This document shows positions 1 to 64,000 of a stretch of 64,000 nt of DNA, piece after piece. Positions within the stretch are counted from its first letter, which is position 1, and the number at the start of each line of letters is the position of its first letter. Where the stretch lies: assembly GCF_004216475.1 (NCBI RefSeq), contig NZ_CP022303.1, positions 868,001-932,000 of the forward strand, read 5' to 3'. A program made the position numbers and the translations under genes. Source of the stretch: Thalassococcus sp. S3. GTDB taxonomy: Bacteria; Pseudomonadota; Alphaproteobacteria; Rhodobacterales; Rhodobacteraceae. Below the pieces are notes generated by a model that was not told the DNA's origin, did no database searches, and worked only from the letters and a program-made list of their open reading frames with translations.

Positions 1-218
1 AATGCATGGTTCTGTCATGCGGCGCACCCAGCGACAATCTGCCGATAATGCGCCCGAGAAAGCGGCCATTTGCCAATCGTCGCTTTGTCCACCGGGGCGC
101 CCCCATATGACGACTGAAGCTAATGCGCGCCACATGATCCAGCGGGACGCCTCAAGCCGATAGGCGCGCCCGCTGATCAAGCCGGATACGGTTAAAGACG
201 CGCACGGAGTCCTGAACG

Positions 219-1973
219 ATGAACAGCCGGTTGCCGCGTGACGACGACGCCCGCTCGGACATTATTGGCGGTCTTTATGACGTTGCCCTCGACCCGGCGC
301 GCTACGAAGAACTGCTTGATTTATGGGAAAGGCGCGTCGGGACCCTGCGGGCGAAGCGAACTGACACGGGGCAGCTCTTCACCGACCGCGAAATCGAGGC
401 CCATTGCGAGCGGGCAGGTCTGTTTCTGGACCGCGACCAACCGTCCGATGATCCCCGCGATGCGCTTTTGGCCGAGTTCCGCACGGCTGCAGCCTTTGTC
501 GTCGACCCGTCCCTTCAGGTCAGCCGGGTAAATTCCGTGGCCGAAACATGGCTTGGGGTGCGCCCGGGTATGGCCGTTTCGGGCCTGCCGTTCGACGCCG
601 AAGCCCTTGAACATCTGGCCTTTGGAATGGGCCGGACCTTTGCGGGCCGCGGGCCGCACACGCTTCAGATGCGGATCCGATCGCCTCGGTCTGACGGGGT
701 TACCCTGCTTCAAGTCCGCCTTTTGCCCGGACCTGATCCCTTCGCGCTCGTCGTGACGTCCGAGTTCGAATGGCCCGAGGCGCTGGACACGATCCTGTCC
801 GACGCGTTCGGCCTCTCCCCTTCCGAGACCCTTGTGATCCGTGGTCTGGTCGAGGCCTCAACCCTCAAAGAGATCGCGTTGCAGCGCGGGCGGTCCGTCG
901 AAACGATCCGGACGCAACTCAAGGCGATCTTCCAAAAGACCCAGACCCACGGCCAGACCGAGTTGATCCGGGTGTGCCTGTCGTTGATGGACATCGTCGC
1001 CGTGACCGAGGCGGCCATGGACAGAGTTCCAACCTCCAGCCGTGGCTGTGCGCGGCTTGCCCCCCGTCCGTTCCGGCGCCTGACGCTTCCTGACGGGCGC
1101 CACTTCGATTATCTGATCCTGGGCGATCCCAGCGGACAGCCTCTTTTATTCCTTCCGCTCGATTATGGATTTGTGCGTTGGCCCGCCGGGGCCGAGGCGG
1201 CAGCAGCGCGGCGCGGATGGCGGATCATTGTTCCGGTCCGCGCGGGTTTCGGGGCCTCGACACCGATCTCCCGCGACATCGCGCCGGAGGCCTATGGATC
1301 AAAGCTTGGGGCGGATGTGCATCATCTGCTTGATCATCTGGACGTCGCGTGCTGCCCGATCCTGGGCATGGGCAGCGACAGCTGGTACGCCCATCACATT
1401 GCTGCCCTGCGACCAAAGCGGATCACCGGCATCCTGATGGCGGCGGGCGCCCTGCCGATGACCCGCGCCGCGCAATACGAGCGCATGGGCAAGTGGCATC
1501 GCTTCATCAACGCGAATGCGCTTTATGCGCCCAAGGTCTTTCCCTTCATGGTCAAAGCGGGCTTCAGTCTTGCCCGACGCATCGGCCAACGTAACTTTCT
1601 GCATGCGGTCTATGCCGGCAGTCCCGCCGATCTTGCCATTGTCGAAGACCCGGAAGTTCTTGAGGCGATCCTGTCGGGCACCGAAGTTGCCCTGTCGAAA
1701 GCGCACAGCGCCCACCGGGCCTTCGCCCGGGAGATCATCGCCCAGACGCTTGATTGGTCCCCTATGGTGAGGGCGTGCCGTGCGATCCCCACACGCTTTT
1801 TGATGGGGGATCAGGATGAGCACGCCCCGCCAGCGACCGTGGGCGAATGGGAAGCCGACTGGCCGCATATCCGCTTCGAGCGGATCGAAGGTGCGGGTTA
1901 TCTGCTCTTTTTCCGGCATTGGCCGACCCTTCTTGACCGGCTGGAAGAGATGATGGCGGATCCCGCTGCATGA
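219..1973 (+). CDS. LuxR-type HTH regulator fused to a degenerate alpha/beta hydrolase domain
   Basis: 584 residues. A PAS-like or uncharacterised N-terminal part (about 1-190) precedes a LuxR/GerE helix-turn-helix at about 197-256 (LSPSETLVIRGLVEA... then SVETIRTQLKAIFQK). The C-terminal half (about 290-575) has the alpha/beta hydrolase layout. At the nucleophile elbow, where the family has G-x-S-x-G, the protein reads LGMGSDS (382-388), which puts Gly at the serine position. Near the end, the usual GAGH reads GAGY, so the catalytic His is also lost. A cytoplasmic ligand-sensing transcription factor is therefore likelier than an enzyme. The gene stands alone; GGAG lies upstream of the ATG. 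The target and ligand are unknown. Domain calls are by eye. Confidence 0.85.
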   Translation: MNSRLPRDDDARSDIIGGLYDVALDPARYEELLDLWERRVGTLRAKRTDTGQLFTDREIEAHCERAGLFLDRDQPSDDPRDALLAEFRTAAAFVVDPSLQVSRVNSVAETWLGVRPGMAVSGLPFDAEALEHLAFGMGRTFAGRGPHTLQMRIRSPRSDGVTLLQVRLLPGPDPFALVVTSEFEWPEALDTILSDAFGLSPSETLVIRGLVEASTLKEIALQRGRSVETIRTQLKAIFQKTQTHGQTELIRVCLSLMDIVAVTEAAMDRVPTSSRGCARLAPRPFRRLTLPDGRHFDYLILGDPSGQPLLFLPLDYGFVRWPAGAEAAAARRGWRIIVPVRAGFGASTPISRDIAPEAYGSKLGADVHHLLDHLDVACCPILGMGSDSWYAHHIAALRPKRITGILMAAGALPMTRAAQYERMGKWHRFINANALYAPKVFPFMVKAGFSLARRIGQRNFLHAVYAGSPADLAIVEDPEVLEAILSGTEVALSKAHSAHRAFAREIIAQTLDWSPMVRACRAIPTRFLMGDQDEHAPPATVGEWEADWPHIRFERIEGAGYLLFFRHWPTLLDRLEEMMADPAA

Positions 1974-2363
1974 GCGAACGGGCGTACGTTGACCGGACAG
2001 TGCGGAACCAAAAAAACCGCGGCATCCTCATCCCGGCGGCGACATACCGTTTCTGCCGAGGCGCGATCGCCCACCCGCTTTAAGGATCCGTGTCAGGGTC
2101 TGCGAATAGGCCCATAAATACATCTTGCGTCATGCGATCACCGAAGGCGCACCCCCGTCGCAATGGCAGCCGGGTCGGCGATTTAATGCCGTCCTACGAG
2201 TGGCAATCGAGCCGCTCACCCATTCGGGTGACGCTCTGTTTGTGACGCCAGTCTTAGTGTCCCGACATCAATGGATCCCACATGGGAGGGTCGGAACAGC
2301 ACTGTCTCGTCGGGCATCCTGCCGACCCGCCCCCGGTTTTATTTCAAAAAGGAGATTTTCAGG
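1974..2363. other. intergenic region upstream of the RTX gene
   Basis: About 390 bases without a convincing gene. It should hold the promoter of the RTX gene. One short perfect inverted repeat (2216-2231) is listed separately. The small open frames here have no recognisable protein content. Confidence 0.5.
2216..2231. promoter_or_regulatory. small inverted repeat upstream of RTX gene
   Basis: TCACCC-ATTC-GGGTGA, two perfect 6-base arms around 4 bases, about 130 bases before the RTX start codon. It could be an operator or a leader hairpin; no partner regulator can be named. Confidence 0.25.
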
Positions 2364-4253
2364 ATGGAGAGCCAATCTAATACCGAAATGGCCCAAAGCC
2401 TCAGCTCGACGCCGACGGTGACTGTCGAGAACGGGGTCGTCCGAATTGGTGGAGGCTTCAACTGGATACCAGGCGAAGGCAATATCGATCCGGTTCGCTC
2501 GGCAAGCGGCTATGCGATTGAAGTCCCGGTTGCCGGTACACCATTCGATCCGAGTTTCAGGCCTCCACCCACTTTTGCCCAAGAGGTTCCAAGACCGCTC
2601 CCCGTCAACGTGAATGCGGTCGTCGGCGACCCGCAAACCAGGGACATCACCCAGACTGGTGACGTGTCAGTCAGAGTCTATAACTTTGGCGACCAAGAGC
2701 CCGCTATCTTTGCGCCAGACGGAAGCCTCATTCAGCCCACGCCCCAACTCTCAAGGCAATTTGTTGGATTGGAGAATCTGCGTTGGGTGACCGATGGCGC
2801 GAACGGCACCAGCAATATCTCAACCATTAACTTTTTCCTGAACTTCAATGCCGATTACAGCCAGTTGCTGTCGATTTCGGTCACGCAAGTGGTCGAATCG
2901 TCCATCTTTGTCCCGATACCTGGGGACGATCCAACCGTTGTTGCAAGCGGAAACCTGATCGCCGTGGGGCTGAACGACTTCGTCCCCATCAACGTCGATG
3001 ATATCATGGGTGAGCTAGTTCCCCCGCCGCCCGACCCCGGACCCGTTCCGACGCAAGGCGACGACGTACTGATCGGTACCGCCGATGCGGATCAAATCAA
3101 CGCCCTGGGCGGAAATGATATTGTCGAAGGCGGCGGCGGGGCCGATACGCTCGATGGCGGGATTGGAAATGACTGGCTGATCGGCAACCAGCAGGCGGAT
3201 CTGCTCCTCGGTCGCGAAGGCGCGGACACGCTGGACGGCGGGTTTGGCAATGACTGGCTGGTCGGCAATCAGCAGAACGACGTGCTGCTGGGGCGCGAAG
3301 GGTTCGACACGCTTTATGGCGGGTTGGGGGCCGACAGCCTGCTGGGCAACCAGGGCAATGACCTTTTGGTTGGCCATGAGGGGGCCGATACGCTTGATGG
3401 TGGCCTCGGCAATGACCGGCTGGTCGGCAACCAGCAGGCAGATGTTCTTTTTGGCAGCGACGGTTTTGACACGCTGGATGGGGGCCTTGGCCATGACCGG
3501 GTCTTTGGCGGAAACGGGCGGGATCTCGCGTTTCTGGGCGAGGGCAACGATATCTTCTTCGACAACGGCCAAGGCGGTGCGCTTGGCCGTGACACCGTCT
3601 TTGCCAATCAGGGCAACGACACGATCGAAGGGGGCAATGGCGACGATGAGTTCCACGGCCAGCTTGGCAACGACGTGATCCGTGCCCGCCTGGGCAATGA
3701 CGTGCTTTACGGCGGCGACGGGTTCGATACGCTGGATGCAGGCGACGGCAATGACACCGTCTTTGGCGGCAATGGTCGGGATACAGCCTTTCTGGGCCAA
3801 GGCAACGACGTCTTCAATGACAACGGCCAGGGCGGCTTTTACGGGGCCGACACCGTGTTCGCCGGCACGGGCAACGACACCATCCAGGGCGGCAACGGCA
3901 ATGACATTTTCCGGGGCGAGCAAGGTAACGATGTGATCTTTGCCCGCCTTGGCAACGACACTCTGGACGGTGGCGCGGGGAGTGACACACTGAACGGAGG
4001 CGAAGGGTCCGATACGTTCCTCTTCCGTCCTGGCTCTAGCGCGGATGTGATCGAGGGCTATCAGAAGGGGGTCGATGCGCTGCGGCTCGACGATGCGCTT
4101 TGGGCCGGCACGCTGAGTGCGGCGCAGGTCGTCAGCCGGTTCGCCACCGATACCGGCGCGGATGTGCGTTTTGACTTCGGGGGCGGCAACACGATCCTGC
4201 TGACCGGCGTGGCCGAGATCGCGGGGCTGGAAAACGACCTGGTCTTCTTCTGA
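2364..4253 (+). CDS. secreted RTX (hemolysin-type Ca2+-binding repeat) protein
   Basis: 629 residues from the ATG at 2364, chosen because AAAGGAG lies just upstream; the open frame extends 31 codons further but without a ribosome site. Residues 1-225 are a non-repeat domain of unknown fold that ends in a proline-rich hinge (PPPPDPGPVP). From about residue 233 to 553 come many glycine/aspartate nonapeptides of the GGxGxDxLx type, which in this family bind Ca2+ in a parallel beta-roll. The acidic and hydrophobic last 70 or so residues fit an uncleaved C-terminal type I secretion signal. There is no N-terminal signal peptide. No ABC/MFP secretion genes lie nearby, so export must use a transporter encoded elsewhere. 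The function of the N-terminal domain is unknown; adhesin or surface-layer roles are possible. Confidence 0.9.
   Translation: MESQSNTEMAQSLSSTPTVTVENGVVRIGGGFNWIPGEGNIDPVRSASGYAIEVPVAGTPFDPSFRPPPTFAQEVPRPLPVNVNAVVGDPQTRDITQTGDVSVRVYNFGDQEPAIFAPDGSLIQPTPQLSRQFVGLENLRWVTDGANGTSNISTINFFLNFNADYSQLLSISVTQVVESSIFVPIPGDDPTVVASGNLIAVGLNDFVPINVDDIMGELVPPPPDPGPVPTQGDDVLIGTADADQINALGGNDIVEGGGGADTLDGGIGNDWLIGNQQADLLLGREGADTLDGGFGNDWLVGNQQNDVLLGREGFDTLYGGLGADSLLGNQGNDLLVGHEGADTLDGGLGNDRLVGNQQADVLFGSDGFDTLDGGLGHDRVFGGNGRDLAFLGEGNDIFFDNGQGGALGRDTVFANQGNDTIEGGNGDDEFHGQLGNDVIRARLGNDVLYGGDGFDTLDAGDGNDTVFGGNGRDTAFLGQGNDVFNDNGQGGFYGADTVFAGTGNDTIQGGNGNDIFRGEQGNDVIFARLGNDTLDGGAGSDTLNGGEGSDTFLFRPGSSADVIEGYQKGVDALRLDDALWAGTLSAAQVVSRFATDTGADVRFDFGGGNTILLTGVAEIAGLENDLVFF
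3507..3764 (+). repeat. 86-residue long repeat, copy 1, in RTX gene
   Basis: This block begins GGNGRDLAFLGEGNDIF and recurs exactly 258 bases later with the same framework (GGNGRD-x-AFLG-x-GND, then DNGQGG, then NDVI-x-ARLGND). It is superimposed on the ordinary nonapeptide pattern. Confidence 0.8.
3765..4022 (+). repeat. 86-residue long repeat, copy 2, in RTX gene
   Basis: Second copy of the 258-base unit, beginning GGNGRDTAFLGQGNDVF. It diverges from copy 1 mainly at non-glycine, non-aspartate positions, as expected of an old internal duplication kept in frame. Confidence 0.8.
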
Positions 4254-4736
4254 AGCACAAAGTGGCAGAAGGGCAGGCCAGGCAAATGCGTCGGATACAT
4301 CGTCTACTGAGCAGGCGCTGGGTCGGCTTTGAGCGCCAGGGCGGCCATCGCCGACGCCCTCGGTCACCATTGTTCATGCAGTCGACACCGACCGAAGCCG
4401 TCCCGCAGCGACGTTATGCGGTTCTTCCGCTCCGTAGGGTGCCAGAGGTGCTCCCAAATAAGCCCGAGCCCAAGGCTCGGGGATGCAAACGTGTCTGAGA
4501 GAAAGAGCTGAACAACGGCCCCAGATCTTCCGGCCTAGCCCGATGCGAAAAAGGGCTGCTTAGGCTGTGCGACGCCATGCTCTGACTCGGTTCATCGGCT
4601 TTGCGCGCCATGCCGCCTGCCTATCACCCCCGGGGATCTTCCGTCAGGTCGCGCCGGACCGCATCCGCGCTCTGTGGTTTCACTACAGAGCGCGTCGTCA
4701 GCGTCTTCGGCAACCATCCTCTCGCTGCCCCTGAGC
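4254..4736. other. intergenic region between convergent RTX gene and catabolic operon
   Basis: 483 bases with no credible gene. It contains one strong hairpin (4463-4481). Nothing else stands out. Confidence 0.5.
4463..4481 (-). terminator. hairpin, possible terminator of the leftward operon
   Basis: CCCGAGCC-CAA-GGCTCGGG is a perfect 8-base stem with a 3-base loop. Read on the minus strand it is followed by CTTATTT, a weak T-rich tail. It lies between converging transcription units, about 255 bases past the last leftward gene. The poor T tract makes the call tentative. Confidence 0.4.
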
Positions 4737-5462
4737 CTAGATTTGCAGAGTGCCCACGCTGGCGCCGCCACAGACATAGAGCGTTTGGCCCGTGACAAAG
4801 CTGTTCGCCGGGTCACAGAAGAACAGAAACGCATTGGTGACGTCTTCAACCCGGCCCAAACGCCCGACGGGGATCCGGTTGGCCAGGGCCTCCTGTTCGG
4901 GGCTGTCCTTTTTAATGACGCCCCAGAAATTGTCCGTCAGAATGGGGCCCGGCGCGACGACGTTCACCGTGATGCCGTGGGGTGCCAACTCCAACGCCCA
5001 TGTCCGTGCCATGCCGATCATGCCAGCCTTTGACGCGCTATAGGCGGTCCGGGTGGGCGCCCCGAGGGCTGCGCGAGAGGCGTTGAACATGACCCGTCCC
5101 ATACCCCGCGCCTTCATCGCCGGCAAAAAGGCCTGTAACAGGATCAGGGCGGATCCAAGATGAAGCTGAGCGAGACCCGTGATGTCGGAGGGCTGAGCCT
5201 GCTCGATCAGGTTGGGCCAGATCAGGCCGGCATTGTGGATAAGGTGCGTGACATCGTGCTTGCCTGCAATCTCCGCTGCCGCGTCGGTCACGGCACCGGG
5301 ATCCAGCAAATCAGCCTCGACCGAAGACAGATTGGGATGCGAAAGCTCCGGCGCATGTCGCGAAACCGAAATCACCTTGTAATCCCGCTCGAGAAGGCGC
5401 GCCGCCAGATCAGCGCCGATGCCTTTGTTCCCCCCGGTAATCACCGCTGTCAATTCGGTCAT
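4737..5462 (-). CDS. short-chain dehydrogenase/reductase (SDR)
   Basis: 241 residues from the ATG at 5462, which overlaps the stop of the preceding cyclase gene as ATGA; the upstream 40-codon extension is rejected. Classical SDR features are all present: TGGNKGIG cofactor loop near the N-terminus, HNAG (the NNAG position), a serine in FNASRAA, and the YSASK catalytic Tyr/Lys pair. It is the last gene of the eight-gene dioxygenase operon. A NAD(P)-dependent alcohol/ketone oxidoreductase acting on a pathway intermediate is likely; the substrate cannot be read from sequence. Unlike the SDR domain of the fusion gene two positions upstream, this one has an intact active site. Confidence 0.88.
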   Translation of the reverse strand: MTELTAVITGGNKGIGADLAARLLERDYKVISVSRHAPELSHPNLSSVEADLLDPGAVTDAAAEIAGKHDVTHLIHNAGLIWPNLIEQAQPSDITGLAQLHLGSALILLQAFLPAMKARGMGRVMFNASRAALGAPTRTAYSASKAGMIGMARTWALELAPHGITVNVVAPGPILTDNFWGVIKKDSPEQEALANRIPVGRLGRVEDVTNAFLFFCDPANSFVTGQTLYVCGGASVGTLQI

Positions 5463-6238
5463 GTAACATCCTCGATCAGTGCCAGAACGCGCAAGGGGCT
5501 TCCCGTTCCATCTTTGATCTTGAGCGGCGGCGCGATCAGAACAGCACCGGTGGCTGGTAGCTGATCGAGGTTGCTCAGGCATTGCAGCCCGTAGCGGCCC
5601 GCCCCGTGCAGGAAGTAATGGGCGGGATAGGGCGGCACCATGTGACCTGCCTGACCGGCATCCGTGCCCACGGTTTCTGTCCCGAACCCCCTGATATCGC
5701 GCTCATTGATCAGAAACTGAATGGCGTCACTGCTCGGCCCGGGAGAATGCGCGCCGTCCTCTTGCAAATTCAGGTAAGCCGCACCGGATTTCTTGGACCA
5801 ATCCGTGCGCATCAGAACCCAGGCCTTGGCCGGTATCCGGCCATGCCGGGCTTCCCACGCCACGATATCTTCGACCGCCAGCAGAAAATCCGCGTTTTTC
5901 GCAGCTGGCGCGACGCAATCCAATACAACCACAGGTCCGACAAGGTCTTGAGGCGGGATCGCATCGACGGAGTTTGACGGCAAATCACGCCCCGACACCC
6001 AATGGGAAGGCGCATCAAAATGGGTGCCCGTATGCTCGGACATGGAGATATTGTGCCATTTCCACGCCGGGCCCCGGTGATCATAGGCGCTGACCTCTTC
6101 CATGCGAAAGCGGGCACATTGGCCGAACTCGGGCGGCAGAACGATGACGGGAAAGTCAGGATCCAGCGTATGGGTCAGATCCACCACGCGAACCGACCCG
6201 TTGGACAAGGCGGCCGCCATGTCGTCAAGAATGCTCAT
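5459..6238 (-). CDS. cyclase/KynB-family metal hydrolase, isatin-hydrolase-like
   Basis: 259 residues. It has the family metal motif HTGTHFDAPSHW (69-80); His69, His73 and Asp75 correspond to the Mn2+ ligands known in isatin hydrolase and kynurenine formamidase. A second conserved block, GTDAGQAG, is at about 192-199. Family members open a cyclic amide or hydrolyse formylkynurenine. With a Rieske dioxygenase, CoA ligase and 2-oxoacid oxidoreductase in the same regulon, hydrolysis of isatin to isatinate is the best guess (inference). It overlaps its neighbours by ATGA on both sides, so it is translationally coupled. A clear paralogue lies at 27869-28660. Confidence 0.85.
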   Translation of the reverse strand: MSILDDMAAALSNGSVRVVDLTHTLDPDFPVIVLPPEFGQCARFRMEEVSAYDHRGPAWKWHNISMSEHTGTHFDAPSHWVSGRDLPSNSVDAIPPQDLVGPVVVLDCVAPAAKNADFLLAVEDIVAWEARHGRIPAKAWVLMRTDWSKKSGAAYLNLQEDGAHSPGPSSDAIQFLINERDIRGFGTETVGTDAGQAGHMVPPYPAHYFLHGAGRYGLQCLSNLDQLPATGAVLIAPPLKIKDGTGSPLRVLALIEDVT

Positions 6239-7488
6239 GCGCCCTCCTCGCCATAGGTCATTTCGCGCTCAAGAACCTTGGGATCGCGCCGCAACCGGTC
6301 CCGGACGTCCTTGGCGATATCGCCGCTCCAGACATCCTCGACACCCATCTGCAAACCTTTGACAAGATCACGCGCCAGGGAGGTGGGGAGCACTTTGGGC
6401 GGGGGCAGGGGCTGAAACCAATCCTCCTCTGGCGGGCCGAGGAAGACGTTCATGACCCTAAGGCCTGACGAACGGAATTCAGCCCTTAGCGATTGAGATA
6501 GCGAATAAGCCGCAGATTGGCTGGCGGCAAAAGCGCCGTAGTCAGGTGTGTTCACCACAGCCCCGATATGCAGGATGTTGACCCAGGCCACAGCGGAATT
6601 CACCCCATCGGCGGCGCGGGCGCGCATTGCTGCGCCAAAGGCCTGCGCAAGCCGCATCAAACCCAGATAGTTGACCTCGATCTCGTCGCGCGCAAAGGCG
6701 GTATCGCCCCGCGCCAAGGCGCCGCCCGCTCGTACGAATTTCGCGTTGTTGACAAGGATGTCCGTTTTGCCCCCGATCTCAGCCGCTAGGGTCTGCACAG
6801 ACTGGGTGTCCGTCACATCCAATGGCAGAATATCGACCTCCATCTCCGTCAGGTTCTGTCGGGTGGGGTAAGGGCGCCAACTCTCCGCCTCTCCGGCGAA
6901 GATATGGCTGGCGCCGGCATCACGAAACGCCTTGGCCATCGCCGGGGCATTGGGCGCACGCGCGTCGGTGAGCAGCACGCGGCGGTATTTGGGATCAGCG
7001 GAAAGTTCGCGCATGAGGGCAGACTCCTGCATATGCGGCGTATCAACTTCGGGCACGGCGACCAAAACCCCCTGTCCGGCTCGATCCAGCCGGGCCAGCA
7101 TGCGAATATTGGACCGTGGGGCGACGTCTTCGTGAAGATGCGCCAGCACGACCGGCCCAGCAGCAAGCTCGACGCTGCCCATGCGCCACGGCAGACGTTC
7201 GCGGTAGTACAGCCTTGGTGAGGCCTGAACCGTGGTTTCCGCCAGCAGCGTGCCCTCAGTCGGGCAGTCTCTCCAGACCAGATCACTGGACAGGCAAGAT
7301 ACGCAAGCATCCCGAGGAGGGTATTGCCATGTCTGACATTCAGCGCAGCATTGCAGCGCAAATCGTCCTTCTGCCGCCGCTGCCGTCAGACCCAAAGCCG
7401 CCCGGCTGCGGAGTTCTGGTGGGCGTGTGGGAGACGTGGACCGAAGCTGCGGGTTCTTCAAGGGCGGGGGTGAGACGGGGCGGGTCAT
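6235..7488 (-). CDS. DUF35 (zinc ribbon/OB-fold) protein fused to an SDR-like domain
   Basis: 417 residues. The N-terminal part carries a zinc ribbon with C48-x2-C51 and C62-x2-C65, then an OB-fold of the DUF35 type to about residue 148. The rest is SDR-like, with LVNNAK at the NNAG position. The SDR active site looks dead: the glycine-rich loop is degraded (TDARAPNAP), and the YxxxK site reads FAASQ, with Phe for Tyr and Gln for Lys. DUF35 proteins usually partner thiolase-fold enzymes, and the next gene upstream is one, joined by an ATGA overlap. A structural or acyl-CoA-delivery subunit of an aldolase or thiolase complex is inferred. The fusion itself is unusual. Confidence 0.82.
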   Translation of the reverse strand: MTRPVSPPPLKNPQLRSTSPTRPPELRSRAALGLTAAAAEGRFALQCCAECQTWQYPPRDACVSCLSSDLVWRDCPTEGTLLAETTVQASPRLYYRERLPWRMGSVELAAGPVVLAHLHEDVAPRSNIRMLARLDRAGQGVLVAVPEVDTPHMQESALMRELSADPKYRRVLLTDARAPNAPAMAKAFRDAGASHIFAGEAESWRPYPTRQNLTEMEVDILPLDVTDTQSVQTLAAEIGGKTDILVNNAKFVRAGGALARGDTAFARDEIEVNYLGLMRLAQAFGAAMRARAADGVNSAVAWVNILHIGAVVNTPDYGAFAASQSAAYSLSQSLRAEFRSSGLRVMNVFLGPPEEDWFQPLPPPKVLPTSLARDLVKGLQMGVEDVWSGDIAKDVRDRLRRDPKVLEREMTYGEEGA

Positions 7489-8663
7489 GCACGCGCTCCG
7501 GTTTCAAGGAGCGTCGCGCTGGAACAAAGGCCGCGATCATAGTTGATCATTCCAAAGCCGGACACCAAAGCGCGCGTTGCCCCGGCAACCTGCGTGCCCT
7601 TTGCCTGTCCGGTGACTTGGCGGATAGCCTCGACCATGCCGATGTAGCCACCGGCTGCACCAGCCTGACCGGCCGAGAGCTGTCCGCCGGATGTATTATG
7701 CGGGAACGAACCTGCAATCGTCAGATCATGGGAACGGACAAAGTCAGGGCCTTCGCCCTTGGCGCAAAAGCCAAGGTCTTCGAACTGCATCATCGAAATA
7801 ACAGGATAGTCATCGTAGGTTTGAACCAGATCGACCTGATCCGGAGATAGTCCTGCCATTGCCCAAAGGGTGTCGATGTCCACGGTCCATCCCCCCCGAA
7901 GCTGGATGGGGTCGTCCCGGTGTGCATTGTGCCGCTCAATCGCGCCGCGAAGGTGCGCATATGGCAACCCGCGCCGCTTCGCCTCATCCTCGTGCATGAC
8001 CAGAAAACACTCGGCCCCGGCGCAGGGCATTACACAATCGAAGAGAGCGATGGGATCGGCGATGGCGCGCGCCTCTAGATACTGCTCAAGCGTCAGCGGC
8101 TTCTTCATCACAGCATTCGGGTTCTTCAGCGCGTTGTCCCGCTGTGCGACGCAGATCTTGCCAAAATCCTCCCGCTTTGCGCCGAAATCATGCATGTAGC
8201 GATCTGTCAGCAGCGCGAAATTCGCATTCGGTCCACCATAGCCATAGGGATAGCTGGCATCCATCGCAAAGCGAGAAAAACTGGACAGAAGCTGACGAAA
8301 ACTGTCGATCTGATTTGTGTCGCCCGCCACGCATGCCACGACGTCCACATCCTTTGCCTGAACGGCCCGGGCCGCACGGCGCACAGCAACACCAGCGGAT
8401 GCGCCACCCATCGGAATGTTGTCGAGCCATCTGGGGGACAGGCCCAGGTGCTGGGTCAAGCCAACGGCCGTGTCGGGGAACAGGGTGAAGGATGAAACAG
8501 ACAGTCCATCAAGCGCGTCTTTCTCAAGTGCCGCGGCCTTGAGCGAGCCGCGCAGGGCCTGCGCGATCCAGTAATGCGCCGTGTCGATGGAGTAGCGTTG
8601 ATAGGGCGTTGAGAAGGGCGCGGTCAGAACCACACCATCGTAGTCCGCGGGGATCTGCGTCAT
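7485..8663 (-). CDS. thiolase-fold protein lacking the Cys nucleophile (possible retro-aldolase)
   Basis: 392 residues, thiolase superfamily (SCP-x/lipid-transfer type). Conserved C-terminal signatures include CAGAECFLV and NTSGGQLSAGQAG. At the position of the acyl-accepting cysteine (CASG in thiolases) the sequence reads GGASAG (86-91), so ordinary Claisen chemistry seems excluded. Thiolase-fold proteins paired with DUF35 partners, such as Ltp2 with ChsH2 in steroid side-chain degradation, act as aldolases that release acyl-CoA from a beta-hydroxyacyl-CoA. The adjoining DUF35 fusion gene supports such a role here. ATGA overlaps link it to both neighbours. Predicted reaction: retro-aldol release of acetyl-CoA from a tertiary beta-hydroxyacyl-CoA (inference). 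Confidence 0.85.
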   Translation of the reverse strand: MTQIPADYDGVVLTAPFSTPYQRYSIDTAHYWIAQALRGSLKAAALEKDALDGLSVSSFTLFPDTAVGLTQHLGLSPRWLDNIPMGGASAGVAVRRAARAVQAKDVDVVACVAGDTNQIDSFRQLLSSFSRFAMDASYPYGYGGPNANFALLTDRYMHDFGAKREDFGKICVAQRDNALKNPNAVMKKPLTLEQYLEARAIADPIALFDCVMPCAGAECFLVMHEDEAKRRGLPYAHLRGAIERHNAHRDDPIQLRGGWTVDIDTLWAMAGLSPDQVDLVQTYDDYPVISMMQFEDLGFCAKGEGPDFVRSHDLTIAGSFPHNTSGGQLSAGQAGAAGGYIGMVEAIRQVTGQAKGTQVAGATRALVSGFGMINYDRGLCSSATLLETGARA

Positions 8664-10273
8664 GCCACCTGCCGCTTTTTCAGATGGGTCAGCCGATGCG
8701 TATCCGGCCCATCAAGCAATTCGAGCGCCAGCTCTTTCAGCGCTTTTCGCTGAATTTTGAGTGACGGCGTCAATGGCAGATCGTCCACGAATGCGATATA
8801 ACCTGGCACCTTGTAGTAGGCCATTTGCTCCAAGGCCCATCGCGCGATCTCTTCCGCCTTGTCAGCGGATGCATCGGTGGCCGACAGGCAGGCAAAGACC
8901 TCGTCTCCGCGCATATCATCCGGCACCGCTGACACTCCGGCTGCGCTGATATCGGGATGACGCATTAGCACGCTCTCGACTTCGACAGCGGCGATGTTTT
9001 CGCCTGACCGTCGAATGACGTTCTTTTTCCGGTCAACAAAGAAGAACCGGCCTTCTGCGTCCCGGCGCACGATGTCGCCGGTGTGGAACCAGCCGCCCCG
9101 CCAGGCCTCTTTGGTCGCTTCAGGGTTCTGGTCATACTCGGTGAAAAATCCAAAGCGCGGGTCGGGGCCGGAATTGCGTACAAGCAACTCTCCCGGCTGG
9201 CCCATCGGAGCCTCTCGGCCATCTTCGGATATAACCTTGGCGGTTATCCAGCCTTCCGGCTTGCCGAGGCAGGAATGACCGATCAGCCGATCCTGGGTAT
9301 GGGCGGCAATCACGGCACCCGCACCGGTTTCCGTCATCGCCCAGGCTTCGATCAGTCGAATATTGAAACGGGCTTCAAATCCGGCCTGAAGTTTCGGATC
9401 AACGCCGGCGCCAAACCCGAACCGGACGGCGTGGTTGGTATCATCCGCGCTCTCTGGACGACTCATCAGGATGGAGGGCATCACGCCAAGGTAATGCAAA
9501 CAGGTCGCTCCGCTTTCTGCCACATCGCTCCACCAAGTGCTGGGGTGGAAACGATCGAGCGCGATGAGGCAGCCGCCAACCGTCACCATCGCCATGAAGG
9601 AATAGGCCATGGCGTTCATGTGAAAGATCGGAAGTGGCGTGATCATCCGCTCCCCGTCAGAAGAGAGGCTGGCGATCCCGCCAAGCTGGGCATACCAGCG
9701 CCCCGCAAGAAGGAAGTAATCGTTTGGTAGAACGCAGCCTTTGGGATTGCCGGTTGTTCCAGAGGTGTAAAGCAAAGCCGCCTCACGGGCGCCGCCGGTA
9801 CGATCCGCCGCCATAACTGCGGCGTCACGCGGAGCAGGAAGGGGGTCGTCAGGGGCGACCACCTCCACCACGACGTCCGAGGCAATTGCGGCGGCCCGCA
9901 CATCGCGGAGACGATCCGCCAAAGCTATGATCAGGGCGGGGCGCGCATGCCCGATCAGATACTCCAGCTCCGCTGCTCGCAGATCGGGATTGACCGGAAC
10001 GATGGACGCGCCGATCTTGTTGAGCGCGGCAAAGAGCACAAAGAACTCGGGCCGATTTTCCAGCAAGACGGCCACGCGCATGCCGCTGCCATACCCCGCC
10101 TCTGTCAGCCGCGTGGCCCAGGCCTCGACCCGCGCCAGAAATGCCGCATAAGTCAGATCACCTTCTTCAATTCCATAGACTTTTGCCGTGTGAGGCATGG
10201 TCTTGAGAACCGAACGATCCGGCCAGCGATGGGCGGCACCTGAAATCGCCTCAAAGACTGTTTGCGCTGTCAT
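8660..10273 (-). CDS. acyl-/aryl-CoA ligase (ANL superfamily)
   Basis: 537 residues. It shows the AMP-binding P-loop YTSGTTGNPKG at about 170-180, the acyl-adenylate motif around WAMTETG, the hinge region GWFHTGD...DRKKN, and a C-terminal lysine in LKIQRKAL that fits the adenylation Lys. It activates a carboxylate with ATP and CoA. In the operon it follows the dioxygenase beta subunit with an ATGA overlap, so the likely substrate is the oxygenated product of the Rieske enzyme. Distinguishing an aryl-acetate from a medium-chain fatty acid substrate is not possible by eye. Confidence 0.9.
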   Translation of the reverse strand: MTAQTVFEAISGAAHRWPDRSVLKTMPHTAKVYGIEEGDLTYAAFLARVEAWATRLTEAGYGSGMRVAVLLENRPEFFVLFAALNKIGASIVPVNPDLRAAELEYLIGHARPALIIALADRLRDVRAAAIASDVVVEVVAPDDPLPAPRDAAVMAADRTGGAREAALLYTSGTTGNPKGCVLPNDYFLLAGRWYAQLGGIASLSSDGERMITPLPIFHMNAMAYSFMAMVTVGGCLIALDRFHPSTWWSDVAESGATCLHYLGVMPSILMSRPESADDTNHAVRFGFGAGVDPKLQAGFEARFNIRLIEAWAMTETGAGAVIAAHTQDRLIGHSCLGKPEGWITAKVISEDGREAPMGQPGELLVRNSGPDPRFGFFTEYDQNPEATKEAWRGGWFHTGDIVRRDAEGRFFFVDRKKNVIRRSGENIAAVEVESVLMRHPDISAAGVSAVPDDMRGDEVFACLSATDASADKAEEIARWALEQMAYYKVPGYIAFVDDLPLTPSLKIQRKALKELALELLDGPDTHRLTHLKKRQVA

Positions 10274-10749
10274 GGAAGAAGCTGGATCGACCGAAAGGCC
10301 GCGTCTGAATTCAGAAGTTCGACCTTCTTGTTGGCAATGCGCAGGGCGCCGTCGACCAGCTTCAGCTCATGCATTGCGGTCAGGGCCAGCAATTGTTGTT
10401 CGTCCAACCGCGTTTCGACGTAGTGCATCGACGTATTGGTCACGAAGCGCCCAGCCTCTGCGTCGAATTCATCGACAAACGGGCGCTGGATCACGTGATG
10501 GCATCGGCTTTTGGGTTTCTGACTAAAGGTCCGCTCACCGTTCAAACGCTCCACCCGCAGTCGCAGCATGAAGTTGTCTTCCCAGAGCAGCGATGTCTCC
10601 CCGACGGGATCGGTCTGTTTGTAGTCCAAAGGCATCCAGTAGTGCCCGTCCTCAAGCCAGAGCGCCAGCCACTCATCATAACGCCCTTCGTCCAGGATCC
10701 GCGCTTCGGCATAGACAAAGTCGATAATGTCGTCGCGTGTGATCGTCAT
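10270..10749 (-). CDS. ring-hydroxylating dioxygenase beta subunit
   Basis: 159 residues of the SnoaL-like cone fold typical of the small subunit of Rieske non-heme iron oxygenases (YAEARILDEGRYDEWLALW near the N-terminus, SMHYVETRLDEQQLLALTAM later). It is structural and helps alpha-subunit assembly. It overlaps the alpha-subunit stop (10746-10749) and the CoA ligase start, so all three are translationally coupled. Confidence 0.9.
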   Translation of the reverse strand: MTITRDDIIDFVYAEARILDEGRYDEWLALWLEDGHYWMPLDYKQTDPVGETSLLWEDNFMLRLRVERLNGERTFSQKPKSRCHHVIQRPFVDEFDAEAGRFVTNTSMHYVETRLDEQQLLALTAMHELKLVDGALRIANKKVELLNSDAAFRSIQLLP

Positions 10750-12065
10750 TCAGAGGCCCCGGCAGCGGTGCCGTTCCAATCCATGAACTTGACCCAGGCA
10801 TCGAACTGGTTGCGCATCTGGCGCTCGGTTGTGCCATTCTCGACAGCTTCTTTGCTGAAGTCTTCGCCCTCTTCATAAAGACGCTGGATGTTCACCCATT
10901 CCAGCCCGTTTGCCATCAGCCCTTCTTGCGCGCGCTCATACATCTCCATGTCATCATGTCCGACGATGGATGTGGGTGCGTTGATCATGCGGTTGTACAT
11001 CGCCGACATCTCCACCAGTCGATCCGGAGCGCCGACAAGACGGTAGACATAGCTTTCCACAAGCGTCTTATCGGGGCCCAGCGGAATGAAATTGCGCAGC
11101 TGTTGCAGCGGGCCTTTGACCATGATGTTGGGAAAATAGACCGTGTTATGGCGGTTCTCATCCAGCACCGCTTTGGCCTTCTCCTCACCATGAACGGCGG
11201 ACAAAGCTTCGAAATACCCCGGTATCGCGTCATAATCGGAGTGGATGGACATATTCACACCCGTGTGCCCGTGTCCGTTGGGCCAGGTGCGGATCCCCAT
11301 CCCTTCGAAAAAGTCATAAGACGACATGAAAGGCGCGATGATCTGCATGGCGGGCGGGCGGGGCTGAGGCTCTCCCATCTGTTTGTAGATGTCGATGGCC
11401 GTCCCCGCGGAGCTTTCGTGCGCCACCATTGGATGGCACGTATCGGTCTGGTTCTCGACCAGCATCTTCCAATTGCAATTGTGCATGTATCGCAGCGGCG
11501 GGCCCGCGATCTCCAACCTGCCTTCGGGGGACCGGTCCAGCATGTTGTCGATGGTTGATAGGCTGTCGCCGAAAAATTCTTCGAAACTGATCCCCGTCTC
11601 GGACAGCCGCGCAAAGACAAACCCGCCATAGACGCGCACATCGCCCACGGGCTTTAGCCCCTTCGCGCTTTCGGTCTGATCAAGTCCGGTGTCCGTGTAC
11701 CCCTTCTTCAACGGGATCGCGAGGAGGCAGCCATTGGTTTTGAATGACCACGCATGATAGGGGCAACGAAAGAACTTGCCGGTGTTGCCCTGCCGATCAA
11801 TCGCGATTTTCGTCCCTTTGTGCGGACAACGATTGTAGAGGACATAGATCTCACCATCGGAATGGCGCACCTGAATGACAGGCTGATCGCCGATCTGCGT
11901 GGTGATGTAGTCGCCTTTGTTGGGCGTCTGGCTATCATGACCCACAAAGATCCAGGCGTTGGTGAAAACACCGCGCATCTCGGCGACGTAAACCTCGTGG
12001 CTGGTATAGACATCTCGGTGAACCTGATGGCCATGAACCAGCTTTCGTGCATCGCTTGTTTTCAT
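10746..12065 (-). CDS. Rieske ring-hydroxylating dioxygenase alpha subunit
   Basis: 439 residues from the ATG at 12065, chosen because GAGGGGGA lies just upstream and the reductase stop is 10 bases away. The Rieske [2Fe-2S] ligands are C80, H82, C101 and H104 (CPH...CPYH). The mononuclear iron site DTCHPMVAH gives D208, H211 and H216. The enzyme adds one or two oxygen atoms to an aromatic ring with electrons from the adjacent reductase. No separate ferredoxin is encoded, which fits a two-component system in which the reductase carries its own 2Fe-2S domain. The substrate is inferred from context as an indolic or other aromatic acid. Confidence 0.95.
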   Translation of the reverse strand: MKTSDARKLVHGHQVHRDVYTSHEVYVAEMRGVFTNAWIFVGHDSQTPNKGDYITTQIGDQPVIQVRHSDGEIYVLYNRCPHKGTKIAIDRQGNTGKFFRCPYHAWSFKTNGCLLAIPLKKGYTDTGLDQTESAKGLKPVGDVRVYGGFVFARLSETGISFEEFFGDSLSTIDNMLDRSPEGRLEIAGPPLRYMHNCNWKMLVENQTDTCHPMVAHESSAGTAIDIYKQMGEPQPRPPAMQIIAPFMSSYDFFEGMGIRTWPNGHGHTGVNMSIHSDYDAIPGYFEALSAVHGEEKAKAVLDENRHNTVYFPNIMVKGPLQQLRNFIPLGPDKTLVESYVYRLVGAPDRLVEMSAMYNRMINAPTSIVGHDDMEMYERAQEGLMANGLEWVNIQRLYEEGEDFSKEAVENGTTERQMRNQFDAWVKFMDWNGTAAGASE

Positions 12066-12075
12066 TCCGTCCCCC

Positions 12076-13011
12076 TCAGATATCCAGAACAAGCCGTTTG
12101 GACAGTGCGCGGCTGACACAGATTTGCATGACATCCCCGGCGGCGCGTTCATCATCGCTTAGCACCACGTCGCGATGATCCGGCAGACCTTCGATCACAT
12201 CGACGCGGCAGATACCGCAATCGCCCCGCTGGCAGTCATAGAGGACATCCAAATCGTTTTCCTCAAGCACCTCGATGATGGTCTTGCCTGCGGGAACGTT
12301 GAAGACATCGCCTGTCGATTGTACCTGAACCTCGAACGCCGCATCCCCCTCCCGTGCATCGGGTTCTTTAAAGAGCTCGACATGCACGTGATCAGAAGGA
12401 ATCCCGGCCTGGGTCGCGGCCCGTTGCACGACCTCGATCATGGGCAGAGGGCCGCAAACATAAAGCCTGTGGCCGACCAGGGACGTCGCTGTTTTTTCGA
12501 GATCAAAGGGGCTGCCGTCGTCCGTGTGCAGCGAAAGACGGTCCCCCAGCAGATCGCCCAGCTCATCGCGGTAGGCCATGGCTGAGGCTGTGCGCCCTGC
12601 ATAGTGAAAGACAAATGAGTGATCGCGCTCCAGAAGGTCAGCCGCCATCGAGATCATCGGTGTAACGCCGATCCCACCAGCGATAAGAGCAACGGGTTCA
12701 GGCCCATCGCGTAGGGCGAAGCTGTTCTTGGGGGCTGAGATTTCAACCTCGTCTCCCTCGCTTAGCGCATGCATGGCCGCGCTGCCCCCAGCCCCGTCCG
12801 CCTCGCGTTTCACGGCAATGTGGTATGCGTTAGCCGACGTGTTTGACCATTTGATCAGGGAATAGGACCGGGTGCCAACCTCACCCAGATCAATGTCCAG
12901 ATGCGCACCCGCGTCCCAGGGGGCCACGGCACGACCGTTTAGAGGTTGAAGAACAAAAGCTGCAATGTCATCAGTCAGCACTGTCTTTTGCAGCAAGGTA
13001 CATCTGATCAT
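12076..13011 (-). CDS. phthalate-dioxygenase-reductase-type flavin/[2Fe-2S] reductase
   Basis: 311 residues from the ATG at 13011, preceded by GGGAG; the longer frame would run into the operator. Domains in order: flavin-binding barrel with RSYSL, NAD-binding domain with GGIGVTPM, and a C-terminal plant-type ferredoxin domain with cysteines in YDCQRGDCGICRVDV plus a distal ICVS. This order is that of PDR-type reductases, which pass electrons from NAD(P)H through FMN and 2Fe-2S to the oxygenase. It is the first gene of the eight-gene operon and is divergent from a MarR gene. Confidence 0.93.
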   Translation of the reverse strand: MIRCTLLQKTVLTDDIAAFVLQPLNGRAVAPWDAGAHLDIDLGEVGTRSYSLIKWSNTSANAYHIAVKREADGAGGSAAMHALSEGDEVEISAPKNSFALRDGPEPVALIAGGIGVTPMISMAADLLERDHSFVFHYAGRTASAMAYRDELGDLLGDRLSLHTDDGSPFDLEKTATSLVGHRLYVCGPLPMIEVVQRAATQAGIPSDHVHVELFKEPDAREGDAAFEVQVQSTGDVFNVPAGKTIIEVLEENDLDVLYDCQRGDCGICRVDVIEGLPDHRDVVLSDDERAAGDVMQICVSRALSKRLVLDI

Positions 13012-13031
13012 CTTCGTGTCTCCCACAAGAA

Positions 13032-13047
13032 ACATGAAATTTCATAT
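13032..13047. promoter_or_regulatory. MarR-type operator, site 1 (reductase operon / marR)
   Basis: It contains the perfect palindrome ATGAAATTTCAT (13034-13045) in the divergent promoter between the reductase operon and the MarR gene. On the minus strand TTGACA (13059-13054) followed after 17 bases by CATGTT could be the -35/-10 pair, which puts the palindrome inside the spacer. The same 16 bases recur at 16444-16459. Confidence 0.8.
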
Positions 13048-13093
13048 ACTTTCTGTCAAGGCGCTATTTTAAGGTCCAAGCAGAGTTGGAACC

Positions 13094-13537
13094 ATGACCG
13101 AGTCCAAGCAAAGCTTTGTTGAAGGCTACCTTCTTTATCTGCTTGCCGCGGCGAGCGAGAAGGCAAGCGCAGAGTTTCACGGAACTGTGCGCAAAGCGGG
13201 CCTTCGGGTGCCGGAGTGGCGTGTTGTGGCGTGCCTTTACGACCGGGGGCCTTCGATGATCACGGAACTGGCCGAACGCGCGTTGATGGAGCAGTCGCGC
13301 ATGACGCGCGTGGTGGATCAGATGGTAGACCGAAACATCGTGGAACGGGTGAGCGACCAGGCCGACAAGCGCCGCGTGCGGGTGTCGTTGACGGACAAGG
13401 GGCGCGCTTTGGCAGACGAATTGGTTCCACAGGCGAAAAGCCACGAAGCGGCCTTGCTGTCAAAGCTCGCCGACACGGATGCGGAACGGATAAAGCCTGT
13501 CCTGAAAGTTCTGCTTGAACAACTCACAGCCGAGTGA
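13094..13537 (+). CDS. MarR-family transcriptional regulator (catabolic regulon)
   Basis: 147 residues. A winged-helix core is clear: MITELAERALMEQSRMTRVV recognition region, then DKRRVRVSLTDKG wing. MarR dimers bind palindromes and usually release DNA when an aromatic acid or its CoA ester binds. The gene faces away from the reductase operon across an ATGAAATTTCAT palindrome. Matching sites precede the TRAP operon and iorA, so it probably represses all three units and itself. It ends 7 bases from the converging TRAP permease gene. Confidence 0.92.
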   Translation: MTESKQSFVEGYLLYLLAAASEKASAEFHGTVRKAGLRVPEWRVVACLYDRGPSMITELAERALMEQSRMTRVVDQMVDRNIVERVSDQADKRRVRVSLTDKGRALADELVPQAKSHEAALLSKLADTDAERIKPVLKVLLEQLTAE

Positions 13538-13544
13538 CGCACCG

Positions 13545-14858
13545 CTACATCTGCGCAGGCAGAAACAAGACCAGGCCCGGCAGCAGCAACAGAAGCACCA
13601 GCCTGAGGATATCCATGATCCAAAATGGTGTGACCCCTTTGAAGATCGTACCGGTAGAGACATCCTGAACGATCCCTTTCAGAACAAAGACATTCAGGCC
13701 AACCGGTGGCGTGATGAGGCTGATCTCGACGACGACCACAACGACAATGCCAAACCAGATCGGATCAAAGCCAAGTTCTTGCACCACGGGAAAGAAGATC
13801 GGCACGGTCAGGAGAAGCATCGAGAGGCTTTCGAAGACGCAGCCCAGCACAATATAGATCCCCAGGATCATCAGCATAACCGTCCAGGGGCTTAGGTCAA
13901 AAGCGGTCACGAGGTTCAAAAGCGCCTGAGGAAGGCCAGCGACATTCACGAAATTCGAGAAAATCCAGGCGCCGATCAGCACGGCAAAGAGGGTCGCCGT
14001 CGTGATCGCGCTTTCGCGCAGCACGTCTATCGTATCGGCCAATGACAGACGGCGGCGCGAAAGCGCGATCAGGAATGCGCCCATTGCCCCCATGCCCGCG
14101 GCCTCGGTTGGGGAGAAAGCGATATTGAGCGGCTCAAAGTCAAAAAGCCCATAGAGCCCGCCAATCACCAGAAAGAACAGCAGCAAAACCGCCCAGACCT
14201 GACCCAGGGCCGCTCGCCGTTCTGGCCAAGCGGTCTTGGGTCCTTTGGGGCCCGCATCCGGATCACGCCAGACCGTGAACCGGACAGCCGCCAGATAGAA
14301 CAGGATGCCCAGAAGCCCGGGGATCACGCCCGCGATGAATAGCTTTCCAATCGACGTCCCGGTCAGCAAACCGTAGATCACCAGGATGACAGACGGCGGG
14401 ATCAGAATGCCCAAGGTACCGCCCGCCGCGATCGACGCTGTGGCGAGCTTGTCGGAGTATCGGAACCGACGCATTTCGGGCATCGCAACCTTCGACATGG
14501 TGGCCGCCGTGGCCAGAGATGACCCAGAAATCGCCGCGAACCCGCCACAGGCCACAATCGTGGCCATCGCCAATCCACCCTTCAGATGGCCAAGAAAGGC
14601 GTTCGATGCCGTGTAAAGCTCTTTGCTGATGCCCGCCTTGTTGACGAAGAGACCCATCAGGATGAAGAGAGGCACAACAGACAGCCCGTAGTTCTGGCTG
14701 GTATCAATGATCAGCCTCGCCACCATGGAAATGGCGCCGCGGTAGCTGCTTTCCATCATAAACCCGACGAAGCCGACAAGGCCCATGGCAAAGGAAATCG
14801 GCATACGCAGCAGGACCAGCACGATCACAGCGGCAAACCCGATGATGCCTTCGATCAT
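13545..14858 (-). CDS. dctM: TRAP transporter large permease, DctM type
   Basis: 437 residues, almost entirely hydrophobic with about 12 membrane segments. It has the DctM hallmarks of a glycine-rich FAAISGSSLATAATM and GGTLGILIPPS. It forms the ion-coupled channel that takes substrate from the periplasmic binding protein. It is the last gene of the dctP-dctQ-dctM unit and overlaps dctQ by ATGA. The operator upstream of dctP suggests it imports the substrate of the neighbouring catabolic operon. Confidence 0.93.
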   Translation of the reverse strand: MIEGIIGFAAVIVLVLLRMPISFAMGLVGFVGFMMESSYRGAISMVARLIIDTSQNYGLSVVPLFILMGLFVNKAGISKELYTASNAFLGHLKGGLAMATIVACGGFAAISGSSLATAATMSKVAMPEMRRFRYSDKLATASIAAGGTLGILIPPSVILVIYGLLTGTSIGKLFIAGVIPGLLGILFYLAAVRFTVWRDPDAGPKGPKTAWPERRAALGQVWAVLLLFFLVIGGLYGLFDFEPLNIAFSPTEAAGMGAMGAFLIALSRRRLSLADTIDVLRESAITTATLFAVLIGAWIFSNFVNVAGLPQALLNLVTAFDLSPWTVMLMILGIYIVLGCVFESLSMLLLTVPIFFPVVQELGFDPIWFGIVVVVVVEISLITPPVGLNVFVLKGIVQDVSTGTIFKGVTPFWIMDILRLVLLLLLPGLVLFLPAQM

Positions 14859-15355
14859 GTCAGGGCCTCAAGCTTGTGCGGAGCCAACGCCAGCAAGGCG
14901 GCGCGGACCAGCAGAACGATCCCGGTCAATGCGGTCATCGCTGCGATGAACCAGCCGATATAATGCAGCCCGATCCCAAGGTATTCCATCACATCGCCAT
15001 ATGACCTGCTGCGCTCGGCCAGGACCCAGATGCGCTGGGCGGGCCAGAACAGCAGAGCCCCACAGATAAATGAGATAATGGCATCCGAAATCCTGATGAG
15101 ATTGAACCGGTGAAACAGCGGATCCAGCAGATCCACGCTGATCTGTCGCCCTGCCAAGGACAAACTGGGCATGACCGAAAAGACCGTTATGGCCATTAAA
15201 ACACGTGTCATGTCAGCGGTGAACTGAAAGGGTGCGTTAAAGATCGACCGAAGCATCACGTCGGTGAACGTCAGCAACATGAGGCTAAACAGGGCCAAGG
15301 CTGCCACCAGCTCTGGCATCTTCATAAGGTGTCTTAGCACTGCGGGCAGCCTCAT
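14855..15355 (-). CDS. dctQ: TRAP transporter small permease, DctQ type
   Basis: 166 residues from the ATG at 15355. The frame is open six codons further to a GTG, but that codon lies inside a strong hairpin. Four membrane segments are visible, with the family-typical TFTDVMLRSIFNAPF after the first. DctQ bridges the binding protein and DctM. Another ATG at 15325 is possible. Confidence 0.85.
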   Translation of the reverse strand: MRLPAVLRHLMKMPELVAALALFSLMLLTFTDVMLRSIFNAPFQFTADMTRVLMAITVFSVMPSLSLAGRQISVDLLDPLFHRFNLIRISDAIISFICGALLFWPAQRIWVLAERSRSYGDVMEYLGIGLHYIGWFIAAMTALTGIVLLVRAALLALAPHKLEALT

Positions 15356-15364
15356 TTGAAAGAG

Positions 15365-15386
15365 CCGTGGCACCTTGGCGCCACGG
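15365..15386 (-). terminator. intercistronic stem-loop between dctP and dctQ
   Basis: On the minus strand CCGTGGCGCC-AA-GGTGCCACGG can pair over ten positions (one G-U) and is followed by CTCTTTC. It lies 8 bases past the dctP stop. Such hairpins often lower permease expression relative to the abundant binding protein by partial termination or by mRNA stabilisation. Confidence 0.55.
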
Positions 15387-15394
15387 TGCGCGTG

Positions 15395-16414
15395 TTATTC
15401 GGCGCTGACAGCCGCCATTTCATCGACCATCATCTGATAGGCTGCATCCGCGTCAACGCCAGCTTCGATGAGTTCCTCCAGGACCCTCACCCGAATTTCA
15501 GCGGTCGTTTCCGCAAAGCTGGCCTGATCTTCGGCAGACGCGACAACGGTCGTTGCGTCATCTCCCATCGCCTCGCGCGCCAATTCATCCGACAAATCCC
15601 AGGCCGCTCCGGCCATGCGGCTGAGGGGTTCTCCGAAGACCTCGGCATCAAGCTTTGTCTGAATGTCTTCCGGCAGGTCCGCGAATGTCTCTTCACTCAT
15701 GATGAGCGCGAAGGAGCCGCGATAAAAACCCCCGGGCATTTCAAAGAGATTGGGGGCCACTTCATCCAGACGAAATCCGATGCGCTCTCCAACATTCATC
15801 GCCACCGCATCAGCCGCCCCGGATTCGAGCGTCTCGTAGACTTGGGGCGCGGGAACGTTGATGCCGACCAAGCCGATGAGACCGCCAACGTCCCCGGCAA
15901 CACCGCCACCGATCCGCGTCTTCAAGCCGTCCAGATCGGCCAAGGTGGACACGTCAGAACCGGTATGGATTTGCCCAGGCCCATGCGTGTTCAGCGCGAT
16001 CACCTTCACGCCCCGATGCTCATCCATGGCGGCAAGGTGTTCTTCAAAAACACGCCAATAGGCGACCGACGACGCCTCGGCGCTGCCTTCGTACCCGGGA
16101 AGCTCGGGCAATTGCGTCGCGACGTAGCGGCCAGGCTGGTATCCGTGGAAGATGATCGCGATGTCCGCAGCGCCATCGAGGATCAGGTCGGATTGCGCCG
16201 GGGGTGGCGCGAGACCGGACACCAATTCTCCGGTTACCCTGCCATCTGTCGCGGCCTCGATCATTTCGATCATGCCGCCAAAGATCTCTGTGTTCACGCC
16301 ATGTGTTGGCGGCAGCCACGTGGACACCCGAAGCGTGGTATCTTGCGCTAAGGCAGCTGTTGCCATCCCCAGACCAACAACACTGGCCGCAACAAATTTA
16401 CCGATCCCCGTCAT
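15395..16414 (-). CDS. dctP: TRAP transporter substrate-binding protein, DctP type
   Basis: 339 residues with a Sec signal peptide (MTGIGKFVAASVVGLGMATAALA, cleavage near residue 23). The mature part has DctP-family features: LRVSTWLPP near the start and the GLKTRIGGGVAGDVGG region. It captures an organic acid in the periplasm. It is the first gene of the TRAP operon; the MarR-type palindrome lies 31 bases before its start. Ligand by context: an aromatic acid feeding the dioxygenase pathway (inference). Confidence 0.92.
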   Translation of the reverse strand: MTGIGKFVAASVVGLGMATAALAQDTTLRVSTWLPPTHGVNTEIFGGMIEMIEAATDGRVTGELVSGLAPPPAQSDLILDGAADIAIIFHGYQPGRYVATQLPELPGYEGSAEASSVAYWRVFEEHLAAMDEHRGVKVIALNTHGPGQIHTGSDVSTLADLDGLKTRIGGGVAGDVGGLIGLVGINVPAPQVYETLESGAADAVAMNVGERIGFRLDEVAPNLFEMPGGFYRGSFALIMSEETFADLPEDIQTKLDAEVFGEPLSRMAGAAWDLSDELAREAMGDDATTVVASAEDQASFAETTAEIRVRVLEELIEAGVDADAAYQMMVDEMAAVSAE

Positions 16415-16443
16415 TCTTATCTCCCGTTTTCATTCTTAACTAT

Positions 16444-16459
16444 ACATGAAATTTCATAT
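16444..16459. promoter_or_regulatory. MarR-type operator, site 2 (TRAP operon)
   Basis: The perfect palindrome ATGAAATTTCAT (16446-16457), with identical flanks to site 1 over 16 bases (ACATGAAATTTCATAT), sits directly upstream of dctP. A TTG-rich -35-like element (TTGTTGCAA on the minus strand) lies on its far side. Confidence 0.8.
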
Positions 16460-16782
16460 GTTTTTGCAACAAAAATCAATAGTAATTGTTGGGCCGAAGG
16501 CGCAGGGCCTTCACCGGCTGCATCTCCGATTGAAGGGGTGGGATCTGGTTTGCAGTGTCTGATTTTGGATGGGTGTACCCGCCCAGATCTCTGAATTTAT
16601 TGAGCTTTTTACCCTTCTCCGACCGGGAGGTTCGGTTGTCACCAGATCGCGCCAGGGGCCGTCCCGACGTGTCACGAGCACGCGGAGCGCTTCTTTTGGT
16701 CGAGCCCTCGACACTGGCCAAAACTCGTTGCAAAATGAAATGAATGGCCCTGATCGACAGGTGCCTCCTGCACAAAGGAAGA
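16460..16782. other. intergenic region between TRAP operon and thioesterase
   Basis: About 320 bases with no convincing gene. It contains a 6-base inverted repeat (GAAGGC...GCCTTC, 16496-16512). The promoter of the thioesterase gene should lie here; no copy of the MarR palindrome was found close to that gene. Confidence 0.45.
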
Positions 16783-17217
16783 GTGTTGGACAAGATTTTC
16801 AGAACAGATCGCACCCTGCGTTTTGGCGATTGCGACATCTCGGGGACGGCTTACTTTCCCTCTTATCTCGACATCTTGAATGGTGTGAACGAAGAGTTCT
16901 GGTCAGAGCTTGGTTTTCCCTGGAACAAAACCATCTGGGAAGAACGCTGGGGCACACCAACAGTGCATCTGTCCTGCGATTTTTCCAAGCCGTCCTTCTT
17001 TGGGGAGACTCTGTCTTTTGATGTGGGGGTCACCAAAGTGGGGCGTTCGTCAGTCACCATGCGCCACAAAATCAGCTCCGGTGCGGAAACCCGCTGGACC
17101 AGCACCCAAGTTCTTGCGGCGAGTGATCTGGATAAACATACCTCAATCCCCTGGCCGGAACCTGTCGTCATCGCGCTCAACAAGGTTCTGGCCACAGAGG
17201 AGGAGCTTGGCTTCTAG
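16783..17217 (+). CDS. 4-hydroxybenzoyl-CoA-thioesterase-type hotdog enzyme
   Basis: 144 residues from the GTG at 16783, chosen because AAAGGAA precedes it and the length matches the family; an in-frame ATG at 16744 would add 13 residues. The signature RFGDCDISGTAYFPSYLD (compare R-x-G-D-x-D-x-x-G in 4HBT proteins) supplies the catalytic Asp and the Tyr/Phe-rich loop. Family members hydrolyse aryl- or acyl-CoA. It converges with iorB, with only 9 bases between. If iorAB makes an aryl-CoA, this enzyme could release the free acid, for example anthranilate from 2-aminobenzoyl-CoA (inference). Confidence 0.85.
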   Translation: MLDKIFRTDRTLRFGDCDISGTAYFPSYLDILNGVNEEFWSELGFPWNKTIWEERWGTPTVHLSCDFSKPSFFGETLSFDVGVTKVGRSSVTMRHKISSGAETRWTSTQVLAASDLDKHTSIPWPEPVVIALNKVLATEEELGF

Positions 17218-17226
17218 CCCATAGGG

Positions 17227-18756
17227 TCAAGAACTAGCAAAGGACTTGACCGTCATGATGGCACCGTCCAGCGCGTCGCCCTTTTCGTCTTGCAACCCGG
17301 CCTCGCGCAGGCGCGCCAGCCAGTCCGCACCATCATCGCGTGTCCTGAGAACCGGTACCATCGAGATAACCCGCCCAAATTTGGAATGTCCCCGGGCGTG
17401 TGTGTCCGAATACCCCTTGATCAGGCGTTGGCAGGCCAGCACCTCAACTGCCATATCATAGCTGTCGGGCAGGACATCCAAAGACAGGCGCATCAAGTCC
17501 GTAAGGTGCGCGGTTTCCACACGATGCCTCAGCAAGCGGCGGCGATAGGGCCGGACCATGCTCACCAGCCAAAGCATGCCAAACCCGCGGATCGTATCCG
17601 TACGAATGCGCCGGCCCTTGTTGATCAGCCGATCAAGTAGCTTGAACAGTTTGGGTCGCGCCTCGATGGCCGCGCCGAGGCGCGCTGGCAGGGTGCCACA
17701 CACCTCGGCCGCGCGCGGGTGAAAATACTCAGTGACATGGGCAATCTCATCGGCCTTGATTTGCTGTTCTCCACGCAGCCGCACGTCCCGGCTTTGACGC
17801 ACCTTCAAATCGGCCACGCGCGGCAGATCATCGTAACACATGGCGTTGGCCACGTATTTTGCCGCATTGATCGTGAGCTTTTTCGCCTCGACCGTGTCGT
17901 GATCGGCAAAGGTCTGGACGTGGTCCAGGTACTCTGTCCCATAGGCGATGTCTTGATAATCGACGGTTTTTTTCAAACCGGCCATCAACATCTCTTGGGC
18001 GGGTGCCGGAAATGTCTTGGCGCGTGTGACTAGCGCATCCCATTCGCGCATCAGCTTCGCCGGGCCTTTGGCTTTGATCGCCTTCCGTGCAGGCTCCTCT
18101 GGCGCGACGGCTTCATAGTTCAAAGCGCCGCGAAAGGCCGCAAGGCTTTGGTAAACGCCCCGGCCAGAGGCCTTGATGACCTCTTCAAACTCTTCCGGCG
18201 CGAAGGGCAGGGCGCCACTGCGCGCCAAGCCGCCAAAAAGGCTCGCGGAGATCATGGTGCCTGCCTCTGCCGCGATTTTCTCCATGTCAAAACAGATCGT
18301 GCGCAGCGCAGCCTTGGTGATCTCATCTGTGACAAGCGCGGAATCCGCCCGTCCGTCGCCCGGTTCCTCTTTCTCAGACACGGCCAGCACCCGATGGGTT
18401 GAGGCGATCAAAGTCGTGCGATCCGGGGTCACGAACCCGCGTAGCACTGCGCGACCAGCCTCCATCAATTCGGCGGCGATCAGTACGTCGAGATCACCTT
18501 GCGATGGGCTGAGCGCAAATACGGGCGACCGGCCCGTCTTTGGCGCCATCTCGACATAATAGATCGTGGCCCCGGTGCGCTGGGCAACGCCCGCGACAGA
18601 GGTCATCTGCACATCGTATCTGCATCGCGTGGCCAGGTCGGCAATCCAGTTGGTCAGCACCCCGCCACCCTGACCGCCCACCGCCAGCACCGCCAGCTTG
18701 ATAATCGTTTCGTCAATTGCGTCGGCTTGCGTGGGCTGAGCGCGGGCGAGGTTCAT
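17227..18756 (-). CDS. iorB: indolepyruvate-oxidoreductase beta-type subunit with long C-terminal extension
   Basis: 509 residues. The N-terminal domain (about 20-215) is the gamma-type domain of 2-oxoacid:ferredoxin oxidoreductases (VGGQGGGVLTNWIADLA). The remaining 290 residues form a helical extension (DUF6537-like by memory of the family), so the protein is more than twice the length of archaeal IorB. It overlaps iorA by ATGA. Together they oxidatively decarboxylate an aryl 2-oxoacid to the aryl-CoA. Classical substrate: indolepyruvate; in this context isatinate (2-aminophenylglyoxylate) is an attractive alternative. Confidence 0.87.
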   Translation of the reverse strand: MNLARAQPTQADAIDETIIKLAVLAVGGQGGGVLTNWIADLATRCRYDVQMTSVAGVAQRTGATIYYVEMAPKTGRSPVFALSPSQGDLDVLIAAELMEAGRAVLRGFVTPDRTTLIASTHRVLAVSEKEEPGDGRADSALVTDEITKAALRTICFDMEKIAAEAGTMISASLFGGLARSGALPFAPEEFEEVIKASGRGVYQSLAAFRGALNYEAVAPEEPARKAIKAKGPAKLMREWDALVTRAKTFPAPAQEMLMAGLKKTVDYQDIAYGTEYLDHVQTFADHDTVEAKKLTINAAKYVANAMCYDDLPRVADLKVRQSRDVRLRGEQQIKADEIAHVTEYFHPRAAEVCGTLPARLGAAIEARPKLFKLLDRLINKGRRIRTDTIRGFGMLWLVSMVRPYRRRLLRHRVETAHLTDLMRLSLDVLPDSYDMAVEVLACQRLIKGYSDTHARGHSKFGRVISMVPVLRTRDDGADWLARLREAGLQDEKGDALDGAIMTVKSFASS

Positions 18757-20909
18757 GGCGCGGTCTCTTCAAAGCGCAGGGTGCGCGCATCACGGCGGCA
18801 CTGCAGGGTGGTGATGACCTTTCGCCGCAGCTTGTCCCAAATGCGATCCGCGCGCGTCGGGTTCACGATAAGATCGGCCTGATAAAACGACGGGCAGAGC
18901 ACCGCGGCATCCGCAACTTCGCCGCAATTTCCGCAGCCGACACAGTTTTGGTCAATGCTGGCGACAGGATCATCGCGCAGGGGATCGTCCAGCGTCTTGA
19001 GGGAGAGGGACGGACATCCCGACAAACGGATACAAGCGTGGTCGCCCGTGCACACGTCCTCATCCACGCCAAAACGGCTGCGCACGACGCGTTTGCCATC
19101 CTTGATCGCCTTGGTGCGCGCAGGTTTTTCCCGGCGCTGTTTGTTCAGCATGCATTCCGACGATGCGATGATGACTTTCGGGCCTGTTTCCGGGGTCTCC
19201 AGAGCCTCTTTCAACGTGGCCTGCATCAGACCCACGTCATAAGTGCGATCAATCTGGCGGACCCATTTGGCCCCCATTCCTTCGACAGCGTCTTTGATCG
19301 GGTGATTGGTGGACTTCGTCTTGTTCTTTGCACGCGACGACAGAATGTCCTGCCCGCCTGTGGCGGCAGAATAGTAGTTGTCCACAATCACGATCACACC
19401 GTCATTGTCGTTGAACACCGCATTGCCGATAGAAGAGGTGAGGCCGTTGTGCCAAAACCCGCCATCCCCCAGGAATGAAATGGAGCGTCGCTTGGCGGTT
19501 TTGTCGTTGAACGCCGAAGCAGAGGCCGGCCCGAGCCCGTAGCCCATCGTCGTCGCCCCAAGGTTGAAGGGCGCGTTGATCGAAAAGAGGTGACACCCGA
19601 TGTCACTTGCGATGTGGTGTTCGCCAAGTTCCTGCTCGACCAGTTTGGTGGCGGCAAAGATAGGGCGTTCGGGGCATCCGATGCAAAAGCTGGGCGGGCG
19701 TCCTGGTACGGTTTTGCCCAGATCCGGTATGGGTACATATTCGGGTTTGTTAGGCGCGCGCGCGACAGGCGGCATCAGGTCGGCTGCATGCTCGGTCAGG
19801 AAGGTGGTCAACCCATCCAACATAACCTGACCCGTCAATTCGCCCGCTTCCGGGAACGGCCCTTTTCCCGAGATCTGGGTGGCCAGGTTCGCCTTGTGAA
19901 ACGCCGCCCGGACCTCTTGTTCGATATAATCGGGATGTCCCTCTTCTATGATCAGGAGGCTGTCTTTGCCCTTGGCAAAGTCTTGCAGCTCATCTGTCAC
20001 AAGGGGGTATGTGACATTCAGCACGTGAACCGGCACTTCTGTGTCGCCATGGATATTGGCGAGGCCGAGGCGCTGGAGCCCGCGAATGACACTGTTGTAA
20101 AGACCACCCTGACAGATGATCCCGACCCGTCCGTCTTGGGGTCCGAAGGTCTCGTTCAGCTTGTGATCCCGGATGTACTGCCGCGCGGCAGGAAGCCGTT
20201 TCGTGACCTTTTCCTGTTCATGCAAAAAGGAGGCAGGGGGCAGAACGATCCGGTTGAGATCGCGCTTTGGCGCCTCCAACGCGTCTTTGACCGTCACGGC
20301 GGGGCGCTGGTTGTCCTCCGCCGTAAACTCCCCCAGAAGGTGGCAGGATCTTATCCGCAATTGCAGCATGACGGGGCTGTTGGATGCTTCGGAGAGGCCA
20401 AAACCATCACCCACGGCCTTGACGATCGAGGGCAGGTTCGGTCTGGGGTCCAACAGCCAGATCTGGCTTTTCATCGCGAAGGCGTGGCTGCGCTCCTGCA
20501 TGATCGAAGACCCTTCGCCGTAGTCTTCGCCAAGGATCACAAGCGCGCCGCCTGTAACACCGCCAGATGCCAGATTGGCCAGGGCATCCGATGCCACGTT
20601 GGTGCCAACCGTGGATTTGAACGTGACCGCCCCACGGATGGGATAATGCACCGAAGCCGCGAGGGTTGCCGCAGCCGTCGCCTCGGAGGCGCTGGCCTCG
20701 AAATGCACGCCCATCTCGCTCAGAATATCCTGTGCGTCGGCCAGAACGTCCATCAAATGGCTGATCGGTGAGCCCTGATATCCGCCGACATACCCGACGC
20801 CATTTTCCAAAAGCGCCTTGGTAACGGCCAGAATACCTTCGCCGCGAAAGGTCTCTCCCGCACCCATTCGAAGCTTTTGCACTTCTTTCGCGAATGACCG
20901 CTCAGCCAT
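18753..20909 (-). CDS. iorA: indolepyruvate ferredoxin oxidoreductase alpha-type subunit
   Basis: 718 residues from the ATG at 20909, preceded by AGGAAGG; the frame extends upstream through the operator and that start is rejected. The N-terminal pyrimidine-binding domain is followed by the TPP pyrophosphate-binding domain (IGCHLFSINAP..., then SFLGDGGFWHNG giving GDG). The C-terminal ferredoxin-like part has cysteines in CTGDHACIRLSGCPS and CVGCGNC for 4Fe-4S clusters. It catalyses CoA- and TPP-dependent oxidative decarboxylation of aryl 2-oxoacids. It is the first gene of the iorAB unit, which has a MarR-type palindrome in its promoter. Confidence 0.92.
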   Translation of the reverse strand: MAERSFAKEVQKLRMGAGETFRGEGILAVTKALLENGVGYVGGYQGSPISHLMDVLADAQDILSEMGVHFEASASEATAAATLAASVHYPIRGAVTFKSTVGTNVASDALANLASGGVTGGALVILGEDYGEGSSIMQERSHAFAMKSQIWLLDPRPNLPSIVKAVGDGFGLSEASNSPVMLQLRIRSCHLLGEFTAEDNQRPAVTVKDALEAPKRDLNRIVLPPASFLHEQEKVTKRLPAARQYIRDHKLNETFGPQDGRVGIICQGGLYNSVIRGLQRLGLANIHGDTEVPVHVLNVTYPLVTDELQDFAKGKDSLLIIEEGHPDYIEQEVRAAFHKANLATQISGKGPFPEAGELTGQVMLDGLTTFLTEHAADLMPPVARAPNKPEYVPIPDLGKTVPGRPPSFCIGCPERPIFAATKLVEQELGEHHIASDIGCHLFSINAPFNLGATTMGYGLGPASASAFNDKTAKRRSISFLGDGGFWHNGLTSSIGNAVFNDNDGVIVIVDNYYSAATGGQDILSSRAKNKTKSTNHPIKDAVEGMGAKWVRQIDRTYDVGLMQATLKEALETPETGPKVIIASSECMLNKQRREKPARTKAIKDGKRVVRSRFGVDEDVCTGDHACIRLSGCPSLSLKTLDDPLRDDPVASIDQNCVGCGNCGEVADAAVLCPSFYQADLIVNPTRADRIWDKLRRKVITTLQCRRDARTLRFEETAP

Positions 20910-20926
20910 GATCCTTCCTCTCCCAT

Positions 20927-20946
20927 TTATATGAATTTTCATATAA
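20927..20946. promoter_or_regulatory. MarR-type operator, site 3 (iorAB)
   Basis: TTATATGAA-TT-TTCATATAA has perfect 9-base arms and the same ATGAA-N2-TTCAT geometry as sites 1 and 2. It lies 18 bases before the iorA start. On the minus strand TTGCGA followed after 17 bases by CATATA could be the promoter that spans it. Confidence 0.75.
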
Positions 20947-21077
20947 AAATTCGCAAGTGGAAGTCAACCAAACCGCGAGTAAGTCAGGACGTGCGGAGAG
21001 TTCTGTCTTGTCTTCGACCATCTCTGTCTCCTTTTTCTCAAAGGCGTGCGTGGGCGTGCGCTGAGTAAACAACATGT

Positions 21078-21872
21078 CTAGACCCAGGCCTGATACGGAT
21101 CGGGCAGCGGGATCGCAGAGAGCAGCTCCCGGGTGTAGGCCGCCTGCGGATTGTCAAAGAGGTCTGCGATGTCGGCGTCTTCCACGATCTTCCCCTGGTT
21201 GAGCACCAGGGCACGGGTGCAAAGACGCCGGATGACCGAAAGATCATGGCTGATGAAGGCAAGGGTCAAACCAAGATCGCGTACCAGATCCCCCAAGAGA
21301 TTGAGAACCTGCGCTTGAGATGACACATCCAACCCCGACACGATCTCATCCGCGAGAATGAAATCGGGACGCAGGGCAATGGCCCGCGCGATGCCGACGC
21401 GCTGCCGCTGACCGCCGGACAATTCATGGGGATAGCGCATCGCAAAATGCGCGGGCAGTCCGACCATATCCAGGGCCTCCGCCACACGCTTGGATATGTC
21501 TTCGAACCCGTGCAGTTTCAGTGGCCCGGCGATCAGACCATGGACCCGCCGACGCGGGTTGAGCGAAGACATCGGATCCTGAAAGATCATCTGAAACCGC
21601 CGCCGCATGGCCCTTAGATGCTCTTCTGGCAAGTGGGTGATATCCGTGCCGTCGAAGATGATCTGGCCGGCTGTCGGCTCCAGCAGGCGCAACATCGCGC
21701 GCCCCAAAGTGGATTTGCCCGAACCCGACGCCCCCACGATCCCCAACACCGCCCCTTTGGGCACCTGAAAACTCAGGCCTTTCAAGATCTCGACCCGAGG
21801 GGCCTTTCCCAGCAGCGGCTTATTCGCCAGATCCGGCAAGGACAATTCGAGGTTCGCGATGTCGTACATCAT
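21078..21872 (-). CDS. oligopeptide/dipeptide ABC transporter ATPase (DppF/OppF type)
   Basis: 264 residues. Walker A is GASGSGKST, the signature is [15 protein letters not shown], Walker B is FILADE with the switch His in ISHD. The C-terminal TRELLSAIPLPDP is typical of Opp/Dpp ATPases. The ATG at 21872 overlaps the upstream ATPase stop as ATGA. It is the last gene of a five-gene importer that adjoins an FAD oxidoreductase. Confidence 0.93.
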   Translation of the reverse strand: MMYDIANLELSLPDLANKPLLGKAPRVEILKGLSFQVPKGAVLGIVGASGSGKSTLGRAMLRLLEPTAGQIIFDGTDITHLPEEHLRAMRRRFQMIFQDPMSSLNPRRRVHGLIAGPLKLHGFEDISKRVAEALDMVGLPAHFAMRYPHELSGGQRQRVGIARAIALRPDFILADEIVSGLDVSSQAQVLNLLGDLVRDLGLTLAFISHDLSVIRRLCTRALVLNQGKIVEDADIADLFDNPQAAYTRELLSAIPLPDPYQAWV

Positions 21873-22738
21873 AGTCCGAACCTCTGATCGTGCTGACGAA
21901 CTTCCTGCTCAACCGTGTCGATGACGGACTGGGACACCGGGGTCAGATTGACCTCCGGATCGGTGTAGGTCGGCGTCGCCGCCAAAAGCGCGCGGGAGTA
22001 GGGATGAATGGGCCGCATGAAGAAGCGCGCCATTCGAGCATGCTCCACAACCTTTCCGGCATAGAGAACGGACAGCGTGTCGCAAACCTTGGACACGACG
22101 CCCAGATCATGGGTGACAAACAGCAGGGCCGTTCCATGACGCTCCTGCATTTCAGCGATCAGTTTCAGGATCTGTTTCTGAACCGTGACATCCAAAGCCG
22201 TTGTCGGTTCATCCGCGATAATCAGCTTTGGCTCTGCAGCAAAGGCGGATGCGATCAGAATGCGCTGACGCATCCCACCGGACAGCTCATGCGGATAGCT
22301 GCGCATCACCCGATCAACATGCGGGATATGAACCTCGTCGAGCAAAGCGCGGGCGCGTGTCTCAGCCTCGATACGCGGCCAACCCAGTATATCGACAAGC
22401 CGTTTTGTGATTTGCGGCCCAACCCGTTTCGATGGATTGAGCGCCGTCAACGGGTCCTGCGGGATCAGGGCTGCTGCTGTCCCGATCCGTTTGCGGCGCT
22501 CTTTTTTAGGCAGGGTCAGCAGGTCAACACCGTCCAAGAGAACCTCGCCCGCCGTTACCTCAAGCGAGCGGGTTAATATGCCCAGGACCGCCTTGCCGAT
22601 CATGGACTTGCCGGCCCCTGACTCGCCCACCAATCCATGGACCTGCCCGGCCGATATATCGAACGACACGGAGCGCAGGATCACGGGCCCGCGCGAGAGC
22701 CGGACAGTCAGGTTACGAATGGAGAGATAGGGGTTCAT
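21869..22738 (-). CDS. oligopeptide/dipeptide ABC transporter ATPase (DppD/OppD type)
   Basis: 289 residues from the ATG at 22738 (MNPYLSIRNLTV), which overlaps the permease stop as ATGA; the 187-codon upstream extension is an out-of-frame reading of the permease gene. Walker A GESGAGKSM, signature LSGGMRQRILIASAF, Walker [13 protein letters not shown]. The downstream HPYSRALLAATP motif is typical of the DppD/OppD class. Confidence 0.93.
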   Translation of the reverse strand: MNPYLSIRNLTVRLSRGPVILRSVSFDISAGQVHGLVGESGAGKSMIGKAVLGILTRSLEVTAGEVLLDGVDLLTLPKKERRKRIGTAAALIPQDPLTALNPSKRVGPQITKRLVDILGWPRIEAETRARALLDEVHIPHVDRVMRSYPHELSGGMRQRILIASAFAAEPKLIIADEPTTALDVTVQKQILKLIAEMQERHGTALLFVTHDLGVVSKVCDTLSVLYAGKVVEHARMARFFMRPIHPYSRALLAATPTYTDPEVNLTPVSQSVIDTVEQEVRQHDQRFGL

Positions 22739-23586
22739 CTCAGCACCGGATCGAAGCGGTCTTTCAACCCTTCGCCCAATTGGGAGAAGCTGAGAACCGT
22801 CAGGAACAGCGCAATCAGCGGGAAGACCAGAACCCACCAGGCCTGATGGATTGCCGTGCGACCTTCGGCGATCATGCCGCCCCAAGTTGGGCTGTCGGTC
22901 GAGATGGAGAGGTTCACAAAGGACAAGATCGCCTCGACAATCACGGCGATGCCCATTTCCAACGTTAAAAGGGCCACCATAGTTGGCAGCACGTTGGGCA
23001 AGATTTCCGTCAGAGCCGTGTTTAAGCGGGGCCGTCCGGCGATCTGGGCACTGGCGACATAATCCATCGCCCCTTGGGACAGCGCCTCGGCCCGGATCAC
23101 TCGCGCAAAGCGGGTCCAGTCGATGACAATGATCGCAATGATGATCGACATCAGGCCCGGCCCCAGAACAGCGATAAGAAGGATGGCAAACAACACAGGC
23201 GGAAAGGCCATCCAGATATCGACGATGCGGCTGATGACGGTGTCCATCCAGCCCCGATAAAAGCCCGCCAAAAGGCCCAGCGTTGTTCCGATCAGGCAAG
23301 TGCAGATCCCCGCGATAAGCGCCACGACCAGCGCAACACGTGCCCCGTGCATCATCCGGGACAGCACATCGCGGCCCAGGGAATCGGTGCCCAGCACATA
23401 TCCCGGCTCTGTTCCGTCCATCCAGAACGGGGGGAGGCGCCCCAGAAACAAATCTTGCGCCAAGGGGTCATGCGGCGCGATCCAGGGCGCAAAAACCGCC
23501 ACTAGACAGAGCACGGTGAGCCAGCCGCCCGAAAGCCACAGCCGAACACCCAGGGGTCGTCTGACCGCCGCGCGCGCATCACGCAT
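22735..23586 (-). CDS. ABC transporter permease (DppC type)
   Basis: 283 residues with six or so membrane segments. The LGTDSLGRDVLSRMMHGARV block near the N-terminus and the EAA-like loop (RAEALSQGAMDYVASAQIAG) mark a DppC-type permease. It overlaps dppB-like and dppD-like genes. Confidence 0.92.
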   Translation of the reverse strand: MRDARAAVRRPLGVRLWLSGGWLTVLCLVAVFAPWIAPHDPLAQDLFLGRLPPFWMDGTEPGYVLGTDSLGRDVLSRMMHGARVALVVALIAGICTCLIGTTLGLLAGFYRGWMDTVISRIVDIWMAFPPVLFAILLIAVLGPGLMSIIIAIIVIDWTRFARVIRAEALSQGAMDYVASAQIAGRPRLNTALTEILPNVLPTMVALLTLEMGIAVIVEAILSFVNLSISTDSPTWGGMIAEGRTAIHQAWWVLVFPLIALFLTVLSFSQLGEGLKDRFDPVLR

Positions 23587-24583
23587 GGCGCAGCCTTGGG
23601 TTCAGAACGACATAAAGCATGTCGACGGCTAGATTGATCAGCGTAAAGATCAGGGCGAAGAGGATGACGATGCCCTGGATCAGTGGGAGGTCCCGGTTGA
23701 TCACGGCGTCGATGGCCATGTTCCCCAAGCCTTCGTAGCTGAAAAGGCGTTCAACGATGACCGTTCCACCGATCAGGAAGGTGAACTGAACCCCGACCAA
23801 GGTGAGCGTCGGCAAGACAGCGTTGGGCAATGCCTCCTTCAAGATCACGTGGTTTTCGCCGTAGCCCTTGGTGCGCGCCAAAGTGACGTAATCAAGGTGC
23901 ATCGTCTCCTTCAACGATTGCTTCAAAAGCTGCGCGATGATGGCCGCAAACGGGATTGCAAGGGCCAGGGCGGGCATGAAGGAATGAGACAGGATGTTAC
24001 TGACCACATCCAGCCTGCCGCGCAGCAGCGCCTCGATCAGGAAGAAGTTGGTGGCAAAGTCGATATCTAGTGAGGGCGATATCCGACCCGAGATTTTGAA
24101 GACTGGCCACAGCACCCCGAAGAGCAGGATCAAGACCAATCCCCATAGGAAGTCCGGGATCGACAAGGCCATGCCGGATGTCACGTCCACCGCCGCTTCG
24201 GTTTTGGTGTTGCGATACCTTGTGCCGACCAATGCCATCGTGGCGCCCATGACCAAAGCGATCACCAAAGCCACCGTTGCCAGCTCTAACGTGGCGGGCA
24301 AACGCCCCAGGACCAAACCTGCCACCGGTTGACGCAAGGAAATGGAGGTCCCGAAATCGCCTTGCAGCACGCCCTGAACCCAGATCAGGAATTGCTGAAA
24401 GATCGACTTGTCAAAGCCATAAAGGGCTTGCAGGCGCGCGATATCCGCCTCGGTCGCGCCGGGGGGCAGCATCATCGCAATCGGGTTGCCCGGAACAACG
24501 CGGATCACCACGAAGACGATAACGGCCACTCCGAAGAGGGTGATGGCCGTTGTCAAAAGACGGGTAAAGATCTTGCGCAGCAT
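23579..24583 (-). CDS. ABC transporter permease (DppB type)
   Basis: 334 residues. N-terminal segment followed by VIRVVPGNPIAMMLPPGA and LYGFDKSIFQQFLIW, characteristic of DppB permeases, and an EAA loop near TLARTKGYGENHVILKEALP. It overlaps the DppC-type gene by 8 bases. Confidence 0.92.
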   Translation of the reverse strand: MLRKIFTRLLTTAITLFGVAVIVFVVIRVVPGNPIAMMLPPGATEADIARLQALYGFDKSIFQQFLIWVQGVLQGDFGTSISLRQPVAGLVLGRLPATLELATVALVIALVMGATMALVGTRYRNTKTEAAVDVTSGMALSIPDFLWGLVLILLFGVLWPVFKISGRISPSLDIDFATNFFLIEALLRGRLDVVSNILSHSFMPALALAIPFAAIIAQLLKQSLKETMHLDYVTLARTKGYGENHVILKEALPNAVLPTLTLVGVQFTFLIGGTVIVERLFSYEGLGNMAIDAVINRDLPLIQGIVILFALIFTLINLAVDMLYVVLNPRLRHA

Positions 24584-24604
24584 CTAAAGCGTGTCTTTCG
24601 AAAG

Positions 24605-24632
24605 AGGCAGGGCACTCGCGGGCACCCCGCCT
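24605..24632 (-). terminator. imperfect stem-loop between binding-protein and permease genes
   Basis: The 60-base gap holds AGGC-x-GGG ... CCC-x-GCCT arms around 12 bases, followed on the minus strand by the 12-base palindrome TCTTTCGAAAGA (24594-24605). The position just after a binding-protein gene suits a partial terminator or mRNA stabiliser. Weak by eye. Confidence 0.3.
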
Positions 24633-24643
24633 GTTCGCCTGTT

Positions 24644-26167
24644 CTAGGCGCGCGTCATCAGATGTGGCAGTAACGCACCGGAACGATGCGGCGTCACCCT
24701 CACGCCCGTCGCATGCAGGATCGGCTGCACATATTGCAGCAGCGGGATCACCTCGGCATTTTCCGCGATGTGGCGGTCGACGGCCTTCCAGCCCTCGATC
24801 CGCTTTGACTCATCAGCCTCGGCCCAAAGCGGCAGGATCTTGTTGAACGTGTCCTCGCCATCCCAAACCGAATGTGGCGACGGTCCGAACATCGCAAACC
24901 CGGTTGACGTGGAGGGGTCGCCAACGGAATTGCCCCAGTTATAGAAGGCAGCGGGTGCCAGTTGGTCGGCCGCGCGCAACTCGAAGTGTTTGGCGATCTC
25001 ATAGACCTCGATCTCGGCCTCGATGCCAACGCGGCGCCAAAGGCCGACAATCGCCTGGATCATTTCAAAATCCTTGGGTTTGAACCCGCGCGTGGACTGG
25101 ATCTTGAATTTGACCGGGTTGTCGGGCCCGTAGCCACTTTCGGCCAGCAAAGATTTGGCCAACTCCGGATCGTACGGAACCTCGATACTGGGATCGAAGG
25201 CGACATAGTCCGGCGTTTGAAGCGTGTCGATGGCAATGCCGTAGCCTGAGAGCAGACGGTCGATGATCGTCTGTTTGTCGATCGCATGCGCCGCGGCCTT
25301 ACGCACATTCGGGTCGGTCATGACGTCGATGTCGTTCAGGAAGATCATCCCGATATCCGAGATGGGGGAGGCTGTGCCCTCGATCCCGTCTTTCGCTTTC
25401 AGGCGATCAAATTCCTCGTAGGGCACCTCCAAAGTCACGTGAGAATTGCCGGATTCCACTTCAGCAACGCGGGAGGCGGCGTCGGTGACGAATTTGATCG
25501 TAACCGTCTTAAACTCAGGCGCACCGCCCCAGTAATTCTGGTTCGCTTTCAGGCGGACAAAAGCGTTCCGCTCGAATTTCTCGACCATGTACGGACCGGA
25601 CCCAATCGGGGCGGCCTCGAACCCTTCGGCGCCAACCTCTTCATAATATTTCTTGGGCAGGACATAGCCGGTCAGGAATGACATCCACTTGAAGAATGTC
25701 GGCTCAAACTCGGGCATATCCGCGGTGACGCGATTGCCGTCATGCTGGATATTGGTGATCTTGCCCCAGATGAACTGGATCGGAGAACCCGTGTCCGGGT
25801 CAGCAACCCGAGCCAGCGACCAAGCGATGTCTTCGGCGGTCAGCGGATCGCCATTGTGCCAGGTGACCCCCTCCCGCACATCCATCCAGATTGCCGAATT
25901 GTCCTCGTTCCAACCGTAGTCGGTGATGATGCCCGAGCCGAAGGTCAGGTCAGGATTTTGCGGAATGAAGTTGTCAAATACGGATTGGTAATACCCTTGC
26001 AACGTTGGATTGACCGCCGAAAGCCCCACCGTCGGGTTCCAGCTGGGCAAGGTGACGTTATAGGCAATCACCAGTTCGTCTATGGCAGCAAAAGTCGGTG
26101 TTCCGAATGTCGCCAGCGTGATCGCGGCCCCCGTGGATCGCAACATCCCTCGTCTTGATAATTTCAT
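24644..26167 (-). CDS. ABC transporter substrate-binding protein (SBP_bac_5 family)
   Basis: 507 residues from the ATG at 26167 (AGGGGAGA upstream). The N-terminus MKLSRRGMLRSTGAAITL has a twin-arginine motif followed by a hydrophobic stretch, so export by Tat is likely. The body has the family sequence VREGVTWHNGDPLTAEDIAWS. It binds a peptide or other bulky solute for the permease pair downstream. It follows the FAD oxidoreductase gene by 20 bases, order on the strand: oxidoreductase overlapping downstream, then importer, which suggests the importer brings in the oxidoreductase substrate. Confidence 0.92.
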   Translation of the reverse strand: MKLSRRGMLRSTGAAITLATFGTPTFAAIDELVIAYNVTLPSWNPTVGLSAVNPTLQGYYQSVFDNFIPQNPDLTFGSGIITDYGWNEDNSAIWMDVREGVTWHNGDPLTAEDIAWSLARVADPDTGSPIQFIWGKITNIQHDGNRVTADMPEFEPTFFKWMSFLTGYVLPKKYYEEVGAEGFEAAPIGSGPYMVEKFERNAFVRLKANQNYWGGAPEFKTVTIKFVTDAASRVAEVESGNSHVTLEVPYEEFDRLKAKDGIEGTASPISDIGMIFLNDIDVMTDPNVRKAAAHAIDKQTIIDRLLSGYGIAIDTLQTPDYVAFDPSIEVPYDPELAKSLLAESGYGPDNPVKFKIQSTRGFKPKDFEMIQAIVGLWRRVGIEAEIEVYEIAKHFELRAADQLAPAAFYNWGNSVGDPSTSTGFAMFGPSPHSVWDGEDTFNKILPLWAEADESKRIEGWKAVDRHIAENAEVIPLLQYVQPILHATGVRVTPHRSGALLPHLMTRA

Positions 26168-26187
26168 GGCAGTCTCCCCTGTTAAGT

Positions 26188-27747
26188 TTATTTTCCGGCC
26201 AGTTTTTGAGCGAGCAGCGTTCCCGGCCCCGCGCCCGTCCCGCCCCCGGGCCACACGGCAGCGCCGGTGTGATAGAGGTTCCTGATCGCCGTCCGGCCAT
26301 CGGCAAACCCCCGAACGGGGCGGTTCAAAAAGTGCTGGTGTAAATGATGGCTGCCGCAGACCTGATCGCCGCCGACCAGGTTGGGGTTGTCCGCTTCCAA
26401 CATATCGGGTGTGACAACGTGTTGGCCCAGGATACTGTCGCGCAAACCGGGCGCATAGCGTTCGACGATATCAAGGACGCGGTTGGCAAACGGCTCTGCC
26501 GCGTCTGCCCAGGTCAGCGCATCGATCTCCCCTTTGGCATCCCCCTTGATCTGACCCGGCACCATCCGCACCTGAAGCCACAACACGTGCTTACCTGCCG
26601 GCGCTCGCGACGGATCGACCACGGTGGGCTGCCCGCACACGATCACCGGCTCGTCCGGCAACTTGCCCGCTTTCGCCTGCGCGTAGGTCCGCGCCATCTG
26701 TTCCAAGGAGGGAGCCAGATGGACGTAGGCGAATTTCTTCAGCTCAGCCGCGCGCCAATTCGGCAGGGCGTCCAGCGCAAGATGGATCATCATGGTTCCG
26801 GGGGCATGCTGGAACTGTGCCATCTCCCGGTCGTAACGCTCATGCCCGGTCTCACCGGCCAGCTTTCGCAACGCGCCGGGCGCGACATTCGCGATGACGG
26901 CTTTGGCCGCGTTCACCTGACGTCCATCCGCAAGCTCGATCCCGGATGCCTGTCCTGATGTGTGAACGATGCGTGCCACTTTTGCATCGCAACGCACTTT
27001 GCCGCCACGCGCCTCTATCATGCCGACCATGGCTTTGATCATCGTGTCGGCGCCACCTGCACCCAACACCATGCCAAAGGCTTGTCCTGCCATTGCCTCA
27101 AGGTAGGGAAAGACCGCGCCGCCCGCCACGTCAGGCGCAAAATCCAGGTGCATTCCCCAGACGGCCAACGCGGCTTTCACATGCTCGCTTTCAAACGTCT
27201 GATCCAGCCAGTCCCTGGGCGACATGGTCATGAATTTCGCAAGATCCAGGCATTCGCCACTCCCGTTCTTGCGCCACAGCGTCCAGGATAAAGTTGCGAT
27301 TGCACCTAATGTCATCGGTGTGCCCAGAACCGGTAAGATGCGGTCGGCCTGGGTGGAAAAACTATCGGTGAGCGCTTTCCAGGCCTCTGCATCCGCATCA
27401 GAAAATCCCCGGATACGCGCAGTTGTCAGCGCGGCATCTGCCGAGACACCAAACCACCGACCGTCCGGAAAGAGGGATGCAAAGGGATGAGATGTGGGCA
27501 CGAACGCCAACCCATGTTTCGCCAGTTCTGCCGCATTCTCGTTGTAAAACCGCGAACCCGCAAACAAGGAAAGGTTCATTGCGGCCCAGTCATGGCGAAA
27601 CCCGGGCACTGTGTAGGCACCGGTTTTGACCGCCCCACCCGGTTCTGACGCCTGCTCAAAAACCTCAACGCTCCATCCGCGCGCGGCCAGGTGACATGCG
27701 CAGGCAAGAGAGTTGTGGCCTGCACCGATGATGACTGCATCTGGCAT
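26188..27747 (-). CDS. phytoene-desaturase-like NAD(P)/FAD-dependent oxidoreductase (paralogue A)
   Basis: 519 residues. The N-terminal dinucleotide fold IIGAGHNSLACACHLAARG and the following E for ribose binding indicate FAD. The C-terminus has NLVGGD...RNLYHTGAAVWPGGGTGAG, the family FAD-binding tail (COG1233/PYROXD2 type). It is the first gene of the leftward importer operon and is divergent from a cyclase gene. A second member of the family lies at 28666-30228 with the same NLVGGD and RNL-x-H-x-GA blocks. It probably oxidises or desaturates a small cyclic or amine compound; substrate unknown. Confidence 0.88.
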   Translation of the reverse strand: MPDAVIIGAGHNSLACACHLAARGWSVEVFEQASEPGGAVKTGAYTVPGFRHDWAAMNLSLFAGSRFYNENAAELAKHGLAFVPTSHPFASLFPDGRWFGVSADAALTTARIRGFSDADAEAWKALTDSFSTQADRILPVLGTPMTLGAIATLSWTLWRKNGSGECLDLAKFMTMSPRDWLDQTFESEHVKAALAVWGMHLDFAPDVAGGAVFPYLEAMAGQAFGMVLGAGGADTMIKAMVGMIEARGGKVRCDAKVARIVHTSGQASGIELADGRQVNAAKAVIANVAPGALRKLAGETGHERYDREMAQFQHAPGTMMIHLALDALPNWRAAELKKFAYVHLAPSLEQMARTYAQAKAGKLPDEPVIVCGQPTVVDPSRAPAGKHVLWLQVRMVPGQIKGDAKGEIDALTWADAAEPFANRVLDIVERYAPGLRDSILGQHVVTPDMLEADNPNLVGGDQVCGSHHLHQHFLNRPVRGFADGRTAIRNLYHTGAAVWPGGGTGAGPGTLLAQKLAGK

Positions 27748-27792
27748 TAACAGGATAACTTTCTAAGACGATTTTCAAAATTAATTGCAAAT

Positions 27793-27806
27793 ACAAGTAT
27801 TCTTGT
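27793..27806. promoter_or_regulatory. inverted repeat in divergent promoter, probable MarR operator
   Basis: ACAAG-TATT-CTTGT with perfect 5-base arms, within an AT-rich stretch between the divergent oxidoreductase A and cyclase genes. A MarR gene closes the rightward operon, so it is the likely ligand. Assignment is by position. Confidence 0.5.
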
Positions 27807-27868
27807 CTAGCGTTTCGTCAATAAAAGTGGCCAATCGCACGCTGCTTTGACCAATTGGGGAGAAAGAG

Positions 27869-28660
27869 ATGAATTCTTCAGACGTCGTGACACATCTTGG
27901 CGGAATGCTGGCTTCTGGTGGCGTAGAGGTTGTGGACTGCTCCGGCGTGCTGGGCCCGGATACGCCAATCCTTCAACTACCCCCCGACTTTGCGAAGAAC
28001 ACGCCCAAGGTGGAGATCCACAAGATCTCGGAATACGACAATGATGGCCCGTTCTTTGCCTGGAACTGGATGGTTTTGGGGGAACATTCGGGCACGCATT
28101 TTGATGCGCCCCACCATTGGATTACCGGCAAAGACTATGAAGACGGCTATACCGACAGCCTTGAGGTTCAAAGGCTGATCGCGCCTGTCAATGTGATCGA
28201 CTGTTCCGCCCAATCAGCCAATGACGAGGATTTCCTACTGACAGCGGAAGGCGTCAAGGCCTGGGAAGCCGAGCACGGAGAGATCGGTAAAGGCGAATGG
28301 GTCGTCATGCGCACCGATTGGGACAAACGCGTTCACGACGAAGCCAAGTTTTTAAACGCGGATGAAAGCGGGCCCCATTCTCCCGGCCCGACGCCGGATT
28401 GCATCGAGTATCTGCTGAGCAAGAAAATCGTGGGATGGGGGACGCAATGTATTGGCACAGATGCCGGGCAGGCCGGTGGGATGGAGCCGCCATTCCCCGC
28501 GCATAACCTGCTGCACCGCGATAATTGTTTCGGATTGGCATCCTTGGCCAATCTGGACAAGCTGCCGGCCAAGGGCGCGATCCTGATCGCGGCTCCGCTG
28601 AAAATCAAGAATGGCACGGGGAGCCCAATCCGCGCTTTGGCGTTGGTTCCAAAAGCCTGA
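27869..28660 (+). CDS. cyclase/KynB-family metal hydrolase, isatin-hydrolase-like (paralogue)
   Basis: 263 residues; GGGGAGAAAGAG precedes the ATG. The metal motif is HSGTHFDAPHHW (73-84), giving ligands His73, His77 and Asp79. Blocks GTDAGQAGGMEPPFPAH and LKIKNGTGSPIRALAL closely match the cyclase at 5459-6238, so the two are paralogues. It starts the rightward operon cyclase, FAD oxidoreductase, MarR. Hydrolytic opening of a cyclic amide or lactone made by the oxidoreductases is plausible. Confidence 0.87.
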   Translation: MNSSDVVTHLGGMLASGGVEVVDCSGVLGPDTPILQLPPDFAKNTPKVEIHKISEYDNDGPFFAWNWMVLGEHSGTHFDAPHHWITGKDYEDGYTDSLEVQRLIAPVNVIDCSAQSANDEDFLLTAEGVKAWEAEHGEIGKGEWVVMRTDWDKRVHDEAKFLNADESGPHSPGPTPDCIEYLLSKKIVGWGTQCIGTDAGQAGGMEPPFPAHNLLHRDNCFGLASLANLDKLPAKGAILIAAPLKIKNGTGSPIRALALVPKA

Positions 28661-28665
28661 TCATC

Positions 28666-30228
28666 ATGGCGTCTTATGATCATTTGATCATCGGCTCTGG
28701 CATCAATGCGCTGGTGGCCGCATCTATGTTGTCCAAAAAGGGCGACACAGTCCTTGTGATCGAACGTGAAGATCGCATCGGCGGGTGTATGTACACAGCC
28801 GACGACGTCACCTTGCCCGGGTTTCATCACGATGTGATGGCGGCAACTTTCGTGCTGTTCATGACAGGTCCTGCACAGGCCGAACTGGGCGAAGACCTCG
28901 CCAAACATGGGTTCGAATACTGCCACACACAGCACCCGACCGCTGTTTTGCGCCCCAATGGCAATGCCCTGCGGCTTGAGATGGATCGGGCGGCCAATGT
29001 CGCCCGCTTCAACGAACGGTCGGCAGGCGATGGCGAACAGCACGCCGCGGATGTTGGAGAGATCGAACAGGATGCGGAGTTTCTCTTCTCCCTGTTGGGT
29101 CAGCCGCTTTGGTCGCGCAAGATGGCCTGGCTGTTGGCAAAGCGGGCCTGGAAAACCGGTCTGGGTCCGCTGAAAGCCTGGTTTGGGGAAGCCCTGGAAC
29201 CTGCGCGGGGGTGGCTGGAAGGCAGCTATACCAGCGAGGATGTCCAAGCGCTTTGGGCCCCGTGGGTGTTGCATACAGGTCTTACCCCGGAAACCAGCTA
29301 CAGCGGCCAAATGGGCAAGGTCATCGCCTTTGCACTGGAGGCTGCGGGCGCGCCCGTCGTCAAAGGCGGTGCGGGGCAGGCGGCGCAGGCGTTCCGATCC
29401 CTAATCGAAGCCAACGGGGGGGAGGTGCGCACAGGCGTCGAAGCGCAAAGGATCCTGATCGAGAACGGCTCTGCCATCGGGGTCAAAACCTCGGATGGCG
29501 AAACATTTAGGGCACGGAATGTTATCGCAAGCACAGCCCCTGGACAGCTTTACGACGGGCTTCTTGGCGAGGCTGAGGCTCCGACACGTCGCAAGGCATT
29601 CCGCCACGGTCGTGGGAATTTCCAGCTTCACTTTGCCTTGGACGGCCCGATCCAATGGAAGGCCGAAGGTCTGGATGATGTTGCATTGATCCATCTGTCG
29701 GACGGCATCGATTCTGTGTCGAAGTCCAGCAACGAGGCAGAGCGGGGCCTGCTGCCGGAAACGCCGACAATCTGCGTAGGACAGCCACATCGTCTGGACC
29801 CATCCCGCTGTCCCGAAGGCAAAGCGATCCTTTGGCTGCAAATCCCCGACGCCCCCTGCGTGATCAAGGGGGATGCCGCGGACGAAATTCAAACGACAGC
29901 CCATTGGACTGCAGATCTAAGAGAGGCGTTTGCAGATCGGGTCGAAGCGATCCTGGAAGGTCATATTGCCAATTGGTCAGAAATCAGGCTAAAGCGTCGG
30001 GCCTATTCTCCGGCCGATATTGCAGACATGAACATCAACCTTGTCGGTGGCGATCCATATGGCGGTGCTTGCACGCTGGATCAGTTCTTTGTCTGGCGGC
30101 CCTTTCCTGGTCAAAGGAACAATGACACGGTGATTAGAAACCTTCACCACATCGGCGCGTCGACGCATCCGGGTCCGGGACTGGGTGGCGGATCGGGTTA
30201 CAATCTGGCCAAGAGGTTGGGCGCGTGA
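28666..30228 (+). CDS. phytoene-desaturase-like NAD(P)/FAD-dependent oxidoreductase (paralogue B)
   Basis: 520 residues from the ATG at 28666, 5 bases after the cyclase stop; the 47-codon upstream extension reads through the cyclase gene out of frame. N-terminal FAD fold LIIGSGINALVAASMLSKKG then ERxxRIGG. C-terminal tail NLVGGDPYGGACTLDQFF and RNLHHIGASTHPGPGLGGGSG. It shares its architecture with paralogue A across the divergent promoter; the pair may act as two steps or as a heteromer. Its stop overlaps the MarR start as GTGA. Confidence 0.88.
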   Translation: MASYDHLIIGSGINALVAASMLSKKGDTVLVIEREDRIGGCMYTADDVTLPGFHHDVMAATFVLFMTGPAQAELGEDLAKHGFEYCHTQHPTAVLRPNGNALRLEMDRAANVARFNERSAGDGEQHAADVGEIEQDAEFLFSLLGQPLWSRKMAWLLAKRAWKTGLGPLKAWFGEALEPARGWLEGSYTSEDVQALWAPWVLHTGLTPETSYSGQMGKVIAFALEAAGAPVVKGGAGQAAQAFRSLIEANGGEVRTGVEAQRILIENGSAIGVKTSDGETFRARNVIASTAPGQLYDGLLGEAEAPTRRKAFRHGRGNFQLHFALDGPIQWKAEGLDDVALIHLSDGIDSVSKSSNEAERGLLPETPTICVGQPHRLDPSRCPEGKAILWLQIPDAPCVIKGDAADEIQTTAHWTADLREAFADRVEAILEGHIANWSEIRLKRRAYSPADIADMNINLVGGDPYGGACTLDQFFVWRPFPGQRNNDTVIRNLHHIGASTHPGPGLGGGSGYNLAKRLGA

Positions 30229-30701
30229 CCGCACACGACGCGAAAGGTCGGTATAAGTCTCTCGGAGAAATCGGCCTCGAAAACTTTGCGACGTACATGA
30301 TGAACCGGATCATGGCGCGCTATAACGCCCGGTTACGCGGGCGCATCAGATCCATGGGTCTGACCACCGCGAAAATGCGGGCATTGGCGGTGCTTTCGGT
30401 CATCGACGCCCCGCTGGTCGGAGAATTGGCTGTCTATTCCATCATCGAGAAGTCAACGCTTAGCCGCGCCCTTGATGCGCTGGAGGCGGATGGGCTCATC
30501 GTCCGATCCATGGACCGGGAGGATTCTCGCGCGATCCGGATCAGCATTACGCCCGACGGGCGCCGTGCCTTTGAAGAGGTCTGGCCCGACATGCTGGACT
30601 CCTACGAAGCCATGTTCGCGGGCATCGGAGATGACGAGCGTCAGGCTTTTCTTGGGACGCTCAAGAAGATGCTCAAAAACACGCGCGTGCATGACTATTG
30701 A
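30225..30701 (+). CDS. MarR-family transcriptional regulator
   Basis: 158 residues with a GTG start overlapping the oxidoreductase stop. The winged helix is visible: ELAVYSIIEKSTLSRALDALEADGLI then DREDSRAIRISITPDGRRA. It is part of the cyclase-oxidoreductase operon and probably autoregulates it and the divergent importer operon through the ACAAG-N4-CTTGT site at 27793. Confidence 0.9.
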   Translation: MTAHDAKGRYKSLGEIGLENFATYMMNRIMARYNARLRGRIRSMGLTTAKMRALAVLSVIDAPLVGELAVYSIIEKSTLSRALDALEADGLIVRSMDREDSRAIRISITPDGRRAFEEVWPDMLDSYEAMFAGIGDDERQAFLGTLKKMLKNTRVHDY

Positions 30702-30922
30702 GCCACGGCGATAGGGGCGGGTCCTGCGGCAGACAAAAGCGTCCGCCAAGCGCGCGGAACTATCCAAACCAGTGGGATCGTTCATCCTCAAGCCTCTCAG
30801 GTTGGTCATGACTACGCGTGTTTCGGCGCGACCTGCCGCGCTTGGGATGCTCTGAGCAAGCCCCATCTGGTTTCCCGGTGAAGCCTGATTGGCTGCACCT
30901 ATTGCCCAAAGGTCCCCGAGAT

Positions 30923-31897
30923 TCAGCCTACTGCCTCACGAATGGCAGCGATCGTGGCTTTGCGGTCGCGTCTGGCGGCGAGGGCCTCTTCCATATCCAC
31001 CTGCACAAAGCGCGTTTCGGTGTTGGGCTGAAGCTGCCCGATCAGGTCCATGTCAGCCGAGATAATGGTGCCGATCATGAAGTATCCGCCCCCTGACACC
31101 GCGTCGCGGTGCAGGATGATGGGCTCTGTGCCGCTGGGAACCTGAACCGAGCCGTAGGGATAGCACGCATCGGTGATGTTAGAAGGGTCAGAGCCCGCAC
31201 CGAAGGGCTGCTCACGGTCCACGAATTCCATCACCCGCCCGCCCTGAAAACGGTAGCCCATGCGATCCGCCTCGTTCGCGACTTTCCAGGTATCCTCGAA
31301 AAACCCCTTTTGCGCCGCCTCGGTGATCCTGTGCCAGTACAATCCCGGCAGCATCCGCAGTTCGGCCGCATTGCCCGGGCCACGGCGCAGGCTCTCGGGG
31401 ACCGACTTTCCCGCGCGCCCCGATGCCTTTTCGGGGCCAAGGGGAAGCGTGTCGCCCGGCTGCACGGCACGGCCTTCGTAGCCGCCAAGCGCCCCGATCG
31501 CATAGGTCGAGCGGCTGCCGAGCATCGGTTGTGTCGCGATCCCGCCAGAGATCGCGATGTAGCCCCGCGCTCCCGACCGCAGAAAGTCGAAGGAGAGCAC
31601 ATCGCCGGGCTTCACGTCGAAGGCGGTCCATCCCGGCTGTTCCTCGCCGTTCACCTTGGGCGGAAGATCCGCACCGCAGACGGCGACCGTGGCGTTTTCG
31701 GTGAATTCAAGCTCCGGACCCATGAACACCGCTTCCAGCCCTGCGGCCTCCTCGGGGTTGCCGACCAGCAGGTTGGCGGCCCGCATGGCCAGACGGTCCA
31801 TGGCCCCGCCCATCGGAATGCCAAGGTGGTAAAAGCCGGGCCGTCCCAGATCCTGGATCGTCGTCAGAATGCCCGATGAGATGATGTTAACCGGCAT
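30923..31897 (-). CDS. pxpC: 5-oxoprolinase subunit PxpC (KipA/AHS2 carboxyltransferase family)
   Basis: 324 residues of the AHS2 type: SGILTTIQDLGRPGFYHLGIP at the N-terminus, then GGAMDRLAMRAANLLVGN. With PxpA and PxpB it forms the ATP-dependent 5-oxoprolinase of bacteria; the same AHS1/AHS2 fold is the carboxyltransferase part of urea carboxylase. It is the last gene of an eight-gene operon and overlaps pxpB by 11 bases. The accompanying biotin genes make a true carboxyltransferase role possible. Confidence 0.9.
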   Translation of the reverse strand: MPVNIISSGILTTIQDLGRPGFYHLGIPMGGAMDRLAMRAANLLVGNPEEAAGLEAVFMGPELEFTENATVAVCGADLPPKVNGEEQPGWTAFDVKPGDVLSFDFLRSGARGYIAISGGIATQPMLGSRSTYAIGALGGYEGRAVQPGDTLPLGPEKASGRAGKSVPESLRRGPGNAAELRMLPGLYWHRITEAAQKGFFEDTWKVANEADRMGYRFQGGRVMEFVDREQPFGAGSDPSNITDACYPYGSVQVPSGTEPIILHRDAVSGGGYFMIGTIISADMDLIGQLQPNTETRFVQVDMEEALAARRDRKATIAAIREAVG

Positions 31898-32762
31898 AGA
31901 GGGCCTCCATCAGTTTGGCGTTGGTGCCGTCGATATCGGCGTTGTATTTCTCCAGATCGAAGACGACATCGCGGATCCGGGGCTCAAAACGACCCGCCTG
32001 CACATCCTCGACTGCCGCGTCATAGGCCTCCCGGTCGATCGGCTTCCATTTCACGATATCGCCGGGCTTGAAGAAAACCATGAAATCCTTGAGGTAGCTG
32101 ACCTTTTGCTGAGGATCGAAGATCGGCATCGGGGTGATGCCGAACATCTGGTAGCCGCCAGCCCCCCGCACCGAGTAGATGCAACTGAAGCAGCCACCGT
32201 ACCCGACGGTCAGTTTCGGCGTATCCGTGCGGGGACGCAGGTACTTAGGCACCTCGATCTGACGGGGGCGGTCGACCATCTGGTAAAGGAAGGGCAGGCC
32301 CGAGACGAAACCGACCATGCTGACGAACCACGGCGCGCCGGAATGCGCCTCGATAAAGGCCTGAACGTCCTCGAAACCATTGATCTCTGCCGCGTATTCG
32401 ATGTCGGTCGCGTCGGGATCCTGATGCCGCTCGCGAAAGCGCATCAGCGTCTCGTGGGTCCAGGGATCCTGATAGAAAACCGGGATCTCGATGATGCGGG
32501 TGTTCAGCGTCGCATCCGCCTGCTCTGCGTCGCGCTCCATTTCCTTGAGCAATCCCAGTAGCTTGTCGGGATGGATCACATCAGGATCGAACTTGATCTG
32601 GAAGGAGGCATTGGCCGGGCAGATCTCGGTCACACCGTCGATATTGGCGTCCCGGACGGCATTGGTGATGGCGAGCGAGACAAAGAACGCCTCAAGCGAC
32701 ATGGCGTCGTCGACCTCGACGAAAATGTGCTCGTCCCCGCCAAATGTATATCGGCATGTCAT
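31887..32762 (-). CDS. pxpB: 5-oxoprolinase subunit PxpB (KipI/AHS1 family)
   Basis: 291 residues from the ATG at 32762, which overlaps the accC stop as ATGA. The AHS1 signature YGGCFSCIYSVRGAGGYQMFG is split here by the usual GITPMPIFDP. It pairs with PxpC as one half of the carboxyltransferase-like heteromer. An upstream 25-codon extension is rejected. Confidence 0.88.
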   Translation of the reverse strand: MTCRYTFGGDEHIFVEVDDAMSLEAFFVSLAITNAVRDANIDGVTEICPANASFQIKFDPDVIHPDKLLGLLKEMERDAEQADATLNTRIIEIPVFYQDPWTHETLMRFRERHQDPDATDIEYAAEINGFEDVQAFIEAHSGAPWFVSMVGFVSGLPFLYQMVDRPRQIEVPKYLRPRTDTPKLTVGYGGCFSCIYSVRGAGGYQMFGITPMPIFDPQQKVSYLKDFMVFFKPGDIVKWKPIDREAYDAAVEDVQAGRFEPRIRDVVFDLEKYNADIDGTNAKLMEALYAG

Positions 32763-34156
32763 GCGGCTGTGTCTCCCTCCGTCTGCATTTTCCTTGCGAT
32801 GGTGTCGCCATGTGTCTCGAGCCAGGGCTCCAGCCACTTGGTGTGGACGCGGTTTTGCTTGACGTCATCGGCGTCCAGCAGCGCCTGAAATAGCGGGGCC
32901 GTGGTGGCCAGACCGCCGATGCGCAGCTCTGCCAGAGCGCGGGCGAGGCGGGCACATGCGGCCTCGCGGGTTTCGCCATGAACGATGAGTTTGCCCAGAA
33001 GCGAGTCGTAAAAGGGCGGCACGGTGTATCCGTAATAGAGCATGTGATCGAAGCGCACGCCGGGACCGGTCGGTACCTCAAGCGCGGAGACGGTGCCGGG
33101 AAACGGCATGAAGCCGTTCGACGGATCCTCGGCATTCAGGCGGACCTCGATGGAATGGCCGGTGCGGCCAATGTCGCCTTGTTTATGGCGAAGGGGTTCA
33201 CCGCCTGCGATGCGGATCATCTCGGCCACAAGGTCGAGGCCGGTGATCATCTCGGTGACGGGATGCTCCACCTGAATGCGGGTGTTCATCTCGATGAAAT
33301 AGAATTTGCCGGTTTCATCGTCGTAGAGGTATTCGACAGTGCCCGCGCCACGATAGCCGACGGACCGCGCAAGGTCGGCGGCGGAGGCGCAGATGGTCTG
33401 CCGGGTCTCTTCATCCAGCGCGGTCGAGGGGGCTTCCTCCCACACCTTTTGGCGACGTCGTTGAAGGGAACATTCCCGTTCCCAGCAATGGATCGCATCC
33501 GTGCCGTCGCCAAGGATCTGCACTTCGATATGGCGCGCGCGCTCGATGACCTTTTCGATATAGATGCCACCGTCGCCAAAGGCGGCTTTCGCCTCCGAGG
33601 ACGCTTGGGGGGCGAGTTTGCGGAAGCTTTCGGCATCTTCGGCAATGCGGATGCCGCGCCCGCCGCCGCCGGCAGACGCTTTGATCATCACGGGAAAACC
33701 GATCTGCACGGCCAGCCCTGCCGCCTCCTCCATATCGGTTATCACACCGTCGCTTCCGGGAACCGTGGGCACGCCCGCCTTGGCGGCTTGCGCGCGGGCG
33801 GCGGCTTTGTCGCCCATCAGCTTGATCGTCTCGCCGCTTGGCCCCACGAAGATCATGCCCGCATCCTCGACCGCTTGCGCGAATGCTCCGTTTTCGGACA
33901 GAAATCCGTAACCCGGGTGAATTGCATCGGCGCCGGTATCCTTGGCGGCTTTCAATATTGCTTCGGTATTCAGATAGGATTTGGCGGCCTGAGCCGGGCC
34001 GATATTCACCGCCTCATCCGCGATCCGAACCGCCAGCATGTCGGCATCGGCATCCGAATGCACCTGCACCGTCGCAATACCCAGATCCAGCGCCGCGCGG
34101 ATCACCCGCACCGCGATCTCGCCTCGATTGGCGATCAGGAGTTTGTGGATGCCCAT
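32759..34156 (-). CDS. accC: biotin carboxylase (AccC type)
   Basis: 465 residues with the full biotin carboxylase layout: KLLIANRGEIAVRVIRAA N-terminus, ATP-grasp loop ASAGGGGRGIRIA, and MNTRIQVEHPVTEMITGLDL catalytic region with the conserved Glu and Arg. It carboxylates biotin on the carrier encoded just upstream, using ATP and bicarbonate. Placement inside a pxp operon rather than beside acetyl-CoA carboxyltransferase genes suggests a dedicated role. Confidence 0.93.
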   Translation of the reverse strand: MGIHKLLIANRGEIAVRVIRAALDLGIATVQVHSDADADMLAVRIADEAVNIGPAQAAKSYLNTEAILKAAKDTGADAIHPGYGFLSENGAFAQAVEDAGMIFVGPSGETIKLMGDKAAARAQAAKAGVPTVPGSDGVITDMEEAAGLAVQIGFPVMIKASAGGGGRGIRIAEDAESFRKLAPQASSEAKAAFGDGGIYIEKVIERARHIEVQILGDGTDAIHCWERECSLQRRRQKVWEEAPSTALDEETRQTICASAADLARSVGYRGAGTVEYLYDDETGKFYFIEMNTRIQVEHPVTEMITGLDLVAEMIRIAGGEPLRHKQGDIGRTGHSIEVRLNAEDPSNGFMPFPGTVSALEVPTGPGVRFDHMLYYGYTVPPFYDSLLGKLIVHGETREAACARLARALAELRIGGLATTAPLFQALLDADDVKQNRVHTKWLEPWLETHGDTIARKMQTEGDTAA

Positions 34157-34392
34157 CAGTCCAGCTTCACCAGAACCTGTCCGGCGGTGACCGGGTCAGT
34201 GTCTTCGACTTCGTATGAAGCGACGGTCCCCTCGCCATCGGCCTTGACCTCGTGGAAAGTTTTCATCACCTCCACAAGGCCGATCGTGTCGCCCTTGGCC
34301 ACGCTGTCGCCGACCTCCTTATAGGGCGGCTCGTCCGGGGACGGTTTGCGATAGAAGGTTCCGGGGATCGGCGATTTGATCTCATGTGCCAT
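34156..34392 (-). CDS. accB: biotin carboxyl carrier protein, short
   Basis: 78 residues, essentially one lipoyl/biotinyl domain. The attachment motif is EVMKTF with Lys44 (the usual form is E-A-M-K-M). Flanking IKSPIPGTFYRKPSPDEPPYK is typical. It lacks the long N-terminal arm of AccB from fatty acid synthesis, which again points to a dedicated carboxylase. Its stop overlaps the accC start. Confidence 0.9.
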   Translation of the reverse strand: MAHEIKSPIPGTFYRKPSPDEPPYKEVGDSVAKGDTIGLVEVMKTFHEVKADGEGTVASYEVEDTDPVTAGQVLVKLD

Positions 34393-34410
34393 ATGTTGGG
34401 TCCTCGGCTG

Positions 34411-35136
34411 TCAGGCGGCTTTGAGTTGTGCAAGGGCGGCGCTGGCCGCCTTGGCGATGTCTTCGGAATTGGGTGTGTCGGAATGAATGCAGATGGTCTC
34501 TGCCCGGACCGGCAAGGACTGGCCCCCCACCGTCTCCATCGTGCCATCGGCGACGGCCCGGTGGACGCGCTCGGCGGCCACAGCAGGGTCCACTGCGTCA
34601 TGCGCGCGCGTGATGATCAGCTTGCCCGTGTCATCGTAATCAAGGTCGGCGAAGAATTCTGCGATGAACCCCGCGCCCTCGGCCTGGTAGATGGTTTCAT
34701 GCAAGGTGCCCGCGAGACCCATCACCGGCAGATCGTAGAGCCTTGAAGCCGCTGCGATGGCGCGCGCGATGTGGTCCTGCCGCGCCGCCATGCCGTAAAG
34801 CGCGCCGTGTGGCTTGATATGGGCAAGCGTGGTGCCTGCCTGTTTACAGAACGCATTGAGCGCGCCGATCTGGTAGAGGACGATGTTCAACATTTCTTCT
34901 TCGTCGATCTTCATCTCCCTCCGCCCGAAACCGGGCAGATCGGGAAGGGAGACATGCGCGCCGATCCTGACGTCATGCGTGACCGCCAGTTCCACCGTCT
35001 TGCGCATGTGGTTCGGATCGCTTGCGTGAAACCCGCAGGCGACGTTGGCCTGGTCGATATAGGGCATCAGCGCTGCGTCGTTGCCCATGTGATAAAGGCC
35101 GAAGCTTTCGCCCATGTCGCAGTTCAGGTCTGCCAT
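34411..35136 (-). CDS. pxpA: 5-oxoprolinase subunit PxpA (LamB/YcsF family)
   Basis: 241 residues from the ATG at 35136 (GGGAGA upstream). The N-terminus DLNCDMGESFGLYHMGND and HASDPNHMRKTVELA, VRIGAHVSLPDLPGFGRREM are family signatures; acidic and His residues bind the substrate and metal. It is the ring-opening subunit for 5-oxoproline or a related lactam. Gene order pxpA-accB-accC-pxpB-pxpC. Confidence 0.92.
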   Translation of the reverse strand: MADLNCDMGESFGLYHMGNDAALMPYIDQANVACGFHASDPNHMRKTVELAVTHDVRIGAHVSLPDLPGFGRREMKIDEEEMLNIVLYQIGALNAFCKQAGTTLAHIKPHGALYGMAARQDHIARAIAAASRLYDLPVMGLAGTLHETIYQAEGAGFIAEFFADLDYDDTGKLIITRAHDAVDPAVAAERVHRAVADGTMETVGGQSLPVRAETICIHSDTPNSEDIAKAASAALAQLKAA

Positions 35137-35149
35137 TCCGAATTCTCCC

Positions 35150-36142
35150 TCAGTCCTTGAGCGACGCGACATAGCGCAGCCGGATTTGATCGGCGATCAC
35201 GGCCAGGATCAGCAGTGTGCCCAAAACCACAGTCTGCAGATAGCTTTCGATCCGGGCCAGGTTCATACCGTTCTGAACCAGACCGATGAAGAGCGCGCCG
35301 AGCACTACATTCTCCAGCCGTCCGATCCCGCCGCGCAGGCTGACGCCCGCGATCACGCAGGCCGCAATGCTTTCAAGCGGCATGGACGCGCCGATATTGG
35401 CCTCTCCGGTATCGAGACGTGCGGTCAGAAGCATGCCGGCCGTTGCGGCCAGTGCCGCACATAGAACATAGGTGGCAAAGAGCGTTCCGCGAACATTGAT
35501 GCCCGACAGCCGCGCGGCCTTGGCGTTGCCACCCACGGCGTAGAAATAGCGCCCGTAAGGCGTGCGGTAGAGCAGAACCCAAAGGAGGACGATCAGCAAG
35601 GCGGCCACCCAGACAGGCGTGGGCACACCCAGCATCGTGCCGAACCCGAATATGTCGCCGAACGCCACCGGCATGCCGTAGACCGGAACGCCGCCGGTCA
35701 GGTAGAGCGCGATGCCAAAGCCCACGGACGCCATGCCAAGCGACATCATGAACGGTGAGACGTTGAAGAAAGCGACACCAATGGCGTTGGCAACGCCCAC
35801 CATCGAACCGGCCAGAACGCCTGCCAGAAAGCCAAGGCTGATGGCCAGGAGGATGGCATCCGGCATAGCCGCGTATATGCTGGCCATGGTGAGTGCACCG
35901 ACCACCGAAGACAGGGCAAGGATCGTGCCGACGGACAGGTCGAACCCGCCCGTCAAAAGCGCCAGCATCTGCCCAAGAGAGACGATCATCAGATAGACCG
36001 ATTGCCGTAGGACGTTCATTAGGTTCCGGCCGGTCAGGAAATTGTCCGACATCAGCGAAAACACGGCCACCGCAATCACCAGGAGAAACGGCAGGATGCC
36101 AAGGCGCACGAAGGCCTTTTTTAGAAACGTGCCCACATCCAT
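35150..36142 (-). CDS. sugar-type ABC transporter permease (RbsC family)
   Basis: 330 residues from the ATG at 36142, which overlaps the ATPase stop by one base (TGATG). About ten membrane segments; LLTGGFDLSVGTILALSSVV and GIALYLTGGVPVYG are typical of the BPD_transp_2 class. It ends 13 bases before pxpA, so transport and lactam hydrolysis share one transcript. Confidence 0.92.
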   Translation of the reverse strand: MDVGTFLKKAFVRLGILPFLLVIAVAVFSLMSDNFLTGRNLMNVLRQSVYLMIVSLGQMLALLTGGFDLSVGTILALSSVVGALTMASIYAAMPDAILLAISLGFLAGVLAGSMVGVANAIGVAFFNVSPFMMSLGMASVGFGIALYLTGGVPVYGMPVAFGDIFGFGTMLGVPTPVWVAALLIVLLWVLLYRTPYGRYFYAVGGNAKAARLSGINVRGTLFATYVLCAALAATAGMLLTARLDTGEANIGASMPLESIAACVIAGVSLRGGIGRLENVVLGALFIGLVQNGMNLARIESYLQTVVLGTLLILAVIADQIRLRYVASLKD

Positions 36143-37653
36143 CAGGCGGTTTCCTTTTCGAAGAAGTTGGCGAGGACGTTTTCCTCGGTCAGCGCGTCCC
36201 CACACAGCTCGGCCTGGATGCGGCCCCGGTAAAAGACATAAGCGCGGCTGGTCAGATTCAGGATTTCAGGCAGGTCCGAAGACACGATCACAATGGCTGT
36301 CCCTTCCATGGAAAGCTCGACAATGAACTGATAGATCGCCTGCCGGGTGCCGACATCGACGCCCACGGTCGGCTCATCGAAGATCACCAAATCGACCGGG
36401 CGGGTGAGACTGCGTGCGAGCATCACCTTCTGCTGGTTCCCGCCGGAAAAGTGATCGACAGCGCGTTCGGGCTGGTTCGGCGACAGGTTCAGCCGTTGGG
36501 CAAGATCGCTCACGGTCCGACGCTCGCCCGCGCGGTCCATGAAGGGGCCGCGGCGAAACGGGGCCACGTCGAGCGCGGCGATGGAGATGTTTTCCCGCAC
36601 AGGACGCACCATGAGCAGGCCTTCGTCATGCCGATCCGCGGGCAGATAGAGAAAGCCCGAGCGTACCGCCTGCGCCGGCGACTGCCCGGTGACGGTCGCC
36701 CCTTTGTAAAAGACCTCACCGCTCGCGATTTGAACAGCGCCAAAGGCTGCCTGCGTTGCTTCGGATTTTCCCGAACCCACGAGACCGGCAAGCCCCAAGA
36801 TCTCTCCGCGACGCACGTTCAGCGAGACGTCGAGCACGCGCCCGTTTGTCGTGGTCACTTGATCCAGCCGCAGGATCTCCTCGTCGCCGGGCGCGTGGTC
36901 GATCACGGGAAAGATCGCGCCGACGTTCCGGCCGGTCATCAACTCGACCAGACGATCCTCGTCCGCCTCTTCCACGCTGATCGTGTCGATGTATTTGCCG
37001 TCCCGCAGAACGGTGATGCGGTCGCCGATCCTGCGGATCTCGGACATGCGGTGGGTGATGTAGATGATCCCGACCCCTCTTGCCGTCAGATCCCCGATGA
37101 TCTTGAAAAGCTGATCGGTCTCGTGATCGGTCAGGCTCGCCGTCGGCTCGTCCAGGATCAGGACAGACAGATCCGACCGAAAGGCCTTGGCGATCTCGAC
37201 CATCTGTTGCTCGGCCCGGCTGAGATGTTCGACCTTCTGCTGCGGTTGGAGGTCGAAGGCGAGCTCTTCGATAATGCGTTTCGCTTCTCGCCGCATATCG
37301 GCGCGATCGAGAAACAGGCCGCGACAATGCTCCGCCCCGAGAAACAGGTTCTCCTCCACCGTCATCTGCGGGATCAGCGAGAACTCCTGAAATACGGCTG
37401 ACACTCCGTGAGCCCGTGCGTCATGGACCGAATGGAACGTGACGGGTTTGCCGTCGCGCTCGATCTGTCCGGCACTTGGCGTGTTCGCGCCGGACAACAT
37501 AGATATTAGGGTGGATTTCCCGGCACCGTTCTCCCCAAAGAGGATATGAACCTCGCCCGCGCGCAGATCGAAATCCACGCCATCAAGCGCCCGCACGCCG
37601 GGGTAATCTTTGGTCAACCCCCGCGTCGCGAGACGTGGTGCCGGTTCCGTCAT
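36142..37653 (-). CDS. sugar-type ABC transporter ATPase, two ABC domains (RbsA/MglA family)
   Basis: 503 residues with two tandem ABC domains. The first has Walker A GENGAGKST and a divergent signature (LSRAEQQMVEIAKAF); the second has GLVGSGKSEATQ and the signature FSGGNQQKVMLARSL. Asymmetry of this kind is normal in the family. It powers the RbsC-type permease encoded next. Confidence 0.94.
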   Translation of the reverse strand: MTEPAPRLATRGLTKDYPGVRALDGVDFDLRAGEVHILFGENGAGKSTLISMLSGANTPSAGQIERDGKPVTFHSVHDARAHGVSAVFQEFSLIPQMTVEENLFLGAEHCRGLFLDRADMRREAKRIIEELAFDLQPQQKVEHLSRAEQQMVEIAKAFRSDLSVLILDEPTASLTDHETDQLFKIIGDLTARGVGIIYITHRMSEIRRIGDRITVLRDGKYIDTISVEEADEDRLVELMTGRNVGAIFPVIDHAPGDEEILRLDQVTTTNGRVLDVSLNVRRGEILGLAGLVGSGKSEATQAAFGAVQIASGEVFYKGATVTGQSPAQAVRSGFLYLPADRHDEGLLMVRPVRENISIAALDVAPFRRGPFMDRAGERRTVSDLAQRLNLSPNQPERAVDHFSGGNQQKVMLARSLTRPVDLVIFDEPTVGVDVGTRQAIYQFIVELSMEGTAIVIVSSDLPEILNLTSRAYVFYRGRIQAELCGDALTEENVLANFFEKETA

Positions 37654-37658
37654 ATGCC

Positions 37659-38729
37659 TTACTCGACCCGAAAGACCGGCTTGAAACCGTTCGGCGCGAG
37701 GGTTGAGGCGGGATCGAAATCCGCGTGGTTGTCTGTCGTCACCACGTAAAGCGCTGGGCCCACGTGCTGGAAATACTCTTCGCCTTCGAGGATGCGCACC
37801 GCCTGGTCAATGGCGATGCGGCCCTGGATCACGGTGGAGTCAGTGGGAGCCGCCAGGATCTGACCGCGCGAAATGCCCCGATCCACGCCGGGCGTGAAGT
37901 AATACGAGACGACCTTGACCTGATCGGTCAGCCCGCGCGCCCGCAGGATCGGCACTGCCGCTTCGGCTGTCACGGCCGTTCCGGCGATGTAGGCAAGGTC
38001 CGGGTAGGTCTCCAGCGCGTCCTCCACCAGCTTTGACTGTGCTTCCTTGCCGGTGTCGCCGTAGAAGGTATCGACCACCTCGACAGCACTGCCCTCGGCA
38101 GCACCGAGAAACCCGGAATTGCCTGCTTCGACCCAGCCCGCGCCCGCCGGCCCGGGGAACCACGCGACCTGCACCGGCTCGCCTTCGGGATGCGCCTGAG
38201 CCAGGAATTCGCCTGCTTTCGCGCCCATTTCACCAAAAGATACAAGGGATTTCGCACTGAGTTCCGGCGACGACATGCCGTTGATGACGTCGATCACCGG
38301 AATGCCCTGTCCGCGGATCTCGCCGACAAGATTGTTGAGACCGTCGAAAGAGATCGCCCCGATCACAACTGCATCAGCACCGGCTGCGACACAATCCTCG
38401 ATCTGGCTGATCTGAGTGTTCAGCTCGGTGTAGCCGCCCGCCTCAACGAGCTGCATATTCACGCCCAGACGCTCGGCTTCGGAGGCGACGCCGTAGTTCA
38501 CGCCCAGCCAGTAAGCGTCCTTCATGTGCGGGAATGAGACGCAGATCTCCCAAGGCTGGCTCGCCTTCTCAAGCGGCATGTAGTCCACGGATGTGCGCGG
38601 GCTCGACATGTCAAAGGCCGGCTCCCAGCTTTCGACCGCGTATGGATACCAGGCATCCTCTGCCATCGCACTTCCCGCCGATAGCGTAAGGGCGGACACA
38701 CCCGCCGCCAAAGTCGTTCGGATCATCAT
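37659..38729 (-). CDS. periplasmic binding protein, RbsB/TorT-like
   Basis: 356 residues from the ATG at 38729 (GGGGAGAAAAAG upstream; a second ATG follows at once). Signal peptide MMIRTTLAAGVSALTLSAGSAMA. The mature protein has the type I binding-protein fold, with ICVSFPHMKDAYWLGVNYG and DAVVIGAISFDGLNNLV; the first block resembles TorT-like proteins rather than ribose binders. It is the first gene of the importer-pxp operon, so its ligand may be a lactam or a conjugate of one and not a sugar. Confidence 0.9.
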   Translation of the reverse strand: MMIRTTLAAGVSALTLSAGSAMAEDAWYPYAVESWEPAFDMSSPRTSVDYMPLEKASQPWEICVSFPHMKDAYWLGVNYGVASEAERLGVNMQLVEAGGYTELNTQISQIEDCVAAGADAVVIGAISFDGLNNLVGEIRGQGIPVIDVINGMSSPELSAKSLVSFGEMGAKAGEFLAQAHPEGEPVQVAWFPGPAGAGWVEAGNSGFLGAAEGSAVEVVDTFYGDTGKEAQSKLVEDALETYPDLAYIAGTAVTAEAAVPILRARGLTDQVKVVSYYFTPGVDRGISRGQILAAPTDSTVIQGRIAIDQAVRILEGEEYFQHVGPALYVVTTDNHADFDPASTLAPNGFKPVFRVE

Positions 38730-39037
38730 CTTTTTCTCCCCAATCCTTCGTTGGAAATGCCAGCCGCACCGGGCCACACCTCAATGCTCAAAAGGGTGGT
38801 AAGCTTGGCGCCCTATGACAAATTCAAAGAAAAACGGAGCAATATTGGATTTTTCGATGCCTTTTTGCCGCTGTGAAACGCACAGATCGGCAAGCCAAAC
38901 CGTCGGCTTGGCAAGGTAATCCACTGTTTAATAATGGGGATCTGTTGAGCCAGCAGCGCGCGATCCGAATTGACACGACTTAGCGTCTGTATCACAAAAG
39001 GAATAAGAAAAATGAATAGCAGGAATCTGTTTTTCAG
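38730..39037. other. divergent promoter region, binding protein / LysR gene
   Basis: 308 bases between the leftward importer-pxp operon and the rightward LysR gene. It must contain both promoters and the LysR sites; no clear T-N11-A box stands out by eye. Confidence 0.5.
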
Positions 39038-39955
39038 ATGGAGCCCTCGCTCAGACAGATCAGATACTTTGTTGCGGCCGCAACATCGGGACAGGTGTCC
39101 AGAGCCGCTCGTGACCTCAATGTCTCGCAAAGCGCGGTCACGACCGCCATTCGCCAGTTGGAAGATCTGATCGGCAGTCCGCTGCTGCGACGGCATGCGA
39201 GGGGCGTGTCGCTGACCCATGACGGGACGATCTTTCTGCAGCATGCGCACCGGATCTTTGCCACTGTCGACGAGGCGCTGCATGCACCCGGCGCCTTGCG
39301 GAGCACGTTGACGGGCAAGCTGCGCGTCGCGATGACCTATACCGTGGCGGGCTATTTCATACCGCAATATCTCGAACGCTTTGCTCGCAACTATCCCAGT
39401 ATCGAAATCCTGCCGGTGGAAGCGAGCCGGATGGATATCGAATCCGGTCTACAATCGGGGCAGTTCGACATCGCCGTCCTGCTGACATCGAACATCATGG
39501 ACCAGGAGGGGCTGGCCTATGAGACCCTGATCAAGTCGCCAAGGCGCCTGTGGCTGTCGACCAGTCACGAATTCCTCGAACGCGACGTGATCACCCTCTC
39601 TGACGTGGCCACGCAGCCTTACATTATGCTGACCGTCGACGAGGCATCGAACACGGCGCAGCGATACTGGAACCAGGCGGGCGCCCGTCCCAAGACGTTG
39701 ATGCGTACGTCATCGGTCGAGGCGGTGCGCTCTCTTGTGGCCAGCGGCATGGGCGTCACCATCCTCTCGGATATGGTCTACAGACCCTGGTCGCTCGAAG
39801 GGCTTCGCGTCGAAGCGCAAGATCTCGCCACGCCCATTCCGACGATGGATGTGGGACTGGCCTGGGCTATCAATGTCGAGTTGCCGCCCGCTGCGTTGGC
39901 CTTCTCAAAGTTCATGCAGATGAGCGCGGATATTGATCGCAAGATGTTCGTCTAG
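39038..39955 (+). CDS. LysR-family transcriptional regulator
   Basis: 305 residues. The N-terminal HTH is plain (SGQVSRAARDLNVSQSAVTTAIRQLEDLIG), followed by the effector-binding domain. It is divergent from the importer-pxp operon and probably controls it in response to the imported compound. Confidence 0.92.
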   Translation: MEPSLRQIRYFVAAATSGQVSRAARDLNVSQSAVTTAIRQLEDLIGSPLLRRHARGVSLTHDGTIFLQHAHRIFATVDEALHAPGALRSTLTGKLRVAMTYTVAGYFIPQYLERFARNYPSIEILPVEASRMDIESGLQSGQFDIAVLLTSNIMDQEGLAYETLIKSPRRLWLSTSHEFLERDVITLSDVATQPYIMLTVDEASNTAQRYWNQAGARPKTLMRTSSVEAVRSLVASGMGVTILSDMVYRPWSLEGLRVEAQDLATPIPTMDVGLAWAINVELPPAALAFSKFMQMSADIDRKMFV

Positions 39956-40305
39956 AGTTTTTTCATGTCATAGGCACATGCGCGTTGCGGGACGACCATC
40001 ATCCAAGACATCGCTGAGGCAGCCCGCATTCGTCGATCTTTTCGGGGATCATCCGTCCATCCACGCCAGATCGGAACCTCGTTCTCACCCGCTGCGGGCA
40101 ACGACGCCCTTGGATGTGCCTGTGTCGTTTCCCGCGCGTTCTGAAAATCAAAGTCGCCTATCTTTCATGGGCGCCTGCAGCCAAAGCACATTCCCCTGAA
40201 CCTCGGTGCTGACAAGACGGGGTGCGATTGCGGGGCAGGTTTGGGAAGCCTCACATCCTAACGACCGTGTGCGCCCTCGCGCCAGCCGCTGCTCGTGGGG
40301 GGCAC
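39956..40305. other. intergenic region after the LysR gene
   Basis: 350 bases in which I see no gene or strong structure. A run of six T follows the LysR stop without a good hairpin before it. Confidence 0.45.
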
Positions 40306-40791
40306 CTAAAACACCCCCATGCTGATGCCCGCACCCATGGCGGTCCCGAGGTCTCGACATAAAGACAATTGCTCTTCCGGGATCACTTTCTCGGCCAGGA
40401 TCGCTTCTGGTGTTTGCGCATGCGTACAAACGATCAACGGTTGTTGCGCTTCGCGAAGGCGCCATCCCTGTGCAATGCGGGCGATCTGGCGCGCTGCGTT
40501 TTCACCATCAGATCCGGCACAGACCATCTGCGCATATGGCCGGCCTTCGATCTTGCCAAGCACCGGATAATAACACCGGTCGAAGAAATCCTTCATCACA
40601 CCAGCGATCGCGGCCAGGTTTTCCGGACCGCAAAAGATGTACCCCTCGGCCTCAAGGAGATCCGCAGGACCGGCCTCTGCCGCCAACATCAGCTTGGTTA
40701 TGATTTCCAGCCGCGCGGCAGAGGCCGCAGCTTCGGCCATTTGCCTGCTGCCCCCGGTCATCGAATGATAGACAATCAACAACTGCGCCAT
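40306..40791 (-). CDS. flavodoxin-like / NAD(P)H-dependent FMN oxidoreductase
   Basis: 161 residues. The start LLIVYHSMTGGSRQMAEAA is the FMN phosphate loop of flavodoxin-fold proteins; GYIFCGPENLAAIAG and a DRCYYP segment follow. It is probably a WrbA/NADPH-FMN-reductase relative. It stands alone between two stretches without genes; partner unknown. Confidence 0.82.
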   Translation of the reverse strand: MAQLLIVYHSMTGGSRQMAEAAASAARLEIITKLMLAAEAGPADLLEAEGYIFCGPENLAAIAGVMKDFFDRCYYPVLGKIEGRPYAQMVCAGSDGENAARQIARIAQGWRLREAQQPLIVCTHAQTPEAILAEKVIPEEQLSLCRDLGTAMGAGISMGVF

Positions 40792-41124
40792 TCGGCAGGT
40801 GTAATTCCACGCGCCATCGCTCGCAACTCTGATCGGGCTGCTGTGTCACGCCGCCTAAGCACAGCAACTGATCCTTTGGCGAGGGCGATTGCGCAGCGGG
40901 GTGAGATGTGACCCTGCATGGCCTTTCAGGTATGGCAGAACGGTTACTGACTCAGAACGCGTGCAACGTCCTGGGCATAAGAACGCATTGCAGCAGATGC
41001 ATCGCTATCAAACTCGACGGGATGCAGAGGTAATATAGCTGCCCCCGAATGGAAAAGGTGCCACGATGGCTTTGCGCCCTGGACTCGCTCTGACAGGCGC
41101 ACCAAGGATCAACAGCGCCCAAGC
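40792..41124. other. intergenic region
   Basis: 333 bases between the flavodoxin-like gene and the end of the EamA gene. No supported gene; the open frames here are continuations of shadow frames of the EamA gene. Confidence 0.45.
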
Positions 41125-42006
41125 CTAAGCCCGCTGCGCTGACCGGGCGGGTGCAGGGGGCGTTCGTTGAGACGTCTGCCCGAACCACGCGCTTGCCAGC
41201 GCAAGGGCCATTCCAAAAAGCTGCAGCGGGCTCAGCGCCTGGTTCAGGATAACCCAGCCAAGCAGGGCGGCCGCGACAGGGCTCAGCCGTCCGAGAGGAG
41301 AGACGGCCGAGGGGCCGAGCACTGCGATCCCCCGAAACCACAGGATGTAGGTGATCGCGCCGCCGACAAGGCCAAGATAGACAAAGCCCACGATATTTGG
41401 CGCCGAAAGCGGCGGGAGCGGTGGCTCCAACAAAAGCGCCATGGGCAACAGCAGGATGCCCCCCGCAGTCAATTGCCACGCGGTAAATGTCAGCGGCGAT
41501 ACCGGAGGTTGCCAGGTCTTTGTCAGCACCGTGCCAAGCGCCATGGAGGCTGCCCCACCCAAGGCAGCGATGATGCCCACGCTATCCAGCGTTGCGTCGG
41601 GTGTCAGGACGAGAAGACCAACGCCGATCACGCCGACAATACCGGCGATCAGTCCGGTTCTTGTGATCGCCTGGCCCATCATCTGCTGCGCCAGAACCAG
41701 GACGATCAGGGGCTGGACGGCACCGATGGTCGCCGCAACCCCGCCGGGCAAACGATAGGCCGATACGAACAAGAGCCACCAGAACACAGAAAAGTTAAGC
41801 GCACCCAGAACGAACGCGCGGGCAATCCACCGTCCCTTTGGCAGTGTGCGGACAAGCAAAAACAGCAAAAGACCAGCCGGCAGCGCCCGAAGCATCGCGG
41901 CCGTGATCGGATAACCGTCCGGCAAAAGCTCCGTCGTCACAATGTAAGTGCTGCCCCAGACAGTCGGCGCAAGCGCAGTCAGGAAAACGTTGAAAATTCG
42001 GGGCAT
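41125..42006 (-). CDS. EamA/DMT-family transporter
   Basis: 293 residues from the ATG at 42006, chosen because GGAG lies 6 bases upstream; an ATG four codons earlier is possible. Ten hydrophobic segments in two similar halves, opening with LAPTVWGSTYIVTTELLP, the EamA motif. It probably exports a metabolite or drug. It is divergent from a MarR gene across two palindromes, a common arrangement for MarR-controlled efflux. Confidence 0.9.
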   Translation of the reverse strand: MPRIFNVFLTALAPTVWGSTYIVTTELLPDGYPITAAMLRALPAGLLLFLLVRTLPKGRWIARAFVLGALNFSVFWWLLFVSAYRLPGGVAATIGAVQPLIVLVLAQQMMGQAITRTGLIAGIVGVIGVGLLVLTPDATLDSVGIIAALGGAASMALGTVLTKTWQPPVSPLTFTAWQLTAGGILLLPMALLLEPPLPPLSAPNIVGFVYLGLVGGAITYILWFRGIAVLGPSAVSPLGRLSPVAAALLGWVILNQALSPLQLFGMALALASAWFGQTSQRTPPAPARSAQRA

Positions 42007-42022
42007 CCGTGGCTCCACTTTA

Positions 42023-42042
42023 TTATCTTGACGTCAAGATAA
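42023..42042. promoter_or_regulatory. 20-base perfect palindrome, MarR operator copy 1
   Basis: TTATCTTGACGTCAAGATAA is identical to its reverse complement. It lies just upstream of the EamA gene, and the second copy of its core is 26 bases away centre to centre, about two and a half helical turns. Confidence 0.8.
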
Positions 42043-42051
42043 ACCCATTTG

Positions 42052-42065
42052 TCTTGACGTCAAGA
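42052..42065. promoter_or_regulatory. 14-base perfect palindrome, MarR operator copy 2
   Basis: TCTTGACGTCAAGA repeats the core of the palindrome at 42023, 25 bases before the MarR start codon. Two sites in one divergent promoter suggest one dimer for each direction. Confidence 0.8.
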
Positions 42066-42090
42066 TAATGGTGGGCGTAGCGTCGACATC

Positions 42091-42579
42091 ATGGATGCCG
42101 TCGACCGAATTCTGCAGCAATGGGCCACCGCACGGCCTGACCTCGACACCTCTGCGATGGGACCGGTCGGTCGTCTTTCGCGGGTTTCTCATCACTTCAC
42201 GCGACAAATGGGAGAGACGTTCGCCCGTAACGGGTTGAACGCCGCCGGTTTCGACGTTCTTGCGACCCTGCGCCGATCTCCTCCGCCACATGCTCTGTCG
42301 CCCGGTGAGTTGATGTCCTCGATGATGATTACATCCGGTACGATGACAAACCGGATTGATCAGCTTGCCAAGGCAGGCTTCGTCACGCGACGAACTGACA
42401 CCCAGGATGCGCGCCGCGCCGTGGTCGGACTGACCGACAAGGGGCGGGACTTGATCGATGTGGCGCTTGCCGATCACGTGGAAACGCAAAGCTCCCTTCT
42501 TGTCGCCTTATCGGAAAAGGAAATCGCCCAACTGAACGCCGCTTTGTCCAAGCTGTTGAAGGCGGCTGAGCCACGGTAG
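42091..42579 (+). CDS. MarR-family transcriptional regulator of the EamA gene
   Basis: 162 residues. HTH region LSPGELMSSMMITSGTMTNR and wing DTQDARRAVVGLTDKGR are clear. It probably represses itself and the divergent EamA exporter at the two TCTTGACGTCAAGA palindromes. The ligand is unknown. Confidence 0.92.
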   Translation: MDAVDRILQQWATARPDLDTSAMGPVGRLSRVSHHFTRQMGETFARNGLNAAGFDVLATLRRSPPPHALSPGELMSSMMITSGTMTNRIDQLAKAGFVTRRTDTQDARRAVVGLTDKGRDLIDVALADHVETQSSLLVALSEKEIAQLNAALSKLLKAAEPR

Positions 42580-42946
42580 AAAATGCCCGACGCGGTACCC
42601 ATTCGTGGCGGGCCGCCGCGTGCTTTGTTTGCGAGACATTTCGGAAAACCGGGCGGCTTGGTTGGCAGATTGGCGCCTGACTGACGGAACCGGGCAAAGC
42701 CGACACTTTGTTGCAGGGCTTTGAGGGAACCAAACGTCCTTTGCTGCCGGGCGAAGGGTTTGTTTTTTCTCGGATATGAATTGCGAGAACGCAGATCAAG
42801 TCATGGAGATGCCAAGGCCGTGGCGGTTGTCATGTTCGCCAGTTGGTTTGACACTTGATCCGACAGCTTTGCCATTTCGAAGCGAGAAAGCGCTTGGCCA
42901 TGCCAGCCGGATCTATCGCCAGGAGCAGATCGATGCGCTCTGCGGA
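42580..42946. other. intergenic region
   Basis: 367 bases between the MarR stop and the converging end of the PLP-enzyme gene. No gene or clear terminator is seen. Confidence 0.45.
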
Positions 42947-44044
42947 TCAACTCCATCCGTCGATGCGGGGCCACCATTCGCCATTCGTCACATGATAGCC
43001 GCCATAGCCCCCAGCCGCAGTAAGGCAGGCATGGCCGGGAATGACCCGGACGAGGCTTCCGATAGGCAGCCGGTCATATAGGGCAGGGTCCGAGACTGTG
43101 ACCGTGCCATGCTCCTGATGCACCGTGTCGATTGCCAGATCCAAAGGGGTCATCGTCTCGGGATTGCAAAGCCAGCCGTATTTCGCCTCGGGCAGATAGG
43201 TGTTCGCGCCGATATCCTTGGACATGGCCAATGCGCCCGCGTCGATTGTCAGAACGCCCGCCGCGCGATTGTGCCCGATGACCGTCGACAGCACGGTGAG
43301 TGCGATATCCTCCAGACGGCAGATATTTCGGCCAAATTGCGAGAGATCGCAGAACAGGTAGATGCCGGCGCGCACCTCCGTCACACCAGTCAGATCGGGT
43401 GCATGCAACACGGTCGGTGTGGATCCGATCGAGATGACCGGGGCGTCAAAACCGGCCTCTCGCAGTTTCTGCGCGGCGGCGCGGGCGGTTTCGGTCTCGA
43501 CGCCCGCGGTTCGCGCCACGTCAGTCAAATCGTCGGTGGCGTAGGAATGCCCGGCATGCGTCATCACACCTGTGCATAGAGGCCCCAGCGCTTCTGCAAT
43601 CTCAAGGAGCATGGGAGTATCGACCGGCAGCCCGCCGCGATGTTCGCCGCAATCAAGCTCGATCAGGACAGGGTTTTCGAGGCCGGAGGCGCGCAGGGCG
43701 CGAGCCATTTCGACGGAATCGAGGGTCAGGCGGATGGTGCGCCCGGTCTCCTCGGCGATCCGGCGCAGGCGGGGGAACTTGTTGGGGGTGATACCCACGG
43801 CATAGAGGATGTCATCAAACCCAGCGCGGGCGAAATGCTCGGCCTCCTGAAGGGTGGACACGGTGACCGTGTCCAAGCGCCCGCCCGTGGCGATGCGGGC
43901 CACATCCACGGATTTGGCGGTCTTGAGATGCGGGCGCAAGGTCACGCCATGGGCCGCGCAATGGTCCAGCATCCGCGCCGCATTGGCGCGCAGGCGGTTA
44001 GTGTCCAGGATCAAGGCCGGGGTTTCAAATGTGTCAAAGGTCAT
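42947..44044 (-). CDS. D-serine dehydratase / D-threonine aldolase-like PLP enzyme (DSD1 family)
   Basis: 365 residues, fold III (alanine-racemase-like N-terminal domain). The PLP lysine is Lys41 in RPHLKTAKS. The C-terminus has GHACLTAAGGYGG, where the H-x-C pair matches the zinc site of eukaryote-type D-serine dehydratase. It should eliminate from or cleave a D- or beta-hydroxy amino acid. It overlaps the upstream aminotransferase gene by ATGA, so both act on one pathway. Confidence 0.88.
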   Translation of the reverse strand: MTFDTFETPALILDTNRLRANAARMLDHCAAHGVTLRPHLKTAKSVDVARIATGGRLDTVTVSTLQEAEHFARAGFDDILYAVGITPNKFPRLRRIAEETGRTIRLTLDSVEMARALRASGLENPVLIELDCGEHRGGLPVDTPMLLEIAEALGPLCTGVMTHAGHSYATDDLTDVARTAGVETETARAAAQKLREAGFDAPVISIGSTPTVLHAPDLTGVTEVRAGIYLFCDLSQFGRNICRLEDIALTVLSTVIGHNRAAGVLTIDAGALAMSKDIGANTYLPEAKYGWLCNPETMTPLDLAIDTVHQEHGTVTVSDPALYDRLPIGSLVRVIPGHACLTAAGGYGGYHVTNGEWWPRIDGWS

Positions 44045-45231
44045 GCGTCGCGCGCGATATCGAGGGTTCGTGTGACATCCGTGGCATCATTATAAAGATG
44101 GAAGCCAAAGCGCAGCATGCCCCGCCTGATCGAAAAACGCACGTCCTCCGCCTCCAGCGCGCGAGCGATCCGGTTCAGACGCGCGTCCCCGGTGACATAG
44201 GTGTCGCCACGGCCCATCTCACCGACAGTGACGAGATGCGACCGGAGCTGCGGAACCTCTGCGGTCGAGACGACCAGGTCCAGCTCGGCCAGACCCTTCC
44301 GCAGCATATCGGCCAGCATCAGCGCGTGCCGCTCGACATTGACCACGCCAATCTCCAGCAGCTCTCCCAAAGCGGTGTCGGCCACGGCGATACCGGTCCA
44401 GTTGTAGTTCCCGATCTCAAAGCGTGTTGCATCCGGCGCATAGGCGAAATCGGCGCCCTCATATTCGCTTTCATGCCCTTCTGTCTGTACCGAATGCCGC
44501 GCGACAAAGGCCGGGTGCAGTCGGTCCAGCCACTCTGACCGGACATAAAGAAACCCAAGTCCCATCAGGCCAAGCAGCCCCTTCGAGGTCGAAGTGGCAA
44601 CACCGTCGGCCATGACCGCGTCGACATCAAGGTCAAGCAGGCCGCAGCTTTGCACCGCGTCGATCAGAAAGAATGCCCCGTGCCGCCGCGCCGCCGCACC
44701 GATGGCGGCCAGGTCCGTGCGAAAGCCCGGCGTGAAACTGACCGAGGCGGCGGTGACCAGCCGGGTCCGGGCGTCCATCGCGGCTGCCATCGCGTCGGGG
44801 TCGATATGGCCGTTCACGGGCGCAATCTCGCGCACTTCGACACCGCGGGCGCGCAGGGCCATCCAGGCATAGATGTTGTTGCCATGCTCCAACTCGGTGG
44901 TCAGCACCACATTGTCGCCGGGCTGCCAGTCCAGCGATGTGGCGATGTGGTTGATCCCCTCGCTGACATTCTTGACGATGGCCACTTCATGCGGCCCCGC
45001 CGCGTGCAGCAGACGGGCGAACTTCTCGCGGCAGCCGTCCCGTAGGGGCAGCCGCTCCCCCTTCGACATGTCGGCGCGCCAATGCCCTTCGATCATCCGG
45101 TCAGCCGCAGCCTTGGCCGCGTTCGAGATCACGCCGCGCGAGCCGATGTTGAGATAAACCTGTTCGGTCGCAGCGGGAAAGCGCGTGCGCCATTCCGGAT
45201 CAACGGGCGGGGTGGGCTGATCTAGGGTCAT
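44041..45231 (-). CDS. class V aminotransferase / cysteine-desulfurase-fold PLP enzyme
   Basis: 396 residues from the ATG at 45231. Conserved features include YLNIGSRGVIS near the N-terminus, DAVQSCG with Asp191 for the PLP ring, and STSKGLLGL with Lys217 as the Schiff-base lysine. No desulfurase active Cys loop is obvious, so an isopenicillin-N-epimerase-like or amino acid lyase activity is likelier. It shares a transcript with the DSD1-like gene and is divergent from the asparaginase gene. Confidence 0.85.
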   Translation of the reverse strand: MTLDQPTPPVDPEWRTRFPAATEQVYLNIGSRGVISNAAKAAADRMIEGHWRADMSKGERLPLRDGCREKFARLLHAAGPHEVAIVKNVSEGINHIATSLDWQPGDNVVLTTELEHGNNIYAWMALRARGVEVREIAPVNGHIDPDAMAAAMDARTRLVTAASVSFTPGFRTDLAAIGAAARRHGAFFLIDAVQSCGLLDLDVDAVMADGVATSTSKGLLGLMGLGFLYVRSEWLDRLHPAFVARHSVQTEGHESEYEGADFAYAPDATRFEIGNYNWTGIAVADTALGELLEIGVVNVERHALMLADMLRKGLAELDLVVSTAEVPQLRSHLVTVGEMGRGDTYVTGDARLNRIARALEAEDVRFSIRRGMLRFGFHLYNDATDVTRTLDIARDA

Positions 45232-45296
45232 ACGGGAAGGATACGCAGACCGGCAGCGCAGGAAAGCCCGCGCCCCATGCCGTTTCGGCATAAGCA

Positions 45297-45319
45297 AAGG
45301 CGATATCTTTTTTCGCCTT
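45297..45319. promoter_or_regulatory. inverted repeat in aminotransferase/asparaginase divergent promoter
   Basis: AAGGCGA-N9-TCGCCTT, perfect 7-base arms around a T-rich spacer, midway between the two start codons. It could be a binding site for the nearby LysR protein. Confidence 0.4.
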
Positions 45320-45383
45320 CGCAGAAGGTTGGGACTAGGCTCCGGCGGATATGATTGAACGGAATGCAGAAAAAGGGACAGGC

Positions 45384-46397
45384 ATGCAGCGTTTTACCCG
45401 GTTGGCCGATGTCTGGCGCGGTGATGTGCTGGAAAGCCGCCATTGGGGCATTGCCGCCGTCTCCAATGCGCGGGGCGAGGTGATCGCCGGTTGGGGGGAC
45501 GTGGACCTGGTGACCTATCCGCGATCCTCGATGAAGCCCTTTCAGGCTCTGCCCCTCGTCGAAACCGGCGCCGCCGATGCCTTTGGGCTGACTGAACGCC
45601 ATCTGGCGCTGGCCTGCGCGTCGCACCGGGGAGAGGTGCATCACACCAGGCTGGCTGGGGCTTGGCTCAAGCAGACGGGTTTCGCCATCGGCGATCTCGC
45701 TTGCGGCCCGGAATATCCAAAGCATCTGACGACCCAGCACGCTATGATTGCGCGGGGGGAGGCGCCTTCCTCGCTCCATCACAATTGTTCCGGCAAACAT
45801 GCGGGATTCCTGTCGGTCTGCCGTCATTGCGGGCACGACCCGATGGGCTATGACCAAATGGAACATCCCACGCAACAAGCCTATGCCGGATTGCTGAACG
45901 ATCTGGGCACACGGGTGACGGGGTGGGGCATCGATGGCTGCACGCTGCCGACCCCGGCGTTGAGCCTCGCCGACGCGGCGCGCATCGGTGCGCTGATGTC
46001 GGCGGCCAAGGGTCCGCACGGCCCCGCAATGCGCCGCGTCGTGGACGCGATGAGGGCCTGTCCCGAATATACCTCCGGCAGCGACCACGCCATGGTTGCG
46101 GTGACCAAGGCGACACGCGGCCGGGTGACGTTCAAGGTCGGGGCAGAGGCGTTCCTGCTGGCCTTCCTGCCCGAGGACGGGCTGGGTGTTGCCATCAAGG
46201 TCGCTGATGGCAATTCACGCGCACGGGTGCCAGCTTTGCTGGCGATCCTGCAGGGGCTGGGCGTGATGGACAAGCGTGCCGTCGCTGATCTGCAGCACTG
46301 GATCGAACCGCAGGTCAGGGATTCGCGTGGGCATGTGGTAGGCGCTCTGAAACCCTCCGCGGGGCTTAGCAAACCCCGAGAGACCGCTCCGGCATAA
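45384..46397 (+). CDS. asparaginase, Rhizobium etli AnsA/ReAV type
   Basis: 337 residues from the ATG at 45384 (AGGGACAGG upstream). Key residues of this distinct class can be read at matching positions: Ser48 and Lys51 (RSSMKPFQ), Ser80 (CASHRGE), and the metal-site Cys135 and Lys138 (NCSGKHAG), with Cys186 as the probable third ligand. It hydrolyses asparagine or an analogue and is unrelated to E. coli-type asparaginases. It is divergent from the PLP genes and converges on a LysR gene. Confidence 0.9.
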   Translation: MQRFTRLADVWRGDVLESRHWGIAAVSNARGEVIAGWGDVDLVTYPRSSMKPFQALPLVETGAADAFGLTERHLALACASHRGEVHHTRLAGAWLKQTGFAIGDLACGPEYPKHLTTQHAMIARGEAPSSLHHNCSGKHAGFLSVCRHCGHDPMGYDQMEHPTQQAYAGLLNDLGTRVTGWGIDGCTLPTPALSLADAARIGALMSAAKGPHGPAMRRVVDAMRACPEYTSGSDHAMVAVTKATRGRVTFKVGAEAFLLAFLPEDGLGVAIKVADGNSRARVPALLAILQGLGVMDKRAVADLQHWIEPQVRDSRGHVVGALKPSAGLSKPRETAPA

Positions 46398-46406
46398 GCC
46401 AAAGGC

Positions 46407-47306
46407 TCAGAGGGTGTCGAACACTTCCCACGCGCGTTCGACAAGGTCCCCGCGCGGAGATTTCAGCTTGTAGGCAGAGACCGAGACGGCGGGCGCAAGG
46501 CTGTCCCCCTCCAACGCGATCAGAGCGCCGGACCTCAGATCGGCGCTGGCGAGCCGTTCGGGCAGCCACGCCACGCCCGTGCCGTCAAGCGCCACGCGGC
46601 GCAGGCTTTCGCTGAGCGGGCTTTCAAATACCTTCTGTAGTTTCGCTCCCAGTCCCGTCGCGACCTCCCCCACAACGCGGTCGGAGAACGAAAAGCTGGT
46701 GTAGCTGAGATAAGGCACCGGCGTGTCGCCAGACAGCCAATCGTCCGGCAGCGCCGCGCGCAGGGACGGAGAGCAGACCGGCAGCATCCGGTCATCGCCC
46801 AGATGCTTGACCGCAAGCTGATCCAGCGCCGCGCCATCTAGGACGGTGGCTCCGGTCTCATAGGTCAGCATGATATCGGCCACGCCGGTCAAAAGTGCGT
46901 CGAAATACTCCTCAATCCCCTGGATCGACGGCAGGATCGATAAGGAGGCCTGTGGATTCTGCCGGGCAAAAAGGCGCGCGACGCGCGGCAGATAGCTGAT
47001 GGCCAGCGTATGCAACGTCACAATCCGCACCGAGGTCTGATCCTGCGCGTGCATCAGGCGCAGATCCTGACGTGAGATATTGATGTCCGTGATCAGGGCC
47101 TGGGCGCGGGGCAAAAACTCTTCTCCCGCGCGGGTGAGCTGCACGGGAAAGGACGACCGGTCAAAAAGTGTCACACCCAGCCAGTATTCCAGCGCCCGGA
47201 TGCGGCGGGAATAGGCGGGCTGGGTGACGTTCCGCTCTTCGGCGGCGCGGCTGAAACTGCCGGTGCGTACCAAGGCCGCAAAATCCTCAAGCCATTTCAG
47301 TTCCAT
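46407..47306 (-). CDS. LysR-family transcriptional regulator
   Basis: 299 residues from the ATG at 47306; the 98-codon upstream extension is noncoding. HTH: TGSFSRAAEERNVTQPAYSR, then the RALEYWLG linker. It is divergent from the peptide-type importer and ends 9 bases from the asparaginase stop, so it probably controls the importer and perhaps the asparaginase and PLP genes. Confidence 0.92.
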   Translation of the reverse strand: MELKWLEDFAALVRTGSFSRAAEERNVTQPAYSRRIRALEYWLGVTLFDRSSFPVQLTRAGEEFLPRAQALITDINISRQDLRLMHAQDQTSVRIVTLHTLAISYLPRVARLFARQNPQASLSILPSIQGIEEYFDALLTGVADIMLTYETGATVLDGAALDQLAVKHLGDDRMLPVCSPSLRAALPDDWLSGDTPVPYLSYTSFSFSDRVVGEVATGLGAKLQKVFESPLSESLRRVALDGTGVAWLPERLASADLRSGALIALEGDSLAPAVSVSAYKLKSPRGDLVERAWEVFDTL

Positions 47307-47481
47307 CGAAAAATTCGCCTTAGTGACCCAATGCGGCCCTTGTCGCCCCGCCCTCGTTTTAACGGAAGGGAGAGGCCGATGCAAAAAAGGCATAACTCTG
47401 CGCGGCAACGGTATTGGACAAGCGGGCCGGTGGGCGGATTTGCTGGGATGCAACCAAAAGCCATCAACAGGGACCGCTACA

Positions 47482-49017
47482 ATGCACGGAAGAACTGCCG
47501 CCTTGGGTCTGGTTCTGGGCCTCGCTTGCGCCATGCCTGCCCTCGCCGACACGTCCTCGAAACCCTTTGTCGCGGCATTCCCGCGCGAGGTGAAAACCAC
47601 CGACGGGCTCTACAATACGCGCCGCGAGAACGACATTCTGGGCCTCTTGATCGACGATGCGCTCTATTACGTCGATCCCGAAACGCAGGAGGCCGTGCCG
47701 CTGGCCGCGGCCAGTCATGAATTCGTCGACGACACCACGCTGGACATCACCCTGCGCGATGACGTGACCTTCCATGACGGATCGCCCATGACGGCTGAGG
47801 ATGTGGTCTACTCCTTCAATCACATCGTGGACGAGGCCGCCGAGACCCGGTTCCGCGCGCGCATCGGGCGTTGGCTCGACAGCGTAGAGGCCATCGACGA
47901 GACCACCGTCCGTTTCAACATGAAATATCCCTATGCGATGGTGTTCTACGATCTGGCTTACTACACCAAGATCCGCAAAAAGGATTCCTATCTCGTCGAC
48001 GGCGTGATGACGCCCAACGCCCAGCAGGAGCTCAAGCTGGGTTCAGGCCCCTACCGCGTGGTCGAATACCTGCCGGGCCAGCGCGTCGTGCTGGAACGCT
48101 ACGAGGGCTACCGGACGGACAGCCCCAAGGCCGTCGCCTCGATGGACGACATCACCATCCGCATCATCGGCGACTTCTCGACCCAGGCGGCCGAGCTTAT
48201 GGCGGGCGGCGTGCATTGGGCCTTCAACGTGCCCACGGATATTGCCGAAAATGTCGGACGCACGGGCCGCGCCCAATTCGTGGCGGGCCCGTCGATGCGG
48301 GTTGGATACGTGGCTCTGGACGCGGCAGGCAGGTCCGATGCGGAGGGTCCAATGACGGATCTGCGGGTGCGGCAGGCGCTGAACCACGCTATCGACCGCA
48401 ATGCCATCGTCGACAACATCGTGCGCGGTACGGCTGCCCCGCTCTGGACACCCTGCCAGCCGATCCAGTTCGGATGCGACGAAAGCGTGGCGGTTCGGTA
48501 CGAATACGATCCCGAAAAGGCCCGCGCTTTGCTGGCGGAGGCGGGCTTTGCCGACGGCTTCGACCTCACGCTGACCGCCTCCCGTGACCGTGAGGTGATG
48601 GAGGCGCTGGTGGGGTACTGGTCCGAAATCGGGCTGAATGCCCGGCTCGACTATGTCCGCAACGTGGCCGGTCCGCGAAACGCGGGTGAGCTGATGGCCT
48701 TCTACGGGTCCTCCGGCTCCTTCTCGATCCCCGATGCGGGTGCCATCATGCCGGATCGCTTCGTTCTGGATCAGGAGCGGGTCTATACAGGCGATCAGGC
48801 GCTCTCGGACCTCGTGGCCTCGACCAACGCGACCTTCGACATGGATTTGCGCGCCGAACGGTTCCGCGAGGCGATCCAGACAATCACCGAGCAGGCCTAT
48901 TGGGTTCCGGTCTTCAAATACACGCAGAATTTCCTGCTCTCGAACGACCTGGAATATGTCCAGCCCGAAGACGGCATGCCCCGTCTCTTCATGGCGCGCT
49001 GGAAGAACGACAGCTAG
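47482..49017 (+). CDS. ABC transporter substrate-binding protein (SBP_bac_5 family)
   Basis: 511 residues from the ATG at 47482 (AGGGA upstream), with the signal peptide MHGRTAALGLVLGLACAMPALA. Family block LRDDVTFHDGSPMTAEDVVYS. It is the first gene of a four-gene Dpp/Opp-type importer. The neighbouring asparaginase and PLP enzymes suggest an amino acid conjugate or short peptide as ligand. Confidence 0.92.
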   Translation: MHGRTAALGLVLGLACAMPALADTSSKPFVAAFPREVKTTDGLYNTRRENDILGLLIDDALYYVDPETQEAVPLAAASHEFVDDTTLDITLRDDVTFHDGSPMTAEDVVYSFNHIVDEAAETRFRARIGRWLDSVEAIDETTVRFNMKYPYAMVFYDLAYYTKIRKKDSYLVDGVMTPNAQQELKLGSGPYRVVEYLPGQRVVLERYEGYRTDSPKAVASMDDITIRIIGDFSTQAAELMAGGVHWAFNVPTDIAENVGRTGRAQFVAGPSMRVGYVALDAAGRSDAEGPMTDLRVRQALNHAIDRNAIVDNIVRGTAAPLWTPCQPIQFGCDESVAVRYEYDPEKARALLAEAGFADGFDLTLTASRDREVMEALVGYWSEIGLNARLDYVRNVAGPRNAGELMAFYGSSGSFSIPDAGAIMPDRFVLDQERVYTGDQALSDLVASTNATFDMDLRAERFREAIQTITEQAYWVPVFKYTQNFLLSNDLEYVQPEDGMPRLFMARWKNDS

Positions 49018-49032
49018 GGCCGGGCGGGACAG

Positions 49033-49950
49033 ATGCTCACCTACGCGCTCAAGCGGTTTGGCCTGGCCCTCGCCGTCGGCTTCACCATCAGCCTCCTGGC
49101 GTTTGTCCTGCTGAACGTCGCAGCCGACCCGGCGGTCGTCATCGCCGGGGAGGAGGCCACGAGCGAGGAGATTGCCGAGATCCGCCGCCAATACGGCTTC
49201 GACCGCCCATTGGCTGTGCGCTACTTGGCGTGGCTGGGCGGCGTGTTGCAGGGGGACTTCGGGCAAAGCGTCTATTGGCGCACGCCGGTGTTCGAACTGG
49301 TGGCCCGCCATTTCCCGGTCACACTCATTCTGGCAGGGCTGTCTTTCAGCGTCACCATCCTGGTCGCAATCCCCTTGGGTGTGGCCGCCGCCTTGCGCCC
49401 CAATTCACTGGTCGACCGGGCCGCCCTGTCGCTGGCCGTGGCTGCACAGGCCATCCCGAATTTCTGGCTGGGCATGATGGCGATCCTTCTGCTTGCAGTG
49501 ATCTGGCCGATCTTCCCGGTCTCCGGCAACGACACGATCTGGCATTTCATCCTGCCGGCGGTGGTGCTGGGCCTGTCGTCGGTTCCGTCCGTCATGCGTC
49601 TGACCCGCACCGGCCTGCTTGAAGTAATGGGGTCGGACTATATCCGCACCGCGCGCGCCAAGGGATATCGCGGCATCGGCCTGCTCAGGCGTCATGCCAT
49701 GCGCAACGCGCTGCTGCCGGTGGTCAGTGTGCTGGCGGTGCAATTCGGCGACAAGCTGGGTGGTGCCATCGTGACTGAGACTGTCTTTGCTATCAACGGT
49801 ATCGGACGGCTTGCCGTGGAAAGCATCCTGGCCGGTGACGTGCCCACGGTGCAGATGCTTCTGTTTCTCTTCGCGATGTTCTTTGTGATGGCGAACCTCG
49901 CCGCCGATCTGCTGAATGCCTGGATCGACCCGCGGATGAGGCTAGGCTGA
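49033..49950 (+). CDS. ABC transporter permease (DppB type)
   Basis: 305 residues with a first membrane segment then EIRRQYGFDRPLAVRYLAWL, the DppB periplasmic block, and an EAA loop (RTARAKGYRGIGLLRRHAMR). It is 15 bases from the binding-protein stop and overlaps the next permease gene by one base. Confidence 0.93.
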   Translation: MLTYALKRFGLALAVGFTISLLAFVLLNVAADPAVVIAGEEATSEEIAEIRRQYGFDRPLAVRYLAWLGGVLQGDFGQSVYWRTPVFELVARHFPVTLILAGLSFSVTILVAIPLGVAAALRPNSLVDRAALSLAVAAQAIPNFWLGMMAILLLAVIWPIFPVSGNDTIWHFILPAVVLGLSSVPSVMRLTRTGLLEVMGSDYIRTARAKGYRGIGLLRRHAMRNALLPVVSVLAVQFGDKLGGAIVTETVFAINGIGRLAVESILAGDVPTVQMLLFLFAMFFVMANLAADLLNAWIDPRMRLG

Positions 49951-50840
49951 TGGCCATCGCGGATCCCGATCTCACGCTTGAGGGCGAGCCGCCTCTACGC
50001 GCGACCCTTCGCCGCTTGCGTCAGCACAAGGGCGCGGTGTTCGGCGGGATTGTCGTGGGAGCCTTCGTCGTGCTGGCCCTCTTCGCCCCGTTACTGGCGC
50101 CCTACGATTACGCGCAGCAGGATCTGTCGAACCGGCTCGCCTATCCGGTCTGGGCCGGCGGGAGTTGGGATCACCCCTTCGGCACCGACCATCTGGGCAG
50201 GGACTACCTGTCCCGGCTGCTCTACGGCACGCAAATCTCGGTCATCGTCGGCTTTGGTGCGTCCATCATCGGCTGCGTGATCGGCGTCTTTCTGGGCGTC
50301 ACGGGCGGCTATTTCGGCGGCCGTGTCGATCAGGCCGTCAGCTTCCTGCTCTCCTGCCAGCTTGCGATGCCCACGATCCTTCTGGGCATGGCGCTGGTCT
50401 TCCTCATCGGGCCGTCCACGCTGGTGGTGATCTGCGTGATCGGCGTGTTGCACTGGAACATGTTCCTGGTGGTGACCCGTGCCGCCACCATGCGGGTGCG
50501 CGAGCTGGAATTCGTCACCGCCTCCCGCGCGCTTGGCGCGTCCGATGCCTCGATCATCCGGCATGACATCCTGCCCAACGTCGCCTCCCATATCATCGTC
50601 ATCCTGACCTACGAATTCGGCAAGGCCATCCTGGCCGAGGCGACGCTCAGCTTCCTGGGCGTCGGGGTTCCGGCGCCGACGCCGTCCTGGGGCCTGATGA
50701 TTGCCGAGGGCAAGAACGCGATGTTCTTCCAACCCTGGCTGGTGATCATCCCGGGTGCGGCCCTCTTCCTGCTGGTCATCGCGGTGAACCTGATGGGCGA
50801 CGGACTGCGCGACGTCACGGCCCCCGAGGCCCGGCGCTGA
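49950..50840 (+). CDS. ABC transporter permease (DppC type)
   Basis: 296 residues. FGTDHLGRDYLSRLLYGTQ and the EAA loop FVTASRALGASDASIIRHDI mark the DppC class. TGATG junctions at both ends show tight coupling. Confidence 0.93.
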   Translation: MAIADPDLTLEGEPPLRATLRRLRQHKGAVFGGIVVGAFVVLALFAPLLAPYDYAQQDLSNRLAYPVWAGGSWDHPFGTDHLGRDYLSRLLYGTQISVIVGFGASIIGCVIGVFLGVTGGYFGGRVDQAVSFLLSCQLAMPTILLGMALVFLIGPSTLVVICVIGVLHWNMFLVVTRAATMRVRELEFVTASRALGASDASIIRHDILPNVASHIIVILTYEFGKAILAEATLSFLGVGVPAPTPSWGLMIAEGKNAMFFQPWLVIIPGAALFLLVIAVNLMGDGLRDVTAPEARR

Positions 50841-52441
50841 TGGAGCATCGCGACATCCGCCCCTCCGCGGTCGAGATCGACGAGCTGACCGTCACCCTAC
50901 CCATTCCCGGCGGCACGCTGACGGCGGTCCGGGACCTCTCGCTGACCCTCGCCGCCGGCGAGATGCTGGGCATCGTCGGCGAAAGCGGATCGGGAAAGTC
51001 GATGACCGCGCTCGCCCTCATGGGGCTCTTGCCACAGGGCGCCGACTGGACCGCACGCCGGATTACTCTGGGCGAAACGGACTTGCGCGCGCTGTCCGAA
51101 CGCCAGATGTCGGCGCAGATCCGGGGCAAGCGGATCGGCATGATCTTTCAGGAGCCGATGACCTCGCTCAACCCGGTCTACCCCATCGGGCGGCAGCTGA
51201 TCGAAACGATGACCCTCCATGGCGGCAGCCGGGCGGCGGCGCGCGACCGCGCGCTTGAACTGTTGCACGCCGTCGGCTTGCCCGAGCCGGAGGAACGGTT
51301 CAATCAGTACCCCCACCAGTTTTCGGGTGGGCAACGCCAGCGCATCATGATCGCGATGGCACTGATGAACGCGCCCGACATCCTGATCGCCGATGAACCC
51401 ACGACCGCGCTCGATGTCACCATTCAGGCGCAAATCCTCGACCTGCTGCGCGATCTGCGGGAAAGGCTCGGCATCGCGATGATCCTAATCACGCATGATT
51501 TCGGTGTGGTGGCCAATCACGTCGACCGCGTGATGGTCATGCTGAAAGGTGAGGTGGTCGAGGACGGACCGGTCGAGGCGGTTTTGCGCAATCCCCGCCA
51601 CGATTACACCAAGCGGCTGCTGGCCAGCATTCCCGGCGCAGCACCGCAGCGCGCGCCGACCGGCGACACCCCGGCGCTGATCGAGGTCGCGCATGTCTCG
51701 CGCACCTACAGCTTTCGGCGCGGTATCTTCGGCCCCCGGCGCGAGGTGCAGGCGGTCAGGGACGCCTCCCTCGTTCTGAAACAAGGCGAAACACTCGCAA
51801 TCGTGGGCGAGAGCGGTTCGGGAAAATCGACGCTCGCACGCCTGATCCTGGGGCTTGAGGCACGCGACAGAGGCCAGATCCGCATCGACGGCACGGACGT
51901 GGCCGACATCCCGCCCATGGCGCGCGCTCGACTGGCGCAGCCCGTGTTTCAGGACCCTTACGGTTCGCTTAACCCGCGCGCCTCGGTCTCCGAGATCATC
52001 CGCCGCCCGCTCGACGTGCACCAGGTCGGCACACGTGCCGAACGCGACGCCAAGGTGCGGCGGGTGATGGAACAGACCGGCCTCGGCCCCCGCTTCTACC
52101 ACGCCTTTCCCAACCAGATGTCCGGCGGCCAGCGCCAGCGCGTGGCCATCGCGCGGGCCCTGATCCTGGACCCGCGCATCGTGATCTGTGACGAGCCGAC
52201 CAGCGCGCTGGACGTGTCGATCCAGGCACAGATCCTCACGCTTCTGGACCGGCTGAAGGTCGATCTGGGCCTGACCCTGCTGATGATCACCCACGATCTG
52301 GGTGTCGTGCGGCAGATGGCCGACCGTGTTGTCGTCATGCGTCAGGGTGAAATTGTCGAGAGGGGAGAGACAACGGCCTTCTTCAACGCACCCGAAACGG
52401 ACTATGCCCGTCAGCTCTTGCGTGCCGTGCCTGCTTTCTAG
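50840..52441 (+). CDS. ABC transporter ATPase, DppD-DppF fusion
   Basis: 533 residues carrying two complete ABC domains. The first has GESGSGKSM and [15 protein letters not shown]; the second has GESGSGKST and [15 protein letters not shown]. Both Walker B strands end in DEPT. The single chain replaces the separate DppD and DppF subunits seen in the 21-26 kb importer. Confidence 0.94.
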
Positions 52442-52528
52442 TCATCTCTGCAACTGCTCTCCTGAGGCTCACAAACAACCAGAGCGCAACCGCGCTTATA
52501 CGGTGTTGCCCAGCGAGAGCTGCGAGGT

Positions 52529-53110
52529 TTACTCCGCGCGGATCGCTTCGGTTTCGACATTGATCTCTACCAGATCGCCAACCAGGCCATTCTCCACCGC
52601 ATAGGTCATGCCGAAGTCACTGCGCTGGATAGAGGTCTCCATCGACAGCCCGAGAACTTCGCGTCGATGCCCAAATGGATAGGGCGCCGTCTTGTTGAGC
52701 GTGACCGTCAGCGTAACGGGTTGCGTCTGCCCGAGAATTGTCAGATTGCCGGTGACGGTTCCGCTCGTGGCGCTTTCCGGTGTGCCGCTGCTGGCAACAA
52801 ACGTGATTTCGGGAAATTGCGAGACATGCAGAAAGTCTTGGTTCCGCACATGATCGTCCCGCGCCTCGTTGAATGTCTCCACGCTGGCGGCAGAGATTGT
52901 CACCTCTACGTCCTGCAGGGCCTGGGTGTTGGCGTCATAGCTGAAACTGCCGTCCAGCTCGGTAAACACACCGAGAGTTTTCGCGTAGCCGATATGATCG
53001 ACGGTGAAATAGACAACGGTGTGTTCGGGGTCGAGGTCATATCGCGCCATTTCTGCTTGGGCCGGGAGGGCCGATGCGGACAGCAGCGCTGCAGCAATGA
53101 TGGATTTCAT
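52529..53110 (-). CDS. YceI-family periplasmic lipid-binding-type protein
   Basis: 193 residues from the ATG at 53110 (AAAGGAG upstream). Signal peptide MKSIIAAALLSASALPAQA, then the YceI barrel: DLDPEHTVVYFTVDHIGYAK, SAASVETFNEARDDHVRNQDF and FPEITFVASS. The family binds polyisoprenoids in the periplasm; the role here is unknown. It is divergent from the EEP-family gene. Confidence 0.92.
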   Translation of the reverse strand: MKSIIAAALLSASALPAQAEMARYDLDPEHTVVYFTVDHIGYAKTLGVFTELDGSFSYDANTQALQDVEVTISAASVETFNEARDDHVRNQDFLHVSQFPEITFVASSGTPESATSGTVTGNLTILGQTQPVTLTVTLNKTAPYPFGHRREVLGLSMETSIQRSDFGMTYAVENGLVGDLVEINVETEAIRAE

Positions 53111-53220
53111 GGTACTCCTTTCAGCCTGTGATACGGCGCCGCGCAGCAGAAGACGGATCGTCAAAACGGTCCGGCGGGTTAAGTTCTACACTCAAACAGG
53201 TAGGGCGAACGCGGCAAAAA

Positions 53221-53961
53221 GTGACCACTTTCAAAGAAAAACTTCGCTGCGCCACCTGGAATGTCCATCGCACCCGCGGTCGGGATGGGCGCGTTGACCC
53301 CGCCCGGATCCAACAGTGCATTGCCACACGGCTTGCACCTTTGCACCCGCATGTACTGGCCTTGCAGGAGGCTGACGCGGAGTGCAGGCCGCATGCCCGC
53401 CTGCTGGATATCGACAGCATAGCGGAGGTCACTGGATTGGCTTATGCGCATGACACGCCTGATTTACGCTGGGGGCCACAGAGCGACGGATTTCTGGGGA
53501 CGATCCTGTTTTTGCATCCCGGCCTCCCCCGGCTCCACGCAGATGTGATCGATCTGCCGGGTCATTGCCATCGTGGGGCAATCGCGGTCGAAACCCTGCT
53601 GGAGAACCGCCCGGTGCGCATTTGCTCGGCGCATCTATCGCTCTCGCAAGCCTTGCGGATCGTGCAGATGCGCATCCTGGGCCAGTATCTGCGCCGCAGA
53701 CCAGCGATGCAGACAATCTTTTTGGGTGACTTTAACGAATGGCGCCCATGGGGCGGAGCGATGTTCAACCGCCATGTGGTTGGAACGAAGCTGGAAGGCC
53801 CCAATCCTCGTACTTTCCCAAGCCACCGTCCGCTCTTTCCGCTCGACCGAATACTGACGGACGCGCCGGGGCGGGTGACGGAAACGCAAGTGCTGACGGG
53901 TGCCGATCTGGTGGCCGCATCCGATCATCTGCCGCTTTTTGGCGTGGTCGCCTTATCGTGA
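53221..53961 (+). CDS. endonuclease/exonuclease/phosphatase-family protein
   Basis: 246 residues from a GTG at 53221; the frame opens at 53128, but that would run almost to the YceI start. Motifs of the EEP fold appear in order: CATWNVHRTRG, LALQEAD (metal Glu), FLGDFNEW (Asp/Asn) and ASDHLPLFG (catalytic Asp-His). A phosphodiesterase acting on a lipid head group or nucleic acid is possible. It is followed 106 bases later by the lipid-type gene set. Confidence 0.82.
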   Translation: MTTFKEKLRCATWNVHRTRGRDGRVDPARIQQCIATRLAPLHPHVLALQEADAECRPHARLLDIDSIAEVTGLAYAHDTPDLRWGPQSDGFLGTILFLHPGLPRLHADVIDLPGHCHRGAIAVETLLENRPVRICSAHLSLSQALRIVQMRILGQYLRRRPAMQTIFLGDFNEWRPWGGAMFNRHVVGTKLEGPNPRTFPSHRPLFPLDRILTDAPGRVTETQVLTGADLVAASDHLPLFGVVALS

Positions 53962-54067
53962 GGATACGCTGAACACTTATGCGTGCGTATCGGTCACATG
54001 CCGCATATCACGGGTGTGCTTTTTGCAAAGCGCGCTACATACTTACGACGTCTTAAGCTGATCCCAC

Positions 54068-56479
54068 ATGTTGCCAAGCGATATCGAAAGTCACATTCCG
54101 CCCGGCCGAGGCGACGCGCCCCTCGCGGCGCTCGGTGTTGCGATGATCGCGCTGGGGGTTGCGCTTGTCGGTGCCACAAGCCTGTTGCTTGGTGACGTTT
54201 GGGCACCGCTTGGCGCATATCTGGCGATGAGCGCGGTTGTGCTGCGCGGCATGGCGCGGGATTATCCCCATTCCGACCTGGGATTGTGCAATCTGGTCAC
54301 GCTGCTTCGCGCGACGCTGGTCTGTTTCCTTGTCGGAGCGATCTTTACCGAAGCCCCCTCCGTCTGGCTTGTGATGGGCGCGGCCACGCTTGCCTTTGCT
54401 CTGGACGGGGTGGATGGCTGGTTGGCGCGCCGTGTCGGGCTGGTTTCGGATTTCGGTGCCCGTTTTGACATGGAAACCGACGCGGCGCTGGCTTCGGTGA
54501 TTTGCCTGTGGCTGCTGACCAGTGGAACGGCTGGCTGGGAGATCCTGATCCTGGGGTTCACGCGCTACGCCTTTGTTCTGGCTTCAACGGTCCTGCCCGC
54601 GCTGCGCGGCGCGCTGCCCCCCTCCTTTCGGCGCAAGGCCATCTGCGCGGTCCAGGTGGGGGCGCTGATCCTGTTGGTCTTTCCCCTGACACCCCCGATG
54701 CTGTTGCCCGCCCTCACGATCGGAGCATCGGTGCTGCTGCTTTGGTCGTTCGCGGTTGATGCCATCTGGCTGCTGCGCCAGGCAAAGCGGCAGCCGGCCA
54801 AGAGCAAATCTGATAACCGGATTGGCGCGACCGCCCTTCCATCCGTACAGCAACAGGTTTTCCGCTTTGGCGGTGCCGCGCTGATCCTGCATCTCGTGCT
54901 GGTCCAGCCAAACCACCCGACCGGGATTTCATGGGCTGCGATATCAAGTTTTGCGCTGGAATTGCCCGTTATCTATCTGCTGTTGCTCGCCTTTGGTCGG
55001 ACGGCGCTGGCAGTGCCTTTGCGGCTGACAATCACGGCCATGCTGCTGGTGTTGAGCCTGCTCAAAACCGGCGATTATGCCATGTTCACCGCCCTCAACC
55101 GCGGGATCAATCCGGTCGGCGATCTGGCCTTGGTCGACGCAGGCATCCGACTGCTCACGGGGGCTATTGGCCCCGCCTGGTCCGTATTGGCGCTTCTGGC
55201 CGCGGGCTTGGCCTATGCCGGGTTGGCCGGAGCGCTTTGGTGGGCCACCGGCGTTTGGGCGCAGGCTGCGCCGGATCGTGTGTCCTGGCGATCCGGCTTT
55301 GCCGTGACGGCCTGCATTTCCGGTGCCCTGGTTGTCGCGGATGCAGGGAAGCGCATGGATCTATGGACGTTGCCCTTCGATCTTCCGGGCAGCGCCAGCG
55401 CCACAGCGCTGGCCGTCGGCAAGTTGGAACTGGCCGGCGCCACGTTGCAAGATCTACGCGCGTTCGAGGCCGCGGCGGCCAATGACCCTTTTGTGGATGC
55501 CGCTGGTTTGCTCGACCTTATTGACCGGGATGTGATCCTGATCTTCCTGGAAAGTTACGGGCGCACTAGCCTTGACACACCTCTTTATGCCGATCTTCAC
55601 CGCGCAACGCTGGCCAACGGACAGACAAAGCTGGAGAGCTTGGGCTTGTCCACGGCCTCGGGCGTACTGGCGTCGCCGACGCGGGGGGGACAAAGCTGGC
55701 TGGCACATGCCACCTTTGCCAACGGATTGTGGATCGACAGCGAAACGCGATATCGCGCGGTGCTGGCCTCTGACCGCAAGACATTGTTCCATTTCGCGTC
55801 AGATGCCGGGTTTCAAACCGCTGCCGTGATGCCGCAAATCACACTGGACTGGCCGGAAAGCGACGTGATGGGGTTCGAGACGATCCTGGCTGCGGCTGAC
55901 CTTGGCTATCAGGGCAAGAATTTCAACTGGGTGACAATGCCCGACCAGTTCACCTTTCATGCGCTGGAGCGGCTGTTGCGTCGCCCAGATCGCGACCGTC
56001 CGTTGTTCGTCCAGGTGGCGACGGGATCATCCCACGCGCCATGGGTGCCCGTGCCCACGCTTGTGGCCTGGGACAGCATTGGCGATGGCCAGGTATTCAA
56101 CGAAATGGCTTCTAGCGGCGACACGCCCAAGCAGGTTTGGCGGGACCGTGACAGGGTCCGCGCGCAATACCGTCTGGCCGTCGACTATGCCTTGCAGACG
56201 ATCATCGCCTATGCAGAGCTTTTGGCCGAGGATCCGCCGCTGATCATGGTTGTCGGTGATCACCAAAGCGCCGGATTTGTGGCGCTCGACGAGCGGCCGG
56301 ATGTTCCGATCCATGTGATCGGACCGTCTCATCTGGTCAATGCAGCGATGGCAAACTGGGGTCTGGCACCCGGTATGTTGCCAACGGATGACGCGCCCGC
56401 CTTGCCCATGAACCAGATGCGCGATCTGGTGCTCGGGACGTTTTCGAGCGCGGGCATCCAGCAACGCGTGGAAAGATGA
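54068..56479 (+). CDS. CDP-alcohol phosphotransferase fused to an LtaS/sulfatase-like domain
   Basis: 803 residues. The N-terminal domain (about 1-245) carries the complete CDP-alcohol motif: D113, D116-G117, A120-R121, G130, D134 and D138. A further block of membrane segments spans about 255-440. The C-terminal part from about 480 has alkaline-phosphatase-superfamily features: IFLESYG, SPTRGGQSW around the nucleophile (Thr near 538), and VVGDHQ as metal ligands. The first domain should attach an alcohol to a lipid via CDP-lipid, and the second transfer or remove a phospho-group outside the membrane. The two activities in one chain are unusual. Its stop overlaps the next start as ATGA. Confidence 0.87.
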   Translation: MLPSDIESHIPPGRGDAPLAALGVAMIALGVALVGATSLLLGDVWAPLGAYLAMSAVVLRGMARDYPHSDLGLCNLVTLLRATLVCFLVGAIFTEAPSVWLVMGAATLAFALDGVDGWLARRVGLVSDFGARFDMETDAALASVICLWLLTSGTAGWEILILGFTRYAFVLASTVLPALRGALPPSFRRKAICAVQVGALILLVFPLTPPMLLPALTIGASVLLLWSFAVDAIWLLRQAKRQPAKSKSDNRIGATALPSVQQQVFRFGGAALILHLVLVQPNHPTGISWAAISSFALELPVIYLLLLAFGRTALAVPLRLTITAMLLVLSLLKTGDYAMFTALNRGINPVGDLALVDAGIRLLTGAIGPAWSVLALLAAGLAYAGLAGALWWATGVWAQAAPDRVSWRSGFAVTACISGALVVADAGKRMDLWTLPFDLPGSASATALAVGKLELAGATLQDLRAFEAAAANDPFVDAAGLLDLIDRDVILIFLESYGRTSLDTPLYADLHRATLANGQTKLESLGLSTASGVLASPTRGGQSWLAHATFANGLWIDSETRYRAVLASDRKTLFHFASDAGFQTAAVMPQITLDWPESDVMGFETILAAADLGYQGKNFNWVTMPDQFTFHALERLLRRPDRDRPLFVQVATGSSHAPWVPVPTLVAWDSIGDGQVFNEMASSGDTPKQVWRDRDRVRAQYRLAVDYALQTIIAYAELLAEDPPLIMVVGDHQSAGFVALDERPDVPIHVIGPSHLVNAAMANWGLAPGMLPTDDAPALPMNQMRDLVLGTFSSAGIQQRVER

Positions 56480-57408
56480 TGCGCATCCTGTCGCCCTGGG
56501 TTTTGAGAGGTCTGAAGGCCACGCTGGCGGCGGGCCTGCTTTTTCTGTTGTGGCGCGTCGCGGATGGCGCGAACGCGGTAGAGCTGTTGCTGGGTATCGA
56601 CCTGCGTTGGGCCAGTGCTGCGTTGGCCGCGCTGACCTTGCAGACGGTGCTTTGCGCCCTGCGCTGGCGACTGACGGCTTCATCCTTGGGTATTCGGTTC
56701 AGCGGGCGCACGGCGCTGCGCGAATATTATCTGTCGCAACTCTTTAACCAGGCGTTGCCCGGAGGTGTTCTGGGCGATGCCGGGCGCGCGGTTCGGGCAC
56801 GCGCGCAGGCCGGGCTGCTCATCTCGGCTCAGGCCGTGATCTTTGAAAGGCTCGCAGGGCAGATCGCCTTGTTTGTCGTCTTTGCCGCAGCCGCGTTGCT
56901 CACGTTGACATGGCCGGGCGCGCTGGATCTGCCCGTGTGGCTTCACGGCCCGGTTGTCGCGGTTCTGGTTGCAGGCGGCTTGGGGTTGATCCTTCTGTGG
57001 CGGCAGGAATTCTGGCCTGCCGCCGCCAACCGCACCTTCCGGATCCCCTTTGCGCGCGCGATCGCAGCGCCCGAGATGCGCTTGCGTCAGATCGCCTTCA
57101 GCCTTGGCACCGCATTGTGCAACATCGCGGCCTTTGCCTTTTGCGCGCAGGCGGTGGGCGTGAGCTTGCCTGTGTTGGGCGCATTGGTTCTGATCCCGCT
57201 GGTCCTGCTGAGCATGCTGATCCCTTTAACGATTGGCGGTTGGGGGCTGCGCGAAGGGGCTGCCGTTCTCATCCTCCCGGCCGTTGGGGTGTCCGCCGGC
57301 GAAGCGCTGGCGGCAAGTGTGGCTTTTGGGTTGGGTATCGTGATTGCGTCCTTGCCCGGGCTTTTGGGGCTGACCAAGATCGCCGCGCCCGAAGTGATCA
57401 GGTCTTGA
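56476..57408 (+). CDS. lysylphosphatidylglycerol-synthase-type membrane protein (UPF0104)
   Basis: 310 residues with about eight hydrophobic segments. EYYLSQLFNQALPGGVLGDAGRAVRAR is the conserved family loop (reading begins at about residue 78). Only the flippase-like membrane domain is present; there is no aminoacyltransferase domain. Such proteins often move or bind lipid-linked products. It is coupled to the fusion gene upstream. Confidence 0.87.
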   Translation: MMRILSPWVLRGLKATLAAGLLFLLWRVADGANAVELLLGIDLRWASAALAALTLQTVLCALRWRLTASSLGIRFSGRTALREYYLSQLFNQALPGGVLGDAGRAVRARAQAGLLISAQAVIFERLAGQIALFVVFAAAALLTLTWPGALDLPVWLHGPVVAVLVAGGLGLILLWRQEFWPAAANRTFRIPFARAIAAPEMRLRQIAFSLGTALCNIAAFAFCAQAVGVSLPVLGALVLIPLVLLSMLIPLTIGGWGLREGAAVLILPAVGVSAGEALAASVAFGLGIVIASLPGLLGLTKIAAPEVIRS

Positions 57409-57452
57409 CGGATGCATAAGGCTTCAATCAGCGCAAAGGCTTGGCCCACATC

Positions 57453-58526
57453 ATGAGGCAGCGTCGTGTCGCCTTTGCCATCCCCGGGGACCTGGAGAGC
57501 ACAACCGGCGGGTACATTTATGACCGCCGCCTGATCGCGGAATTGCGGCACTTGGGACGCGATGTGCAGCACATTCCCCTTGGCGACAGTTTCCCCGATC
57601 CGACGCCGGTGGATACCAAGGATGCGGCGCGCCGACTTGCCGAGGTTCCAGCGGACTGTCCCGTGGTCATCGACGGTCTGGCGCTGGGCGCGCTCGCCCC
57701 AAATGTCCTGCAGGGGATGTCAGCGCCTCTGGTCGCGCTCATACACCATCCACTCGCCCTTGAGACCGGGCTTTCGGCTGAAAGGCGCGCGTATCTCCAC
57801 AGGCTTGAGCGAGACAACCTGACGGGCGCAGCGCATGTCCTTGTGACCAGCCCGCATACGGCGGCGGTCCTGCAATCGGACTATCAGGTTCCGGCAGAGA
57901 TTTTGACTGTCGCGCGTCCCGGCGTGGACGCGCATTCGCATGCGCGTGTTGGGGGGAGGCCCCTCGATCCTCCGCTGCTCCTGTCCGTCGGCCTTCAGGT
58001 TCCGCGCAAGGGACATGACGTCCTGCTGCGCGCCTTGGCGCAAATCCAGGACCGCCCGTGGCACGCGGTGATCGCAGGCGCGGCACAGGATCCCGATTGT
58101 GCCGCTGATCTTGCGGCGCTTGTCAGGGAGCTTGAGCTGACGGACCGCGTGCGTTTTGCAGGCCGCGTGCCTGATGCGGAGCTCGCAACGCTCTATTCCG
58201 ATGCATCGATATTCATGCTGGCCACCCGATATGAAGGCTATGGGCTGGTCTTTGACGAAGCGATGCTGCACGGCCTGCCGATTGTGACCTGCGACGTCGG
58301 GGCTGTGCCCGACACGGTCGCGAAAGGCGCTGCATTGCTGGTTCCCCCCGAAGATCCCAAGGCGTTCGCCGGGGCACTTGCGCGCCTTCTGGATGATCCG
58401 GCGCTGGCCCGAAACATGACCAACGCATCAGAAGCGGCGGGGCGCCGTTTGCCGGGATGGGACAAGACCGGGCAAATCTTTGAACAGGTCCTGGTTCAGG
58501 TCGAAACGACGGTAGGGCCGCAATAG
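57453..58526 (+). CDS. glycosyltransferase family 4
   Basis: 357 residues from the ATG at 57453; a TTG four codons upstream (57441) is also possible. Retaining GT-B features: TGGYIYDRRLIAEL near the N-terminus, LLSVGLQVPRKGHDVLLRAL linker, and the E-x7-E motif in RYEGYGLVFDE. It should transfer a sugar from a nucleotide sugar, possibly to the lipid or pterin product of this group. One base separates its stop from the IMPase gene. Confidence 0.9.
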   Translation: MRQRRVAFAIPGDLESTTGGYIYDRRLIAELRHLGRDVQHIPLGDSFPDPTPVDTKDAARRLAEVPADCPVVIDGLALGALAPNVLQGMSAPLVALIHHPLALETGLSAERRAYLHRLERDNLTGAAHVLVTSPHTAAVLQSDYQVPAEILTVARPGVDAHSHARVGGRPLDPPLLLSVGLQVPRKGHDVLLRALAQIQDRPWHAVIAGAAQDPDCAADLAALVRELELTDRVRFAGRVPDAELATLYSDASIFMLATRYEGYGLVFDEAMLHGLPIVTCDVGAVPDTVAKGAALLVPPEDPKAFAGALARLLDDPALARNMTNASEAAGRRLPGWDKTGQIFEQVLVQVETTVGPQ

Positions 58527-58527
58527 G

Positions 58528-59310
58528 ATGATTGACGCCGAAGACCTGACGCTGGCCAAAACACTCGCCCGGGAGGCCGGAGAGATCCTGATGGCGCATT
58601 GGGCGGACCGGGAACGGCTGAGCGTTTCAGCCAAACGCGCAGGTGATTTTGTGTCCGAGGCGGACAGGGATGCAGAGGTCCATCTGAAAAACCGTCTTGC
58701 CGCCACACGGCCCGCCGACGGCTGGCTGGGGGAAGAAACGGGCAGCGCGACCCGTGGCACACGGCGCTGGGTTGTCGACCCACTGGACGGCACAACCAAC
58801 TTCCTGCGCGGAATCGGGCATTGGGCCGTATCCATCGCGTTGGAGGTGGAGGGGCAGGCCTCTCTGGGCATCATTTACGATCCGTTGCGCGATGAAACCT
58901 TTGCTGCTGTCAAAGGCGGGGGCGCCACCCTCAACGATCAGGCCATTTCAGTCTCCGCGACGCCGTCCATGGCCGGGGCGCTCTTTGGGACAGGCATTCC
59001 GTTTTCCGATATGCGCTTTATCGACGATCACGCCGCAGATATCGCCCGCCTGATGCCGCATTGCGCTGGTGTGCGGCGTATGGGTGCGGCCTCGCTCGAT
59101 CTGGCCTATGTGGCTGCGGGGCGCCTTGATGGGTTCTGGGAACGGGTTCTGCAGCCTTGGGACATCGCCGCTGGACTTGTGATCCTGCGCGAAGCAGGGG
59201 CCCGTGTCGAGGGGTGGCAACCGGACGAGGCGCCGGAAGAGACCGGTACCGTCCTGACCGCCACACCATCCCTCTTCCCCGACTTCGCCGCCTGCCTGCG
59301 CGGTAAATGA
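58528..59310 (+). CDS. inositol-monophosphatase-family phosphatase
   Basis: 260 residues. Metal motif WVVDPLDGTTNF and the C-terminal LQPWDIAAGLVILREAG are the two family signatures; GEETG provides the further Glu. It may dephosphorylate inositol phosphate, a sugar phosphate or a 3-prime phosphonucleotide. It follows the glycosyltransferase directly, so a sugar or inositol phosphate in the same pathway is likely. Confidence 0.9.
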   Translation: MIDAEDLTLAKTLAREAGEILMAHWADRERLSVSAKRAGDFVSEADRDAEVHLKNRLAATRPADGWLGEETGSATRGTRRWVVDPLDGTTNFLRGIGHWAVSIALEVEGQASLGIIYDPLRDETFAAVKGGGATLNDQAISVSATPSMAGALFGTGIPFSDMRFIDDHAADIARLMPHCAGVRRMGAASLDLAYVAAGRLDGFWERVLQPWDIAAGLVILREAGARVEGWQPDEAPEETGTVLTATPSLFPDFAACLRGK

Positions 59311-59318
59311 CTTGATCT

Positions 59319-60050
59319 TCACGGTATCTCCAACCGCGCAAAAAGATCGCCCGAGGGGGCCTTGGCCGGGAGCTTCTCCAGCCAAGCCGTCGTCTCTTCG
59401 GCGTCTCTCCAATCGGACCAGAGAAAGGCTGTTCGCTCTCCTGCCATCGGGTTGAACCGATAGGGGCCAAGCTGGCTCAATCGGTCAATCACGGCGCGGG
59501 TGAGATCCGGGAAGCCTGGCAAGTATTCGACCGAAATCATCTCGACCGGTTGGGTCAGGCCCAAGAGCACGTCAAGCTCATAGCCCTCTACATCGATCTT
59601 GATATATTGCGGCACTCCGAACTCTGTGATCAACCGGTCGAGCGTCGTCATCTTGACCGTCTGTTGCCGGTCCCACCGCACGTGATCAAAGCCCGGCGCG
59701 TCTTCGGCCTGGGCCACGAAACTGTCCTGCAGCGATGACACCGTTGGATGCCGGGACGAGACCGCCATGCGGGCCTGCCGCTGCGCCGCGCCCAAAGCAG
59801 CCTCGATCAGCGTGATATCCTGCGGCAATGTCCGGCGCAGAAAGCCTGCGAAAAGATCCTGCGGTTCGACAGCCACCACCTTTGCCCCGGCGGCTCGCAT
59901 CGCCCTGGCGCGGGTGCCGACATGGGCGCCAACGTCAAAGACCACATTGCCCGGTTCAAGGACCTCGCGGTAAAACCGCCGCCACGCGCGGGTCCGCAAT
60001 GGATTGTGGTAGATCACCACTGATCTGATCAAACCGAGCCAGCGATCCAT
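59319..60050 (-). CDS. FkbM-family SAM methyltransferase
   Basis: 243 residues. SAM motif I is NVVFDVGAHVGTRARAMRAAG with VVAVEPQ; the FkbM block YIKIDVEGYELDVLLGL follows. It O-methylates sugars or polyols in known relatives. It is on the opposite strand, converging on the IMPase gene and divergent from the MDR gene. Confidence 0.88.
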   Translation of the reverse strand: MDRWLGLIRSVVIYHNPLRTRAWRRFYREVLEPGNVVFDVGAHVGTRARAMRAAGAKVVAVEPQDLFAGFLRRTLPQDITLIEAALGAAQRQARMAVSSRHPTVSSLQDSFVAQAEDAPGFDHVRWDRQQTVKMTTLDRLITEFGVPQYIKIDVEGYELDVLLGLTQPVEMISVEYLPGFPDLTRAVIDRLSQLGPYRFNPMAGERTAFLWSDWRDAEETTAWLEKLPAKAPSGDLFARLEIP

Positions 60051-60279
60051 TGATCATGTCCTCTCCGGTCCAGTTCCGTTAAAGGGGTTGAAACCGCACA
60101 TAGGCGACCGGCCACCAGAAAAACAACATCTGCTTGCCTTCGGCTTTGACGTGCTATCGTATTGGAAACAGTAAATCAAAAAGTCACGCTATGCCGAGTT
60201 ACTCCTGCGTGGTCCTGGTGCGGGTCAGATCCTTGGCCCCTCTGCCTGACCTCCCGACCCCCCCGCGATGGGCCACCGC

Positions 60280-61227
60280 ATGACGGCGTTGGCCCTTTGG
60301 TGTGTGGGACCAGGTGAAGTGGCGTGTCAGGAGGCGGAAATCGGTCAGGGCGTGCTGGTCGAGACGCTCTATTCCGGGATCAGCCGCGGGACCGAACGCT
60401 TGGTTCACACAGGGCATGTGCCTGAGACGGAGTGGGAGCCTATGCGCTGCCCAAACCAGGAAGGCCGCTTTCCGTTTCCTGTAAAATATGGCTATTGCGC
60501 CGTCGGACGGGTGATGGATGGGACGCAGCGCGGGCGTTCGGTCTTTGCGCTTTATCCGCATCAGTCGCGGTTTCGTCTGCCGGAGACTGCATTGCTGCCC
60601 CTGCCGGAAGAGGTTCCAGAAGCACGCGCAATCCTTGCCGCGAACACCGAAACGGCCCTGAACATTCTTTGGGACAGCCAAGCGGGCGCAGGCGACAGGA
60701 TCACAATCGTCGGCGCAGGTGTGGTGGGGCTTCTGACGGCCTACCTCGCGGCGAAGTTGCCGGGGGCCGAGGTCACACTTGTGGACATCAATGCAGGCCG
60801 GGCACGGTTGGCGCAGTCTCTGGACTGCGGGTTCGCCGCTCCGCCAGAGGCGCCAGCCGATCAAGACTGCGTGATCCATCTGTCGGCCACGGCAGAGGGT
60901 CTGGCCACCGCAATCGGCTGCGCCGCGCCCGAGGCCGCCATCGTCGAGGGCAGTTGGTATGGCACGAAAGAACCCAATGTGCCGCTGGGAGGGGCCTTTC
61001 ACAGCAAACGTCTGCGGCTTGTCAGTTCCCAAGTTGGACAATTGCCCCCCGGGCGGCGCCCGCGCTGGACCTACAAGCGCCGCTTGGCCAAGGCGCTGGA
61101 ATTGCTTCGGGATCCCCGGCTTGATGCGTTGATCAGCGGGGAATGCGCGTTCGCGGACCTCCCGAACCGCTACAGCGCGATCCTGTCTGATCCCGATACG
61201 CTCTGCCACCGCGTCCGCTATTCCTAA
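60280..61227 (+). CDS. MDR-superfamily dehydrogenase, zinc-site-poor
   Basis: 315 residues from the ATG at 60280; an ATG four codons upstream is possible. The GroES-like N-terminus (SGISRGTERLVHTGHVP) and Rossmann domain (IVGAGVVGLLTAYLAA, then DI) are clear. The usual catalytic Cys/His zinc ligands are not evident. It resembles the BchC/threonine-dehydrogenase-like branch. It leads an operon with a PTPS-fold gene, a methyltransferase and a RibD-type gene, so reduction of a pterin side chain is one possibility. Confidence 0.85.
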   Translation: MTALALWCVGPGEVACQEAEIGQGVLVETLYSGISRGTERLVHTGHVPETEWEPMRCPNQEGRFPFPVKYGYCAVGRVMDGTQRGRSVFALYPHQSRFRLPETALLPLPEEVPEARAILAANTETALNILWDSQAGAGDRITIVGAGVVGLLTAYLAAKLPGAEVTLVDINAGRARLAQSLDCGFAAPPEAPADQDCVIHLSATAEGLATAIGCAAPEAAIVEGSWYGTKEPNVPLGGAFHSKRLRLVSSQVGQLPPGRRPRWTYKRRLAKALELLRDPRLDALISGECAFADLPNRYSAILSDPDTLCHRVRYS

Positions 61228-61256
61228 AGCGCGCAGCCTCAAAACCAGGAGACCCC

Positions 61257-61652
61257 ATGTTTGCCGTAGAAGTCCGTGACCACATCATGATCGCCCACAC
61301 CCTGCCATCCGAGGTTTTTGGCCCCGCCCAGGGCATGCACGGCGCCACATTCACGGTCGATGCCGCCTTTTTCACGGAAGATCTGGACGCGCATGGGCTG
61401 GTCGTGGATATCGGCCTTGCGACCGAGACGCTTGCCCGGACGCTGGCACCGCTGCGATACAAAAACCTGGATGAAATCCCTGAATTCAAAGGGAAGTTCA
61501 CCACCACCGAGTTCCTCTGCCACCATATCTTTACTGCCATGTCCGAACATGTGCGCGCTGGTGCGCTCAAGGACGATAGCCGCGTGCGCCGGCTTCGGAT
61601 CAGCCTTCACGAAAGCCACATCGCCCGTGCCTGGTACGAGGGAGACGTCTGA
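61257..61652 (+). CDS. PTPS/QueD-fold protein with altered active site
   Basis: 131 residues, the size of 6-pyruvoyl- or 6-carboxytetrahydropterin synthase. His14 (MIAHTL) and His28 (MHGA) match two zinc ligands, but the HGH motif reads HGA, losing the third. The catalytic Cys four positions before it is replaced by Ala, and the LDH catalytic His position reads LDE. The substrate-binding Glu in LHESHIARAWY (119) is kept. A different reaction on a dihydropterin, or a binding role, is suggested. It ends 2 bases before the methyltransferase gene. Confidence 0.85.
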   Translation: MFAVEVRDHIMIAHTLPSEVFGPAQGMHGATFTVDAAFFTEDLDAHGLVVDIGLATETLARTLAPLRYKNLDEIPEFKGKFTTTEFLCHHIFTAMSEHVRAGALKDDSRVRRLRISLHESHIARAWYEGDV

Positions 61653-61654
61653 TC

Positions 61655-62443
61655 ATGGGTTTTTCCGCGGACTGGCTGGCCCTGCGCGAGCCGGCGGATC
61701 TGGCAGCGCGCGATCCTGCGATGTTGCGTCGTGCCGCCGAAGCGGCCGGTCCAAGCCCCATCGTGTTGGATCTGGGGTGCGGGACCGGGGCGACGATGCG
61801 CGCGATGTCATCACATCTTGATCAGATGACCCGGTGGCGGCTGGTCGACAATGATCCGGACCTTCTGCGTCGCGCCGCAGCCGAGCCCGGAGTGCAGGCC
61901 GACCCCGTTGAGGCGGATCTGAGCGATATCTCTGCCCTGCCTCTCGACGGGGTCGGGCTTGTGACCGCGTCCGCCCTTTTGGACCTGGTATCCGAGGATT
62001 GGCTGAAGGCGCTGGCCGAGCGGATCGAAGCGCCGTTTTATGCAGCACTCAGCTATGACGGGGTCATGTCGTGGGATCCCGAAGATCCGAATGATGCCAC
62101 CATCACGGCGGCCTTCAATGCGCATCAGACAATGGATAAGGGCTTTGGCCCGGCACTTGGTCCTCACGCCGTGTCCCGCGCGGCCGAGATCTTTGCAGAT
62201 GCCGGGTTTTCGGTCATGCGCGCGCCCAGCCCCTGGCAACTCGCCCCAGAAATGCACTTTCTGCAGCGCATGCTGACGGATGGCATTTCTCGGGCGGCCG
62301 AAGAGGCAGGCGCGGCGGAGGCCGAAGCATGGGGGCGCCTGCGTCACGAAGCCGCGCCAGAAACCACGTGCTGGATCGGGCATGAGGACTTTCTTGCCAC
62401 TCCCAATGCCGCGCCAAAGGATGCCATGCATGCACCAAGTTGA
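61655..62443 (+). CDS. class I SAM-dependent methyltransferase
   Basis: 262 residues. Motif I is VLDLGCGTGATMRAM with LVDNDPD as the acidic loop. The rest shows no strong substrate clue. Its end overlaps the RibD-type gene start by 14 bases, so it belongs to the same operon as the PTPS-fold gene. Confidence 0.87.
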   Translation: MGFSADWLALREPADLAARDPAMLRRAAEAAGPSPIVLDLGCGTGATMRAMSSHLDQMTRWRLVDNDPDLLRRAAAEPGVQADPVEADLSDISALPLDGVGLVTASALLDLVSEDWLKALAERIEAPFYAALSYDGVMSWDPEDPNDATITAAFNAHQTMDKGFGPALGPHAVSRAAEIFADAGFSVMRAPSPWQLAPEMHFLQRMLTDGISRAAEEAGAAEAEAWGRLRHEAAPETTCWIGHEDFLATPNAAPKDAMHAPS

Positions 62444-63212
62444 CGTTACCCCGAAGGTTTGGCTGCACTTGCTGCACATACGCGAGGGCCATCCATGCTC
62501 TTGCGCGCAGGATTGGAGCGCGGGCGAAGCGATGGCGCTGCAACTTTATGCGCCTGTCGCGCGGCGCGACAAGGGGGACATGATCCTTGCGCAGATTGGA
62601 CAATCGCTTGACGGGCGTGTTGCGACGGTAAGCGGGGATGCAAAGGATGTGTCGGGTCCGGATGGGCTGGCGCATCTGCACAGGCTCCGGGCTTTGGTCG
62701 ATGCGGTGGTCATAGGTGTGAAAACCGCGCTCCATGACACGCCTCAGTTGACGGTGCGCCTTTGCCAAGGCGCAAACCCGGCCCGTGTTGTCATCGATCC
62801 CAGCGGTCGGTTACCCGACAATGCGCCGATGCTGCGCGACGATGGGGCGCGCCGCATTGTCATTCAGGGGGTGACACGCCCCCGGCAGAAGGGTGTCGAA
62901 GTGATCCAGATGAAGTGCAGCGCCGGGGTCATTGATCCGCATGCCATCCGTGATGCGCTCAAGGCGGATGGGATCGGCAACCTGCTGGTCGAAGGGGGCA
63001 GCATCACGATTTCCAAGTTTCTGGAGGCCAATCTGTTGTCGCGCATGCATGTGGCGGTTGCGCCACTGCTGATCGGCGATGGCCCGCAAGGTCTGACGGT
63101 TCCCAATCCGCCCCAGCAACTCAGTCAGGCAGTACGGCCGGACACACGCGCTTTCTCGCTTGGCTCGGATGTGCTCTTTGACTGTGCGATCAGCTCTCGC
63201 GAAGGGGTTTGA
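62430..63212 (+). CDS. RibD C-terminal-domain (dihydrofolate-reductase-like) reductase
   Basis: 260 residues from the ATG at 62430, with AAAGGA 8 bases upstream; the 50-codon upstream extension overlaps the methyltransferase gene. The RibD_C fold shows MILAQIGQSLDGRVAT, DAVVIGVKTALHDTPQLTVR and NLLVEGGSITISKFLE. It has no deaminase domain. Such stand-alone reductases act on pyrimidines, folates or methanopterin-type pterins with NADPH. With the PTPS-fold and MDR genes it points to a reduced-pterin product (inference). Confidence 0.88.
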   Translation: MHQVDVTPKVWLHLLHIREGHPCSCAQDWSAGEAMALQLYAPVARRDKGDMILAQIGQSLDGRVATVSGDAKDVSGPDGLAHLHRLRALVDAVVIGVKTALHDTPQLTVRLCQGANPARVVIDPSGRLPDNAPMLRDDGARRIVIQGVTRPRQKGVEVIQMKCSAGVIDPHAIRDALKADGIGNLLVEGGSITISKFLEANLLSRMHVAVAPLLIGDGPQGLTVPNPPQQLSQAVRPDTRAFSLGSDVLFDCAISSREGV

Positions 63213-63360
63213 AGCGGGTCTGCGAAAGGCAACGCACCGCTAGCCATAGCCGGGTGTGAAACCGGGCGCTGGCGCTTAAAGACCGCCATGTCGTCCAGGT
63301 AAGCGCGGGCGTCAAGCGGGCGGAGTGTCGCAGGGCGTGTCAGGAAAATCCTTCAGCCCT

Positions 63361-64000
63361 TCAAAGCATCGATGTCTGGTAGTCCGACACCAGAAGACGT
63401 CGGGGCGGCACATCTTCGTCAATGTCCGAAAACCGGCCAATCGGGTCCTCAAAGACGTTGTCCGTCAAATCATCGTTCACCGTTGACACTTCGCCCACAA
63501 GAACATCGGTCCCTTCGGCCCAGAACGCATGCCATGTGCCGGGAAGCAGCGTGACGCTTTCGCCCGGTTGAAGAGAAAGATGGCTGCCTGCCGGAAGCGT
63601 CCGTCGCTCTGCATCGACATCCACGGTGACAGGCGATGTGTCATCTATGTCGCCATCAGGGCCCGACGCAAAGAGATGCAAGACAAGGCTGCCGCCGCCG
63701 CGGTTGATGATATCTTCGGCTTTGACGTTGTGGCGATGCATCGGACAGATCTGTTTGACACCCGATATCATGATCTTTTCGGCATAAAGCATACCCCGCG
63801 CTTGCCCCAGATCACTGGCCAACCCGTTCCGAACGGTGAAAAGGACCAGTCCGAGATCGTCAAAACGCCCTTGGTCATAATCCGTAACGTCCCAACCCAG
63901 CGCGCGTTCCAGCACACGGTGAGGGCGCTTCGCCCGCATCTCCTCAGGGCTCCAAAACGCGAAGGGAGGGAGCACATAGCCAAAAGTGCTGATAAACGCC
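63361..64000 (-). CDS. D-lyxose/D-mannose isomerase-type cupin, truncated by the window edge
   Basis: The frame is open to the right edge, so the true start lies outside; residues read at the edge (AFISTFGYVLPPFAFWSPEE) look like native N-terminal sequence. The hallmark QICPMHRHNVKAEDIINRGG supplies His and Glu metal ligands, and GTWHAFWAEG a further His. The family interconverts D-lyxose and D-xylulose or D-mannose and D-fructose. It converges on the RibD-type gene; a start at a GTG within the window (63975) is less likely. Confidence 0.85.
   Translation of the reverse strand, partial: AFISTFGYVLPPFAFWSPEEMRAKRPHRVLERALGWDVTDYDQGRFDDLGLVLFTVRNGLASDLGQARGMLYAEKIMISGVKQICPMHRHNVKAEDIINRGGGSLVLHLFASGPDGDIDDTSPVTVDVDAERRTLPAGSHLSLQPGESVTLLPGTWHAFWAEGTDVLVGEVSTVNDDLTDNVFEDPIGRFSDIDEDVPPRRLLVSDYQTSML

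Follow-up and report, generated by a model that had tools for sequence, protein, structure and literature searches.

A 64,000-nucleotide stretch of the Thalassococcus sp. S3 chromosome (the window) joins an indole-3-acetate (IAA) locus of the iad type to what appears to be a second, IAA-independent isatin module, with one iorAB pair common to both. In the explanation that we judge likely as a whole, this pair, IorAB (= IadAB), would oxidize isatinate, an arylglyoxylate, to 2-aminobenzoyl-CoA, a reading based on the co-occurrence and adjacency of its genes with isatin hydrolase. We lean slightly towards a broader proposal: IorAB may be a dedicated isatinate oxidoreductase at the hub of two routes, one from auxin and one comprising a B-type isatin hydrolase (IH-B), two flavoproteins and an Opp transporter. 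On this view the CoA ester would pass straight to a monooxygenase, leaving free anthranilate as a side product.

By degrading auxin, iad bacteria shape root growth. If IorAB acts on isatinate, the iad pathway gains its last step and iadA/iadB a role; the cell would also be spared the energy needed to activate anthranilate, and auxin degraders engineered without iadAB are predicted to leak isatinate. The second isatin route is present in many genera of the family that have no IAA genes.

An iad locus beside a second isatin module

The iad-type locus occupies window positions 4737-13537. Its genes follow the order already described in print, iadC-D-E-F-G-H-I-J, together with iadR; close by lie iorBA (= iadBA), a TRAP transporter and a 4HBT thioesterase. 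The features are as follows.

4737..5462, minus strand: iadJ, SDR dehydrogenase; published role, hydrated IAA epoxide to dioxindole-3-acetate
5459..6238, minus: iadI, isatin hydrolase (A type), PF04199; 467 bits to isatin hydrolase A 5NNB
6235..7488, minus: iadH, DUF35 (ChsH2-like) domain fused to a degenerate SDR domain (zf-ChsH2, OB_ChsH2_C)
7485..8663, minus: iadG, thiolase-fold retro-aldolase candidate (nearest solved relatives and YDDY)
8660..10273, minus: iadF, acyl-CoA ligase (AMP-binding), predicted to convert dioxindole-3-acetate to its CoA ester
10270..10749, minus: iadE, Rieske oxygenase beta subunit (Pfam)
10746..12065, minus: iadD, Rieske oxygenase alpha subunit; 536 bits to Variovorax IadD 9O71, 141 bits for the next family
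12076..13011, minus: iadC, PDR-type reductase; the ORF opens at 13035, likely start 13011
13031..13048, no strand: palindrome before iadC, probable IadR operator of iadC-J
13094..13537, plus: iadR, MarR-type IAA-responsive repressor; 181 bits to 3CDH, 78 bits to Variovorax 7KFO
13545..16414, minus: dctMQP, TRAP transporter DctP/Q/M (domain scan)
16443..16460, no strand: palindrome before dctP
16744..17217, plus: 4HBT-type acyl-CoA thioesterase, candidate 2-aminobenzoyl-CoA thioesterase (domain scan; co-occurs with IorA)
17227..18756, minus: iorB = iadB (POR + DUF6537); NF006179 650.7 bits, cut-off 348
18753..20909, minus: iorA = iadA, proposed large subunit of a CoA-acylating isatinate oxidoreductase (TPP_enzyme_C; isatin hydrolase co-occurrence)
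20928..20945, no strand: palindrome before iorA
21078..26254, minus: opp, oligopeptide-type ABC transporter of the second isatin module (three of its ORFs scanned)
26188..27747, minus: FAD1, CrtO/CrtI-like flavoprotein (domain/profile scans)
27869..28660, plus: second isatin hydrolase (B type, IH-B); 537 bits to isatin hydrolase B 4J0N
28525..30228, plus: FAD2, CrtO/CrtI-like flavoprotein; true start probably near 28670
30225..30701, plus: marR2, MarR regulator of the second module (domain scan)

The IAA locus itself is of an already known kind, since its pathway has been described before (Conway 2022; Jiang 2025 preprint). In Variovorax, IadCDE is reported to act as a monooxygenase and the SDR IadJ to make dioxindole-3-acetate (Jiang 2025 preprint). 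The Rieske orthologues IadD (by bit score) and IadE (by Pfam and position) are both present, as are iadA and iadB, which Conway 2022 names as exclusive markers of iad-like loci. As in Variovorax, iadC-J stand in identical order, iorAB is present, and the MarR regulator has the identical IAA-site Ser and Arg. Here, however, iorAB forms a separate operator-controlled unit, an extra 4HBT thioesterase and the second isatin module adjoin, and TRAP genes flank the operon where Variovorax names an ABC binding protein, IadK2. The dctMQP transporter probably takes up IAA. Of 57 full-flank loci, 26 have dctP at no less than 50% identity and 43 hold all eight genes iadC-J. In one relative at the phylum level (L190), iadR, iorA, iorB and iadC-J all stand in one row.

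Domain scans recovered every component named in the initial annotation of this region: the Rieske pair, a reductase of the PDR type (FAD_binding_6, NAD_binding_1 and a C-terminal Fer2 in IadC), the CoA ligase, the thiolase-fold protein, the DUF35 fusion, the PF04199 cyclase, the SDR, iorAB and the 4HBT protein. Its operon matches characterized IAA loci in both orthologues and order, the best match of its oxygenase is Variovorax IadD rather than a family with an unrelated proven substrate, and its route from IAA through dioxindole-3-acetate, a CoA ester and isatin to isatinate is essentially the iad pathway, which it did not name. The whole dioxindole-3-acetate step had been given to the oxygenase and no role to the SDR; the Jiang 2025 preprint divides this step between IadCDE and IadJ. 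The interval annotated, 4737-20946, ends before the related second module at 21078-30701.

The iadC and iorA ORFs start too far upstream; judging by related genes and by where the operators lie, 13011 and 20909 are the likelier starts. We set the start of iadJ at MTELTAV, which overlaps iadI by 4 bp. The TGxxxGxG and YxxxK motifs of IadJ are intact in 68 of 68 aligned sequences. IadCDE and IadJ would convert IAA to dioxindole-3-acetate, as reported for Variovorax, and IadF would form its CoA ester.

A putative retro-aldolase

IadG looks like a retro-aldolase and not a thiolase. Among solved proteins it scores highest against the retro-aldolases CtSal (9MYR, 167 bits) and Ltp2 (6OK1, 136 bits), with a thiolase (4U4E) close behind at 133 bits. 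Among 61 aligned sequences, the window's included, the nucleophile position 89 is Ser in 58, Ala in one and Cys in only two (L030 and L075), and Asp fills the XDCX position in all; the window protein has Ser89, in line with the absent Cys nucleophile noted initially. The pair of catalytic Cys residues of thiolytic thiolases is thus lacking, and we rejected a ketothiolase role (XDCX Cys lost in 61/61, nucleophile Cys kept in 2/61). The motif YDDY, Tyr283, Asp285 and Gln333 are each found in 61 of 61 sequences. IadG and its partner IadH share with the steroid side-chain retro-aldolases CtSal/Shy and Ltp2/ChsH2 the thiolase fold, the DUF35 partner, the YDxx catalytic Tyr and a Sal-like Gln pair; they differ in that the motif reads YDDY, the position of the proven acid residue (Cys304 of Sal, Tyr344 of Ltp2) holds another amino acid, and DUF35 is fused to an apparently dead SDR rather than to a hydratase.

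In IadH the Zn-ribbon Cys residues are kept in 61 of 61 sequences. No Rossmann Gly motif is recognizable in its SDR domain, and the YxxxK motif retains Tyr320 in 6/61 and the catalytic Lys in 0/61; two of five further copies keep the Lys, and the Tyr there is Phe. The domain thus looks dead, and IadH was discarded as an alcohol dehydrogenase for the missing Gly motif and Lys. The comparison (YDDY throughout, DUF35 partner) favors the aldolase step proposed initially: the CoA ester would be split to isatin and acetyl-CoA by IadG acting together with the DUF35 domain of IadH.

Isatin hydrolase and IorAB

IadI and IH-B are homologous to assayed isatin hydrolases, and the residues of the metal motif HxGTHxDxPxH of IadI are found in 62 of 62 aligned sequences, in agreement with the proposal that the cyclase is an isatin hydrolase. 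Either IadI or, in the second module, IH-B would convert isatin to isatinate, as shown for orthologues. The two crystallized isatin hydrolases of Roseibium (Labrenzia) aggregatum, close homologues of the window's pair, occupy the corresponding contexts: its IadI is 5NNB and the cyclase beside its iorA is 4J0N, both residue for residue. This supports an action of IorAB on isatinate. In Thalassococcus, both modules lie inside 26 kb.

Phenylglyoxylate and indolepyruvate oxidoreductases are ThDP- and CoA-dependent enzymes acting on aryl 2-oxo acids. IorAB would perform the same type of oxidation with isatinate as proposed substrate, in an oxidative decarboxylation to 2-aminobenzoyl-CoA. The ThDP assignment of IorA rests on its Pfam TPP domain, a motif pattern having matched a spurious place; its score of 281.1 bits to TIGR03336 (indolepyruvate ferredoxin oxidoreductase alpha, IOR_alpha) falls below the cut-off of 650.9.

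We sampled 248 genomes of the family, one per genus, 52 of which carry IorA at 64% identity or more. Isatin hydrolase is present in 50 of these 52 and in none of the other 196 (p=1.5e-50, unadjusted for kinship); of the two genomes with IorA only, one has a contig that stops just before the expected place of IH-B. All 22 genomes with IadD have IorA, as do 49 of 49 iad-positive genomes searched. Isatin hydrolase is found in 28 of the 30 IorA genomes that lack IadD. The two genes lie at most 5 kb apart in 35 genomes (27 without IadD), and among 20 loci of IadD-negative genomes, 17 have an isatin hydrolase-like cyclase about 3 kb or nearer to iorA. Copies linked to iad and to IH-B are intermixed in the IorA tree. 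Where the iorAB loci of other genomes include an oppA gene, its identity is 65-86%. In Bradyrhizobium japonicum, iotA/iorB are up 30.7/7.6-fold with IAA (PMC3788728).

Outside the family the pairing is weaker. In a class-wide sample, isatin hydrolase accompanies IorA in 2 of 4 genomes at 64% identity or more (our own included) and in 1 of 13 at 52-62%. Also on the negative side, IorA of G665 lies in a TRAP context with no isatin hydrolase in the genome, and G774 and G745 are similar. IorA and IH-B are mostly neighbours and could travel as one unit. The comparison speaks, strongly within the family, for the isatinate step already suggested for iorAB. The accessible part of the literature searched contains no support for this step and assigns no enzyme to the conversion of isatinate to anthranilate. 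The 'iad' cluster of Pseudomonas LY1 was set aside as evidence on IorAB, its letters naming an iac-type set.

Alternative substrates and products

It seems quite improbable that IorAB instead converts indolepyruvate, from tryptophan, to indoleacetyl-CoA, from which the thioesterase would release IAA to feed the iad genes. The conversion of indolepyruvate to IAA is classical chemistry, the family name and the homology to IOR_alpha agree with it and the thioesterase adjoins iorAB; however, the score is far under the cut-off, IorA keeps company with isatin hydrolase where IadD is absent, and expression in Bradyrhizobium follows IAA, which would be the product. Furthermore, no aromatic aminotransferase was recognized among the annotated part of the conserved neighbour clusters, one of which is a kynureninase-like PLP enzyme, and the genome holds, away from this locus, two long frames that share 26-27% identity with IorA, are probably of the fused IOR type and could fill this role. 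These frames give no hint of their substrate. We are equally sceptical of a non-oxidative (or chemical) decarboxylation of isatinate, giving 2-aminobenzaldehyde that is then oxidized to anthranilate, with IorAB a side enzyme. Strains with nine genes (iadC-K2) and no iadAB are reported to contain C8H7NO3 and C7H7NO (which we read as the mass of 2-aminobenzaldehyde), with anthranilate restored (Jiang 2025 preprint). This counts against our preferred explanation: IorAB is not strictly needed for anthranilate in Variovorax, and another route to it exists, at least under overexpression. Yet strong build-up of both compounds is said to be confined to the overexpression strain and fits a missing IorAB as well, and no other ThDP decarboxylase was recognized among the conserved neighbours looked at.

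The initial annotation had the thioesterase free anthranilate from 2-aminobenzoyl-CoA as the main product, which we consider unlikely. Anthranilate is the reported product in Variovorax and Bradyrhizobium, weak relatives of the window protein include 4-hydroxybenzoyl-CoA thioesterases, and 4HBT does go with IorAB: it occurs in 13 of 52 IorA genomes and 1 of 196 others, within 20 kb of iorA in eight genomes and within 1 kb in four. It does not go with the IAA genes, being independent of IadD among IorA genomes (p=0.76), for which reason it was dropped as a core IAA gene, and 39 of 52 IorA genomes lack it; it is probably accessory, freeing anthranilate in some strains. ACMR, a putative 2-aminobenzoyl-CoA monooxygenase/reductase, is present in 48 of the 52 and would offer the commoner fate. 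The window genome carries one too, a two-domain flavoprotein encoded outside the window (NF006101, 1294 bits, cut-off 1078), which NCBI names salicylyl-CoA hydroxylase; its substrate may be salicylyl- or 2-aminobenzoyl-CoA. On the IorAB-isatinate reading, the CoA ester thus probably enters this pathway directly, although ACMR also occurs in 38 of the 196 genomes without this IorA type.

Probable regulation by IadR

Equivalents of Ser28 and Arg46, whose roles in IAA binding by a MarR repressor are described (PMC9613470), occur in 51 of 51 IadR sequences, consistent with an IAA-responsive repressor. The palindrome TATATGAAATTTCATATA, with up to three mismatches, has three sites in the window, none in 100 shuffles and no further site in the 5.0 Mb genome; read backwards, the pattern has no site there. 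The sites precede iadC, dctP and iorA, as expected from the single palindrome common to these units that was noted initially. By analogy with Variovorax IadR, IadR at these sites would keep iadC-J, the TRAP genes and iorAB repressed as long as IAA is absent.

Allowing up to five mismatches, the palindrome precedes iadC in 59 of 74 loci (shuffles 0.7%) and dctP in 31 of 46, but iorA in only 7 of 71; it is not general there, a point against our explanation. Such sites precede iorA in 3 of 18 iad-adjacent and 2 of 38 IH-B loci, L075 belonging to both groups. Three other iad-positive genomes without IH-B beside iorA (L143, L205 and L206) have marR2 and no such palindrome. A marR2 relative (50% identity or more) is found in 32 of the 38 IH-B/iorA loci. 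Post hoc, we noticed four-mismatch sites before the unlinked iorA of two iad-positive genomes (G631 and G638) and weaker six-mismatch sites before iorA in L136 and L193; L214, outside the loci typed for iad, also has a six-mismatch site before iorA.

Identity of the iad locus

The genome of Thalassococcus sp. S3 (5.0 Mb, four contigs) carries two relevant gene sets within the window, one for indole-3-acetate (IAA) degradation and one tied to isatin:

13011 to 4737, minus strand: iad operon, tightly packed; reductase, Rieske alpha, Rieske beta, CoA ligase, thiolase-fold protein, DUF35-SDR fusion, cyclase, SDR
21078 to 30701: second isatin module, with iorBA at its near side

When compared with characterised IAA loci, the operon has exactly the order iadC-D-E-F-G-H-I-J; a MarR gene (iadR) lies opposite, a TRAP transporter beyond, and a 4HBT thioesterase gene and iorB-iorA after that. 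The Rieske alpha subunit matches Variovorax IadD (9O71) at 536 bits, while the next family reaches 141. The cyclase IadI aligns with isatin hydrolase A at 467 bits. IadR reaches 181 bits with 3CDH, an R. pomeroyi protein that serves as a template among IAA regulators in PMC11630574, and 78 with Variovorax 7KFO. Among the named organisms listed, the nearest relatives of the window's IadD belong to alphaproteobacteria such as Jannaschia, Roseibium, Ruegeria and Sulfitobacter. We aligned IadD with the best 80 of 536 relatives from named genomes; the 10 kb flanks were complete at 57 of these loci, 43 of which held all eight iadC-J genes.

Directly downstream of iadJ, on the opposite strand, a 660-aa protein (2271-4253) with many GGxGxDxLxGG-like repeats is of RTX type by eye. 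A 584-aa ORF at 219-1973 matches a LuxR-type HTH domain and an alpha/beta hydrolase domain, in each case under the Pfam cut-off.

The published pathway and side-chain removal

In the available text of the Jiang 2025 preprint (PMC12633357), IadCDE is a monooxygenase, IadJ a dehydrogenase yielding dioxindole-3-acetate and IadF a CoA synthase; IadG/H are assigned side-chain removal by annotation, IadI is placed after C8H7NO2, and iadA and iadB are absent from the main text. There, the nine-gene set iadCDEFGHIJK2, without iadA or iadB, restores anthranilate with strong accumulation of C8H7NO3 and C7H7NO, masses that we read as isatinate and 2-aminobenzaldehyde. In Bradyrhizobium, the accessible account reports iotA up 30.7-fold and iorB up 7.6-fold with IAA (PMC3788728).

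The best solved relatives of the window's IadG are two retro-aldolases, CtSal (9MYR, 167 bits) and Ltp2 (6OK1, 136), followed by thiolase 4U4E (133). As initially described for this thiolase-fold protein, the Cys nucleophile is missing: Ser or Ala stands there in 59 of 61 aligned sequences (Ser in 58, Ala in one) and Cys in two. The YDCY/YDHF motif reads YDDY in all 61, and five further IadG copies (57-77% identity) agree. Tyr is the base in both known aldolases according to the available text of PMC12329534. Since this Tyr is kept and the acid residue differs, IadG is predicted to be a variant that functions like the known retro-aldolases. In IadH, the SDR part has a recognisable nucleotide motif in 0/61 sequences and the catalytic Lys in 0/61, which makes the reductive removal annotated in print unlikely for this IadH; C8H7NO2 could then be an isatin reduction product made elsewhere.

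The published accounts of the iad genes, as far as available, assign no reaction to iadA/iadB (iorA/iorB here). When IorAB was paired with isatinate, or 2-aminobenzoyl-CoA with isatin, none of the papers listed, few of them from subscription journals, assigned this step as judged by title, opening of the abstract and consulted passages.

IorA and isatin hydrolase

Isatinate is 2-aminophenylglyoxylate, and its oxidative decarboxylation with CoA gives 2-aminobenzoyl-CoA. From the window's family we drew 248 genomes, each from a different genus, and searched this one set for IorA, IadD, the thioesterase, isatin hydrolase and ACMR (2-aminobenzoyl-CoA monooxygenase/reductase). Since the first screen was loose, and at most four candidates per genome were scored for IorA and ACMR, some genes may wrongly count as absent in a few cases. 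In 52 genomes IorA reaches at least 64% identity. Isatin hydrolase of either type occurs in 50, all within these 52, and in 0/196 others (p=1.5e-50, not corrected for kinship). Ten genomes kept apart from the 52, seven with only a 51-54% IorA paralogue and three with only a weak match, have no isatin hydrolase. Of the two among the 52 that lack the hydrolase, G595 has a contig that breaks off within the module, immediately short of the expected site (L208); G665 is a genuine case of IorA without hydrolase. All 22 IadD genomes are likewise among the 52, and IorA was found in 49/49 searchable iad+ genomes (50 iad+ loci were chosen from the best 80).

Joint transfer could inflate this co-occurrence, because iorA and the hydrolase gene are no more than 5 kb apart in 35 genomes, of which 27 have no IadD. 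Against this, six genomes (G476, G579, G319, G631, G638, G649) have only the hydrolase of the iad operon and yet possess IorA. In four of them the two are separated, by over 2 Mb in G638 and by lying on different contigs in G579, G319 and G631.

Beyond the family, action of IorAB on isatinate, as first proposed, is less well supported. Across 147 genomes of the class, IorA at 64% or more occurs in four (own included), two with isatin hydrolase, and at 52-62% in 13, one with the hydrolase. Isatin hydrolase at 48% or more occurs in three, each with some IorA; two 36-37% matches lack IorA. Because this pairing is sparse, the IorAB substrate appears well tied to isatinate only inside the window's family; other members of the IorA protein family probably use other 2-oxo acids.

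At L212 (G774), L213 (G745) and L167 (G665), IorAB 66-72% identical to the window's adjoins a TRAP transporter without isatin hydrolase; a different 2-oxo acid is probably the substrate there.

A second isatin module

We fetched 20 kb around iorA from 20 of the 49 iad+ genomes, mostly away from iad genes, and from 20 of the 40 genomes that match IorA but have no IadD. In 18/20 and 17/20 of these loci, respectively, another cyclase resembling isatin hydrolase is found about 3 kb or less from iorA; two of the three IadD-negative loci lacking it hold the 51% IorA paralogue. In the recurrent order, an opp transporter and a flavoprotein on one side are followed by cyclase, flavoprotein, MarR, iorA and iorB. 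The window's module has the same genes: opp transporter, two CrtO/CrtI-like flavoproteins, isatin hydrolase B (IH-B; 537 bits against 4J0N) and MarR. In Roseibium aggregatum IAM 12614 (G402), IadI of the iad operon (L017) shares all 257 aligned residues with 5NNB, and the cyclase beside iorA (L146) all 263 with 4J0N, so the two solved isatin hydrolases of one species occupy both contexts served by IorAB. The intermixing of iad-linked and IH-B-linked copies in a quick IorA tree (21/68 inner branches open) suggests that iorA linkage arose repeatedly.

A kynureninase-like PLP enzyme lies near the IH-B/iorAB module in L146, L148 and L150 (Pfam check for L150; the others are of the same cluster); a 369-374 aa ORF adjoins its gene in L146 and L150, and in L150 this ORF is a cupin. 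Adjoining the window's module at 30923-35172 are CT_A_B, CT_C_D and LamB/YcsF genes, which we take to resemble the 5-oxoprolinase PxpABC set.

Probable fate of the CoA ester

The final thioesterase step of the initial annotation is retained only in part. The 4HBT thioesterase occurs in 13/52 IorA genomes versus 1/196 others (that one 75% complete), within 20 kb of iorA in eight and within 1 kb in four. Given this skew and the lack of a tie to IadD among IorA genomes (6/22 versus 7/30, p=0.76), it is associated with IorAB. ACMR, however, is found in 48/52 IorA genomes versus 38/196 others (p=8e-23), within 20 kb of iorA in eight, and by these counts direct CoA-ester use is apparently the commoner arrangement. 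The window genome itself encodes a two-domain flavoprotein above the NF006101 cut-off, adjoining a CoA ligase and a Liv-type transporter as read by eye; NCBI names this family salicylyl-CoA 5-hydroxylase, and we take it to include ACMR.

Another 4HBT-like thioesterase adjoins iorB in L136 (6246-6665, by eye) and L207 (near 5302, 31% identical to the window's); the IorAB-thioesterase pairing may recur with different thioesterases.

Probable regulation by the palindrome

The palindrome, a probable IadR operator, is confined to the window cluster across the whole genome, where it precedes iorA as well; IAA control of iorAB thus looks direct here. A single palindrome over the whole set, as initially noted, does not generally extend to iorA in relatives. 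With at most five mismatches, it lies before iadC in 59/74 loci and dctP in 31/46 (shuffles 0.7% and 1.1%), but before iorA in only 7/71 (shuffles 0.2%). Sorted by context, it precedes iorA in 3/18 iad-adjacent loci and 2/38 IH-B loci, and as a rule it is missing where a separate MarR gene (marR2) accompanies iorA. Given this rarity, other genomes seem to control iorAB by different means. Palindromes with four mismatches precede the unlinked iorA of two iad+ genomes (G631, G638), and weaker ones (six mismatches) that of iad+ loci L136 and L193.
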